From: Seison nebaliae
Taxonomy: Eukaryota > Rotifera > Pararotatoria > Seisonacea > Seisonidae
Assembly (NCBI GenBank): GCA_023231475.1
Contig: JALJEE010002960.1
Span: forward strand, 1 to 61,577
DNA length: 61,577 nucleotides
Reading direction: 5' to 3'
Shown one piece after another: positions 1-61,577 of this stretch. The notes under the pieces are model-generated. The model did no database searches. It saw only the letters and a program-made list of their open reading frames with translations, and was not told where the DNA came from. How positions within the stretch are numbered: position 1 is the stretch's first letter; each line of letters starts with the position of its first letter. A program made the translations under genes and the position numbers.

Positions 1-1
1 A

Positions 2-193
2 CCTGATTGTTCTTCAACTATGTTGGATCATGGTGTATTGGCTGTCGGATATGGATCCCAAAACGGTAAAGATTATTATATTGTGAAAAATAGTTGGGCT
101 GCATCTTGGGGAAATGAAGGATATATTCTCATGTCTCGTAACCGAGAGAACAACTGTGGAATTGCCACTTCTGCCAGTTATCCATTAGTTTAA
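2..193 (+). CDS. Cathepsin L-like cysteine protease, C-terminal end (partial)
   Basis: Only the last 63 codons are present; the gene enters from the left edge in the frame starting at base 2. The fragment holds two of the three catalytic residues of papain-family (C1A) proteases: His in LDHGV (bases 29-31) and Asn in KNSW (bases 89-91), followed by the usual SWGNEGYI and the CGIA..SYP ending of cathepsin L. The family normally reads NSWGxxWG; here it is NSWAASWG. The catalytic Cys lies outside the window. Such enzymes are secreted or lysosomal endopeptidases. TAA at 191-193; an AATAAA-like signal lies near base 256. Family assignment is secure; the subtype (L against related parasite or digestive forms) is not. 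Confidence 0.93.
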
Positions 194-305
194 GATGGAT
201 TATTTTAAATTAAAACCCTTCTAAAATTATTATTATTTTCTTTTTCCTATTTTTCCAATAAACAAAAATTTAAATATTTTTCTTCTTGTTCTTCTTATTG
301 TGTAG

Positions 306-3299
306 GACAATGAAATTACAACCGCTTCCATTATCTACACCATTCTCTATCACCAGAAGAAATTACAAAGAGAATTCTCTTTATCTCATACTCCAAAATT
401 GGATGGTTTTACTCTCTGTGCTCCATCGTCATCATTGATAAAAGTTGTGATTGGAAATCAGACGAAATCCTCTTCCAGAACGAGTACTTATAAATTGAAG
501 AAAGAAGACACACAAAGTGACATCGCTGCCATGTCGTTCTCGACTGACGCAACGTCACAACCATTCGGTAAATTAAGAATCATTAATGGTATTAATCTGC
601 AGGAAAGATTGCCAATTTCCATCATGAGAATTATTAGTCAAATCGAATTTGAACATCTCTTCAAATACTTCTCCATGCTTCCACTAGTTTAAATTTATTT
701 CATCAAATTCCATTTTTCAATTCAATTATTCTATCAAATTATTCTATTAGAAACTTGTCGCTTATATTTACGGACGATATTCAGTGGAAATGAATCGATT
801 AACAATCGGAAATTCAGCCGTCGAATTTTTCAATAATTCCGTTTCTTATCTACCTCCAACCATCGATACTGGAGTATTGGCAGGAAAATTGAAAGATCTA
901 GTTTATTTTTCATTTTGTGAAATCATTCGTCATTCGTTTTTAGTGTACAAGTTGTTGTTTAGATAATCTTCATATTTCATCGATGTCGAACGTGAAGAAT
1001 TTGGTGCAATTGAGATATCTCTCGTTGAATTATAATCAAATTAGTCTAATTGAAGTTTGCCTTCTTGTTCAACGTGTCCATCATCCCATTCACAATTTTA
1101 TAGGGAACGGAAACATTAAAGAATTTGAAAGAATTATATATTTGTGGAAATAAATTGACAATTCTCGATAATTTGGGAAAACTTTCCTCTCTTATCAAAT
1201 TATCAGTTTTTAACAATAAAATCTCCCAAATTACTGGTTAGTTAATTAAAAACAATTCAATTGAATTCAAATAATTCAATTGTCCTTTTAAGACAGTTGT
1301 TTCCTACCCGAAACGATCCACTCTCTAGTACATATTGATTTGTGTAAAAACCGTTTGAACACCATCATAACACTCGCCGAAATGAGACAATTGGAAACGA
1401 TCGATTTATCGTTCAATCATTTGGAGAATCGTCGAGAGATATTCTTATTAAAAGTTTCTTTCAAAAATTCGCTTTTCTAATTCTCTCAGAAATTAACATA
1501 TTTGACTATGTTGAATATTGACGGGAATCATTTCAAGAATTTAATGAAAATGGAGAATAATGATAATTCTATCGATCTCTATATCATTTATCATTTGAAA
1601 AATCTCAAATTTTTCAACGGACAATTTATAGTCAACTTTTTTTTTCTCGAACAATAATTTACAAATCTTTATCATTTTCAGGATGCTAAAGAAACGAATT
1701 ATGCGAAAGATAAATATTCAGGGAAATTGACACCTGATCTGATTATCGAGAAATTACACAATCATTGTCATGATGGTTTACCTGGCTCATGTCGTCAACG
1801 AATTGTGGGAAGTGCTAAAGTTTGTTCTGGAACTCATTTGCAGAAACCGGTTGCAACTCAAATGGAAGCACAAATCAATTATACTCTCCAATCATTAATT
1901 CCCGATTTCAGTTATCTAAGATTTCTAGTAATTCCATCATCAGCTATCACTTCTGTCAATCTTGCCGGTAATTCGACGGTAGCACGACTCATATTTCCCA
2001 ATTTGATATCGATCAACTTGGAAGATAATTTATTAACATCATTCAGTGGACTCGTCTGTTTCTCTCATATCCACATCCTCCAACTAAATTCAAATAAAAT
2101 TGAATCGATTCGATCCTCGGATTTCCCCTCTATCAATTTCCGTCAAAAGAGTTCCTTTTTCTGTTGTAAATTTTTTTAAATTTTTTTTAGCGCCAAGACG
2201 ATCATCATCATCATTATCGATGTTACGTGGTCGTTATCCGATGGTGGATGATAAAAGTTCGTCAAATGGAAAAGATAATGGTGAATTGACTTCAAACCAA
2301 TCTCTAATGGAACAATTACAAATCCTTCATTTATGGTTAGCTAAAATGTTTTCTTCTATAATTTTTACCATCAATTTTCAGTGATAACAATATCAGTACA
2401 TTGAAAGGATTAGAATTAAATGAATTCGTTAATGTAAGAGCATTATATCTCGCCAATAATGCTCTCACTCAAATCGAAACTCATTTAATGAATATGAGAA
2501 ATTTATGTGAATTAGTTCTGGATAATAATCGAATTAAACAATTCACTTTACAATGTCTCAATTCATTTGCATCGATGACATCACTTCAAATCCTGTCATT
2601 AGAAGATAATCGTCTCAAAGATAAACTGGAACCGTTTTTCAAATGTTTGGGAATTTCGTGTAAGAATTTACGATCATTAAATTTGGCCTCTAACAAAATC
2701 GTCAATTTTTCCGAATTAAACGGTTTGGAAAAGATCGAATCGTTAAAAGAATTGATACTAATTCATAATCCACTTCATAAGAAACCGAATTATCGATTCG
2801 CTGTCGTCTCAAACAATATTAATTTGACAATATTAGATTCGATTCCAATAACGAAAGATGAATTAAATAAATATCGAGAATTATATTCTCAATCTGTAGA
2901 GAATGTTCCTCCTTTACTTCTTCTAATAATTTTATAAAATTTCTCTTTTTTCAGCAACTAGAATCATCTGATGATCAATTGACGAAAGGAGAATTACCCA
3001 AATTAACTTCACAATTAACGAACGAACTTCGAACGTTAACGTTGACGGCACCAACTGGAACGAATTCGATTACAGCGAAAGGCAAAGGAATTTTCACCAA
3101 CACATATCGGCACAATACGGAAAAGAATCTCAGTCAAAAGAATACGAACACCAATAATTTATTTAGTGAGAAGGTTCGAGGAAGAAATGAATTACGAGCG
3201 AAATTTCTCCAGAAAAGTTCGATTCGAACGAAATCATTCTCCGGAAGACAAAATCAACATCATCGAACGGAACCTCCATTTCGATTTTTCGACACATAA
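306..3299 (+). CDS. LRRC9: LRRC9-like leucine-rich-repeat protein
   Basis: Ten exons: 306-686, 751-900, 944-1054, 1104-1236, 1293-1453, 1490-1630, 1682-2150, 2191-2335, 2382-2904, 2955-3299 (about 852 residues). All phases join cleanly. From base 995 on, SDS22-type LRRs follow one another (LRYLSLNYNQIS, LKELYICGNKL, LVHIDLCKNRL). A second LRR block sits at 1930-2850 and ends in an LRR cap (NPLHKKPNYRFAVVSNN). The GKLTPD...EKL linker between the blocks resembles the C-terminal two-thirds of LRRC9, a protein of ciliated animals. The first exon follows an AG acceptor (TGTAG, 301-305) and is open in phase 0 but has no initiator ATG, and only 112 bp separate it from the cathepsin stop. The N-terminal part of LRRC9 (coiled coil and first LRRs) is therefore missing, nested far upstream, or replaced by a spliced-leader start. 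The last exon is basic and low complexity. Confidence 0.62.
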
Positions 3300-3322
3300 A
3301 ATTCAATTTTTTTCCAATAAAT

Positions 3323-5459
3323 TCATGAGATTATTCCATTCTTTATCATGAATGCTTGGATACAATAATTCTTATGAATCGTCGCGTCTTCCGTTGAATC
3401 GAAATCATTCTGACAATATTGACATTTTGATGGTAAAGTCATCACAATTTCTTTCGTCAATTTACTGGGAGTAATTTCTTTTTTTTCTACTAATTTTCCA
3501 TCTTTGTTTATCTAAAAATCGAAAAAAATGAAATATTCAACTAAATAAACTGGAACTTGATTATTCAATTTATCGATAGTTTTCTTCAAAGTTAAATTCT
3601 GTCCAGATAATAAATCTAATCTCAATTGATTCGATGAGAATTGACTCATCATATCACTCAGAATATCGACCTGTTTATCTTCCTCTTTCCGTACTGGTCC
3701 ATTCAAATCCGGATACTCTACCAATAATTTGATTCTTTCATCTTTTCGAGCGTTCGCTAATTTCAATTGACGTAATTCCAATTCCATCTCCTCAGCTCTT
3801 CTACTCGTCACTCGTACATGTTGTTCGAATTCGTTTCTAATCTGGAAAAAGGAATTTAACTTTTCTTTTCGATGAATTAAAAACTTCTTTCTTATTCGAA
3901 TTTTCCGTTTCTTTCAATTTCCTCTCATAATTTTCAATATCTTCTTGTAATTTCTTTGTAATTTTTCTATTCGAACAAAAATTTAAAAAGAAATTTTCCA
4001 TTTAAATTGTCATAACTGTTGACGACGTAAATCGCTAGTTGCCTTGTTTAATTCGTCAATTATTTGAGAATGTTTATCATTCAGAACCTGTACAAGAAGA
4101 TTAATAACAAGATCATTTGGATGAGAAACTTCTTTTTGTTTTTTAATATTTCCTGAACGAATTCTTTCTTTGTTGAGCGACAGTTCATAATTTTCCGATT
4201 TCTCCTCCAATTTTCCCAACATTTCTTTTAACTCTTTACATTTGTCTTCCTCGATTCTGAGGAGTTGCTGAAATGATTCTCTTTCTTTCGACAAATTCGT
4301 CAATTTCGTCACTTCCTCACCTAATTCACCTCAAATAAAATTGAAAATGAAAATTGGAATAACTTTGTCTTCCTACAATTCTCTCATATTCACTGTTCTT
4401 TATTCGTGATTGACTTAATTGAATTGTCAGATCTTCAATCTTTTTCTTCAAATTATCCTTCTCATGCTTCAATACTTCTTCCCATCGTTTCTTCTCACGA
4501 TTATGTGAACCTGCATTCCGTTCCAGTTTCTTCTCCAAATTATTTACGTTCAAATCCTGTTCACTGATTTTCGTCGTCAATGAATTTCTCTCTTTATTCA
4601 ACTTTTCATTCTCACAATATAATCGGATTTTTGTCGCTTCCAAATCTTGTTGACGATTTGTCATTTCGTCAAACGCGAATTTCAATTTCTTCAGATCAGC
4701 AATTTCCATCTCTAACCATTTCTTCATGTCATCACCAGTGAGCCAATCGGAATATGAGATATGATTCTGATCGATATAGTTTTGTAGTTCAGATTTCACT
4801 TTGACGTGTGTACAAACACTCATCAATTCATCTGATGTTTGAAATAAAAGTTTTTGTAATTCATAACATGAACCACATGGCAAGAGAGCACTTTCGTTCG
4901 TCTGAGATGATTTATTATGAGCGACAACATTCATCATCTTTTCTTCTTCTTTCAATTTCTTTATCATTTCCTTCTGCACTTTCTTCAATGATTTCTCTGT
5001 GTCATTCTTAATTTTCATTTGAAGTTGGAGAGATATCCAGAACTTTTGCGCTACAGCTCCAATACTGTTCCCTAATCGTTTAATATCGTCATTTTTCGAA
5101 TCGTTTGCTTGATAATCGATAGCTAATCGAATGAGAAAGATGAATCTAATTTGATTTGAAATTAATAGAAATTATCGAATAATTGAACCGGTCTAATATC
5201 AATTCTAATTTCTTATAATAAAGTGTCGTCTCATCATCTTCGTAGATCATATTATATCGACTTAATAAAGTTACTACGTTTATTTCGTTCGCCATACTCT
5301 CGGGATATTTCCATGAATCGTAACTGGAAATGGAACTAATTGAAGATTGGAAGAGAAGTCTAACGTCGGTTTAGTCACATATTCACAAATTTCTTTGTTT
5401 ATCTTCTCGATAGAAGTGATGTCATGTTCTAACGATTTGGTTGAATGCTTTGCTGACAT
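3323..5459 (-). CDS. CCDC157: CCDC157-like coiled-coil protein with a C-terminal Cys/His motif
   Basis: Seven exons on the minus strand: 5459-5365, 5323-5189, 5145-4364, 4329-4017, 3966-3885, 3841-3557, 3511-3323 (626 residues). The N-terminus matches the CCDC157 signature: SWKYPESMANEINVVTLLSRY, a hydrophobic LILDRFIFLI helix, then AQKFWISLQ. A long coiled coil fills the middle, and VEYPDLNGP near residue 500 recalls a conserved YPDL spot of the family. The last exon ends in a C-X2-C-X12-H-X3-C arrangement that could bind zinc; I do not know it from vertebrate CCDC157. In mammals CCDC157 is testis-biased and linked to acrosome and sperm formation. Its stop codon lies 23 bp from that of the LRRC9-like gene, so the 3' UTRs must overlap. 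Confidence 0.72.
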
Positions 5460-5708
5460 CAGATGAAAATGAAAATATATTTTTTTCGAATCGCACAAGA
5501 TGAATTCTTCCGTTTTATTCAATTTAACTAATTTCTTTTTTTATGATGCTACAATTCTCTTATCATGTCCGTTACCATGGAGATTAAGTAGACTGCCGAA
5601 ACTTGTAATTTTAATAAAAATAATTTTTTTATAGCAAAACAAGCAAAAAGATTATTATTAAAATTAGAAGCTATATATAATATCGCAATTATTTCCCATA
5701 ATATTCAA

Positions 5709-6401
5709 CTAGAATCCTGTTTTTTCAAAAAAAACGGTTCCCTTATTACTTCTATCGAAAGATGATTTGTAAAATTTACAAATAATCGGAAAATTCATTT
5801 CATCACATTCAGTAGTTGAGGCGTCACATTCACTGTCGAATGAACAGATGATCGCACAAAATTTCTCTTGGTAACATAGTTTTCTTCCATATAGATTATG
5901 AATGACGAAGTTATTCATAATTGAGACGATTTTCTTATGCTTCTCCATTATCATGCACGAAAAGTACATCTCACTCGTGCATCTGACCATTGCAGATAAT
6001 TTTGTGGTGCCATTACCAGTTAATGCGTGTGGTTGCATAGCAACACAATCTTCCTGCTTTGGCATTGTCGAATAGAAGAACCAATCGTCTATTATCTTTT
6101 TCGATTCTTTCCATTGGTAACCTGTTTGACTTGGTTCTGCATTCACCCAGTACATATTATCTGCAATATCATTTTCGGTAAGAAATCTTCTCATATGCAT
6201 ACCATTTTTATCGAAGATATTATCCGGTAAAATTTCTAACGGCACCGCATTTCTACTCTTGCAATAATTTGTCAGTGATGAAAATGGTCCTATTTGTTCC
6301 GAAAGAATGACAGTAATTTTTCCATCTTTCCATTCGAAAACATATTTCTCACAAACAATTAACGATAAGTTAATGAGAAAGAAATTGAAAAATAGAAACA
6401 T
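5709..6401 (-). CDS. Secreted C-type-lectin-like protein
   Basis: Single open frame of 230 residues starting at ATG 6401-6399. Residues 1-17 form a hydrophobic signal peptide (MFLFFNFFLINLSLIVC). The rest has a C-type-lectin-like layout: YCKSRNAVPLEI, then YWVNAEPSQTGYQW, DCVAM, and a Cys-rich end (CYQEKFCAIICSFDSECDASTTECDEMNFPIICKF). The calcium and sugar-binding motifs (EPN/QPD, WND) are not recognisable, so carbohydrate binding is doubtful. No transmembrane segment follows, so it is probably secreted. It is also possible that the second Cys cluster is a separate domain. The fold call rests on Cys/Trp spacing only. Confidence 0.55.
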   Translation of the reverse strand: MFLFFNFFLINLSLIVCEKYVFEWKDGKITVILSEQIGPFSSLTNYCKSRNAVPLEILPDNIFDKNGMHMRRFLTENDIADNMYWVNAEPSQTGYQWKESKKIIDDWFFYSTMPKQEDCVAMQPHALTGNGTTKLSAMVRCTSEMYFSCMIMEKHKKIVSIMNNFVIHNLYGRKLCYQEKFCAIICSFDSECDASTTECDEMNFPIICKFYKSSFDRSNKGTVFFEKTGF

Positions 6402-6826
6402 ATCAGAATTGAATAAGTTTTTTTAAAAATGGTTTTCTTAACTAGAAATTTTACAGACAATTTTAACATTACTTCATTCGAGAATTATCGATCTCATTTC
6501 TTAATACCTCCTTTCTTTCTCGTTAGCTGACACAGTTAATTAATATTAACGAAATTTTAAAACCATCTATCAATGTCGAACCATAATTTCTAAGAATTTT
6601 TAATTATCACCAAATTAGACAGGAAAAGCAAATTGCAATTTTGATAATTTAATTACATTGAAAGAAAAGTGATAAAAATTTAAATGAAGAATCATTTCAT
6701 GAGATTAAATTGTAATAAATAATTAAATTTGCACGGAAACATAAAACTCTAAAGCGAAAGGTTCATTTGCCGAAAATCTCCGGAAATTTCTGTAGGAAAA
6801 TAGATAGGAGAAATTGTGAGTGATTC
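6402..6826. other. Intergenic, between two minus-strand genes
   Basis: AT-rich spacer of 425 bp between the start of the lectin-like gene and the stop of the NTE-like gene. I see no open frame, tRNA or repeat in it. It must hold the promoter of the lectin-like gene and the 3' UTR of the NTE-like gene. Confidence 0.6.
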
Positions 6827-9800
6827 TCAGTTGGAATTGTCGATAGCTAATTGATCCAAGTGACATGATTGATCAGTTTGTGATCGTTTGAAATTCTTTT
6901 TCTTCCTCTTATGTCGTTGCAACTAGAAATGAAGTAATTGAGGGTAAATTTGAATAGAGGAAAAAGAGAAACTTTTGATGACATTTCTGATTCGTCTTGA
7001 GCGACACTTCTTGTTGGTACGGTTAGTTCACTGTCAGACATGGTGACGTGACGGAGTAGATGTTCGATGAAATCGTAGACATGAGGAGCCGCACCGTCAA
7101 CTTGATGTAATAATCGTTCGTTACCTTCGTATTCACCATCGGTTAAATTTCCATCCGTTTTATATCGTTTTCTCATTATCAATTTCTTCAGTTCTGCCAA
7201 TTTCTTCTTTTTCTTATTCTCTTCCAAAACTTCTTCATCATCTCCTTCATTGCCATTATCACTAATAATATTCTTTTCATCATCATCGTCATCTTCTTCT
7301 TCTTCAACTTCGTCAATTGGGGAATCGTCTGTTGGAACGAAATCTAAATAATTATCGATAAAACTGATTTTTTTCGTTTTATTTCTTCGATTCATCATTT
7401 TATTGTTTTGGTTGAGATTGGATGATGTATTGAAGTGAACAGTCGATTTTTGTGAATTATTTTGGTTATTTTCCGGCAGATTTACTGTTTCTTCGTTATC
7501 GAGAACTGATAAAGTTTCATCGTCATTTGTACTATCTGTCTCATAATTATCTACATCATCTTCAATTCGATTGATGAGAATAGTAAGATCAATGAAATTT
7601 GGTGGTTGATAAGTGGATTTGCTTTTTATTTTCTCCACTTGATTGGCTGGTAGATCTGGTACTGTCGTATGTCGATGAAAGAAGAAATTTTCAGGATTTT
7701 GTTTTTGGAAGATATCTTTGTCGAAAGATCCATATTCTTTCCATTCAGCGAATAATGAACGGAAATGTTTCTCGCCCACTTCCAAAATCTCATCAAATGA
7801 ACCGAATTGCAAAGTAGAAAAACCATCAACTGGTGCACGTAAATAATAAACGAATGGAAGACGTTTGATCAAATTCATTTGTCGTTGTGACGACACATAA
7901 GCGAGACGAGATTGAATCTCTTCCATATCTGGAACATTAATAAGAGATGTGAATGGATTCCATCGTTTCCATAGCAACCACCATCCTGACAACGAATCAC
8001 CATAACTTGTTAAATTATCGTTTAATCTGGAACTGACATCATTAGCGAATACTACACTCGCTCCCATATTATGAATGACGTCAGCTGGTAAATTGTTGAC
8101 ATAACCACCATCGAGAAGTAAATGACCATCAATCGGATCACATAATGGTGGCAAATAAGAAGCGAGAGACATACTAGCTCTTACATATCTCCAAACACTA
8201 CCTGAAGTATGAATTCTCATACAACTGGACGTGATGTCTGTTGATACACAAAAATATGGTAACCATAAATCTTCGATTTGAGTGTCACCGAAAGTCACTT
8301 CGATTTGTTCATTGAAACCAGCACCGGTGAACATTGATGTTATTGGATAAGTTAAATCGAAAATTTTATTTGTAATCGAATTCATTGATCGTGCAAATTG
8401 TCGAGCTTTATTTAAAACAATTTTTGAATTTGGTGCATGCATCGCCCATAAAGCAGATACATAACCGCCCATACTCGTCCCTCCAATCATATCTATTGGA
8501 ACATTAAAATCGATAAGTGTAGTGATGAGTGAATAATGTGCATTTCCACGTGCACCACCACCACCCAAAGCAACACCAATACCCGTCCCAGTGAGTAGTC
8601 GTGCTAAACGTGAAAAATCAGAGAGACGATCATATTCCATATTGGCAATTTTCGAATAAGTTTCTTCAATTTCCGATTCAGATTTATACGATTGTAAAAC
8701 ACGATCACTACATCGAATATGATGATGGAAACTGCACCAACTACGTGCATTCAACCAATCTACCGTTCCTAACGGTTTCGTTCGATATCGACGTTTTGGA
8801 TCACGTTCTGGTGACAACATCTCTCCTAATAATGCTTTCCTAATATTATGAATTGCATTATCAACACCTTTTTGTAAGACATCTCTTGTTCGAATTTCAA
8901 CTTCTTCATCTTTCTCTTTCCGATAAAGTAATACTAATTCTTTTTGTGCACGAAATGAACCATATTCAATTTCCGTTTCAAATTGTGTTGGAAGATGAGA
9001 TTGTCCTGAATTAGCCACAATCAATACACAATCTGCTTGTCGTAGACATCGTAAAGTCCATGGTGAGACTTTATGTTCACATTCATATATGACCATTCGA
9101 TGAAGATCTTCTTGTTGAGATAACCAAGCAGATAATCGATAATCATTCGCTGTATCAAAAATTTGTGATCCGAATCGTTCGATAATATTCGTTCTCGTTA
9201 ATCTCATTGTTAAACCAATTTGTGAGAAGGCTAAAGATAATTCAGCAGTAAATGCTTTCAATGGCACTAAAGTATTCACTGGTAATATGGCAAGAGTCGA
9301 TAAATTTGAATGGAGATTTAAATCGAATTCATTATTTTTTAATTCATAAGATTGTTTTTTATCGATGGCTGATCTAATAGTTGAATTATCTTTCGGTAAA
9401 TTATTACTATCCGAAGTAAACAGATTCATATGTGCTAAACTTTCTGAGAAATCATTTGGTCCATTCGAAATATTCGCTGTCGTTGAATTTCCACTATGGA
9501 GAGTAGCAGAGGCAGCAACTGTCGCTCCTAATAATCGTTTTCCTAATAGATTTAATAATCTTGTAATAATTCTTGGATATCTCGTACGAATAACATTAAC
9601 AATACCAGATGGTAAACATGCTAATTCCGTATCTCGAATTGCCATCAATGATGATGATCTTTCTACTCCGATGAGAACCTCAACAAATCCCACCAAATCT
9701 CCTCGTCCATATTCAGCTGCAATATTTTTATCATCCAATTCATTCTTCACCACCGATCTCAAACGACCATTAATAATAATATAAATATTTTCTGATGGAT

Positions 9801-11583
9801 CATTTTGTTTATAAAGAGCTTTTCCTGATTCCACCAATTGCCAATCAAGAGCATAATCTATTTGACGTGTAAATGAAGAAAAACGACGAATAGTCTCGTA
9901 ACATATGGGTAGAACGATATCTGGTTCTTCACACAAAATTCCATAGAAAGCCGATCGTTTTAAGATTACCATAATACTGTCACTTTTCGCCATAACCGAA
10001 AATAGAGAACCTTCTCCTGTCAATAAATTCATCGATCCAATCGATTCGCCAATTTTGAGATAATATAATAAAATCTCTTCTCCACTTTTATCATGTTGAT
10101 GAATGGCAACTTGACCACTAATCAAGAAATGTAAATCACAATCTGTATTTCCTTCCTCAATTAATTTCTCACCACATTTCAATCTTCTCAATACTAATCG
10201 ACCATTTAATGTTGAACTATTTTTCAATTGTAATTTAGTTGCAATTGTAGCTTCAATTCGATGCATTTCCGCCACGTCCTCATTCGATGGAATATCATCA
10301 TATGATTTCGGTCGTTGAATATTTGTCTTCTCAATTCGAGCACGACTCACAAACGCTTCGAAATCTTTATCTCGATTCCATTCGATCGATTGACGTCTCG
10401 GTTTGTTTTCATCTCGACTTATTTTTTTCATAATTTTTTTCGATTCAATCGCTCCTAAACTTCGTTGTCTCATCGGAAATTGTTTAGCTAATGGTGGCAA
10501 TTGAGAATCATCAGTTTTCTGATTCGATAACTTTCTCAGTTTTTTCTTTGAAACTTTCACTTTTCTATCATCGCCGATAGACGGACTACGTAATGGTGAT
10601 CGTATATTAGTCACTCGATTGGTCCGTTGTCGAATGAGTTCTCGATTCAATCCCAAATAAGTGTTTAATGCCATAAATGTAACTCGTTGTATACGAATCA
10701 TTATCATTTGAACGATTCTTACCATTGACGCAGGATATTCTTTAAAAATCTTCGCAAATTCAATTAATGGTAATTTGAGAATTGTGACGTTAGTTTGAGC
10801 AGTCGCTTTCAATTTCCGATAATGAACCGTTTTTCCACGTGCTAACGTCTCCAATATCGTCATTAATGAAAATATAGATTCTCCCGCATGTACTTTCTTT
10901 ATTAATGACATTCGATTCTTCTCTTCGATCATATACAAATTGACAATTCCTGTTTGAACAACAAAAATGGCGTCATCTTCTTGATTGGGTTCGAAGAGAC
11001 ATGAATCTTCTAATAAATTCACCGTTTCTAAATGACGAAATAATTGAGCGAATAATGGTTTGTCGAAATGACCAAATACTTTCATACTCTTCAAAACATA
11101 AACGATTTCTTTCGGTAACATTGTCTGATCACGACGTGTTTGTGGTTCAAGATCGAATGTTACTAAACTGTTTGGAATTACTTGTTTCTCTCGACGATTC
11201 GGAATATTCTTTTTGAATAATTTATCTTCGATTTTCGCACCGATTTGTATGATATTCTTCAACACATCTCTCTTTCTCTGATCTTTCCATTGTTTACTGG
11301 GCAAGACGTCGATTCTTGACCGCAATTTACGTAAAGCAACTCGAGCGAAATGGAAAATCCTCTCACGATCCTTCAAACGTCCACTGAACAAATCTACTGG
11401 ATTCTTCTTCGAATTACTCATCATCTTCCTCCGACGAAGATAAATAGAAATTAATATAATCACTAAACCAATTACGATGGTAATTGAGACGAGGAAGAAT
11501 TTGGATGATAATACAATGTCACTCTGCGTTGTAATACGAGTAAATGTCGTCAGAAGACGATCCATCATTCCAACATCTTCCAT
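6827..11583 (-). CDS. PNPLA6: Neuropathy target esterase-like patatin phospholipase (PNPLA6/7)
   Basis: Two exons: 11583-6973 and 6922-6827 (1568 residues; vertebrate family members are about 1330-1370). Order: N-terminal transmembrane helix (about residues 28-50), first cyclic-nucleotide-binding-like domain (about 160-290), second and third such domains (about 470-700), and a patatin lipase domain. In the latter the oxyanion motif GGGARG lies near residue 1004, the nucleophile serine in GTSMG near 1035 and the catalytic Asp in DGG near 1157, so the Ser-Asp dyad is intact. It should be an ER-anchored lysophospholipase/phosphatidylcholine hydrolase. A C-terminal extension of about 240 residues is acidic and low complexity (runs of E/D, then K). 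The 4.6 kb first exon has no introns; the one intron (50 bp, 6923-6972) sits just before the basic tail. Confidence 0.95.
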
Positions 11584-12019
11584 TTCTTATTAAAGCTAAA
11601 AATGAAGCAAGCTAACTCTTTCAATATTATTCAATCACTCTTCATTGACAATTTTTTTCTTTCATTCTTTTTCGCGTAAAATGAAAATATTTTGGGTAAA
11701 AAAATTTCCATGACAAACTAGAAAAAATCATATTTCACTTATCATCCTTATTTTTTTGTCATTAGTAAATATTTAATCATGTTGCACAACACTTCCAGGC
11801 AACTTTTTTTTCATGAAAATTATAATTATTTTTTTATGACTTTTTATTTATAAAACTTATAATTTTGAATTGATTCCTCTGTGTGTGTCTACTATCGATA
11901 TCTAATACACTGTATTTAATACACTGTATTAGATATTGTTAATAATAAGATATAATACACATACTGTATTAAATACAGACTAAAACTTTAGTCAAATAAA
12001 ATAAATAATTTTTATTGAT
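11584..12019. other. Intergenic with near-perfect palindrome
   Basis: The 436 bp between the NTE-like start and the stop of the next minus-strand gene hold a 37-bp near-palindrome at 11899-11935, listed separately, and further copies of its AATACA/TGTATT core up to about 11985. I see nothing else. Confidence 0.6.
11899..11935. repeat. 37-bp near-perfect palindrome
   Basis: The two arms read TATCTAATACA and TGTATTAGATA around two tandem copies of an AATACACTGTATT core. Only the centre and one symmetric pair break full palindromy. It could form a cruciform or RNA hairpin. A related core recurs at 30434-30452. Confidence 0.7.
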
Positions 12020-12553
12020 TTAATAAGAATATTGTAATGGTGGAAGTAATTCGTTCCATTGTTTCTCTTTAGTCATATGAAATTTGATAAATTTCTTCTT
12101 CGTCGTCTTCAAAACACAATATGAACATCCAAATGAGAGAAATTCATTTCTTTTATTACAATCTACTTTGAATAGATTAATCTGTTCAAGATAGTTAGAG
12201 AAACGAAGAAGGGAAAAAAATCGAACCTTTTTGATAACTAAATTATGTCGAATTCGTCTCCAAAAATTTACCGATTTCGGCATATCCAATTTTCCATATA
12301 AAGTCAAAGGAGTGTTCAACTTTTCTTTACAAGAGAATTTGAATTGATTTTTACTGTTTCGCTTCAGATATCTCTTTCTCTTATTAACATTTACTTGACA
12401 TATTTCTCCATGTTCGTTCTGAAAAGACAATTTGATCTTTTCGGAACTTCCTGCGAAAAATTTGTGTTTTACTTCAATTTCAGCACAATAATCATTCTCA
12501 CAAGTTATTACTCTAATCAGAATGATGAGAGAAAAAATTAAAAGTTTTAACAT
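12020..12553 (-). CDS. Small secreted protein, unknown family
   Basis: Two exons, 12553-12227 and 12181-12020, give 162 residues. The 45-bp interval 12182-12226 is in frame and open, but it has this genome's typical intron form (GTT start, CAG end), so I treat it as an intron. ATG 12553-12551 was chosen because it starts a clear signal peptide (MLKLLIFSLIILIRVITC). The mature part has six or more Cys and beta-rich stretches (KIKLSFQNEHGEICQVNV, LNTPLTLYGKL); a small PLAT- or transthyretin-like beta sandwich is conceivable but unproven. It lies head-to-head with DNAAF11, 369 bp apart. I do not recognise the family. Confidence 0.6.
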   Translation of the reverse strand: MLKLLIFSLIILIRVITCENDYCAEIEVKHKFFAGSSEKIKLSFQNEHGEICQVNVNKRKRYLKRNSKNQFKFSCKEKLNTPLTLYGKLDMPKSVNFWRRIRHNLVIKKVRFFSLLRFSNYLEQINLFKVDCNKRNEFLSFGCSYCVLKTTKKKFIKFHMTKEKQWNELLPPLQYSY

Positions 12554-12922
12554 TTCCGAACAATTTCTCAATGGCCAACAAAGTTAAAGGAACATAGTTT
12601 TATGTTGAAATGTTTGAGATCCATCCCTTTTTTCTTGTTAAACAATTTATTTCATAATAAATAATAAACTTCTTTAAAGTCATGTTTCTAAAACTTTGAA
12701 CTGTTCCATCTTCCCAATCTTCAATTAGATGTTAAGAATAGGAACAAAGTTTCCGTTTATAGTTAGTTGTTAGTTAGTTTCCCTAATCGATAAGGAAAAA
12801 TGGTGATAAACCTTTTAAGTATGATGAATTTCGATTGAGCAACAACGAAGAGAAATTTAATATTAATTTGATAGTTAAAAAACGAGCTTTCTGAAAATTT
12901 TGGTTGACATAGTAACGGGAAG
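12554..12922. promoter_or_regulatory. Divergent promoter region
   Basis: The 369 bp between the start of the secreted-protein gene (minus) and the ATG of DNAAF11 (plus). It must hold both promoters. I see no clear TATA box or X-box that I could defend. Confidence 0.4.
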
Positions 12923-14593
12923 ATGGTAAGAAGTTATACTTTGAATAATTTGGAGAACTTAATTAATTTTTTTTAGTATCTGAAGATCTGGTGAGAAAAA
13001 GAACGGAGCATAATAATGGAGAGATCTTTTCTCTCGAAGAAATCTCATTGCATCAACTATACATAGAAAAGTTTGTGATTTTACTTGATCATTTTTGAAC
13101 GTTTTTTATGGAAATCATTTAAAGAATTGAGCATTTAGACAGATGGTGTCGTAATTTGGAAATTTTATATTTACAATCCAATCTCATAAACAAGATAGAG
13201 AATGTGAGTCGTTTGAAGAAATTACAATACTTAAATTTAGCGATGAATCTGGTTGAAGATATTGAGAATTTGGGAGGATGTGAGTCGTTGAACAAACTCG
13301 ATCTGACATTAAACTTTGTTGGAAATATCAGAGAATCTTGTACAGAATTAAGTAAATGTCATGCATTAAAATCATTGTTAATTTTAGTTATAAATTTTTT
13401 CTGAATATATTTCTGGTTTGATAGATATCTAGTAGGAAATCCTTGTGCAGATTATGTAGGATATCGGTCGTATGTCATCGGAAAAGTACCTCAATTAGAA
13501 GTTATATCTGGACTGTAGAGGATGTTAGTTTGAGAGATTTCTTTTAGAAATTAGATGGGGAAGATATTACTAAAAGCGATCGAATTAAGGCAGAACAAGA
13601 TTTGGCGTCATTGGAATTGATAATGAGGAAGGCGGAAACTAATCAGAAAATTATTCGAGTTGAAATTATCTCGCATTTTTTCTATAGTTTCCTCCCAAAT
13701 TTTTAGGAGAAACAAAAAGAAACATATGCGAAGTTAGAATAAAAGAATTCTTTTTGAAATTCTTTTGTTTTCTAGTTGTCCTGATACGGAGGAATATTCG
13801 CCAGAGACGAGATATCATGCATCAAAAGAAGAAGAAAGAAGGAAATTGGAAGAGGAAGAGAAGAAGACGAATAGTCGATTTGCCAAAGTGGAAAAAAAAC
13901 GACCAACTCGTCTATTTCGGAATGAGAATGAGCCTTTGAATGTGAATGAAGCGAAGTTCGACTAAAATAAAATTGTAATAATATAAAATGTAACAATCAA
14001 TTCCTTCCTAGATTAGATTTCGTTTGGGCAGATGAAAAGGAACATCTCGTCTTGTACGTGGATGTGTACAAGTATTTGGATACATCTTTGATTGAAGTTG
14101 ATGTATTTCCCACATATGTTCGATGTAGAATTAAAGGGAAAATCCTTCAATTAACTTTAAACGATGAAGTTTTCGTGGAAGGTAGTGAAGTAGTGCGCAA
14201 TTCAGGAACAGGTCGATTATGTATTCGAATGAAGAAGGTTCATATTCCATATTTAATTATTTCTTTCTTCTTTTTCTTCTTTTTTCACAAGGAGAACTCG
14301 AATGATTCTATCTGATATTTCAATGTCATTTCCTTTCCTTCTCCAAATAGTGCCGTACGAATGATCAGTTCGATGGTATCGACATAAGCAAATGTCAGAG
14401 GAAGTCGGTTGCATCATCTAGTCGAAATGAATCGGCAATATCGGAAACGGAAGAAAAGCCTATTCACAATAATATTGCTTGTCATGTCACCGCTCCTCTT
14501 GACGATAATGATGCTCAATGTAATGATAACCTGTATAATTATCATGGTGACGATGGCAATGATGGGAACGATGATATACCTCCACTGATATGA
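12923..14593 (+). CDS. DNAAF11: DNAAF11/LRRC6 (tilB) axonemal dynein assembly factor
   Basis: Nine exons: 12923-12932, 12977-13070, 13125-13376, 13425-13500, 13548-13658, 13707-13732, 13776-13955, 14012-14237, 14351-14593 (405 residues). Residues 1-35 match the family start ([24 protein letters not shown]). Then come SDS22-like LRRs ([17 protein letters not shown]), an LRR cap ([17 protein letters not shown]), a charged coiled coil, the ALNVNEP-like motif ([11 protein letters not shown]), a CS/p23-like domain ([23 protein letters not shown]) and the conserved last residues IPPLI. The protein works in the cytoplasm with Hsp90 co-chaperones to pre-assemble ciliary dynein arms. The first coding exon is 10 bp and the sixth 26 bp. 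The intron 14238-14350 (113 bp) is long for this genome. Confidence 0.93.
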
Positions 14594-17500
14594 AACGAAA
14601 GAAAAATAACGATTTATGAATTATGAATTTCCTTTTCCTTTCACACAATATCGTATTATTCAATAAATTTTTCATGTTCTTCCCCATATGCAGCCGGAAT
14701 ATTCACAGAAATTAACCAACGACTGATAGATACGCGCACGTGTGTGTGTGTGTGTTTGTGCGTCATTTTGTGTAATAGGAAAGGAATTAAGGTCGATTGA
14801 AAAAAAATTTTTTTTTTCAAAAAATACTCATCGGAATCGAATGGAAGGATATTTGACGTAATGCTTCCTCCAAAAATAATGATATAATCCTTTTTATGAA
14901 AAGAATATAGATAGACGGATATGATATATTGCAGGAAGTGTATTGATATGACTGTTACAGGTAATGCCCATTAGACGTACTATTAAATGTAAATATGATT
15001 TCTCCACATTCTCTACATAACAATTAGTATAATTCCATTCATAATAATTTATAATAATTCTCTTAATATCTCACACCAATTGATATGTAAATTGAGACGA
15101 TAGTGCAAATTGAAGAAGTTTCATGTGTACGGAATAAATGAAATTTCATTAGTTTACTCTTCTTCCTTCCTATTTATCAGATGTATTTCGTTCCCTATTT
15201 TCCTACCTATTCTTTCATTACCTTTCTTCTTTTTGGACCTTCACTATTCTAGTTACTTCTGGATTCTTACTTTTAAACAATTAAATAATATTTTAATAGA
15301 ACTTTTCTATAATATTTGTTTTGGTTGTTTTTTTAGTTCTGCTAAAGGAAATATTTATCTGTAATTCTAATCAAGTACAAATCGATTGAACTGATTTCTT
15401 TTCCTCTGTCATCATATGAAAATAAGTTTTCAAATTAAATTTGATGATCCACTTTAAAACTCAATACTAAATCGAGTGAATAAAATTAACGACTTCTATG
15501 CATTTTTGTCGTTAAAGTTAAATAAAGAACGTAAGTGTTTTATACTTTCTAATTTTTGAACGTACTTTCAAATTATTGACTAGAATGTAGCGACAAGTGT
15601 TTGGAGGAATTGTAATCTGATTCGAGGATTGTAATGTATAGTAAGTATTAGCTAATTATTCACTTGAACGGATCTTATCATCCATAATTCCCATTTATTG
15701 CATACTCTACTATGAAATTATAACGGAATATCTTTAACCTTTCCGGTGAAAGTAGTGCACAGTAAGTGCTGCAGACATCAATCGATAAAATAGTGCGTCT
15801 GATTTAACTTTTGACTAAACAAATTTGAAATCTTCAATATTAACCTAATTTTCTTGAAAGAGGTTATGGAACTCGACGAAATCCATATGAAATGCAAATA
15901 ATTCGAAATGTTGAGTGGAATAATGATGGAAATAGCTCGACAATTTCCTTCTGTTTAATTTTGATATATTCTAATTAAAAGAAGATTATGTAACGATATC
16001 TAACACAGAAGAGAAGAAACATCGTAACTTAAATGAATTACATCACAAAAATAATTGTGTGACATGCATATTCTACTTTTCTCGTCTGATTTCGAGAAGT
16101 TTCGATAAATTTATTAATTTTACTTAATAATTTATTCCATCTTGACCTTAGGAAGAAGTATTGAATCGATCTTACTAAACATACTTACATCTATCGATTT
16201 ACATATTCATCTATTACATATACATTACACTACATATAAATTAATCATTCTTATGAATATGTATAACTTCTTCTCGACGTGAACATTTCATATTATTTCA
16301 TGCAAATTGAAAATTTTTCAATATTCCATACTCATTTCTCATCAATTTCATCCGACAAAATTATTTCAATTTCTCTCAATTCGATTTCTGACAATGATTT
16401 TGTTCCAACTTTCTCTTCACAGAATTTTTCTATAAATATTTGATTACAATAAACTTTAATTTCGGATAAATGCCGAATAAATTCGTAATATTTATTCATT
16501 TTTAATATAATTTATTTGTTCAGTCGAATTTAATTACGAATTAGAGAAGTTAATGAAAGAAATCGGATAATTTCCCGGTAATTCGTCTAATTGCAATCGC
16601 TTTTCCCGCCAATTCCTAATGGAGTAGACGTAACATTCCTTCGTATTTAATGAATCAATAAAATTATTTGATCAATCCATAATTCCTAACAAGTGCAGTA
16701 TTGTGCTAGAGTATTAAATGTAATAGCTCTCAGATTATGAGTCATTCTTAAATTAAATATTGTTCATGACTTTCTCGCAGGGAATTCTTTCCCAATTCGA
16801 CCAAAGATATTAGACAGGAAAAAGGTATCAGAACAATGTCGTTGAATTATTTTCGGTTAAATGATAAATTTTGTGAGAAGAAATATCGTTACATGATCGA
16901 ACGTAAGAGACATACACAAATTCCAGAGAGTATCGAATAAATACAGAGAGACAGTCTCAAAGAGGAAGAGTGTTTAATCAGGAACATAGGAACATTGTCG
17001 AAAATAATTCGCCAATCGAACAGAGAATAGTATATGTAACAAACTGCTTATATAACAAAATAAAATGAATATTCTCAACAACCATATTATTCCCAGCATG
17101 TTCCCATATTATCTTCCAGCTTTTTTTCCCATCTTCCACTCAGGAAAAAACCAATTAAAGTTCAAAGACGAATCCTGATAATGAAAACAACAATTAGACA
17201 ACCATTTATTTTTTCATTTTCAGACTAACTCTTTTTTTCGTTAAAAAATTCGTTAAATTTTCTTTCGTTAAAAATTTGTAAGTTTTTATGACGTCACGTT
17301 GTTCGTCAGTAGCACATACAACTTAATTGCGGAGATTACACAATTTCCTTTAGAAATTCGTCGAAAAATTATTTCCTTCACATAATTGTTCACAGCTGAT
17401 AACTTTTGAGTGTAAATCGAAGAGCATGATATTCATTATCCGATTAATTCCGTCAATTATCCGTTAACTCCTACAAATTTTATTTGCAGTTCATAAATAA

Positions 17501-17736
17501 ATTAAAATTATACGTAATATAAGAGTGGTGAGAGATTAATTAATAATTTCACTCAAAAAATGAATCGTGAAGCGATTATTGCATGATTGAATTAATTATA
17601 AAAAATTTTTACGAAAATTAAATTTTCCAATTTTCTCTCGGTTCCCATGACGACGGTTGTAAGCATTCAGTCATATTAAGATGAAGAAATATGTGAATCG
17701 GTAATCATGTGAATTTTATCTTATTTCTTCATACAG
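14594..17736. other. 3.1 kb gene-poor stretch upstream of BAIAP3
   Basis: I find no supportable coding exon, tRNA or transposon here; short open frames have poor composition and no ATG. It holds a (TG)n run at 14740-14755. A GTAATC...ATACAG interval at 17702-17736 directly before the next ATG is either a 35-bp 5'-UTR intron or the end of a trans-splice outron. This is the longest internal gene gap of the window, so long-range regulatory DNA or a non-coding RNA is possible. Confidence 0.5.
14740..14755. repeat. TG dinucleotide microsatellite
   Basis: About eight TG units, continuing as TTTGTGCG, just 3' of DNAAF11. It has potential for length polymorphism and no coding role. Confidence 0.9.
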
Positions 17737-20700
17737 ATGAGTCGAAATGATGAGACATTTGCATTGCTATGCGATCGATTTGATTCGGTGCAGCAAGAGC
17801 AAATGTATATGAGAAATGGTGTTTTTCATCGGCTGAAAATGGAGAGGATGAAATCATGGAAGAAAGCATTGAATAACATAGCCGATCGACGGAAAAATAG
17901 AACTACTACTGATTCTTTCAATTTGGTCGATGAACAATATTCTCGAGAAGCTCATTTATCTACAGGAGATAGCAGTAAGGACGGTAACAGTAGCAGTAGT
18001 GATGACGAAGAAAAGAAAGAGAAAATGAAAGAAATTGATGCTGGTTCCAACAATTTTTTACTAAATTTTTTATTTTAAAAACATTTTCTTTTTTCATCAT
18101 TAAAACTATTCAAGATGACTTAATTGCTGAGGCGCCATGTCGACAACCTAACCAAACTGATGAAGAATTGAAGAAGATGAAACAATATGAAATTGAGGAA
18201 TTGATGAAGATAACGGAGGAGGATAAAGCGGGACTATATGTCGAAGCGTTATATACGATAATTCATAAAATCGGAATTAGAGAACATTCACATGAGAAAT
18301 TAATAAATTATCTTCATGACATTTTTAAAATGGACGACGATACACATCACCTCTTATTACATCAAGCAGAAAAACAGGAAGTTGAAATTATTTTTTTTGT
18401 TTTTAATTTCAATTATTTTTAGGCTCCCAGAGTTATCATCAATGTGGATATATTCGAAGCGAAAAATTTGGAAGCGAAAGATGCGAACGGTTTCTCCGAT
18501 CCATATTGTATGTTGGGCATCATGCCAAAACAATTATTAAATGGTTTAATCATTTCTTCTACTAATCGAAATGAATTACACCTGAAATCTATTTTTCACT
18601 TTGAGATGTATAGTAGAAAATGTCAATAAAGCCTCTAAACTTTCTCGTCTTTGTTGCGTGTCTTGTGGAAGTAAATATGAAATTTTTTATTTTTTTATAT
18701 TGGTGAGTTGAAATCAATAATAACTTATAATTTTAACCATTTAAAATACATTTGGAATAAAAATTAATTTTTATTTCAATTAAAAAGAGAATAATGGTCA
18801 TAAGAATAAGAATGATGGATCGGTTAATTCATTTTTGCATCGATTTGGTGAATCGTTAAAATTCCGTCCGAAGAAACCGGAAGGAAAACGAACCGAATAT
18901 TCAGAAAGAAGAGTTTCCTTCAACTCTGTATTTCTCATCAATTTCTATTCTTATTCTAGTCAAGTTTCGTTATTAGAGATCGCCTTCCTGCAAGATATAT
19001 TCAAACGACGGATGTTAAACGATGTACACTGAATCCTGTTTGGAATCAACGATTTCGATTGTTTACCATTTTTCCGATTTTTTCATTATTTGTATCGTTC
19101 ATGTACAAATATTGTTTCAGTTTTATCGAAGATTTAGAAACGGACACTTTACATTTGGATATTTGGGATCATGATGATGAAGTGAGTGTTTTGGACGCAA
19201 CAAAACGATTAAATGAAATTAGTGGAATTAAAGGACTTAATCGGTTTAATTCAATCATTATTCCATTACAATTCCATCTACATTCCAATATCATTGTTCA
19301 GATTCTTTAAACAAGTTGCTCAAAGTGCACGTACATCATCGTCTGTAAATAACCAACGACGATCGTCATTGAACGTTGACGATTTTCTCGGATGTCTCGA
19401 TTTGTCTTTAGCAGTTGGAATTTTCCATAAACGTTCATTAATAAATAATATTCTCAATTCATTAATAGACGGTATCATCGAAGGGCGTTGAGAAATGGTA
19501 CAAGTTACAAGGTAGGTCATCCAAATCGAAAGTTGATGGTGATATTCGATTGAGGTTATCGTTATCGACAAGAGAGAAGAAAAATCTACATTGTCCACAT
19601 CACAACGAATCGTCATGTTCGGAATCGGATGAGGATTGTAATTGGACGGACGTGGATGAACAAAGGAAATTATTAAGAATATTTATTGAGGCAGAAATTG
19701 GAAAAGAAGATTCCAATCATTGGAATGGACAATTATCACATGATGCAGAAGTGATATTACATCAACATGCCGTACAAGGAGATATTACTGATTTACAATT
19801 ATCTTTATGTCGATGGTTGTCTTATAGTGATGTACATCAAAAGAAACCGTTAAATTTCAATATTTTGGGAAGATTACTTCGATCATTGGACGAACTGTCC
19901 GACATCAATTCACCGTTAAGTCGCGATGAGACTGTGGCACTTCGATCATCTTTCCAATTATATATCATTAATTGTTGCTCATTAATACGACATTTACGTG
20001 AAGTTCTACCAGCCACTTGTGAACCTTCGATCTATAAATTGCAAGCGATGTTAAGTACATTGAGTCGAATACATTCAATGCAATTATATCAGATTGCTTG
20101 TTCACCTTATATTTGTGAAGATATGCACGATCTCATTTATGAAGCAATTGATGTTAGTAATTTTCTTGTCAAATAATTCATGAAAATATTAAAATTTTTA
20201 GAAAGGATTATGTGAATGGTATGAAACGACGAAAGCCGCATCGAAACCATTAATGAGAGTTGGCTTTCTTATATAAAAGAACGGAATTAAAAAAGGTTTT
20301 TTCAGGCTGATGAACAAATCATTTTAAGTTTAGTGAAATTAGTCAATGCAATTTATGCGGAATGTTTCGAAGCTGCTAAAGTTTATGATAAACATTTCAA
20401 AAAGTTTCTTTAATTTTTAAATTTTCATTCATTCGAATTTTAAATTTGAGATATTTGAACATTTCCTATTTCAGTTTCATTTATAAAAAATTGGATGAAA
20501 AAGTTAAAATTTTCCTCTTTCTTCCTTTTCGCACTCCGATTAATTCGATTAACTGCTTATTCTATTTGATTATTCCGATTAACAATTATCGATTAACACA
20601 GCTTTGCACCGATATACTTCGTGCATTAGAAGCAGAAGTTTCTTCTTCGATTTCTCCACTTGAATTAATTGAACAATTCTTCTTATCTCACATCTATTAG

Positions 20701-22931
20701 ATTGGTAATGAAATTTATGATGATATCGAAGAAGTGATTAATCGAGAGGAAGACATTCTCGATAATAGTGTGGCGGCCGTTCAAATTGGTGAGAATCTTT
20801 TTCGTCTTTATACTGCCCTCAAAGATTTCCATAAATTCCGTACTCATGTCACAGGGTTACTAATTTAAAATAAATATATATTAAATTTTCATTAATTATT
20901 TTAGAATTGCCATTTCAACTTTACACATCAACTCTTTTCACAAATATTTCGTCACAGCTGTACGTCGATGGATCGATTTAGCACGTCAGAAATCTATGCA
21001 ACGAATCAAAATTTCGGTTGAACAAGATCAAGTTTTATTGTTGTTGTTTATTATACTTATTATTGTATTTTTGAACAGTCACTTGATTATGAAAATGAAG
21101 TTCAATTGACAACGTCTTCAGTTGATGTGAAGTCATTTTTGGCTGAATATCGTCAATTTTGGGCAGCCATCAGTTGGCCGGACGCCGAATATGGATTTAT
21201 TTATTTGATGAAGATAACACAAGATCTAACTGATGCTGCTATGTATTATACGAATTTGATGCATCAGAAAATGTTAAACAATAAATATTATGATTCGACG
21301 GGACGATTCGACATTTCAAAAGAAGTTCAATTTCTTCTTTTTTCAAATTTTCATGTTCAATTTCAACAGTTGTGTCAAATAATTAATTCGATTGAGAATG
21401 TTCGAGATTATTTAGTAACGAACATTCCGCAGAATCTTGAAGTTAACAAAACTGTGACACAAATCGATGAGATGTCAGCAGAAGGTTGTAAGATCGCTTT
21501 GAATAAATCCGTTATGACGATGAATCAGGAAATGCAATTGCACATTAAAGAAATTCTTACACTCGTCGTTAATAAAATGAGTGATGAATTAAATAATCGC
21601 ATCTTTCAAATGTTGGATGGTGTACATGAATTGACGATGAATTCGACAGTGACGGATAAGTTGAGTGAAGACGAAGTTCTCCATCCATTGATCCAATATA
21701 TTGAAGACAATTTAATCTCATTGAAAATTTACATGTTGCAAGTGAATTTCAATTTGATTCTCTTCATTTTATGGAAGGACTTCCTTCAAATATTCGAGAA
21801 TAATTTTAAGAAAGTGTCAAAGAAAACTTCACCTCTCACTTACTTTATGAAATGTAAACGAATTTTGGAGACACTAGCTAATTATTTCCATGGCGACGGA
21901 AACGGTCTATCTCGGAAAGATATCGAAAATTCTAGATATATAGTTTCTTTTTGGCTTTTCTTACAATTAGTTACTTTGATGTATTTGATTCTATTTTAGA
22001 TGTTAACTAGCAATATCTCTTTGCACGTTTGTGATAGTAGTACTTTGATATCGATGTTCTACAAAGAACGAGTGCTCTTCCAACAATCTGTATGTGAAAG
22101 TCTTTACGGAAGTGTCACCGTTCGTGCACAATATCATACATCGGCTGAAACGTTATCAGTCGAGTTACTGTTTGCAAGAAATCTTCGACCTATGGACGCC
22201 AACGGATCATCTGACCCATTTGTTCTCATATCGTTGAAACCAGCTTTCTTATTTACAACCAAAACCGTGCACAAATCGAAAGTAAAGAAAAAAACTTTGA
22301 ATCCTCAATACAATGAACGATTCGATTTGTTTGTAATTTTTTAAAATTGATAATTATATTATTAAGTCTAGTAAAGTGAAAGAAGTTGAATGTTTAACTG
22401 ATGGAGCGTCAATCGAATTTCGCATATTCGATCACGATCTAGTTGGACGGGATGATTTCGAAGGAGAAGCATATTTGTCCGTCAACAATTTACCAGGTTT
22501 AAATTCTCTCTACCAAATTTTTCTTTCAATTTTTTTAGGAGTTCATGGAGATTTGGGACCTGGTGGTCTATCTGATTTAAAGACAACGACTTTGTATCTC
22601 CAACATCCGAAAGGTTAGTCAAATAATATTCTAGTTTTATGTTTATCTTCTCCCAATCCGTCGTCTTCGATCAGACGGCATAAAATGTATAAATGGTAAA
22701 TTTTCTTTTAAAGTAGAGCTAAACTAAAACTTCCAATAAAACTAACGATTGTTCCATATTAGACATAACTAATTAACTGACCATAAGAGGAGACCAAAAC
22801 AAATCATTAATTCTTCAAATATTTTTCTTATAGAATATGCGGATGGAATTATCGATGTGCTGAGAAAGAGAGATGATCAATTGGCATTAAATTTTGTAGC
22901 GGATTTCGATCGTATTCGGTTGTACGACTAA
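17737..22931 (+). CDS. BAIAP3: BAIAP3/UNC13D-type Munc13 protein
   Basis: Twenty-one exons (1283 residues): 17737-18043, 18115-18380, 18423-18543, 18614-18670, 18788-18912, 18960-19060, 19121-19243, 19302-19413, 19469-20152, 20202-20258, 20306-20403, 20475-20502, 20602-20637, 20701-20855, 20905-21031, 21079-21324, 21370-21942, 22000-22332, 22367-22496, 22539-22613, 22834-22931. Order: acidic N-terminus; GLYVEALYTIIHKIG; C2A from about residue 191 (GFSDPYCMLGI, TLNPVWNQRF, WDHDDEVSVLDATKRLNE, DDFLGCLD); the MUN/MHD helical block (about 430-1070); C2B from about 1100 (MDANGSSDPFV, FRIFDHDLVGRDDFEGEA). This family primes or tethers dense-core and recycling vesicles through SNAREs. It has no C1 domain, which separates it from UNC13A-C. 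The ATG follows an AG acceptor. Three microexons or small exons (28, 36 and 57 bp) occur in the MUN region. Confidence 0.92.
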
Positions 22932-23848
22932 CTGGACTGGAAACGTTGTTTATGGAATAAAGTATATAAGGATAAATTTTAAATAAGCAATATCTATTTC
23001 TTCATTGATCTATTTCACCTCTATTCCTGTTAAAATTAAATTAAAATCTTCACCTTAAATCTTGTTAGTTTTCAATTAATTTAACTCTATGAATCGTGAA
23101 AAGAGGTATTATTAATGAGATGATTTTTTTGCAACCTCCTTCAACCAACTAATCCAAATAGGAACATTTTCCGAAGAAAAATAGATTCTTAGCGATCACG
23201 GATATGACCAAATTATATAAACAAAGAAAATCCAACAAAAAAGTGACAAATAATCTTTTACAAAGCAATATGATATGATGATGTAACTGTATTGACAGAG
23301 TTGGAAAGTAAGTAATTTTTAGAATATTATTATTATTTTTTTTTTTTATTATACATGGAAATCTAGTATGATTTTTCATAGTAAAACGGAAGAAAGTTCT
23401 AATATTTACATTTCAGACTTTCAGTCAGTACCTGAAGATGGAAAATCAGTATTTGAGAATTAAATTAACTACGAACGATGATGTGAATCAATGAATAATT
23501 AAATCTGAAGACTCAACTAAAGGCAAAGACAACCGTCTATTTAATGAAAAAGAAATGAAACTTACAAATGCAAAATTAGAAACTTGTTAAAAAGGGGATA
23601 ATAATATCAGATAACAAACCTAAGATTGAAAAGAAAAATTCTGAAATTATTATCCTGAAATACTGAAATTTAAAACTTTGAAAGTTTTTGGGTCACATTC
23701 AGTCTTGTCAGACCCAGTTCTTGGAGCCAAAATGTAACTGGTTGTAACCAGTCTGATTAAAATGTTTATATAAAAATGTAAAAATCACGAACAAGTCGAT
23801 GAATTATGACAAATTAAGTTGGTAAATAAATTAATAAAGTTTAGGCAG
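22932..23848. other. Convergent intergenic region
   Basis: The 917 bp between the stops of BAIAP3 (plus) and the ABCA gene (minus). It holds 3' UTRs and AT-rich sequence. A minus-strand frame at about 23149-23379 has no ATG and low-complexity content, and I do not believe it. Confidence 0.55.
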
Positions 23849-26800
23849 TTATTTCAACATTCTCTCACTCGGATCAATTTGCTGTGAAGCAAATGTATTG
23901 AACACTTGTTCGAGAGTGGATTGACTGACTGAATAATCGTCAATATTCAACTTAGCTTTATTATTTTCCATTATTTCAAAAATTTGAGCCAATTTCAAAT
24001 CTTTCGTTTTACCTTGTTCGTTAATCGATATCCTTATCTCTGCGATATTTTGACATTGGTTTGAAATCTCGATATTTTCATCTGAATATTGTTTATTCAA
24101 CCATTCAATAAATTTTGTCATATTCACTTCTCCCTTCGAATTGATCTCATCTTTATTTTGTTCGCCATCCATCGTTTTCACTTTTAAGTTGAACCCTTTT
24201 CCATAAATATTCTTTAGATTTTGTATGGTATTCAGACATTGGAATTTGCCGTTCATCATGATAGTTGCCCTCGTGCATAATGCCTCACATTCTTCCATGG
24301 AATGTGTTGTCAAGATGACGGATCGGCCGTCAGTATTACGAATAGCATTAATGACATTCCACAAATATCGTCTGGCACTTACATCCATTCCGCTTGTGGG
24401 TTCGTCTAATAAAATTAGTTTTGGATTTCCAACGAGCGCAATAGCTGTTGATAATTTCCGTTTATTTCCTCCACTATTTCCATCATGATGAACAATTAAA
24501 TTTTAAATAAATGATAAAAGATAAATAAATGGAACCTGTATTTCGTACCGTAATTATCTGCATGATCTTTCAAATTTAACAATTCCAACAAACTTTCTAC
24601 GTTCTGCTTAATCTTGTCTTTAGGTACTCCACGAACTTTGGCATAAAATTCTAATAATTCTTTTCCTTTAATATTCTCTGATAACGAATCAAATTGAGGA
24701 CAATATCCGACAGTTTTTCTTGCCTGAAAATGATCGATTAAATTTATCCAAATAATAAATGAGAACATCTTTCGCTTCTGTTTCCAATTTCTTTCCATTC
24801 ACATAAATATCACCATCGGTAGAGGTTTCATCCCCAATTAACATTTTAAACGTTGTCGTCTTTCCAGCCCCATTAGCTCCCAACAATCCAAAACATTCCC
24901 CATTTCCCACTTTCAAATACATCGGGAATACAGCTACGAAATCCTTATACACTTTCCCCGCTCCATTGATTAGCAGAATATTCTGTTCAGATAATTCCTT
25001 AACAGATTTATTTTGGATTTCTTGTTTTTCTCTTAAGACATCTTCAGATTCTTTGTTTTTAATCTAAAATTTTTAATTTTAATTTTTTAAATAAATTTAA
25101 AATATTTATCGTCGTTCCAACCGGTTTTACTTCTATTGCCGTTTTAGGTCTTTCTGGCTCTATTTCTATTACAGTCTATTTAAATTTCATCAGAATTTAA
25201 TCGTATAGAACAATAAATGGAATGGAAAACTTCAACAATTTTGTTTGTGGTAACAATTTCTTTTTCTGGTTTTAGAGAATCATTCTTCATTTTATCATAG
25301 CTCCACGGTTTCTTTTGACATGTACATTTCGCTTTCAACTGATAACTTAGATTCGATTCCAAAAAGATGAGAATCAAAAATAGAATTATTCCTTGAAGGA
25401 GGAGACAAATAATGTTGAGAAGAATTCCAGGTTCCTTAATCGAATCAAATTTCTTGTCACAATGTTCTAAAAAATGAGAAGAAATTTAGAAAATTGTAAA
25501 AATTAACCCAAAGTTGGAACAGTTTTACATAAGAAAATTGTTTGTTGAAGAGAATAGAATTGAAGTACACCATTACCAAATGCGAAATTGGGAAAGATGA
25601 TTGTAAATATAGTATTCAAAATTTCAGGCACTTTTGAATTTGGTTCTATCGAAGCTACGATAAATACCGCTATTACCATAATCATTCCCGTCACCATATT
25701 GAATGCTGATAAGGCAGCAATGGCATTTGCTGATTTATTGAAGAATCGAGATAAAATGAACATTGACAATATTCCAGGAGGTCCATACAATAAGAATAAC
25801 AGAAAAAATTGTGCGCCAATTTCTAAAGAAAATTTTCAAAACCGAAACTTTAAAACTTCTAACCGAAATCCTCAACAACATAAGCGATATTGAATGCAGC
25901 GAACAAAATCAGTATAATGATGGAAACGATAGTGTAGAATATAAAGTTCCAAAGGAAATTGGTGAACCAATAGACGACGGAATTAATACCAGAAATGAAT
26001 TGAAGTAATTTAGCACCGCTAATTCTTTCTTTCACTATATATGCAGCGAATGAAGCGAAAACGAATGAGAATCCCATCAATAAATTAACGACAATGGAGA
26101 AGATTCCGAGATTTTGACTCAATGAATTTTGGTTATCGATTATATCTTCTTTCGTTGCCGGCAACGGATGATTTACAGTATTGATTAATGCTTTTGACGT
26201 ATCAGCTTCATTGCTAACAATCATTTGTAAAATGGTGTTCGATGCCATATTGAGAGCGAGTGGAGCCGAATGTGAATATGAACTCTCGTATTGTGCAGTC
26301 ACATGGAGATTTGTTAATGATTTTTCAAACAACAATCCCATCACATGTAAACTGAGATAAGAACTAATACTGATTTCCGTACCGAAACATGTTGTATAAT
26401 CCACCATAGAACTAACAAAAGAAAAGAAGATTAGTTAATAGATGAAAAAAATAGAAAACGTTTGTTCATTACATTTTTGAAGTTTTGAATCTGTGAACTT
26501 ATCTTCAACGTTATGTAATTGTGCTTTATATGGTCGATCTGATCTCCGTAATGATTTTGCTAAATCGAAAGTTTTCTCAATGGATTCGGTAATGAAAGTT
26601 TTTTCTCCCGCAGTTTGTGCAGTTGGGGAATCAGCAATATAATATGGAATATAAGTATCTGAATAATTTCCGAAAGTTATAGGCAATTGAATTTGATTCA
26701 ACGATGTTGGGAAAATTTTATAAGCGATGACACCCAATATCACCGTTATGATTGGTACGAATATTTGAGAAAGTAACAAACTGATATTTCGAATATTTCC

Positions 26801-29800
26801 CAAGAATATTTTCTTGAATAAAGCTCTGAATTGCTGCAAACCTAATTTCCATCCACTAATCAATGTGTAACTGGGATTTGTCAATTCTTCAATTTCTTTT
26901 TTATTTTCTACTTGTTCCTCATTCGTTGATTCATCTTTTAATATTAGCGATGCAACCACTTCCGATTCGAAAGAACTAAAATCAATTGAATCGATTTTAT
27001 GCATTTTTTTCTCATCTTCTAATCTTTTCTTCTCCTTTTCCAATATTTTCTTTAAATCTTCTTCATGTTCTTTCGGGACACGATATTTTATTGTTCGTTC
27101 GTCTACTGATTCGATTTTAGCTTTATGATTACCATATTGATCCTGCATTACTGCCAATAGATCATTAGACCAGGAAACAATCGATTCATTCTCCACCACA
27201 TTCAGGAACACTTCCTCCAAAGTGGTGATACTACAACCATATGAAGCGATTCTAAACTCTTTCATTTTTGAATCAAGTTCTTTCAACAATTTCGGTAATT
27301 TCTCATTTGCACCTTGTTTGGGAATGCTGAATTTCAATTCTTTACTATCCTCTGATATCAATTCTACTTTAGGGAAATTTGTCGACTTAATCCAATCATT
27401 AATTTTTTTCGAATTCTCTTTTAATTCTTTCTCGATCTCTTCAACATCTTCTTGTTCTGATGCCAATCGTGCACATGTCAAATGATATCCCTTACCATAT
27501 CTGTTCTTCAAATCATGATTCGTATCTTGTACCATCAAATTACCTTTAACCATTATGGCAATCCGATCGCCCAGATTGTCAGCCTCATCCATAAAATGAG
27601 TAGTGAGAATAATCGTTTTGCCTTTCTTTTGATTTAGAAGAATCTTCCAAATTTCACGACGTGCCTTCGGATCTACACCAGCCGTCGGTTCATCTAAGAT
27701 CACAATTTTCGAATTACCACAAAATGCAATGCCAATACAAAGACGACGTTTCTGTCCTCCTGACAATTTTTTTGCTTGTTTATTCCTCTGTTCTTCAAGA
27801 TTCAAATCTTCCACATATTTATCTACTTCATTTTTCACATTGACAGCTCCTTTCAATTCAGCAAAGAACGTCAATTGTTCTTCCACCGTCATATACTCGA
27901 AGAATACGTTATGTTGTTGACAAACGCCAAGATTATTACGGATAGATGACAAGTCTCTCCTCAAATCATACTTATCATCAACATACATTGTTCCTTCAGT
28001 TGGAGCGATAATTCCGGTCAACATACTAATTGTGGTACTTTTACCAGCACCATTTTGTCCTAAAAACGCTGTTATCTCATTGCCATAAACATCCATATTA
28101 AGCCCACAAACTGCTGTTTTAGTCGTTTTCTTACAACACATTCCTTGAGTGAATACCTTTAAAGAATTTAAAATTAAATTTAATTTTCACAATTTTTTTC
28201 AAACTTTTTTCAATTTCCTTATTTTTATCGTCGGTTTCTGATAACGTTGGTTAGTGAATTGTTTATCTTCCGCTTCTTCAGATTTGTCTCTCACACTGTT
28301 CTTTACATCACAACACTGGGAACGAAACAAAATTATTTATTAGAATTCATATTATAGAAAGGAAGAAAATTAGAAAAACCGGAAAAATGTAATACCATTT
28401 TTTAGCGATACCATATTGACCTGGATTCACGTCATCGACATAGACTGCCAATAGACCGTAGAGAAATATATCCAAAACCATCATACCAAAAACGTGAGCG
28501 AATGTAAATGAATCTTCTAATGACGACGGTTCGTTTACCGTTTCGGTTACAAGTCCAATATTGGTTGATTCTAATCGAGAAAGTACTCCGGTTCCACTGC
28601 TGAAAGCGAAATTGGGTAAAAGACATAATAGACATCTCGCAGCTACAGGTATTATCTTCCCGTTGAGGAAAGTACTAGGTAGATAAGACGCAAAAGTTAA
28701 AAGACCACCACCCATGGCACCCGTGTACCCTGAAAATATAATAAATTGTTAAAGAGATTAGATTAAATATTAGAAATAGAAAAAGAAAACCTTGAGAGAA
28801 TATACTTGAAAGGAGAAATATGAATGTGATGTTAGACAAGTAGAATAGGAAGAAGAATATGAAGATATATCCATAACTGGAATGTTCAAGAACGGCAACT
28901 TTAAACGCTGTGTTAACCGGTTGTAACTTAATCTTTAAAAAGTATTCATTATTATCTAACTAATTTTAAATAATTATGTGTAACTTTAAAAGCTCCGGCG
29001 ACTATTAACGAGAAGATCAGTCCAATAATGCACATCTTCACGAAATAGATGAACCATTGTAAATAACGAGGTATGCCATGTAATTTCAACAATTCTTTCA
29101 TACCCATTTCTTTCTCTACCGTAATTTGTCGAACGTTTAAAATGGCGACAAATACCATAGCTAGAATGAAAATTAATGGCAATTGTGTTTCAATTGTTCG
29201 CACGTTACTATCAACAACATATGGAGGATATGGTATTCGTTGTAAGTTAGGAGACATCCTAATAGTATCTCTCCCAAACGCTTTACTATTTGGGGTAGTT
29301 CCAATTTGATCTTCCATAATTGCACGATCGACTGCTGACTGAATTCCTAAAAATCCATCAGTCGCATAATCTGTTTTCATTTTCCAATTATTTCAATTTC
29401 AAAAAATTATTTCAATAACTTGGTTTCCCATATATAGAAATTGGATTTTTAGTTGTAGAACGAACAGAAAGACCCTCAGATAAACGTCCCGTATTCCAAA
29501 ACGTCTTTTTCTTAGTAGTCCTAAATCTCATAGGTAAACGAATCTTGTAAGTTATCTTATATCGCTCTCCTGCGGATATTGGAGGATTTGTTTCAAATAT
29601 GACAACTCCCAGCCATTCCGAATCTACAAATAAATACTCTCACTTATTTTCAATTAGATAATTTTAACTTTTTTCTTCAACATCGTTTAACATCAATCCT
29701 TCACTATCATAGGGAACTAATGGTTGTGTTAACGATAAATACGTATGAACGTTATCCATTATTCGTTGCGTTTGTGCATTATGTGGTGCATACACTAATT

Positions 29801-30029
29801 TTTTTAATTTAACTGACGGAGCTATAACGTTGGTAGGATTATAATCGGCCCATTCTGTTGGTGTATTCTTCACATTAACCGGTATTATGTTTCGTACAAT
29901 TAAGAACAAAGGAAATGCGATCAATAATGGAATTAATATTTCCAAGATCGTCATTACAATGTTCCGTTTCATGTAGATCACCATCTTCTTCGAAAGAAGC
30001 TTGAGTTTACCTAGGTTATTGTTGCCCAT
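23849..30029 (-). CDS. ABCA-family full transporter
   Basis: Fourteen minus-strand exons (1835 residues): 30029-29669, 29623-29420, 29370-28985, 28932-28791, 28729-28380, 28315-28205, 28156-26460, 26411-25864, 25822-25508, 25466-25237, 25175-25122, 25063-24767, 24723-24536, 24473-23849. ATG 30029-30027 precedes the first membrane helix (about 22-43). A short extracellular domain follows, then YATDGFLGIQ and the first membrane set. NBD1 has Walker A GQNGAGKST (near 555), signature LSGGQKRRL and Walker B VILDEPTAGVDP. After the second membrane set, NBD2 has Walker A GANGAGKTT (near 1537), SGGNKRKLS and LILLDEPTSGMD. All catalytic motifs look intact. ABCA proteins move phospholipids and sterols across membranes. 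The first extracellular domain is far shorter than in ABCA1/4/7, closer to the ABCA3/5 kind; the exact orthologue is unclear. Confidence 0.94.
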
Positions 30030-30433
30030 TTTATTTTCGAAGTCTGCTAAAACATTCGATAAATTTTTAGAAACTAATGAAAATTTTCGTTTTAATTCTG
30101 TGCAAAACAAGAAGATCTTTATACAAAATATAGAAATGATTTAGTTTCCAAGGGAACACATGTTACCATCATTTCTTATATAAAACGATCCCTTAAAGAA
30201 AAGTGAAGGCCGTGTGACCAAAAAAATTTATTATGTCCATCCTATGATTTAGACGATTTTCTTTTTTTTCCCACACCCTCTAATACTCGTACGAATAAGG
30301 TATTCCGAACATAATTGGACATTCAATATTATTCAAAAAGAGAAATACATCATTCTATTCACTTGAATATATAAGTGACCAATATCGAGAAAATACAAAA
30401 TTTAATTATTGTTCATAAAAAAACAATAATATA

Positions 30434-30452
30434 CACTGTATATTATACAGTG
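30434..30452. repeat. 19-bp palindrome (CACTGTATA/TATACAGTG)
   Basis: Arms of 9 bp are perfect around one central T. The core resembles the AATACACTGTATT unit of the 11899-11935 palindrome. Confidence 0.75.
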
Positions 30453-30902
30453 ATGTTTTAAGAGTAGTAAATTTTGGGTTGATTTAGAATCGCGGAAAAC
30501 GACTAACTGATAGAAAAGAAATTATTGTAGGATAAAAAAAATTCTCAATAAATTTTGCTCAATTTTAGAAACGAAAATGAGTATTTTTAATTAATATAAT
30601 TTTTTTTACGAAATTATTGCAAACATGAAAACAGTAATTTGAATCGATTCTTCTATCAAAATTAATTGTGAAAGATGTTTATAATAAATATTAAAATGGA
30701 ATTTCTAATATATTTGGAATTCTATATGTGTGATAAGAATTGGAGTGAAGTTAACAATTATTCATTGACTTCTTTCAAGAAAGTTTTATAGAAATGAATT
30801 TTTTAATAATGGAGAATATTTCATTCATTTTCTTTTTCAGCATTAAAATTTTCTACCATTATCGTTCATAATACTTGTTAATGTAATATCTCATTTATGG
30901 GG

Positions 30903-30984
30903 GACAGACAATTCAGAGACTCGACAATTCGGAGACGTGCCAATTCGGAGACCGACAATTCGGAGACGCGACAATTCGGAGACC
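30903..30984 (+). repeat. Left terminal inverted repeat of the MITE
   Basis: An array of short units based on GACAATTCGGAGAC, with variants (CAGAGAC first, GTGCCAATT third). It is the reverse complement of 31165-31246. Confidence 0.93.
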
Positions 30985-31101
30985 ATTTTTAATATTGTAG
31001 TGAATAGTGTAACAAGATGGTAATTTTTTTTGTTAAAAATATTACTTACGATATGTTAGTACGATGCCTTTTAATACATACGATTTAAGATACGATTTTT
31101 G

Positions 31102-31126
31102 CACCCCTAGGGGTGCAAAAATTTCC
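31102..31126. repeat. Palindrome inside the MITE (TTTTGCACCCC/GGGGTGCAAAA)
   Basis: A perfect inverted repeat centred on CCTAGG in the element's core. The half-site GGGGTGCAAAAATTT recurs about 30 bp further on. Limits are approximate to a few bases. Confidence 0.75.
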
Positions 31127-31164
31127 CTTTTTTAATAGGTTAAATGGGGGTGCAAAAATTTGTG

Positions 31165-31246
31165 GGTCTCCGAATTGTCGCGTCTCCGAATTGTCGGTCT
31201 CCGAATTGGCACGTCTCCGAATTGTCGAGTCTCCGAATTGTCTGTC
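31165..31246 (-). repeat. Right terminal inverted repeat of the MITE
   Basis: Reverse complement of the left arm with the same order of unit variants, so the arms were copied as a whole rather than expanding independently. Confidence 0.93.
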
Positions 31247-32065
31247 GTTCCTCATTTATTACCATGATCATTAAACTCACGTCAGTTAAAATTTAGTTAT
31301 TTTTCCGTTTTTTATCCGATTCAAGAACTGTACAAAAGTTCATGGAGTTATTGTTCTTAATTAATCATATTTCAATTGTTATTCAATTTGTGAATTGTAT
31401 TCAAATTTCAAAATAATTAAAATTTTTCTTTCATAAATATCGGTAATGAAAAATTCATTTAACAAAGGCTAATTACTTTTAATTATTCTCAGTTTAGAGA
31501 ACGTCACAATTAGATTACTAGATATAAACTTTCAATTCGTTTCATCATTTTATCGATGATACATTCTACAATTAATTGAGATTTTGAAAATTCCAAACGC
31601 ACATCAATAATGTTTGAAAGAGAATTACAATGGTAATATTATAGTCGTATTCAAAATTCAATTATTCAAAAAAAAAACTTTAGTTCTTTGAGAAAAAAAT
31701 GAATAAAATTTAGAACTGATAAATTCATTCAAGTATTCCTTCAATGGTTCTTATATGACCTTGATCATGATGATTTTAATCAATATGCAGAATATAAAAT
31801 TGACCGTTGGTATAAGGAATGAAGAGTTTGTTAAAATGTACAAATAAGTTTTTATTTGGCAAAGAAAAATGAAATGGTTTAATTTAGAATTTTGTAAAAT
31901 GGAATGAAGATAAACAAATGAGAAATGTGAAGGAAAATAAAATAAAAGAATACGCCAATAGTAAAAAAATAAAAATGTTTCATTTTGACTAATCGAAAGT
32001 TCAGCTTCATCACCTTTCAGATGGTGATTTTTATTGAAATTGAATGTAAAAAAATTTCGATGTCT

Positions 32066-33459
32066 TCAGGGTAGAATGTGTAAGTAACAATCTGGTACTA
32101 GTCCGCTGATACCGTTATCGATACTAATTACATTCCACCAACCGGAGCCGATTAATTCGCACGATTGAAAACGGTCTCCTACTCTGAAAGATAATTCGGT
32201 TGAATCACTTCCATCTCGATCATAAATAGCTTCATATGTCGCTTCGAAATTCGGTTTCGACCCCTTCGAATTACTAGTCATTGCTATCGTACTTGCATAA
32301 GCACTATCATTTCCATCACTTTGTGTATTGGAATCATTCGGACTAACTTCTTTACCATCCAAAATAATCCAATCATATTCTGTGGTTTCCTGATGATTTT
32401 TCGAATTTTCATTTTTTTTCTTAATTTCTTTTATATTTCCATCGATGATGATCGTTTCACAACTTTTCGTTTCGTCAACTTTTTCCATCTTCTTCTCATT
32501 ATTTCCGTTTATTTCAATTTTATCTTCAGTTTTCAAATGATTTTCCTTTATTTCAATTCGATTTTTACTTTTCAAATGATTATCATTAATTTCTATTGAA
32601 TTTTCATTTACAATATTTTTATTTGCATGATCCAATTTTGTAATGATATTCTCCGTCGTATTATTATCCATTTTCTGATGATCATTTTTCACAGAAATCT
32701 CATTCTTCTCACTAGTAGAAGTTTCATTTGAATTATTGAAATGTTGTTTCTCTATACATTTTTTAATAAGATCTTTCGACACGACATCTTCGTTTGTGGG
32801 ATTATAATCGAAAATTGAACCGATCGTTCTAGCTGGAACGACTTTCTCTATAGATGCACAGTCGAGTGATGGTCTTAATTTATTGATGATAGAAGAAGAG
32901 ACACCGTTGGACTCATTCACATTGAATGTAATGACATTGTTATATTTTGTTGGAATATCGACCGACTTTCTCATCGGTTTGATGGAGGTCGTTTCCTTCC
33001 CTTCATCATGACTAAATCGACTTTTATTAAAATTTTTATGATAGACACTTTGTGAAACGAATTGTTGATTCTGCTTCAATCGTTCTGTTTCAGGATCGTT
33101 CACAATCGATGTCTTCTGACCTCGAATGGTTTGATTAAAATCAGCATGATATTTAACTGATGATTGAATTTCGGTGTTACGTTTTATTCGTTGCATTTCC
33201 GGATTGTCAGCAACGGCCGAATGGGAAATTCTTGGAAGATGACTTTGACAATATGGTTCCTTTTCGAATCCTTTATAATTCTTCACATTCAATAACATGT
33301 TACAAGTGACACATCTAAAACAAGTTTTATGCCAAATCTATAAAGTTTCAAATGTTTTATTTTTAAAATGAAATATCTAACTTTATCGAGACACTTCAAT
33401 TCTTCTAATGGATAAACATTTTTGGCACATTTCGCACAAAATTTTGGACGATACATCAT
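32066..33459 (-). CDS. LASP1: LASP-type LIM, nebulin-repeat and SH3 protein
   Basis: Two exons, 33459-33382 and 33337-32066, give 449 residues (vertebrate LASP1 is 261). The N-terminal LIM domain reads [32 protein letters not shown]...YCQSH with all zinc ligands. Two nebulin repeats follow (VADNPEMQRIKRN...KYHADF; VNDPETERLKQN...YHKNF). A linker of about 240 residues is rich in Asn, Lys and Glu with a repeated KIEIN/NHLK motif, and a C-terminal SH3 domain ends the protein (FEATYEAIYDRDGSDSTELSFRVGDRF...GWWNV...GLVPDCYLHILP). LASP binds actin at cell edges, focal sites and muscle. The long low-complexity linker is the main departure from the family. Confidence 0.94.
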
Positions 33460-33982
33460 CGGAAGAATTTCTCTCCAAAATAATTTAATTCTACGAAGAA
33501 GAAAGAATGAATAATTAATTAGCCTCCGCGAAAGTTATTCGACATTTCTTCTTTATATAAATGAGTCGATCGAAACGAGTCGTTCTTAAATACAGTTATG
33601 TAAACACACAAGTACAGAGGAGTCATGTACATGTAGTTCGATATTACCATAAAAGTAGATTTTCCTTATGTGGAAATATGAGTCAGAAAATAAATAGCTG
33701 AATATTAAATAAATAATTATCATCAATTGTTATATTGAGTAACAGAAGGATGTATTGTAAAAACATACGAAGTTTACAGTTGACATTTACATTCCAATAC
33801 CAGGGACAGTAGTTCAACAACTTTATTTGAATATTTGGGAAATTATCGAATTTATAAGCTTAAAATTTAAAAATAATGATTCGAAAATTTCAAACATTCA
33901 ATCTTTTAAAAAAATTTCATCACCATGGTAACGGAGTGCTTAGTATATTCTAATAATAATTTTCTTTTAAAATACATTAATA
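33460..33982. promoter_or_regulatory. Divergent promoter region LASP / CFAP299
   Basis: The 523 bp between two divergent start codons. No coding exon is visible. It should carry both promoters; I cannot point to specific sites. Confidence 0.4.
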
Positions 33983-34949
33983 ATGGAAGACGAGGAAGTT
34001 ACGGGACATGACATAGTTGCCGAATATGCGACATATGAAGAATTCCTCGATTCACAAATAACTCCCACCGATCTATTTTATTTAGAAGTTAATAAATTTA
34101 CTAAATGGAATTTAGTTGTCACTAAATAAATTGACATTTTCGAATTGTAGGATGAAGAATTAGCTCGACAATTAGTTGAGTTAGGCTATCGCGGTTCAGG
34201 AGAAGTTTTAAGACGAGAAGAATTCGATGCGAGAAAAGCGGCTATCGAAGCATTGAAACAAAATAAACAAGCTGAAAAAAAGTTAAATGAAACAAAATTG
34301 TTGAAAGAAAAAATTCTATTCAAACTCCCAAATCTAGAGTGTTATGTAGCGCTAATAAAAAATTGACAGATCCCTTTCTACTTGCTTTAGCACAAAGGGA
34401 AGGACCAAATCGTACTGGAAAAATGACGGTTTTTTTGCCATCAAATAATAATAATAAAATAATTAATATGGATTAATTAATTTAGACGATAATCTTTATT
34501 AGAGATAAGAATGCGAGAGGACAAGAGATTAGTGGATATATTGATTACGCGAATCGATTAAAAACGGATGATTTCGAACCGATTTTTCTCGGCAAGAGAC
34601 GACTATTACCGAAACCGACCGATTTGAGGTTAATCGATTAGAAAAATTATTTGATTAACTAGAATTATTTGTAGTTTCTATAATTGGGAGAGTCATTTGT
34701 CGACTTCAATTCCAACATCAAACTATCAGATCATTTGTGAAAGTAGTCGAGGATTATTATTTAAGAATAAAAGAGATCGAAAAATCATTAACGTTGATCC
34801 GAGAGTTCATCATCATATTTTCTCTTTAATAATAAATCTCTTTTTGGAAGGCAACCAATCCAGGTGATAATACGACAAGATTCGAATTAACATGTCCTCG
34901 ATATATTCAATCAGTGTTTTATGATCATGTAACTCGAAGGAAAACTTAA
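33983..34949 (+). CDS. CFAP299: CFAP299 (C4orf22) cilia- and flagella-associated protein
   Basis: Six exons: 33983-34087, 34151-34340, 34370-34428, 34486-34628, 34675-34804, 34851-34949 (241 residues; human about 233). Family blocks run nearly end to end: [46 protein letters not shown]-like, [67 protein letters not shown] and a final HVTRRKT. The protein is conserved in ciliated animals and linked to sperm and cilium function. The second intron, 34341-34369, is only 29 bp. It is the sole phase-compatible way to link the halves, so either splicing tolerates 29 bp here or the assembly has a small error. Confidence 0.93.
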
Positions 34950-35330
34950 GATTGATTTGATTTGAATTGAACTGGTAAGAGTCAAATAAAAAAAAAGTTG
35001 TGAAAGTTAAAGTAAAGTAAAGACTTACTTCCTCTGTCGATTTGGGTAGAATGTGATAGATTCATAGGAATCTCTCTTTTCCGTCGTTGTGAGAACGTCG
35101 TTTTTTGGGGAACGTCTATCTCTTTTCTTTCCATGATTCAATGGTAATAATTTAAGATCCGTTAGTCCTATATGTGGTTGTGGAAGATGTTGTCATTCGA
35201 TAAGACGTGATTCTCTTTGTATATGTTGACGAAGAATTATATTGAGAGAAGAAAAGATTTTTCTTTCGTTTTATTTTCCATTCCATTGATCCATCCAAAT
35301 TCTCCTCATTATATTCCTTCTCTACTAAAC
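34950..35330. other. Intergenic spacer
   Basis: 381 bp between the CFAP299 stop and the first Ly6-type gene, same strand. No feature seen beyond AT-rich 3' UTR and promoter-like sequence. Confidence 0.5.
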
Positions 35331-36001
35331 ATGAATATCAATAAAATATTTCAAATCATTTCCAAATTCCTTTTAAGTTAGATTTCTTTTAATTAAATAA
35401 ATTCTTTAAATTTTTTCCATTTTTCAGTTGGCGAAATATTTGGCGAGTCGTTCTATAGTCACACTCTTCGTAAAGTGAAGGAAGTTCTTCCTATGAAACA
35501 ATCGGTGTCGTCGATATTCAGAAGAAATTCTTTAGCAAAGTTTATGGAACCGAAATCTTTCCGTTGTTGGAGATGTGATTATGATAGGAAGGATCAATGT
35601 GTGAAGAAATTTGATTTCACTAAATATGCTCCAATTCAATGTGATGGCAAATGCATCAAATCGTTCAAGAGAGCAGAAATCCGCACACGTGAAGATATCG
35701 AAAAGGCAGAAAGTTTTATTTAAGTTTTTTTACTATATTTTCATCAAATCCAACAATAGATATGGCGACAACAAGAAAATGTGTTTCAAGAATAGAATTG
35801 GATTCACTCACCACAATGGGAATGAAGACTCCGAACGGTTGTCAAATATTACGTCTATCGAAGACGTTCTCGAAAGTGGTATGTTTTTGCGACAGTGACA
35901 TGTGTAATTCTACAATTATAATAACAATGAGATCAACGATAATACCGATGATATCATCATTATTCATGGTGATCGTCATCTTTTCATTAATATTCAATTG
36001 A
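35331..36001 (+). CDS. Ly6/uPAR-type three-finger protein, copy A
   Basis: Three exons: 35331-35376, 35428-35712, 35760-36001 (190 residues). The short first exon gives a modest hydrophobic leader (MNINKIFQIISKFLL) that splices in phase 1, the same phase as in copy B. The Cys pattern is CWRCD..C....C.GKC....KCV...GC..VCFCDSDMCN; the closing CFC..DMCN is the LU-domain hallmark. A hydrophobic C-terminus (PMISSLFMVIVIFSLIF) suits a GPI anchor signal. A region of about 30 basic residues lies between the leader and the LU domain. CDGKC.K and DMCN recall the invertebrate quiver/ODR-2-like Ly6 proteins. Role unknown: such proteins are surface modulators of receptors or channels. Confidence 0.75.
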
Positions 36002-37694
36002 TGTACCGCAAGAAAGAAAAGAAAATATTTCTTTTACATAATCGACGGACGACAAGTAGAAGATCTGATAAGTCGAAAGATTTATTCGGACGAGTAGATG
36101 ATATTTCTCTCACACTTCATTCGTTTCCGATTACAATGTTCAAATTTAATGTTAAATAATCATGAACCTGATGACGAAATCATCACTCGAAAAACAAATG
36201 ACAATTTTTTTTTAATCAAAATAAATTTTATTTTTGTTCTTATTATTATATAATTCGATTAAACTGACAAATAGAAAAGAGGAATGTTGTTGTTCTTCTT
36301 CTTCTTTAATTTATAGTTCATTCTTTATCTATTCCGTCTTTCTGTAAACATTATGGGGAGTTGAGTGTTAATCTCAATTACCGTTCACCATATCATCATC
36401 GATATCACCTCCGCCTTATCACATTTAGTCGAAATTTGTTTCTCGTGAAGTAAATCTTTATATCCACAACTATTACGGAAGGGAAGAAAGAAGAACTTCT
36501 CTTCTTTCTTTTTTTAAATGATCATCATTATCGTCTTTTTTTTCTTTTTCTAAACGATCGTCATTATCTTCATTCTTTTATTTGATAAGTTCATTTTAAC
36601 GTTTATCATTTTCGTTCAATAATGTTAGTAATCCAACTCCATCGATTGTTCTCTTTATCGTTTCGAGCATAATCGTTTTATTCTCGTATTTAATCCGTAG
36701 GAAAATATATTGGGATGACTGGACGGATATTTCACGATTTAATTGATAAGATAGAATCTATCATAATTTTCTAATATATTCGAGGTTAATCCCATTCGAT
36801 ACCATTGTCATCAAATGGTAAAGAATGAGACATCGATCGTCGAACGAGGACAATATAGTTGAACTGGTTCCATTTCCAATTCATCCTCTTTTCTTATCTC
36901 TATATCCCAATTGAACCACATCCTTATCAACGCAAATCGAAATGTTTATCTTTCATATCTCGTACGATTAGTAACATCAATTCTCTAACTCCCCCAACCA
37001 ACCAACTAACAACAACAACAATAAATTTAACGTTTCGATGTAAACAGTTCAAATAGTTTATTGTTAGATGTTTCCATCATTTCCTGATATGTCTCATTTC
37101 CTTCATTGGGAGAATGGGAAGTTTCGGGAAGAATTTGTACGACGGAAAACAATCGATTCTCATACTTCCTTCAATCTGCTCCCCTCAAACTTTCATTATC
37201 CATCACACAGCATTAGTTAGAATGGAAGACAATGGAATGGAGAATGAGGAAGCGGAAAACAGATTTATTTCAGTCTTCGAAATCACCCACCTATACTCTC
37301 CAGATATAGAAGGAGAAAAGATAATTCAATTTTTCTTTCACTTCCATGAGATCTATTTTGAGAATCATATGTCTTTCTAAGAACATTTTATTATCTGAAG
37401 TAAATGACTAAATTGAGAGGATTGGATGTCATGGACCATCGTTTCTGTTAGTTTGATATTTATAATATTCGTAGTCGGAAAACATTTCTTATAAATTCCT
37501 TCAACCATGATTCAAGGAGAGAAGTTGAAAATGTCATTAAATTCTCAATGTTAAATCTTCTTTTATAATTCATTCTAGATATCGATTCGATATATACATA
37601 TATATAGAGAGATTCAATTCTCACAAATTTTTAGATAGTTTATATTCTTGATGGTACTGTTTACCAATAAATCAAGGTCACGATATCAATATCA
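36002..37694. other. 1.7 kb spacer between Ly6 copies A and B
   Basis: No convincing exon found. A plus-strand frame at 37114-37380 begins with ATG and codes 88 residues, but it lacks domain signs and intron support. Mostly AT-rich; it holds copy B's promoter. Confidence 0.45.
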
Positions 37695-38314
37695 ATGTTC
37701 ATATCATCAATTAAATCAATCATTCTCAACATTTTTCTCATTATAACGATCTTCGTACAAAGTTATTTCTCTTCCTTTCCCAACACAACTTGTAAACAAT
37801 TCTCTAAACAAAACTTTGAATAATTATCAACAGAATTCAATTTTCAATTTGGAGAATTAGATTTCATTGGATTAACCATCAAATGTTGGCATTGTGATGC
37901 GAAGGAAGCGGAATGTCGACGGAACTTCGATTTCACAGAACATTCTTACCAGATCTGTGATGGCAAATGTTGGAAATCTTATGAAATTTTAAAAATCACA
38001 AAAAAAGAAGATATCATCAAAGCGACACGTTAGAATAATTAAATTTTTTATTATTTATTATTTTCTTAATTCTCATAGAAACGCCAGTCAACCGACGTTG
38101 TTTTACCAGTGAAGAATTAATAAAGGCGAACTCGTTAGGTTTAGATACGAGCAATGGTTGTAGGAAAGTAAGCATGAGAGAGAAGACGCGAATGTTTTGT
38201 TTCTGTGATAAAGACATGTGCAATAGAACAATATCGATTCATTATTTTATTAGTTACCAATATTTATTTATACTTTCATCAATTCTCCTTCTCACCAATT
38301 TGATACGTGAATAA
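37695..38314 (+). CDS. Ly6/uPAR-type three-finger protein, copy B
   Basis: Three exons: 37695-37761, 37834-38028, 38079-38314 (165 residues). Exon 1 encodes a signal peptide (MFISSIKSIILNIFLIITIFVQ). Exon 2 carries IKCWHCDAKEAECRRNFDF...YQICDGKCWKS, close to copy A in spacing (CW.CD, C, F.FT, CDGKC.KS). Exon 3 has RRCF...GCRKVSMREKTRMFCFCDKDMCN and a hydrophobic GPI-like tail. The intron phases equal those of copy A, so A and B are tandem duplicates. The first donor was taken at 37762 because a donor closer to the acceptor would create a stop. The last 23 bases (38292-38314) overlap, antisense, the coding end of the PPP1R42-like gene. Confidence 0.77.
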
Positions 38315-39131
38315 ACTCATTAAGTTTCATCTTCTCCTTATCTCTATTATTCTCTTCGATCGATCGTTGTTTCCGTCGAATCTGCGTCGTCCAATTCTCA
38401 ATAAATTCCCGATATTGTAACGTTATCTCTTCTCCATCCAACAACTCCAATTTAGGACAACTGATGGTCATTCGTTCTTTATATTTCGGTTTCTTAACTA
38501 CTTCGTTATCTGTACAATCCAATTCTTCCAATCGACTGAATTGCGAGACACAATTCATCAAATCTTTCACATCACTCAAACAATTGGATGTTAACGAAAG
38601 ATTTTTCAAATTATAAAATATTGTGATATTTGTCTCCGTTAAATTTGTAAGGTTGTTTCCTGATAAATTTAACACTGTCAACATATCTAATTGCACTGTC
38701 GATATATCCACAAAAATTGAATCGAATTTCTCCATTTTTTGCGATTCCATGAACAATTCCCTCAAATCTTCACATGGACGCAAATTTTCGATAAGGGAAA
38801 TTTGATTCTCTCCGATATTTAAACGTCGCAACTGTCGTAGGTTTGACAGATGATCAATTTCACTAATATCATTATTTTGCACATTCAATTCGATTAAGTT
38901 GGGAGCGAAATCTAATCCTTCCAAAGTAGTCAAATTGTTGTTGTACAAATAAATAACCGTTAGGGAAGCGAATTTCGGTTTAATATCGATACCGGTAATC
39001 TTCCGATTATTTAATTGTAAATGTGTGATTTTGGTGAATGGTGTTTTGGGTTTAGGGATTTTCAATCTCGAAGTGCTCTTCTTTGACGAATTGGTTATCT
39101 TATCAACATAATCTATATTTAATATTGTCAT
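38292..39131 (-). CDS. PPP1R42: PPP1R42 (LRRC67)-like leucine-rich-repeat protein
   Basis: Single open frame of 279 residues from ATG 39131-39129. Seven or so SDS22-type repeats run from ITHLQLNNRKITGI through VIYLYNNNLTTLEGL, ELNVQNNDISEI, RRLNIGENQISLI, LRELFMESQ, LTVLNLSGNNLTNL and KNLSLTSNCLSDV to the LRR cap KKPKYKERMTISCPKLELLDGEEIT. The LRELFMESQ step and the cap closely match PPP1R42, a testis and centrosome-linked regulator of protein phosphatase 1. A basic coiled tail follows. It converges on Ly6 copy B and overlaps its coding end by 23 bp. Confidence 0.82.
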   Translation of the reverse strand: MTILNIDYVDKITNSSKKSTSRLKIPKPKTPFTKITHLQLNNRKITGIDIKPKFASLTVIYLYNNNLTTLEGLDFAPNLIELNVQNNDISEIDHLSNLRQLRRLNIGENQISLIENLRPCEDLRELFMESQKMEKFDSIFVDISTVQLDMLTVLNLSGNNLTNLTETNITIFYNLKNLSLTSNCLSDVKDLMNCVSQFSRLEELDCTDNEVVKKPKYKERMTISCPKLELLDGEEITLQYREFIENWTTQIRRKQRSIEENNRDKEKMKLNEFIHVSNW

Positions 39132-39407
39132 ATTTTTATTGATTATGATTGACTCATAAGTTATTACGATAGTTACTTAAAATTATAATTAATTTGTCTA
39201 ATATTCTTTAGTGTAATATTCTAAAATTTTTGATATTCAAAATTTTGGCTTGTTCTTTTTATGAGCTGAAGTTTTAAATCTTTATTTCATTAAAATAATA
39301 TTTAAAAATCTCCCATATTAATTTCATATTAAGAGAGAAGAAACTATGGTAATTTCTAAGAAACCTAACCTGTTTGTGTTCGATTGTGCTACTTCTGGAA
39401 TTTAGCT

Positions 39408-40368
39408 ATGTCTGCTGGCGCATTGCCACCACCGAAGATAATAGCTTTAAGAAGTGACGATTTAAAATCGAGGAAGTCCCATATCGATTCTAATACTTTT
39501 ATTGAAATTCGTCATGGTTAGTCAAAAACATAGTTTTTTCTTGTTAAATCTTTTCTTTTAGCTCACTTAGCTGCCAAAATTTACTTCACCACTAATGGAA
39601 GTACACCGTCATTAGAAAATTTGAAAACTTATCGACATAAAATTTCGGCAACGAACGAATATGTTGGAGCATTTCGATTGGAACCGGGAAAGCGGGTGGT
39701 TAAGGTGTTCGCTGTTGCCCCCGGAGAACGAAGAATAAGTAAAGTAATCTCGAAATATTTTTATGTTGAAGATTATTTGAATGAAAAATCTTCGAAATCG
39801 AATTCGTCCTCTAGTTCTCGTCGAACTAGTATCCGCAGTTATTCCACAGATGATGAGTTTCTCCATGACTATAAGAGTGAGAGGTTCATATTTTCGATTC
39901 GATTTATTTCTTTCATTCGTATTTCGAATTCATTCAAACGAAAACTTATCAATTTTAAAGAAATGAAATTAAAAATTTCCATAATACTAACGAATTATTA
40001 ACACCACAACCGTCCGAGAATGGGACGATCATTAACATTCAATCTCCTACTCCTATTGAATTCGTACATGATCCGAATCTATCAATAAACAGTTTCGATT
40101 CATTTTTTTCTAAGATAATCTCCATTTTCTAGCTAATAATGTCAATGAATCTCCATTACCACCAAGTAGTCTAAGTCAGATAAATTATTCGGGTACTCAA
40201 ATTAATTGTTGGGGAATAAAACCGGACTTACCTAACGGAACGTATCCGCATCCGATGGAAAACGGATTGGATGATTTAAAAGAACAGGCGAGTAGAACAT
40301 CATTTTCTAAAATGCAAAGTAATAAACATTATGGGACATATCCACGTTCAATCCTAAAACGACAATGA
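39408..40368 (+). CDS. DZANK1: DZANK1 N-terminal-domain-like protein
   Basis: Four exons: 39408-39516, 39562-39883, 39961-40091, 40133-40368 (265 residues). The start MSAGALPPPKIIALR..., then IDSNTFIEI, KIYFTTNGSTP, and KVFAVAPGERRISKVISKYFYVEDY match the N-terminal domain of DZANK1 (MTAGS...PQIIPLR...IYYTLDGSKP), a beta domain like the C-terminal cap of hexosaminidases. DZANK1 acts with Ninl in cilium assembly and transport. The expected double zinc ribbons and ankyrin repeats do not follow: the frame ends after ILKRQ at TGA 40366-40368. A sequence resembling another conserved DZANK1 segment starts 115 bp downstream as a separate frame (next entry). No donor in the last exon joins the two in phase. 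Confidence 0.75.
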
Positions 40369-40482
40369 CATTTTTTTTTGTCGAAAGAAAATTTTTGATA
40401 AATATTTTACTTTATCCTTATCGTATTGAGTTTAATAAAATCATTCTGCTTTTAATCATCTTCTAAAAAATAGAAAAGAAAT

Positions 40483-41111
40483 ATGCACAATAGAAAGGAG
40501 AAATCGATTGAATGTGATCTGAATGATATGAGAACGAAACCGCTAAACTCAATTGATTGGACGAAAACAGAATTAATGACAAAACAATCCAATGGTCAAG
40601 GTAACAACGATTCCTTTGTTAATCATTCCTTTAATTCTTAATTTCCTTCTAGGTGACTTAAAGGAACAAATTGAACATTTATGTTATCAACTCTATTTAT
40701 ATTCGTTAAGAAATCCAGCTTTTCGTCAACAATTCACCAAATCTCGATTAACAAATGTTAAAATAAATCTCCTATTAATTGTATTTCAATTATTTTATTC
40801 AGATCGTAACTGGAAAAGCAGAAAATGGTGAAAATGATGTGAAAGTTCAATTGACATTTGCAATTCCACCGGAAGATCGGAAAATCGTACCACAACGTAC
40901 CAAGACACCTGCAGAGAAACCTTATGTGAAATCACGTGAGACTTCACCAGAAGAAAAAGTTGGGAAAAGTATCTTGAAGACAAAACGATTCTTGCCACCT
41001 CAAAAAGAAATAATTAGAGATCCGAAACCAATCAAACCGAATCCAAAACATCCAGATTTGTTAATCGAAGAAGAAATTGTTAGAAATTTGTACAACAATA
41101 TTTTCCCATGA
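40483..41111 (+). CDS. DZANK1 middle-segment-like module (separate gene, or N-terminus of the annexin)
   Basis: Exons 40483-40600, 40653-40756, 40803-41111 (176 residues to TGA 41109-41111). LKEQIEHLCYQLYLYSLRNP followed by AFRQQF...IVTGKAENGENDVKVQLTF lines up with the helical segment of DZANK1 that precedes its ankyrin repeats ([20 protein letters not shown]). A proline- and lysine-rich tail follows. An AG acceptor lies 9 bp before the ATG (40471-40473). At the end there are two readings. Either the frame stops at 41111, or the 44-bp interval 41079-41122 (GTT...TAG, typical intron size) is removed and the frame runs on in phase into the annexin, giving a fusion of about 877 residues. The sequence alone cannot decide. 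Confidence 0.6.
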
Positions 41112-41134
41112 AACATTTATAGAATCGTGGAACT

Positions 41135-43907
41135 ATGATCCCTTGTCCCAATTTCGATGTTGATAACGATTGTGAATTGTTGAGAGCAGCCACTAAAGGT
41201 ATTGGAACAGATGAAATGACAATTATTAGTATTTTAGGAAATCGATCGATGGAGCAACGATTACAAATCTGTCAAACTTATAAACAGATGTGGGGCAATG
41301 TTTGATGTTTCATTTTAATTTCATAAATAAAATTATTTACAGGATTTAAGACATCATTTAGAGAGCGATCTATCTGGTGATTTCAAAACGATTATTGTCA
41401 ATTGTTTGTTCAATCCCGTAGTCTATGATTGTCTGGAATTGAATGAAGCGATTAAAGGATTGGGTACTAACGAGAATACGTTAATAGAAATTATTTGTTC
41501 TAGAACTAATTTCCGATTGAAACAAATCAAACGAGTCTACAAAAACGGTTCTTCTTCCACCAAGTTTTTTTAGGTTAACAACTTTTGTACTAGAACACAA
41601 AAGGACAATTGAGGACGATATTAGAAATGATACGTCGAGACATTTCCGTAAATTGTTAATGTCGCTATTACAAGCAAATCGGCCAGAACCAGAATTAGAA
41701 GAGACAGAAACGGATTCGATGAGTTTCCGGAATGATAATCCGGAAGCAAATCGAAAGAAATCTGGAAAAATACCATTGGTTAAACGAATCAAATTGGACA
41801 GAGTTCTAGTAAGAAAAGATGCCGAGGCATTACATCGTGCAGGTGAATTGAAGAAAATGGGAACGGATGAAACGAGATTTAACGTCATTTTATGTTCAAA
41901 GAGGTTTCTTTCAAAATAATTTTTTTGAATTCTCATTTTCTTGAAGTTACGCTCATCTTCGAGCAGTTTTCAAAGAATATGAGAATGTGGCAAAAAAAAC
42001 GATCGAGGAATCGATTAAAGACGAAATGTCTGGAGATCTTAAGAATGGGATGCTTTCCATCAGTTAACATTCTCATAAATTCTCACTAATTCTAATATGG
42101 TCATTAAAGTTAGTTGTATAAGAAATCGACCAAAATTCTTCGCAAAACAATTGATGAAAGCAATGAAAGGAGCTGGAACTGACGAGAGAACAATTTCCCG
42201 AATTCTCTTATCTCGTTCTGAAGTCGATTTGCAACTGATTAAAAAAGAATTCCATAAATTAACAGGAAACTCTTTACAGAAATGGTTGACGGTTAATAAA
42301 TGTCAATTTTTCAATCGAATTTCAATCAAAAAAATTCTAGGAAGATATATCAGGAGATTATCTGAAATTTGCTTTGGAACTAATTAAAGAACCGAATGAA
42401 AGAGATTTCCACATTGTATCTACGAAAAAGAAGAAAGGTTAATTTTCTATTAATTTTTTGAGTAAATTCATTTAAATAGAATCGAAGAAAGATATTCAAT
42501 TGAATGAGAAATTAAGAGCATTGCAACCTGAAGATATCGAAGAAGATTTAGAAGAAATCGTCTATGAAGTTCTTCAATCGATTTCTGAAATTTATTTTTA
42601 AAATTTATTTTAAAATTTATTTCCGATTTGAATTTAAAGGAAACTCCATCAGTTCCATATGAAAGAGGAGAGACTCAGCGAGATTGTGAAAAGTTGTATA
42701 AAGCAATGAAAGGATTCGGAACTGATGAGAAAGCGATAATTTCAGTCATCTGTAAACGAACACCTGAACAGCGAATGAAGATCAAAGAAACATACCAACA
42801 AATGTTTGGGAAAGTTATATTGGAATTTTCTTTAGAAAAAAACTATTTTAATTTTATTTCTTTTCCAGAATTTAATAAAACATTTAGAGAGTGAAATCAG
42901 TGGTCATTTTGAAGACGTTATTGTGGGATTGTTGAGAGATCCGATCGAATATCAATGTCATTGTTTGAAGAAAGCGATGAAAGGGGCTGGAACTGACGAG
43001 GATTGTTTAACGGAAATTATTGCCGGTAGTTCGTCAAGTCAATTGGAGATGATCAAAGAAAAATATGAAGAATGTTTTCTTTACTTTCTTTCGTAAAACA
43101 TGAAAATTTGGAAATATCCTATAGTGTTCGGTAAATCGTTAGAGAAAGATGTTAAAAGTGATACATCTGGAGATTATCGTCGAGTTCTCGTTTCGTTGTT
43201 AGCGAGCAGTCGACCAAATAACACGAGAATACATCTCAAAAAATGTTTCAATGATGCGGCTGCTTTGTACAAGGCAGGACTACATCAATTAGGTACAGAT
43301 GAATCTAAATTCAACCAAATACTATGTAGCCGAAGGTTTTTTTTTGAATTTTCTTCCTTAGGTCCTATTTTATTATTTGATTAGTAATTCGGAATTACGA
43401 CAAATATTTCAAGAATATGAAAGAATTGCAAAGGAACCACTAGTCAATTCATTGAAAAAAGAGACTTCGGGTGATTTCCGATCTACATTAATTTCTATCG
43501 GTTAAACTTAAGAATATTATAAAATAAAATTATCTATTAAATTTATACTATTATATAGTTAATTGTATTCAAGATAGACAACGATATTTCGCGGAATTAT
43601 TATATAAAACTATGAAAGTTAAATAATATGTTACCTTATTTATCTGTTATTGTTTGATGAACAGGGTGTTGGAACGAAAGATCGACAGTTGGTGAGAATC
43701 TGTGTTTCTCGGTGCGATATCGATATGGTGGAAATTAAAAAAGAATTTGAAGATTGTTTCGGGAAATCAATGGGGAAAATGATTTATGTTACATATTTTT
43801 GATGTCCATCATATTTTAAACTTCTCTCATTTCAGGACGATATATCAGGCGATTACCGACGGTCCATCTTAACAATAACTGGAGAAGAACATTTGAATAA
43901 AAAATAA
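41135..43907 (+). CDS. Eight-repeat (octad) annexin
   Basis: Fourteen exons: 41135-41299, 41343-41547, 41594-41903, 41947-42062, 42110-42291, 42341-42437, 42480-42568, 42640-42813, 42869-43073, 43125-43335, 43385-43500, 43559-43617, 43665-43787, 43836-43907 (707 residues). Eight annexin repeats can be counted by their Ca2+ loops: KGIGTDE, KGLGTNE, KKMGTDE, KGAGTDE, then [21 protein letters not shown] and KGVGTKD. Repeats 3 and 7 share the atypical x-x-x-GTDE form, and repeats 4 and 8 follow an (I/V)SCIRNR or VNCIQDR lead, so a four-repeat core was duplicated as in vertebrate annexin A6. Linkers of about 50 and 45 residues separate repeats 2/3 and 4/5. It should bind acidic membranes in a Ca2+-dependent way. 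ATG 41135 lies 12 bp after an AG acceptor; it may instead be internal to a fusion with the preceding module. Confidence 0.9.
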
Positions 43908-44129
43908 TCTTAAAAAACACTAAAATTACGATCCTATTATTTTTATTCAAATTTTGTTCAATAATTAATTTCAAATAATAAGAATTTTTCTTGCTTTTCT
44001 CAAATAACTTATTTTCACAATAATTAGGAAGATGGTGATGAAAACATAAAACCACCAAATTTCTGATCAGTATTGTTAACGTTTGTGAGACTAGTATGAA
44101 CAAAAGGACATTTAATTAAATTGAGACAT

Positions 44130-44211
44130 GCTGCGATGGCCGAGTGGTTAAGGCGTTGGACTTGAAATCCAATGGGGTCTCCCCGCGTAGGTTCAAATCC
44201 TGCTCGCAGCG
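44130..44211 (+). tRNA. tRNA-Ser(UGA), copy 1
   Basis: 82 nt, intronless. Acceptor stem GCTGCGA/TCGCAGC with discriminator G; anticodon loop CTTGAAA (anticodon TGA); long variable arm (GGGTCTCCCC region) typical of tRNA-Ser; B box GGTTCAAATCC. A T-rich Pol III stop follows (CTTTTTACTTTTTC). Confidence 0.97.
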
Positions 44212-44778
44212 TGCATTAAACTTTTTACTTTTTCTTATTGTCCGATACAATGGTTAGTATACAATTGAAACACTAACGTGAATTGTAAGAATTAATAGCT
44301 TATTCAAACTTTTTTCTTACATAGAAGACAAGTTCTAACAACCTGGAAACAAAATTTAGAATTTAGAAAATTAGGATATGTTTTTAAATATATTATTGTT
44401 TCTAACAACTCTAAACCTCGTAGTGTTCTTAGATTTTTAGTTTATCACTGTTTTATCGAGATATTTAGTAAAAAAAATTTTAAACTTTTAAACTTTTTAG
44501 ATTATTTTAACGAACATTTTGGAGAATTAATATCCACATCTTGGTGAATTACGTAAGTTACAAGCAGACACGAGAACAATGTCTAAAGTAATGATTAACG
44601 AACCAATTTTACTTATTCAATTTGTGATGATACTTATCCAAACAACATTTGTCCTGTAACGAAAATACATAAAATGTGAGATAGCCTGGTTGTAAGCTTT
44701 AATTAAGTTAAAGTGATATAGTTGTCTAAATTCTTATTCGTCATTTATATAAAAGGATATTATATGAACAACAGATAA
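44212..44778. other. Spacer between the two tRNA genes
   Basis: 567 bp. Its first about 30 bp, including the T-run terminator, are repeated after the second tRNA, so the duplicated unit included 3' flank. Nothing else seen. Confidence 0.6.
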
Positions 44779-44860
44779 GCTGCGATGGCCGAGTGGTTAA
44801 GGCGTTGGACTTGAAATCCAATGGGGTCTCCCCGCGTAGGTTCAAATCCTGCTCGCAGCG
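44779..44860 (+). tRNA. tRNA-Ser(UGA), copy 2
   Basis: Identical over all 82 nt to the copy at 44130, with the same 3' flank for about 30 bp and unrelated 5' flank. Confidence 0.97.
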
Positions 44861-45212
44861 TGCATTAAACTTTTTACTTTTTCTTATTATTCGATTATCT
44901 TATCGATTTTTTTTTTAATATAAATAATTCTGTTAAAATTTTTCAAGACAATAAAAATTGATTTTATGATATTTGAAAATTGAAAATTTGTTGTGAAATG
45001 ACGAAATTGGAAGATAAGAAAGATAATTTTTAAAAGAAAGAAATTTAAAGAACTTGAGATAAGTTAGCTTAGACTTCAATAAAATTTCAAAACACCTGGA
45101 ACTAAATGAAAATGTCTGATATTTTTAGGAGGGAAAATAATCGGTTGATGGTTTCAAGAAAAAGTAACGGTGAAATGGATAGATATTGTGAATATTGGTG
45201 AACGGAGAAAAA
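44861..45212. other. Spacer before PIG-A
   Basis: 352 bp, AT-rich, holding the Pol III terminator of tRNA copy 2 and the PIG-A promoter. No frame or repeat. Confidence 0.5.
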
Positions 45213-46856
45213 ATGAGAATTTGTATGGCAACTGATTTCTTCTATCCGAATGTCGGAGGTGTCGAAGGTCATGTCTATAATTTAGCTCAATGTTTATTGA
45301 AACAGGAGCATTATGTGATAATTCTAACTCATGCCTACGGTGATCGAAATGGTATTAGATGGATGGCGAACCATTTGAAAGTTTATTATATGCCATTTCC
45401 GGTTCTCATTAATGGCAATACCGTTCCGACGGTTTCTCTTTCAGTATCATCATTAATCCGTCATATAATGTTGAGGGAACGGATTGACATTGTTCATGGA
45501 CATGCGACATCATCAACCATTTGTCATGATAGTGTGATGGTTGCGAAATCGTTAAATTTACCTGTCGTCGTCACTGATCATTCTCTATTCAGTTTAAATG
45601 ATTTGGCGTCGATTCTTTTAAATCAAGTTGTCGAATGGACGTTGAAAGATGCAGATGCCGTTATTTGTGTATCTCATACGAATCGTGAGAACACTTGTCT
45701 TCGGGCAAAAGTTCCACCCGAAAAAATTTCTGTTATACCAAATGCTGTCGATTCCACTCGATTCCATCCGTTATGTCGAGCAAAATTGTTAAATCGACAT
45801 CAAATTAATTTGAGTAAATTATTGAAAGTGATGAGATATGATAGAGATAATTTATCTAAAATCCAAACGGAATTTCTCGATAACAATTGTTATTGTTCAC
45901 CATCTAGGAATCGTTCGTGTCCAATTCGACAATTGAATATTGGAGAAATGAAGAAAAATAATGAATTCAATTTAGAACGTTCGACATTATTCGAAAAGAA
46001 CGTTATTATTATTGTGGCATGTCGTTTAGCATATCGGAAAGGAATTGATCTTCTCGCTCTTGTTATTCCATCGATTTTAGAATGGAGTCGCAAAATTGGA
46101 ATTCATTTACAAATCATCATTGCTGGTGATGGACCGAAACGAGAGAAATTAGAACATGTGAGGAAACAATATTTGGAGAAATTGGAATTATTAATGAATA
46201 ATAACAATGAAGATGATGACGATCATTTATCAATCGATAATTGTATTCAGTTGGTAGGATGTTTGGATGAAATGCAAATTCGAACCGTCATGCAATATGG
46301 TGACATCTTTCTTAATACGTCATTAACTGAAGCATTCTGCACGGCAATAATCGAAGCTGCAGCTTCTGGATTATGGGTGGTGAGCACTCAAGTCGGTGGA
46401 GTACCAGAAGTATTACCATCAGATAATAACGGAAAAGAAACGCAAATGATGATTTTGGCAAAGCCGACAATGAACGGAATTCTACAGCAACTTCAACTGG
46501 CAATAACGAATGTGTTGGAAGAGAAAAAATTAATTCCAAAACGTATCACCGATTCTCATCATCTGATTTCGGATGTGTATTCATGGAGGGAAATGACCAA
46601 TCGAGTCAATCAAGTTTATAGGAGAACGATCGATAAGGAGATAAAACGAAAACTGTCAATGGGAAAATGGGAAATTCTCGTTCGACGTATAGTGGCAGCT
46701 GTTCGATGTGGACCGGTTATTGGACCGATTTTTGCATTTCTCATTATTGTGAATACTCTCATCATTTTTATGGATGATCAATTTTTCGTTCCATCGAAAT
46801 ATATCGATTATGTTCCGATCGATCAATCGAAAGAGAAACGAAAAAAAGAGAACTAA
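45213..46856 (+). CDS. PIGA: PIG-A, catalytic subunit of GPI-GlcNAc transferase
   Basis: Single exon, 547 residues, ATG at 45213 (MRICMATDFFYPNVGGVEGH). It belongs to GT4: the SDFFYPNxGGVE start, HAYGDRNGIRW, TDHSLF, VIPNAVDSTRFHP, ACRLAYRKGIDL, GDGPKREKLE and the E-x7-E motif in SLTEAFCTAIIEAAASG are all present. It transfers GlcNAc to phosphatidylinositol on the ER face, the first step of GPI anchors, which the window's Ly6 proteins would need. A C-terminal membrane helix (PVIGPIFAFLIIVNTLIIFM) anchors it. About 50 extra residues after FHP (about 200-260, Cys/Asn-rich) and an Asn/Asp run near 335 are insertions relative to human PIGA. No introns. Confidence 0.97.
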   Translation: MRICMATDFFYPNVGGVEGHVYNLAQCLLKQEHYVIILTHAYGDRNGIRWMANHLKVYYMPFPVLINGNTVPTVSLSVSSLIRHIMLRERIDIVHGHATSSTICHDSVMVAKSLNLPVVVTDHSLFSLNDLASILLNQVVEWTLKDADAVICVSHTNRENTCLRAKVPPEKISVIPNAVDSTRFHPLCRAKLLNRHQINLSKLLKVMRYDRDNLSKIQTEFLDNNCYCSPSRNRSCPIRQLNIGEMKKNNEFNLERSTLFEKNVIIIVACRLAYRKGIDLLALVIPSILEWSRKIGIHLQIIIAGDGPKREKLEHVRKQYLEKLELLMNNNNEDDDDHLSIDNCIQLVGCLDEMQIRTVMQYGDIFLNTSLTEAFCTAIIEAAASGLWVVSTQVGGVPEVLPSDNNGKETQMMILAKPTMNGILQQLQLAITNVLEEKKLIPKRITDSHHLISDVYSWREMTNRVNQVYRRTIDKEIKRKLSMGKWEILVRRIVAAVRCGPVIGPIFAFLIIVNTLIIFMDDQFFVPSKYIDYVPIDQSKEKRKKEN

Positions 46857-47307
46857 TGATGAGAAAAAAAATAATGTGATAATCAATGGAGAATTTATCA
46901 ATTAATAATCAATTGATCAATTTTATCTTTCTCATCAAATTCCAGAAATTTCCAATCAATGAAATGTGATACTGACGGATTTAAAAGAATTCTTTCCAAC
47001 ATTCCAAATATGAAAGTGACATTCGAGTGAAGAGAAAGATCATTTTTGTAAATTTATAAGTCTATCATTTAAAACTATACTGATGGTAACGGTGATGATG
47101 ATGATGAGTTGTAATTGGAATAAATATATCTGATAAAAATAGAGAAACTTATATTGTTGTATGGAAAATTAAAAAATATTTTACAAATACAAAATTTTAT
47201 CAATTGTATTACGGGTAACAGATGGATATGTAGTCTGATGATATTGATTACCGGTTCAGATGGAAATTAATTGTTTATGGTATAAAGAGAACATGAAGAA
47301 AAATTTT
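46857..47307. other. Convergent intergenic region
   Basis: 451 bp between the stops of PIG-A and the Q/N-rich gene. AT-rich with TGA/TGG-type simple sequence (GATGATGATG near 47095). No gene. Confidence 0.5.
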
Positions 47308-47544
47308 CTATCGAATTCCATAATATGGTTGTCCGATATTATTATTCTGATATTGTTGTTCTTTTTCCTTTTGTTGTTGCTGTGGCGATGAATAATGATT
47401 ATTATAATACTGTTGTTGTTGTTGTTGTTGTTGTTTAGGAGTATTATACTGTGGTTCTTTTTGTTTGGAAATATTATAATATTGTTGTTGATGATGATTA
47501 TGGTTATTTGAATAGTGTGGTTGTTGATTATTTGAATAATGTTC

Positions 47545-47589
<45 letters not shown>

Positions 47590-50040
47590 CAGTTGATGAG
47601 TATTATTATGTTTTTCTTTTACATTATAAATATTATAATTCTGTTGTTGTTGTTGGTTATTATAATTTTGTGGATTATTATTATTATTATTATAATGTTG
47701 TTGTTGTTGTTGAATATTAGAATAATAATGTTGTTGTTGTTGTTGAGAATAATTGTTTGAGGATGAATTATATGGAATTCTATTGATGACAGATGAATTA
47801 TAACGAGATGATTGATTCAATTTATTTTTCAATAGATTTACCTGATAATCAAGAACGTTTCTTTGGAATTGATATGAATAAAAATTATTAATATAATTCG
47901 TTTTTTCTGCTTGTTCGATTTTGATGGCAAATAATATTTTATCATATCTCTCACATTTCGCCTTCTGGTTTTCGACAACCGATTGATATGATTTATCGAA
48001 TTCGTCGAATTCTTCAACATTCCTCTCAATATTATGATCGACGTGTTGTCCCTCCATCAGATGATATGGAAGTAGATTTGATAGAACAGACGTTTCACTC
48101 TTCCCAGCGAATGAGGAAAATTGTTGATGTATCATTGGATTTATGAGATGTTTCCAATCGCCATTCGCCCACATTCGTAATTTTCCAAATTTCTCGTGAG
48201 CCATTTTCGAAATTTTTTCCAAATTTAAATGAACTTCTTTTACAAATTCATTGCGATCAGTCACTTGCAATTCGCCTCGTTCTATCAATTCGTTATTTCC
48301 ATCAAGTTCTTCGATCAAATTAGCTGAGATGATCATTCGATTTATTCGGACCATGCGAATGATTTCGTCTAAATTATATTGAGGAAATTCTCTTTGTTTT
48401 TGAGATAAATATTTTAATTTATCATAATAATAATCATCATAAAAATGAGGAAGTGACAAGAAAGTTTTGGGTGACAATAAAGATTTACATTTTATCCGAA
48501 GTGACTGATAATATTGTGCATGAATTTCTCGAATTCTTTCCATCTCCTCCACAAACACATTTCTCGGTTTCCGATAATATGGAATCATTTCGTACTCCAC
48601 TTTCTCCACCGTCTCATATTTGATACGTTTCCTTTTCCCGATTTTCCGTCGTTCTTGATATTTCACTTTTCTCTTCAACGTCTCGACAATATGTTCATTC
48701 GGTAATTTCAAATAATTATCATAAGAAATCGTCAGACGGTTTGGAATGCTGAAAAAGAAGATATCATCAACCGACGGTTGAGTTATGGTACAACGATTCG
48801 AATGTTTCGTACTGATAATTCTAAAGTTTTTATTATTTCGAGAATAATTCCCGATGTTATTTGATGTTCCGAAATTTTGATGATTTATTGATGGAATTTC
48901 TTCTTCAATTGATGATCGTCGAGGCGATTGAGTATTCTTGAAGTTTTTCGATGATTGCATATAGTATTGAGATCGATTGGAATTATCGACAATTTTCCTT
49001 CCTTTCTTATCTGTGAAATGTGTCGATGGATAAGAGGAGGAAATGTCCTCGATTAATTTGTCTAAAAGTCTCTTGTCATTCAATATCTGCCTTTTCAATT
49101 GAGTCAATTGCTCTTCCAAATTCCTCCTTTCATTCACTGAATTCTTGTTATTTTTTCGATCGATCGAATCATATAAAAGTGAATAATGTTCTTCATTCAA
49201 CTGAATTCGTTTCTTGAGAATTCCAATTTGAGAAGTCTTATCGATCGTCCGATCATCATTCATTTCATAATTCGATTTATGATCCATCGTATTATAACCG
49301 TTAATTGGCGGTCTATATTTCCTGTCAACAGGCTCCATTTTGTACTTTCCATCGTTCCCATGAGAAACATCATTATCATTAGTCGTCACTGAGTATTGAG
49401 TGAACGACGGTTTGTTCCGACCAGACGACAACGTTGTACAAACATAATTACCATTCTGATATTCCGAATTCTTCTCATTCGAATTCTTCAAAACAGTAGT
49501 AGAAATGCGAATGGAACCCGAATTTTTTGGAGTACCTTTCTGAATTAATCTTCCGTCATTATATCGAACTCTTCCCGATGTCGATGACGATGGTGACGAA
49601 TAAGAATTCGGTTCATATGTTTTATACGAAATTGTCTGATAAGAACTTGAAGTTCCATAAGAACTCGATTTTCCATATGAATTTGAATTTCCATATGAAT
49701 TTGAATTTCCATATGAATTTGTAGTTCCGTAAGAATTCGAATTTCCAGAAGAACTCGAATTTCCATAAGAACTCGAATTTCCATATGAATTTGAACTTCC
49801 AGAAGAATTATTTGATTTCTGATAATAATATCCATTATCAGACGATATATAATTATTATTATTATTATTTGTTATTATTTTCATTTTATTCCGTTGTCCA
49901 CTATTATTAGTTCCGTTAATTAACGATCGATAATTCTGAGGAGAATTGTTCTCGTAATTCATTTGATTGATCAGACGTTTATTCTCGTTGATCAATGAAC
50001 TCTTACTATTGAATCGATTCATTGTCATCCTCGAGGACAT
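47308..50040 (-). CDS. Large Ser/Asn/Gln-rich low-complexity protein, unknown family
   Basis: Open frame from ATG 50040-50038 (910 residues). Residues about 70-170 are Ser/Tyr/Asn-rich with an imperfect SNSYGN repeat (18-bp units at about 49660-49800). Residues about 280-410 are charged and partly coiled. Residues about 420-760 look globular and unique: TITQPSVDDIFFFSIPNRLTI, LKRKVKYQERRKIGKRKR, FLSLPHFYDDYYYDKLKYLSQKQREFPQYNLDEIIRMVRINRMI, MAHEKFGKLRMWANGDWKHLINP. The C-terminal 150 residues are runs of Gln and Asn including about 15 consecutive Gln. I do not recognise the core. The Q/N tail and SYG repeats resemble prion-like, condensate-forming sequences; that is inference. No introns. Confidence 0.7.
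47545..47587 (-). repeat. CAA trinucleotide run coding polyglutamine
   Basis: On the plus strand this is an unbroken TTG run of about 14 units, read on the minus strand as CAA (Gln). Shorter CAA runs flank it at 47410-47435 and 47640-47660. It is liable to length change. Confidence 0.9.
49660..49800 (-). repeat. 18-bp minisatellite coding SNSYGN units
   Basis: Seven to eight imperfect copies of an 18-bp unit (plus strand GAATTTCCATATGAATTT), in frame with the protein so that each adds six residues. Confidence 0.85.
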
Positions 50041-51033
50041 TAACTTCCTTTCCTCATTCACTTCTCTTTCATGTCAATTATTCGAATAGATCCCTCCTGA
50101 AATTTATTCCATTCATTAACCTCTTCTTATATAATGTTATATATGATAGCACATCTGATAATTTTAATCAAATTTTAATTTTTCTCTTTCTCTCGTTGTT
50201 CAATTAATTCTCTTTTCTATTTGAGAGGAATTTGAAAAAAGAAAACAAATTAAAATTAATAAACAATTACTAGTTCTTCATTAATAGTTTCCCCTTTCCC
50301 ATTTACCTTCCTTGTTTGACGTATACGTCGTCATTTTACATGTACAATTTATATCTTGGTAAATCAGAAGAATAAACGCAAATTTACAACACACACGCAC
50401 ACACACACCCAAAATTACACACAAAATTGCACACGTAGAGCACACACAAAGATAAATAAAATAAAAGAAATGATTAATTATTATTATTATTCTGTGTTGT
50501 GAATGGACGATTAGAAATCGACAACTAACTAGAGAAAAAGAGAAGGAACATATAAATTTCTAGTAATTTTTTTAATAAATAAAATGTTTCTCTTACTTAT
50601 TTGGTGTTGAATGATAGAATGTGAGTGAAGGGAAACAAAATAATGGACCACGAGTTAGTTCTATTATGTTTTTTTTACTTTTTTCCTTTCGTTTAAGAAC
50701 ACATTTGAATTGATAGGCTTCTGTTAATTCTCATTAATTTTATCTATTAATTAATTAATTTTTATCAAGGAATCATATTAATCATTTTAATTTCAACAAT
50801 CCATTTAAATGATTATCTGAATAAACTGTGGGAATTTCTTTTAAGTTTTAAGATGAATAAAATAATTTTAATTGAAACGGAAAATTTAAAATTTTTTCAA
50901 ATGCTTAAAATTAGAATTTCTTATTAATTGAAAAAATTGAAAATTTTAAAAATTTTAAGAATTCTTCAAATATTATTTCTAACAATATTATGAAAAAATT
51001 TTTTCTGAAACTTATATAAAAAAGTGAGATAGA
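50041..51033. promoter_or_regulatory. Divergent intergenic region with CA microsatellite
   Basis: 993 bp between divergent starts of the Q/N-rich gene and BRAP. It holds an (AC)n run at 50389-50408. Both promoters must lie here, and the AATTTT-rich stretch before BRAP is 5' UTR-like. No coding exon seen. Confidence 0.5.
50389..50408. repeat. AC dinucleotide microsatellite
   Basis: About ten AC units with one CG interruption, followed by further ACAC pieces for 50 bp. Confidence 0.85.
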
Positions 51034-52848
51034 ATGGATGATGATGAATTAAACGGTGAATTGCATTTGGAAGTTATTCATAAGAAGGAGGAACCATTTC
51101 AATTGAGTTTTTTCTATGGAAATCGGGTGGTTGAAATAATTCATGGAATTCTTTATCTTTCACCCGTCGTCAACACTTACCAAGTGTGTGCGATGAATGT
51201 GCCTTCAACTATCGCTATTTGTGACATTTGGCATATAGTTTCGTGTCATTCAGATATCATGCTCAATTTTCAGATAATTCGAACGGAAGAATCGAATTGT
51301 TATCTCATTATCTTCTCCTTCATTAATAAAGAGAAAGCGGAATATTTTGTCGATTATTTGGAGGGGAAAACATATACAGATTTTGAACAACGTATCTGGT
51401 CATTTTATGGAATCGATAAAATCGAAGTTGGTCATGTCACTAGTGATAAACCGACGAATTGTAGTATCTGTTTGGAGTCTTTAGATTATCATCATTTCGA
51501 AGATATCGTCAGTCAATTAAAGCGAACGAGTATTTCCTCCATGTCATTATCAAACGACGAAAATAAACTTCGAATTATGTCAATTTCATCATTATCAAAC
51601 AAATCACCATCAACCACTGCCATCGTACCATCAATAACATCAGAAGTTGCCACACCAGAAATTAAAATAGTTTCCGAACAAATGAATGAAAATGAAGAGA
51701 AACAAACTAAATTTATCACTTCAACAACAATTCTCTGTAATCATACTTTCCATAGTCATTGTTTGACTAAATGGCAAGATTTTTCTTGTCCCGTTTGTCG
51801 ATATCATCAAGTTCCAGAATGGACGGATACGAATCGTTGTGTCAGTTGTGGATTAACGAGTGATTTATGGATTTGTTTAATTTGTGGACATATCGGTTGT
51901 AGTCGATATCAATACGGTCATTCAATTCAACATTTCTTCCGTACACAACATACATATGTTCTCCAAATCGGCGACTCGTTCAATCGAGTTTGGGATTATG
52001 CAGGCGATAATTATGTTCATCGATTAATTCGAAATAATGTCGATGGGAAAATTATCGAAGTTACAGACGAATCTAGAGAACAATTAACTTCGGCTAGACG
52101 TCGATGTCTTTCACAACCACCTCATCCAAATATTATGAGAGATGCCGGAATTTGTCGAACAACAACAAATTCTGAATTCTCAACAACAACTCCCATGTCT
52201 CATAAACATAATGGTCGAACAGATCAATTGATGCAATTCAACACCTCCAACATCGGAAATACAAATACGAATTCATTGAACAACATTTATGAGACGAAGA
52301 AATTAGACGAATTAGCATTAGAATATACTTTCATGTTCACTAACGAAATGGAGAAACAACGTGACTATTTTAACGACGAATTGAAAAGTTATCGTCGATT
52401 AGTGAAAGATCAATTAATATTGCACGACGACATTCTCAAAGAAAACATCAAAATTAAGAATGAGAAACAAGTGACGATTGATGATCAGAAGAATAAAATT
52501 CGTATCATCAATCAACAATTGGAAGAGAAAGATAAAAAGATAAAAAAAATTACAGATCAATTAAAAGATCTGAAATTCTTAAAAGATCAACAACAGAAAG
52601 CAACAGAAAAATTTAATAAACAAATTCAATCAGAACGAAAAAAATCAGAGGAAGAAATTCTATTCCTCAAGAATAAAATGAGAGATTTGGAGGAAACAGT
52701 TCGAGATTTGACATTTTTCGTTGAGTCACGTGACAAATTACAACAAATCGATCAAGAAGAATTGAAGGAGAGTCACGTGATTGTCGCTGAACCCAAAGTT
52801 CCACTCTCAAGTGCCTCGTTAAGAAAGAATAGAAATAAAAAACGTTAA
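51034..52848 (+). CDS. BRAP: BRAP/IMP-type RING and UBP zinc-finger E3 ligase
   Basis: Single exon, 604 residues. An N-terminal RRM-like BRAP2 domain (about 15-125: VVEIIHGILYL, NCYLIIFSFINKEKAEYFVDYLEGK) is followed by a RING finger beginning CSIC at residue 143 and resuming CNHTFHSHCLTKWQDFSCPVC from residue 235. It is split by about 88 Ser/Thr-rich residues where the family has 10-20. Next is a ZnF-UBP domain (CVSCGLTSDLWICLICGHIGCSRYQYGHSIQHF..THTY) and a long C-terminal coiled coil. BRAP is a Ras-responsive ubiquitin ligase that restrains MAPK scaffolding and retains NLS proteins in the cytoplasm. All zinc ligands are present. No introns. Confidence 0.95.
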   Translation: MDDDELNGELHLEVIHKKEEPFQLSFFYGNRVVEIIHGILYLSPVVNTYQVCAMNVPSTIAICDIWHIVSCHSDIMLNFQIIRTEESNCYLIIFSFINKEKAEYFVDYLEGKTYTDFEQRIWSFYGIDKIEVGHVTSDKPTNCSICLESLDYHHFEDIVSQLKRTSISSMSLSNDENKLRIMSISSLSNKSPSTTAIVPSITSEVATPEIKIVSEQMNENEEKQTKFITSTTILCNHTFHSHCLTKWQDFSCPVCRYHQVPEWTDTNRCVSCGLTSDLWICLICGHIGCSRYQYGHSIQHFFRTQHTYVLQIGDSFNRVWDYAGDNYVHRLIRNNVDGKIIEVTDESREQLTSARRRCLSQPPHPNIMRDAGICRTTTNSEFSTTTPMSHKHNGRTDQLMQFNTSNIGNTNTNSLNNIYETKKLDELALEYTFMFTNEMEKQRDYFNDELKSYRRLVKDQLILHDDILKENIKIKNEKQVTIDDQKNKIRIINQQLEEKDKKIKKITDQLKDLKFLKDQQQKATEKFNKQIQSERKKSEEEILFLKNKMRDLEETVRDLTFFVESRDKLQQIDQEELKESHVIVAEPKVPLSSASLRKNRNKKR

Positions 52849-53516
52849 ACGTTTCTCTTGAAATTGTAAATAAAGTTTATTCGTAAAAAATGAAAGTGAT
52901 GAAACAACTTTCATCAAATTTCCTCCATTTTTCAGTCATTTACAGAAATTATGATGAAATATGTAAAACTAATTCTTAATATTCGTCATAATTCTTCTGA
53001 ACGATATTTGATTGAAAATCATCGTCGATATGATTATTATTCTTCGATTCATCAGTGACCGTGGATTTTTGATGTTTCTTCGCTTGCTTCCTCTTGTTCG
53101 GTCGAACGATCTTACATTCGTCTCCAGTGCAACATTTCTCTAATTTCGGTTCGCCTTTTCCGGAGCATGCAGCTTGAATTTTCCTCGACACATAAACGAC
53201 GGCGTTCACTATTAGTCAGACCATAATTTTTTTCAGAATTGACTGTATAGGCAAAAATTGAATAAACAAAAGAAAAAATACAAGAATGAGAAAAGGATAA
53301 TTAACTATTAAGAAATCTGAATAACAAGTAAATATTATTTATCATATTTACAAACATTAATTTAATTTTAATTTACAAATTCGAATTTTTTTGAATTTTA
53401 AGTTTAAGTTGGAAATTCTTTCGAAAAAAATGAAAATAAAAAAAAAATGATTTAAAATTAGAATTTAATAAATACAATTTATTTTATCGAAACAAATAAA
53501 AGAAAAAGTATATAAA
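52849..53516. other. Spacer holding one doubtful short frame
   Basis: 668 bp between BRAP (plus) and the first P1 gene (minus). Most is AT-rich. A minus-strand frame at 52976-53206 is listed separately as uncertain. Confidence 0.5.
52976..53206 (-). CDS. Possible Cys-containing short protein or last exon (uncertain)
   Basis: A minus-strand frame of about 77 codons with QAACSGKGEPKLEKCCTGDECKIVRPNKRKQ then a polar tail ending NYDEY. There is no ATG at its start; a stop lies just upstream. It would need an upstream exon, for which a CTATACAG acceptor at about 53256 is the only hint, and that favours another frame. It may be a real last exon of a small Cys-rich protein or chance. Confidence 0.28.
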   Translation of the reverse strand, partial: NAVVYVSRKIQAACSGKGEPKLEKCCTGDECKIVRPNKRKQAKKHQKSTVTDESKNNNHIDDDFQSNIVQKNYDEY

Positions 53517-53903
53517 TTACTCTTCGAATAAATCGAATCCCATATCTTCATCTGATTCATCTTCAGATTCTTCTTTCTTCTCCTCTTTCTCTTCGGCTAC
53601 CGCTGCACCGCCAGCATCTCCACCAGCAGCAGCTTGTCCTCCGCCAGTTGAAACAGGGGCAGCAGTGACACTGGTCAATAACGATTTGACATCAACACCG
53701 TCGAGCGCAGAAGCGAAAAGTGAGACCCAAAATGCTTCGGTTTTACTTCCAGCAGCAGATAGAACGGTTTGTAAACCTTCTTTCTACAAAATGAAAAAGA
53801 GTTGAAAAATTAAGAGAAGGAAACTATAAACCGTTACTGGAGCGCCACATCCGGCAAGTATTAATGATGCATAAACGCACGACAATTCTTCGTTAGATGC
53901 CAT
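53517..53903 (-). CDS. RPLP1: 60S acidic ribosomal protein P1
   Basis: Two exons, 53903-53832 and 53783-53517 (112 residues), intron 48 bp after codon 24. MASNEELSCVYASLILAGCG, SAAGSKTEAFWVSLFASALDGVDVKSLLTSV, an Ala/Gly hinge and an acidic tail ending EDMGFDLFEE are the P1 layout. P1 pairs with P2 on P0 to form the stalk that recruits elongation factors. The usual tail is DDDMGFGLFD; here GFGLFD is replaced by GFDLFEE, so the hydrophobic patch remains but the end is altered. Confidence 0.95.
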
Positions 53904-54156
53904 TTCTTAAATGAAAGATACAAGTCGATAAAAACTTCCTTAGCTCCAAAGAGAACAAGTATCCTGTTGTTGTTAAGTGAAATGCTCACGTTTTAATTCG
54001 AATGAGAAGCGAATGCTTTCGATAAGTTTAGGATATAGAAATATGTTTGTTTCCAAGTTATAATTCAAAAATTTAAGCTTTCATCTACTGGCAATGTAGA
54101 AAATTAACATAATTTATTTCAACTTTAATAAATTGAAATACTTATTATTTTTCTTC

Positions 54157-54542
54157 TTAAACTTCCTCAAATATGTTGAACATTACATCTTCATCACTGT
54201 CATCGATATCGCTTCCTTGATCTAATACGGTTTCTTCTTTTGCATCAACTTCAGTTTTCTTTTTCTCAGTTGGTGAATTTTGTGGGATTGGATTCATTTG
54301 AACTGAAGTTATCAGCGACTTGATATCGATATGTCCCAATGCTTCGACATACGCATTGATATAGAACTGTTCAACTTCATGGCCAGATGCTGTTAAGACG
54401 GATTTTAGTCCTTCTGCCTTTTAACAAAGTAAAGAAATTTAATTTTAGAAACATATTCAAATGATTGAACTGTTACTGGTAAATCACATCCGGTGAGAAC
54501 CATTGCGGCGTAGATATAACTCAATTCCTCGTTATTCACCAT
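54157..54542 (-). CDS. Diverged ribosomal P1 paralogue
   Basis: Two exons, 54542-54471 and 54417-54157 (110 residues). The first exon is 72 bp, exactly as in the neighbouring P1 gene, and the intron falls at the same codon, so it is a tandem duplicate. MVNNEELSYIYAAMVLTGCDLPV, ASGHEVEQFYINAYVEALGHIDIKSLITSV keep the dimerisation domain. The Ala-rich hinge is replaced by a Pro/Lys/Glu stretch, and the C-terminal stalk motif reads DEDVMFNIFEEV in place of DDDMGFGLFD. It probably still dimerises, but factor binding may be changed. A tissue-specific stalk protein or a decaying copy are both possible; the frame is intact. Confidence 0.85.
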
Positions 54543-55193
54543 TTGTTCTTACAACTAATATTCCAACAACTTTTATAATATCTCCGTGTGGCATAAGAAA
54601 ATTTATTTCACAAATATTCTTTTGAATTTCGTAATATCCATCACCATCACGTTAACAATGCCAAAATTAACAATAAATATTCATAATTTTGATCAAGACG
54701 ATAGCTCATTATTATTGGTCAATCTCTAATTTATAATAATATTGAGCTTAGTTACCATGGTAATGTATAGTTATTATTTCTATTATTAATAAGATTTAAG
54801 TGACATAATTAGTGATATATAATTTATGTTTCATTTAGTAACTTCTTAAACTGCCAACAACTTTCTTATTTTCCCAAGGAAAATGTAAATCGTTAAGATG
54901 ACGTAGTCTAAACATCACTTAATCAATAAAAACAATAAGCTTGTTATAAATCATCAGCCAGATTCATCTATTATCTATTTTTAAAATAATCATCCAAATC
55001 ATTTACTGACACGGAAAGATCGTGAAAGTGAAAAAAGATAATATCAGCTAAACATTTAACTTATGCAATTTATTCATTCTTCTCTCAGACCAGTCGATGA
55101 AGTTGGGAGACAAAGTGAAATCTCATGAAATTTAAAAAAAGGAAATAAATTATTTGTCATAAAAAATTCGTTGAGTTTCATTAAAAATTTGCA
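54543..55193. other. Divergent spacer, P1 paralogue / PSMB2
   Basis: 651 bp between divergent start codons. No exon or repeat recognised; both promoters lie here. Confidence 0.45.
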
Positions 55194-55826
55194 ATGGAAT
55201 GTCTTATTGGATTGACGGGACGTGATTTTGTGATTATCGCAGCTGATGCAATGTCCGCAAGATCTGTCGTGGTTATGAAAAAGAATTTGAGTAAAATGTT
55301 GAGAGTGTCAGATAAACTCGTTCTGGCGACAAGCGGAGAAGCTGGAGACTCATTCCAATTTGCCGAATATATCGCTAAAAATATCGCGCTCTATCGAATG
55401 AGGACGGAACAGGAATTGTCACCATCAGCCGCTGCAAATTTCACCAGGAGACAAATAGCAAATTATTTACGATCACGATCTCCCTACGCGGTCAACATGT
55501 TGATCGGTGGAATAAATGATGAGGGAGAAGGTGAATTGTATTTTCTCGATTATCTCGGATCGATGGTTAAAACTAATTTCGCAATGCATGGATATGGAGC
55601 ATTTTTTGGTTTGTCGATTTTCGATCGATTCTATCGTCCTGATATGACAATCGATGAAGCGATGAATCTTTTAAGTAAAGTCATTTGTGAAGTGCAGAAA
55701 CGATTGATAATCCAATTATCCGACTTTCAATTCTCTTTATTGTCAAAAAAAGATGGTGTTGTCGAATTGAATAAACCATTAGCCATTGAAGAACAAGCGA
55801 AGGAAGATGTGAAAATGGAATCTTAA
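55194..55826 (+). CDS. PSMB2: Proteasome subunit beta type-2 (beta4)
   Basis: Single exon, 210 residues. MECLIGLTGRDFVIIAADAMSARSVVVMKKN, SGEAGDSFQFAEYIAKNIALYRMR, ELSPSAAANFTRRQIANYLRSRSPYAVNMLIGG, LDYLGSMVKTNFAMHGYGAFFGLSIFDRFY match beta4 of the 20S core. It begins directly with Met-Glu and has no catalytic Thr1 propeptide, as expected for a non-catalytic beta subunit. A charged C-terminal extension of about ten residues (EEQAKEDVKMES) is added. No introns. Confidence 0.96.
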   Translation: MECLIGLTGRDFVIIAADAMSARSVVVMKKNLSKMLRVSDKLVLATSGEAGDSFQFAEYIAKNIALYRMRTEQELSPSAAANFTRRQIANYLRSRSPYAVNMLIGGINDEGEGELYFLDYLGSMVKTNFAMHGYGAFFGLSIFDRFYRPDMTIDEAMNLLSKVICEVQKRLIIQLSDFQFSLLSKKDGVVELNKPLAIEEQAKEDVKMES

Positions 55827-56027
55827 AATTATTAATAAAAAATTTAAATTAACAAAATAAATTTATGGAGAATTCTATTTTAATTTTTAATGAAAATTTA
55901 ATTTTTTCTGAAAATTTAACAGAATTTTTTTTTTCAAAAATTGACCGAAATTGATTTGAAAATTTACAGAATTGTTTTTTAAAGATTTTACTCATAATTT
56001 TTTTGGAAGATTTACTCAAATTTTTCA

Positions 56028-57128
56028 ATGTCGAATTTAAGAGGCAAAGCAACAAAAGAACAACTGGAACTTTCATCGACGGTGAAGGAACATCATGAAA
56101 TGAGGAAGAAAAAATTGGTGGATATTCCCAAATCGGAAATATTCGATCAATGGAAATCAATAAAGGAAGAAGAGAATTTAACGGAATACTCGATGGCGAT
56201 GAATGATTTGTCGAAAAAGTATTGGAATAAGAATATAGATAATTCACAAAATCGGAATTTTATAATTATGAATTTCATCCAAAATTTTCTATTTGAAAAA
56301 AATTATTTGAAATTTATTCGTCGATTTTTTCGAAGAAATGAGATGGAAATCGATTTTGATGTAGTCGATATCGATCATTTGTTTCTCTTGGATATCGGCA
56401 GTTGTAATAATCCACTTCAGGAAATTAATCGATGGGACAATTTGCATATTCTTCCTATTGATATGGCACCTATAGATGATGTGTATAAATGTGATTTTTT
56501 GACGGTTAAATTATCGTCCGATTTCCATCATATTCGATTCTCTGATGGAAATAATCTGCGAACAATTGTTATGAATGAAGCTTTATCGTGTAAAGCAGAG
56601 ATGATGGAGAATGAAAAGAATTCACAGAAATTATCATTAAATGGAAAAAGGAGAATAATTTCTGAAAAACGATCAAAGAAACGAAGAATTGAGAAAGAAA
56701 TCGTCAGTATTCGTTCTCGTTCATTTCATGTGATTATCATGTCATTATTTTTGGATTGTTTACCGAGAAAAGAATTCCGATTAATTGCAGTTATGAAAGC
56801 ACAACGAATGTTGGTGAGTGGAGGAGTGTTGGTGGTGGTATTTCCAGATTCGAGTAGAAATCCCAATAAGAATCAGAAGGAATATAATCGATGGATTTCA
56901 GCATTTGAGACGTTATGTCTTCAACGAATCCGTATGGAAAAATCGGACAATAATATTTTCATATATTTTATGAAAATATCAAACAAATTGAGAGAATTGA
57001 GATTATTTGAATTGAGTGAAATTGATCAATTATCGTCATTTGAACCATTCTCGTCGAATGATGATGAAATGTTGAGAGATTTTGAACTACTTCAAAAATT
57101 CCATCTTCATTTAGATAATTCTATTTAA
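56028..57128 (+). CDS. BMT2: SAMTOR / BMT2-type S-adenosylmethionine-binding protein
   Basis: Single exon, 366 residues. The N-terminal helical part (IFDQWKSIKEEENLTEYSMAMNDLSKKYW) matches the family block DKIWREH..EETLCEYAVAMKNLADNHW. The Rossmann part follows: LFLLDIGSCNNPL (SAM loop), LHILPIDMAPIDDVYKCDFLTVKL, then after a basic insertion (KRRIISEKRSKKRRIEKE) FHVIIMSLFLDCLPRKEFR and MLVSGGVLVVVFPDSS. In animals SAMTOR senses SAM and, through GATOR1/KICSTOR, restrains mTORC1; the yeast relative Bmt2 methylates 25S rRNA. No introns. Its stop is 16 bp before the next ATG, with a pyrimidine-AG acceptor (ending 57141) between them. Confidence 0.88.
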   Translation: MSNLRGKATKEQLELSSTVKEHHEMRKKKLVDIPKSEIFDQWKSIKEEENLTEYSMAMNDLSKKYWNKNIDNSQNRNFIIMNFIQNFLFEKNYLKFIRRFFRRNEMEIDFDVVDIDHLFLLDIGSCNNPLQEINRWDNLHILPIDMAPIDDVYKCDFLTVKLSSDFHHIRFSDGNNLRTIVMNEALSCKAEMMENEKNSQKLSLNGKRRIISEKRSKKRRIEKEIVSIRSRSFHVIIMSLFLDCLPRKEFRLIAVMKAQRMLVSGGVLVVVFPDSSRNPNKNQKEYNRWISAFETLCLQRIRMEKSDNNIFIYFMKISNKLRELRLFELSEIDQLSSFEPFSSNDDEMLRDFELLQKFHLHLDNSI

Positions 57129-57144
57129 TTTTCTCTATCAGATA

Positions 57145-58122
57145 ATGTTCCGTTACTCGTTGGGGAAATTACGTCCGCAGATTTTGTTAATGAAAAAGAA
57201 ATTGATAGATCCGATATCGAAGGAGATGTTGAATGCGAATCAAAAAATAATTCCTACTCTTTATTTCAGTAGAAAAGAAACGAGTAAAATACATCAAGAG
57301 AAATTGAAGAAATCTCTCAAACATCTACTGGATAATAATCATTTGAATGAAGCTATTTATCTTCTCGTTCATGTTGGTGGTAATTATAAGAATATCATTC
57401 AACCATATCATTATCGTATCGTCATGTCAGCATTGGGACGATATGGTCGTTTAGATCAAGTTCTCACATTATTCAACGACTCGAAAAATCGAAATTATGT
57501 TTTGGAAAAAATGACAAAATTAGATCAAAAAAAAATGTTCGTAACGATTGCAAATACGATAAGAGTCGCCGCCTTTAATTTGACGATCGAAAGGAAAGAC
57601 GACAGAATTAACGGAGATGAATTTAAACGAGAATTCCTTACCATTTTTTATGGTATGAGAAAATTGATGAATTTAGTTGAGAGACATTTAGATCGAAATG
57701 AATTGAATGATAATCAAATTCTTCGATTTGCTTTAGCCGACGCCATGGCCAAATGTGGGGATTATGATAATACTCTGAAATATTTGAGTCCGTTGGCTGA
57801 GAAGAACTCGGAGAGATTGAGATCATTTTCCATTTTATTTCATTCGTTATTGAATCAAATTCAACTAAATCGTCTCGATTTGTATAATGGAGAATTAACG
57901 ATAGAAATAACAATAAATCAATTCTATCAAATTTTTCAAGAATTCCAACAATTCATTAAAGATGCACAAATTAGAATTGATGGAACATCTGGCAAATATG
58001 AACGACAAATTCAATTAATTCAACGTCAGTATCAAATATTTAATTCATTAAAAATCAATCCGAATATTCCCTTTAAACAATCCATATCTGATGGGAATAT
58101 TCCTGTAAATTTATTAGAATAA
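57145..58122 (+). CDS. Pentatricopeptide-like protein, probably mitochondrial
   Basis: Single exon, 325 residues. The basic, hydroxylated N-terminus (MFRYSLGKLRPQILLMKKKL) resembles a mitochondrial presequence. Paired-helix stretches follow: HLLDNNHLNEAIYLLVHVGGNYKNIIQPYHYRIVMSALGRYGRLDQVLTLFND, then AALADAMAKCGDYDNTLKYL-like, with PPR spacing (about 35 residues), so an RNA-binding organellar role is likely. PTCD1/PTCD2-like proteins are candidates, but I cannot name the orthologue. The ATG is three bases after an AG acceptor and 16 bp behind the SAMTOR stop, which points to a shared transcript resolved by trans-splicing. Confidence 0.6.
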   Translation: MFRYSLGKLRPQILLMKKKLIDPISKEMLNANQKIIPTLYFSRKETSKIHQEKLKKSLKHLLDNNHLNEAIYLLVHVGGNYKNIIQPYHYRIVMSALGRYGRLDQVLTLFNDSKNRNYVLEKMTKLDQKKMFVTIANTIRVAAFNLTIERKDDRINGDEFKREFLTIFYGMRKLMNLVERHLDRNELNDNQILRFALADAMAKCGDYDNTLKYLSPLAEKNSERLRSFSILFHSLLNQIQLNRLDLYNGELTIEITINQFYQIFQEFQQFIKDAQIRIDGTSGKYERQIQLIQRQYQIFNSLKINPNIPFKQSISDGNIPVNLLE

Positions 58123-58347
58123 AATATTGTTGAGAAATTTAATTATTTTTAAGTTCTTATTCACACAATATATGTAGTTAAGGCACAATATATAGCACAA
58201 TAGTTAAAATTTCAAAAAAAAAAGAGAAAAAATTGACTGTGTTAAATTAAAATTTGTTTATTGAAAAAAAAAGGTCGAGAAGTAAAATGTATTTTGAAAA
58301 TATCGATATACAGATTAATATCGTATTATGATTATTTTGTCAGTATT

Positions 58348-58760
58348 TTAAACGTAGAATTTAAGAACCAAAATTCCCCCAATCACCGAAAGGATAAGAC
58401 TCATCATATTTATTTGTACATTACCTGCACTATTACAATTGTCGGTATCACAGCAATAAACACCAGATACTGATTCATCACAAACGTCTGCACAACTCCT
58501 CGTTGGAATATTACTTAACACTGCTTTCTGTTTCAATAAAAAATCAAGAAGATAAATTAAATGGTAAAGAATGATAACCATGCAAAATTCCTTATTACAA
58601 GGCGTTTTCACTTTGAGTAGTCCAATTCCGGTATAACAACTCGTGAGAGCTGATAGAATAAAATAAAATTATTGACCCATTATGAAAACGTTAAATATTA
58701 ACCATAAGCCTGTGGCACAACGATTGCCACGATTACTAATGAACAAAAAAGTTTCAACAT
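58348..58760 (-). CDS. Ly6/uPAR-type three-finger protein, copy C
   Basis: Three exons: 58760-58703, 58649-58579, 58527-58348 (102 residues). Exon 1 is a signal peptide (MLKLFCSLVIVAIVVPQAYA). The mature part reads SCYTGIG..TPCNKEFCMKAVLSNIPTRSCADVCDESVSGVYCCDTDNCNS: ten Cys in LU-domain order with the closing CCxxDxCN. A hydrophobic tail (MMSLILSVIGGILVLKFYV) fits GPI addition. It is shorter and distinct from copies A and B, nearer to classical single-LU proteins. It converges on the PPR-like gene, with 225 bp between stops. Confidence 0.8.
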
Positions 58761-61577
58761 AATACTTTGTCTAACTATATAATAATTCAGAATTTCTAAT
58801 GTTGTTCTCCAATTTTATACCACATTTTATAGTCGAACGGTTGTCTTAACAACCGAAAGTTTGCTCTCTACAAGTTTCGGGATATGCAATTTTTCCAATA
58901 TTATGATATAAACTCGGCAGTAATTCATATTCATATATATATCATATGTATGTATTCCTTTTCAGACTGTTATGATTATGGTGATTGTGGAATTAATGAT
59001 TATGGAACCGACTAAAGTTTCCGTTTAACTATTGGAGAATTTATTATTTTTATACTTACAATCGAGTTATTATAATTATACAATTAGGTTAATTATTCTT
59101 TAAATTGAATGTTGAAAAACAAATGGTTGTAGTTTTATTGTAATACGTTGAATAGAGGGACAGTAAAGAGCAAGAAATAAAAACTTTATCGGTTGAATTG
59201 TGCTTACGTTAGTTACAATAAAGTGAACGTATTCTTTTTTATTTTAATATCGATCCAGTAAAATTTAATTGGAATTTTGGGAAAATGGGAAACAAATTCA
59301 TTATTGCCATGCAAACATCAACATTGCAAATAGAAAAATGCTTATCCATTATTTAATGTGCGATTGAAATAATAATTTCGGTTCTTCAGACATTTGAAAA
59401 TTAACTTACATTTGTGATTTTGATGACGTGTATAAAAAAGAAAGATGAAGCATCATTATAGAATTATATTGTATATTATATCGTATACACAATTTGAGAG
59501 CTTCTCGTCTAGTTTTTTTGCACCTATTACTCAATTAATTATCCTCTTTCACTTGAGGATGCGCTATTGTTGACGTCAAACTTCAACATTTCCTCCTATG
59601 TTCCTGATTCTCTCAAAAATTACTTAGAAACAGGGAGGAGTTTGTTCCTTAATAACTCTTTTAAGGATTTATCTTTATTTCTTTATAATTTACCCCGCGG
59701 GGATTTGGTCTAATAATAAAAAAAAAAATATTCGACTATAAATAGAGAAAGGAACAGAATGAATTAATTTATTTATTCAATATGTAGTTTTCGTTAAATG
59801 AGTTCGATCGATATGTCAAGCCATTCGATTAAACAAAGCCTTGTGTCAAGCGAAACAAATTTTTGTTAGTCATGACAACATTTTTAATGCTCAAGTACAC
59901 TTTAAAGAATCTGACGGATGAAGTTTACACAAAAGCAAATATTATAAATCAATTCTTCTGAAAATTATTAATTCATTATCCTTCTCTCAACTAATTGAAT
60001 AGACATATTATATAAGCAGGGAAATTATCCGAAAGATTTTATTAGAAAGAAGTTATTTCTTTGACAAGTAAATTTCATGTAATTTTATGTGATTGATAAA
60101 ATTCCTAAATTTGTTTAATACTAACTAAAATGTGAGAAATGAAGATCAAAAGATGTAAAAGTTTTAACGATAATATAATAATCTTATTATATATAATAAG
60201 ATATCTTTCAATTATTTCAGAGATGGAATGTTATCAGCATTACCTATGGAAATATTAAACGTTCTTGGCCTATTTTTGGAAAGTGTCTGTGAATATGTGT
60301 TGTATTATATGTGTATAAAGTGACATAAAAAAGAAAAATTTTTAAATGAAATACAAAAACAGAAATTTACGATGTTGAAATATTTAAGATAAGAAATAAA
60401 AATTATTTTTAAAAATCGGAATATATTTGAAAACAATTTCTTCAGATTTGACGTACATTATCATACATGATTGAAATCCTGATTGGAAACGGCCCATTTG
60501 ATTATAAACAAATTTATAAACAATAATATTGATTAACTTCAGGTTGATACCTAAATGAAATTGGAGAAATTTATTTTTAGAAAAAGACTCCCAATATAAC
60601 TTCAAATAAAATAAGAAATGTTAATTCTTGCGCAATCCGAATGTTTCTTTGATAGGACAAATTTTATTGAAAGATGTGCAACGGCTTGACACATCTCTCT
60701 AAATTGATTACGAAAGTAAACAGTTATTGGAAGAAATATTGGATAAATTTCACTTTCTGATTTCTATATTTATACGAGCTTATATTCTTATTATTACACG
60801 TCATGCAAAATCAAATTTTTATATAGATAAAATAAAAGAGTCGTCAGCATACTACGTGCATGTAGTTGACACGTCATCCCTACACTAGAATTACGCGTTT
60901 AATTAAAATAATTTTTTTTATTTGTAGAGGATAAATCTCTAACAACTAAAATTATACTTATTTTAATTTCTTATTGCATATTTGAGATAACATTGGAGCT
61001 GATATTGCAAGTTACCAGGTAAAGTTGAAGAATAAATTTGATAGGGGAAATTGATTACCATTCTAATTTCTAAATATAATTATATTTTAATAAATTTATT
61101 TTCCCTAAAAAAATTTTTTTACCAATTTCTAAGATACAATTTCTTTATAATGTACTACATTTTACTTTTACATTACTATCCTATTAGTATTTACATTAAA
61201 TGAATATACACTACTTACATCGAAATTTTAAAATTTTGACAGCGAAAAGTGCTCAAGACTCTCCGGTTTTTTCCACACCACATTGTTAAAAAAACGTTCA
61301 AATGCTAATAGGGTACAATAAATGTGGAGTACAATTCAAGAATCCTCTGTTGAATCGATTACACATTTCTTGTCATTCATTCACCGTGTCATTATCATGC
61401 ATCAACCCATTTAATTTAAGTGTCCACAGTCTCATGAAGTTCACAGTTTTACACAAAATTTTTAAGCAAAATAAACAAAATTTTATTTGGAGAAATGAAA
61501 GGAAAATATAAATGAGAATTGAACAAATGGTTAAATTAAATTAAATTCGGTGAGTAGTTATCATCACTTAAGATTAT
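58761..61577. other. 2.8 kb without recognised genes (right edge)
   Basis: AT-rich. It holds a CCCCGCGGGG palindrome (59693-59702), a 22-bp perfect palindrome (60181-60202) and, after an AG acceptor at 60220, a 31-codon ATG frame at 60228-60323 that I cannot support. Short frames near 60384-60605 and 61302-61511 lack domain signs. Confidence 0.5.
60181..60202. repeat. 22-bp perfect palindrome
   Basis: Arms ATCTTATTATA/TATAATAAGAT meet with no spacer. It is AT-only except at the ends, so chance is not excluded in such AT-rich DNA. Confidence 0.7.

Follow-up and report, generated by a model that had tools for sequence, protein, structure and literature searches.

GTT intron starts in the rotifer Seison nebaliae and U1 snRNA genes with a complementary change at nucleotide 6

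The canonical metazoan 5′ splice site is GTRAGT, and the 5′ end of U1 snRNA is among the most invariant of eukaryotic sequences. On the sampled contigs of Seison nebaliae (Rotifera, Pararotatoria, Seisonacea), most introns begin with GTT, and three U1 genes that have diverged from one another and share a common 3′ box carry an A at nucleotide 6. The U6, U5 loop 1, and U2 branch-binding motifs are unchanged in the loci found. Taken together, these observations make it very likely, in our view, that Seison has undergone a natural compensatory switch in which U(+3) of the intron is read by A6 of U1.

The window referred to throughout is one whole contig of Seison nebaliae, analyzed at its full length of 61,577 nucleotides. 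For the donor logo, we combined it with a 10-kb stretch from each of 20 other contigs, which gives 261,577 bases (∼0.26 of 36 Mb). The genome searched comprises 36.03 Mb in 846 contigs. It is another version or a subset relative to the published strain B assembly, for which the accessible text gives 43.9 Mb, 3,301 contigs, and a GC content of 31.9% (PMC8351084).

We placed three GenBank proteins on the DNA, using an aligner that favors no splice signal. SNEBB_009653 (Seison nebaliae) matches the PMCA protein predicted on contig C20 (97% identity, 97% of the query), SNEBB_008818 matches the ABCA protein of the window (96% identity over 99%), and SNEBB_005121 is the GenBank match of the importin-like protein from C796; all gene names except these three and U1C are labels taken over from the original prediction. 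The three proteins hold 31 introns, each with one GT..AG placement among the equally good placements of the same length. All 31 have GT..AG ends, with a median length of 54 nt, and every one of the 31 donors is GTT, so that a purine at +3 occurs in 0/31. Because GTT accounts for 41.2% of all GTN on both strands of the 261,577 bases, the 31/31 count has a p of about 1e-12. The 13 ABCA introns of the window, each fixed by SNEBB_008818 as the sole GT..AG placement and each GTT (13/13), are listed here with the outcome of the homology retest that follows.

24474..24535, minus strand: ABCA intron, donor GTTCCA; homology favors GTT by 25.1
24724..24766, minus strand: ABCA intron, donor GTTCTC; GTT favored by 35.7
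25064..25121, minus strand: ABCA intron, donor GTTGGA; homology unreliable (next intron 18 residues off) and picked another GTT
25176..25230, minus strand: ABCA intron, donor GTTTTC; homology unreliable (next intron 18 residues off, score below zero) and picked another GTT
25467..25507, minus strand: ABCA intron, donor GTTAAT; sole frame-keeping GT..AG pair examined, score below zero
25823..25863, minus strand: ABCA intron, donor GTTAGA; sole frame-keeping GT..AG pair examined
26412..26459, minus strand: ABCA intron, donor GTTTTC; homology score below zero, picked another GTT
28157..28204, minus strand: ABCA intron, donor GTTTGA; non-GTT alternative absent
28316..28379, minus strand: ABCA intron, donor GTTTTT; GTT favored by 36.5
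28730..28790, minus strand: ABCA intron, donor GTTTTC; GTT favored by 20.4
28933..28984, minus strand: ABCA intron, donor GTTACA; the only intron at which homology prefers a non-GTT donor (GTCGCC, by 2.6)
29371..29419, minus strand: ABCA intron, donor GTTATT; non-GTT alternative absent
29624..29668, minus strand: ABCA intron, donor GTTAAA; GTT favored by 22.8, paired with an acceptor that lies 15 nt upstream of the annotated site

The retest used homologues not labeled as Seison (20 for PMCA, 20 for ABCA, and 5 for the importin-like protein, some of them without an organism name) and scored all nearby frame-keeping, stop-free GT..AG pairs for each intron. GTT was the best donor class at 30/31 introns, and the annotated donor itself was best at 26; 16 of the 31 introns have no frame-keeping non-GTT alternative. 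The single dissent is the intron at ABCA residue 301, where a GTC donor is preferred by 2.6 score units (margin −2.6), and at PMCA 447, the margin for GTT is just 1.5. The annotated donor was missed at four introns (PMCA 1075; ABCA 1068, 1434, and 1452), and ABCA 1434 and 1452 lie only 18 residues apart, such that each test region could hold the neighboring intron. At three others (PMCA 611, ABCA 105, and importin 203), the annotated donor was recovered with a different acceptor, and the best GTT score fell below zero at five (ABCA 301, 1068, 1354, and 1434; importin 203).

A donor census was obtained from a gene finder, a hidden Markov model with coding statistics taken from long open frames and five rounds of training. 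It was started from three donor models: GT fixed with uniform +3 to +6, GTRAGT, and zero information at six positions. On the 261,577 bases, the uniform start leads to 292 introns, 250 of them GTT, the GTRAGT start to 211/261, and the information-free start to 194/253. GTT is thus recovered de novo, since the information-free start also converged on it. A purine stands at +3 in 29/292 introns of the self-trained set. Introns identical across the three starts number 162 (150 GTT, 7 GTA, 3 GTG, 1 GTC, and 1 CTT); the lone CTT call sits at the end of a stretch. The part of the window that bears the introns in question is as follows.

306..58760, strand not assigned: stretch bearing the introns of the finding; 82/94 GTT (gene finder, uniform start)

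The original prediction, that nearly all introns of the window start with GTT, is upheld by these calls together with the 54/56 GTT among window introns common to all three starts and the ABCA introns above. It had also proposed that the shift reaches beyond a single locus, and this agrees with what is found outside the window, where 168/198 introns are GTT (20 other contigs, uniform start). Introns were found in 19 of the 20 stretches, and GTT is the majority in 18, the exception being L029 with 1/2. The counts on other contigs and the protein-fixed introns rule out an artefact of the locus. GTRAGT donors offset from the proposed ones are likewise rejected, as the GTRAGT start still leads to GTT and homology favors GTT at 30/31.

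A more general concern is that GTT emerges from T-rich introns and ambiguous gene-model boundaries. The introns are indeed T-rich, GTT already makes up 41% of GTN, and self-training can amplify a bias; the gene finder is also imperfect, with 9/13 protein-fixed ABCA introns called exactly. We nevertheless hold such an artefact to be highly improbable. Each protein-fixed intron leaves one GT..AG choice, which is GTT in all 31 and is seconded by homology in 30, and the first pass with a uniform donor, at 106/186 GTN donors GTT, already differed from 41% (p 2e-5).

Four exceptions had been named in the original prediction. Of these, only the GTC donor at 1631 was called as stated there, in the uniform-start run, and it lies outside the common set of the three starts.

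1631..1681, plus strand: intron with the putative exceptional donor GTCAAC in the gene labeled LRRC9 by the original prediction; placed there and by the uniform-start gene finder

At 22333 and 40601, where GTA donors had been supposed, our reading of the sequence and the predicted protein is that an adjoining GTT donor fits the gene-model protein; the fourth, at 18671, may be GTA. When the 292 introns were compared with one another, matches at E 1e-3 or better filled 12 rows; the ten listed are fragments of 16 to 39 nt, and some of them repeat a pair. The introns do not form introner families, and an introner-derived origin is not indicated.

The remainder of the donor had been described as free at +4 to +6, which is nearly true. 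In the 189 GTT introns that are 45 nt or longer, positions +6 to +8 show no clear departure from background. There is a residual signal at +4 (p 1e-4) and at +5, where G stands in 20% vs 7% in the intron interior, a 2.7-fold excess (p 5e-13). Neither canonical feature, the purine at +3 or the G at +5, is characteristic of Seison nebaliae donors; the asserted loss of both is borne out at +3 (0/31 in the protein-fixed set) and overstated at +5, since some G signal remains (4/31 protein-fixed donors and 22% in the self-trained set). Of the exon positions, −3 (p 0.003), −2 (p 0.0009), and −1 (p 0.0001) depart from exon background, and the 31 protein-fixed donors have A at −2 in 21 and A or G at −1 in 14 and 12, respectively. 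Because the exon-side positions depart and +4 to +6 are nearly free, the donor code can be written as ∼AR/GTT, where the slash marks the exon boundary. A comparison of the left and right donor halves gave no compensation between them (Spearman 0.02, p 0.79), a point against the reading by U1 proposed below.

We found four U1 genes above the gathering score of 69.5 for Rfam RF00003, at 97.4 to 112.9 bits, a copy number that is a lower bound because 41/293 candidates were scored. The 5′ end reads AUACUAACCUGG in L001 and L003, AUACUAACUUGG in L004, and AUACUUACCUGG in L002. The ordinary U1 5′ end, AUACUUACCUG, is therefore present in L002 and replaced in 3/4 copies by a form with A at nucleotide 6. 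In these A6 genes, which lie on three contigs, A instead of U at nucleotide 6 is the sole change in the first eight nucleotides. Donor position +4 faces U1 nucleotide 5 in the register given in the available text of PMC10581693; nucleotide 6 then faces intron +3, so that A6 can pair with U(+3). The original prediction had suggested, as a check, a look for compensatory changes at the bases facing +3 to +6; at the base facing +3, such a change to the complement of U is present in 3/4 of the U1 copies found. The further change at nucleotide 9 of L004 would allow pairing with A(−1), which we offer as a lead only.

The mean column identity of the four U1 genes is 76%, which argues that the A6 genes diverged as paralogues and do not go back to a single recent error. 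Judged by whole-molecule sequence and structure, they are U1 genes in which the reading end has changed. The assembly contains one copy of the ordinary U1 12-mer and four of the A6 12-mer. Three of the latter belong to the U1 genes; the fourth (C629, L010) is unrelated, as its surroundings, read by eye, are not those of a U1. A DNA search with one U1 gene as the query recovered just L001 besides the query itself; L002 and L004 escaped it, so it is insensitive.

All three A6 genes carry a 3′ box, TAATTAAACTTT or AAATTAAACTAT, 8 nt past the gene end. Close matches lie 11 to 18 nt past the ends of two U2 genes (L006, TAATTAAACTAA; L007, TAATTTAACTTT) and the U5 gene (TAATTAAACTTT), and the leave-one-out null for these six genes is 0 to 0.0015. 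The 3′ box is absent from a decayed U2 copy, L008 (null 0.80). Upstream, the promoter motif is firm for L004 and U5 and borderline for U2 (null 0.052); a promoter-like element similar to that of U2 is found in L002 (null 0.007), and the element is unconfirmed for L001 (leave-one-out null 0.62) and L003 (0.44). Because L002 has the element and L001 and L003 are unconfirmed, the promoter data do not favor A6 over the ordinary U1.

The presence of L002 raises the question of whether two U1 codes coexist, with A6 serving the GTT majority and L002 serving the few GTA/GTG introns or a task outside splicing. L002 scores 112.4 bits against 112.9 for the best A6 gene and has the promoter-like element just described, and 12/162 robust introns are non-GTT, including the 7 GTA and 3 GTG. 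However, the U1A loop of stem-loop II, AUUGCAC, is kept in L001, L003, and L004 and reads CAGAGCAC instead of CAUUGCAC in L002, whose 3′ box is weak, with only AAATTCAACTGT (null 0.028). The donors also speak against this reading: the frequencies of +4 A, +5 G, and +6 T are 0.45, 0.24, and 0.34 in the 29 GTR donors vs 0.39, 0.22, and 0.40 in the GTT donors, so that the GTR donors show no clear excess of match to ordinary U1. As the match at +4 to +6 is hardly above that of GTT donors, many of the GTR donors may be miscalls. We regard coexisting codes as rather doubtful; L002 may be left over from the old code or act as a second reader.

The other spliceosomal RNAs are unaltered where we found them. 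The single U6 locus matches the consensus at every base of UACAGAGA, with ACAGAGA kept; the three U2 loci retain the branch-binding GUAGUA, and the single U5 locus retains loop 1, GCCUUUUACUAA. An altered U6 is ruled out for the one locus found by this identity, and an altered U5 loop 1 or U2 branch-binding site is ruled out for the loci found by the kept motifs. With GT..AG ends and these U6, U2, and U5 motifs, the introns are of the major (U2-type) GT-AG class. The original prediction had invoked altered U1 or U6 recognition or a reliance on intron length. The first of these is supported by the changed U1 nucleotide facing +3, the U6 locus found is unchanged, and intron length is unneeded as the main explanation.

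Altered U1C was considered as a cause as well. In the U1C gene (L034), the DNA read by eye gives exon 1 ATGCCAAA, a GTTATA donor, and a CAG acceptor, which together restore MPKYYCDYCD; the gene model at this locus also uses GTTATA, together with a GTTCGG donor, with another start and acceptor. Human U1C can be aligned gap-free with the first 57 residues of this protein, with the zinc finger kept and a few substitutions. None of these is clearly linked to the donor change, and altered U1C is not favored as the cause. U12 snRNA gave no match in the genome, and the control genomes gave none either. A search with a bdelloid spliced-leader sequence returned 0 matches with up to 3 mismatches. A match to the METTL16-type family PF05971 is present. 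LUC7 matches are confined to one place (C540), and the second zinc finger of this LUC7 gene is one that we take to resemble LUC7L3. In human cells, disruption of LUC7L or LUC7L2 shifts selection away from donors that pair strongly with U6, according to the accessible part of PMC11732430; by analogy, and as speculation, such an effect would suit a genome whose donors are loose at +4 to +6.

Pairing was compared across the 250 GTT donors. The mean number of Watson–Crick pairs in a fixed register is 4.90 for the A6 end vs 3.90 for the ordinary end, the extra pair being simply the one at +3. With a free register (duplexfold), the mean duplex energy is −2.73 kcal/mol for A6 vs −1.87 kcal/mol for the ordinary end; A6 is the stronger partner at 149 donors, the two are equal at 36, and the ordinary end is stronger at 65, so that the gain from A6 does not extend to every donor. 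We propose that the major spliceosome would read ∼AR/GUU because the prevailing U1 has A instead of U at nucleotide 6. In this scheme, A6, A7, and C8 of U1 would pair with U(+3), U(+2), and G(+1), respectively, providing U(+3) with a Watson–Crick partner. The donor would then be handed on to an unchanged U6, the ACAGA box of which may take U(+3) as a G–U wobble; U6 would need no change because U(+3) can wobble with that G. The A6 genes would make up the expressed majority of U1, and the pairing at +3 would be what selects GTT.

U(+3) might instead be read by something other than U1 nucleotide 6 (a wobble with U6 G44, Prp8, U1C, or SR proteins), with A6 as tolerated drift. Entamoeba provides a precedent. 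Its confirmed-intron consensus, GTTTGT, has U at +3 as in Seison (accessible text of PMC4053983), and it is reported in the available part of PMC13292270 to have no U1 snRNA, so a U at +3 can be read without U1. The persistence of an ordinary-type U1 copy fits drift too, as does the possible wobble between U(+3) and U6 G44, where the available text of PMC10581693 places +4 opposite A43 and the step to G44 is our extension. Unlike Entamoeba, Seison has four U1 genes, a matching change, and loose +4 to +6, and with U1 genes present, its donor recognition is not of the U1-less kind. Moreover, the one U1 nucleotide that lies opposite +3 has been replaced by the complement of U in three genes that otherwise differ widely, and the gapless alignment of U1C with its human counterpart also weighs against this alternative. 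We therefore find this alternative improbable and favor the compensatory switch.

The closest experimental parallel is the suppressor U1 snRNA (Zhuang and Weiner 1986, as cited in the accessible text of PMC11732430), in which pairing to a changed donor is restored by a base substitution at the U1 5′ end. Suppressor U1 was made for one mutated site, whereas the substitution in Seison arose naturally and suits the majority of introns in the sampled genome. Fritillaria borealis is also an animal with a genome-scale shift of intron ends; in a tunicate whose introns mostly lack GT/AG ends, the U1 end is unchanged, as far as the available text of PMC13326754 indicates. The +4 A/U switches of Saccharomycotina resemble the Seison case in that the preference changes at one donor position, +3 in Seison. 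There, the accessible part of PMC10581693 describes a U1 ACUUACC that is invariant where identified (227/230, outgroups 9/10), with no U1 change behind the +4 switches in 240 yeast and outgroup genomes and with METTL16 going along with the switch. The diplonemid S. specki, like Seison, has ordinary and altered U1 5′ ends in one genome; its variant carries a run of C and has a donor complementarity comparable to that of canonical U1 (available text of PMC12621601). A term search of the accessible text of the Seison and rotifer genome papers PMC8351084, PMC12256650, and PMC7310846 returned no donor analysis, and "splicing" in PMC7310846 refers to alternative splicing. Among the matches listed, which mostly lie outside subscription journals and were available in part, none describes a natural, fixed U1 change that matches a genome-wide donor change in an animal.

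The change was probably derived within rotifers; GTRAGT donors and an ordinary U1 would be expected in other rotifers. In this animal, the splicing code and its reader seem to have changed together. Gene finders preset to GTRAGT may misplace Seison exons. If the switch is real, Seison would be a natural case of U1/donor co-evolution across an animal genome, in which it becomes testable how such a switch spares its carrier (U1 duplication first or donors first) and how far pairing at +3 defines introns of about 50 nt; earlier states could be sought in the sister groups Acanthocephala, Bdelloidea, and Monogononta. A stronger version, which we put forward tentatively, is that the donor code was replaced genome-wide through a fixed U1 A6, with the old-code U1 kept as a second, specialized or dying reader. 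If the old-code U1 does persist, both ends of a splicing-code switch and the state that bridges them would be found in one genome.

A strong snRNA 3' box near TAATTAAACTTT lies downstream of the three U1 genes with A for U at nt 6, which faces intron +3 (A6; L001, L003 and L004), two U2 genes (L006 and L007) and the U5 gene L033. The box is common to U1, U2 and U5 genes, and differs from that of vertebrates. Four further loci are listed here.

C208:6576-6739, U1 gene L002, the one gene among the U1 loci found whose 5' end is ordinary
C796:78598-78799, decayed U2 copy L008
C540:21603-22771, LUC7 matches L036-L038, a single place
Window 6847-11586, minus strand, open frame of 1579 codons with almost no interruption

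L002 has a promoter-like element, a weak 3' box and an altered U1A loop. An A6 U1 gene lies 1.5 kb away in convergent orientation. In L008, many base pairs are broken, and neither a promoter-like element at the copy nor a 3' box downstream was found.

The LUC7 search of the genome showed no second gene; the second zinc finger of the C540 gene looks like that of LUC7L3. The motifs GGGGARG and GGTSMGG, read in the protein of the window frame, suggest a putative neuropathy-target-esterase-like patatin protein. The bdelloid spliced-leader sequence, used as a query, gave 0 genome matches at ≤3 mismatches, and trans-splicing with this leader is therefore not evident.

Through the A6 change, the 5' end of these U1 genes becomes AUACUAAC and includes UACUAAC, the yeast branch-point word, to which U2 GUAGUA is largely complementary. 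The presence of this word is probably a coincidence, but pairing between A6 U1 and U2 would be possible with it.
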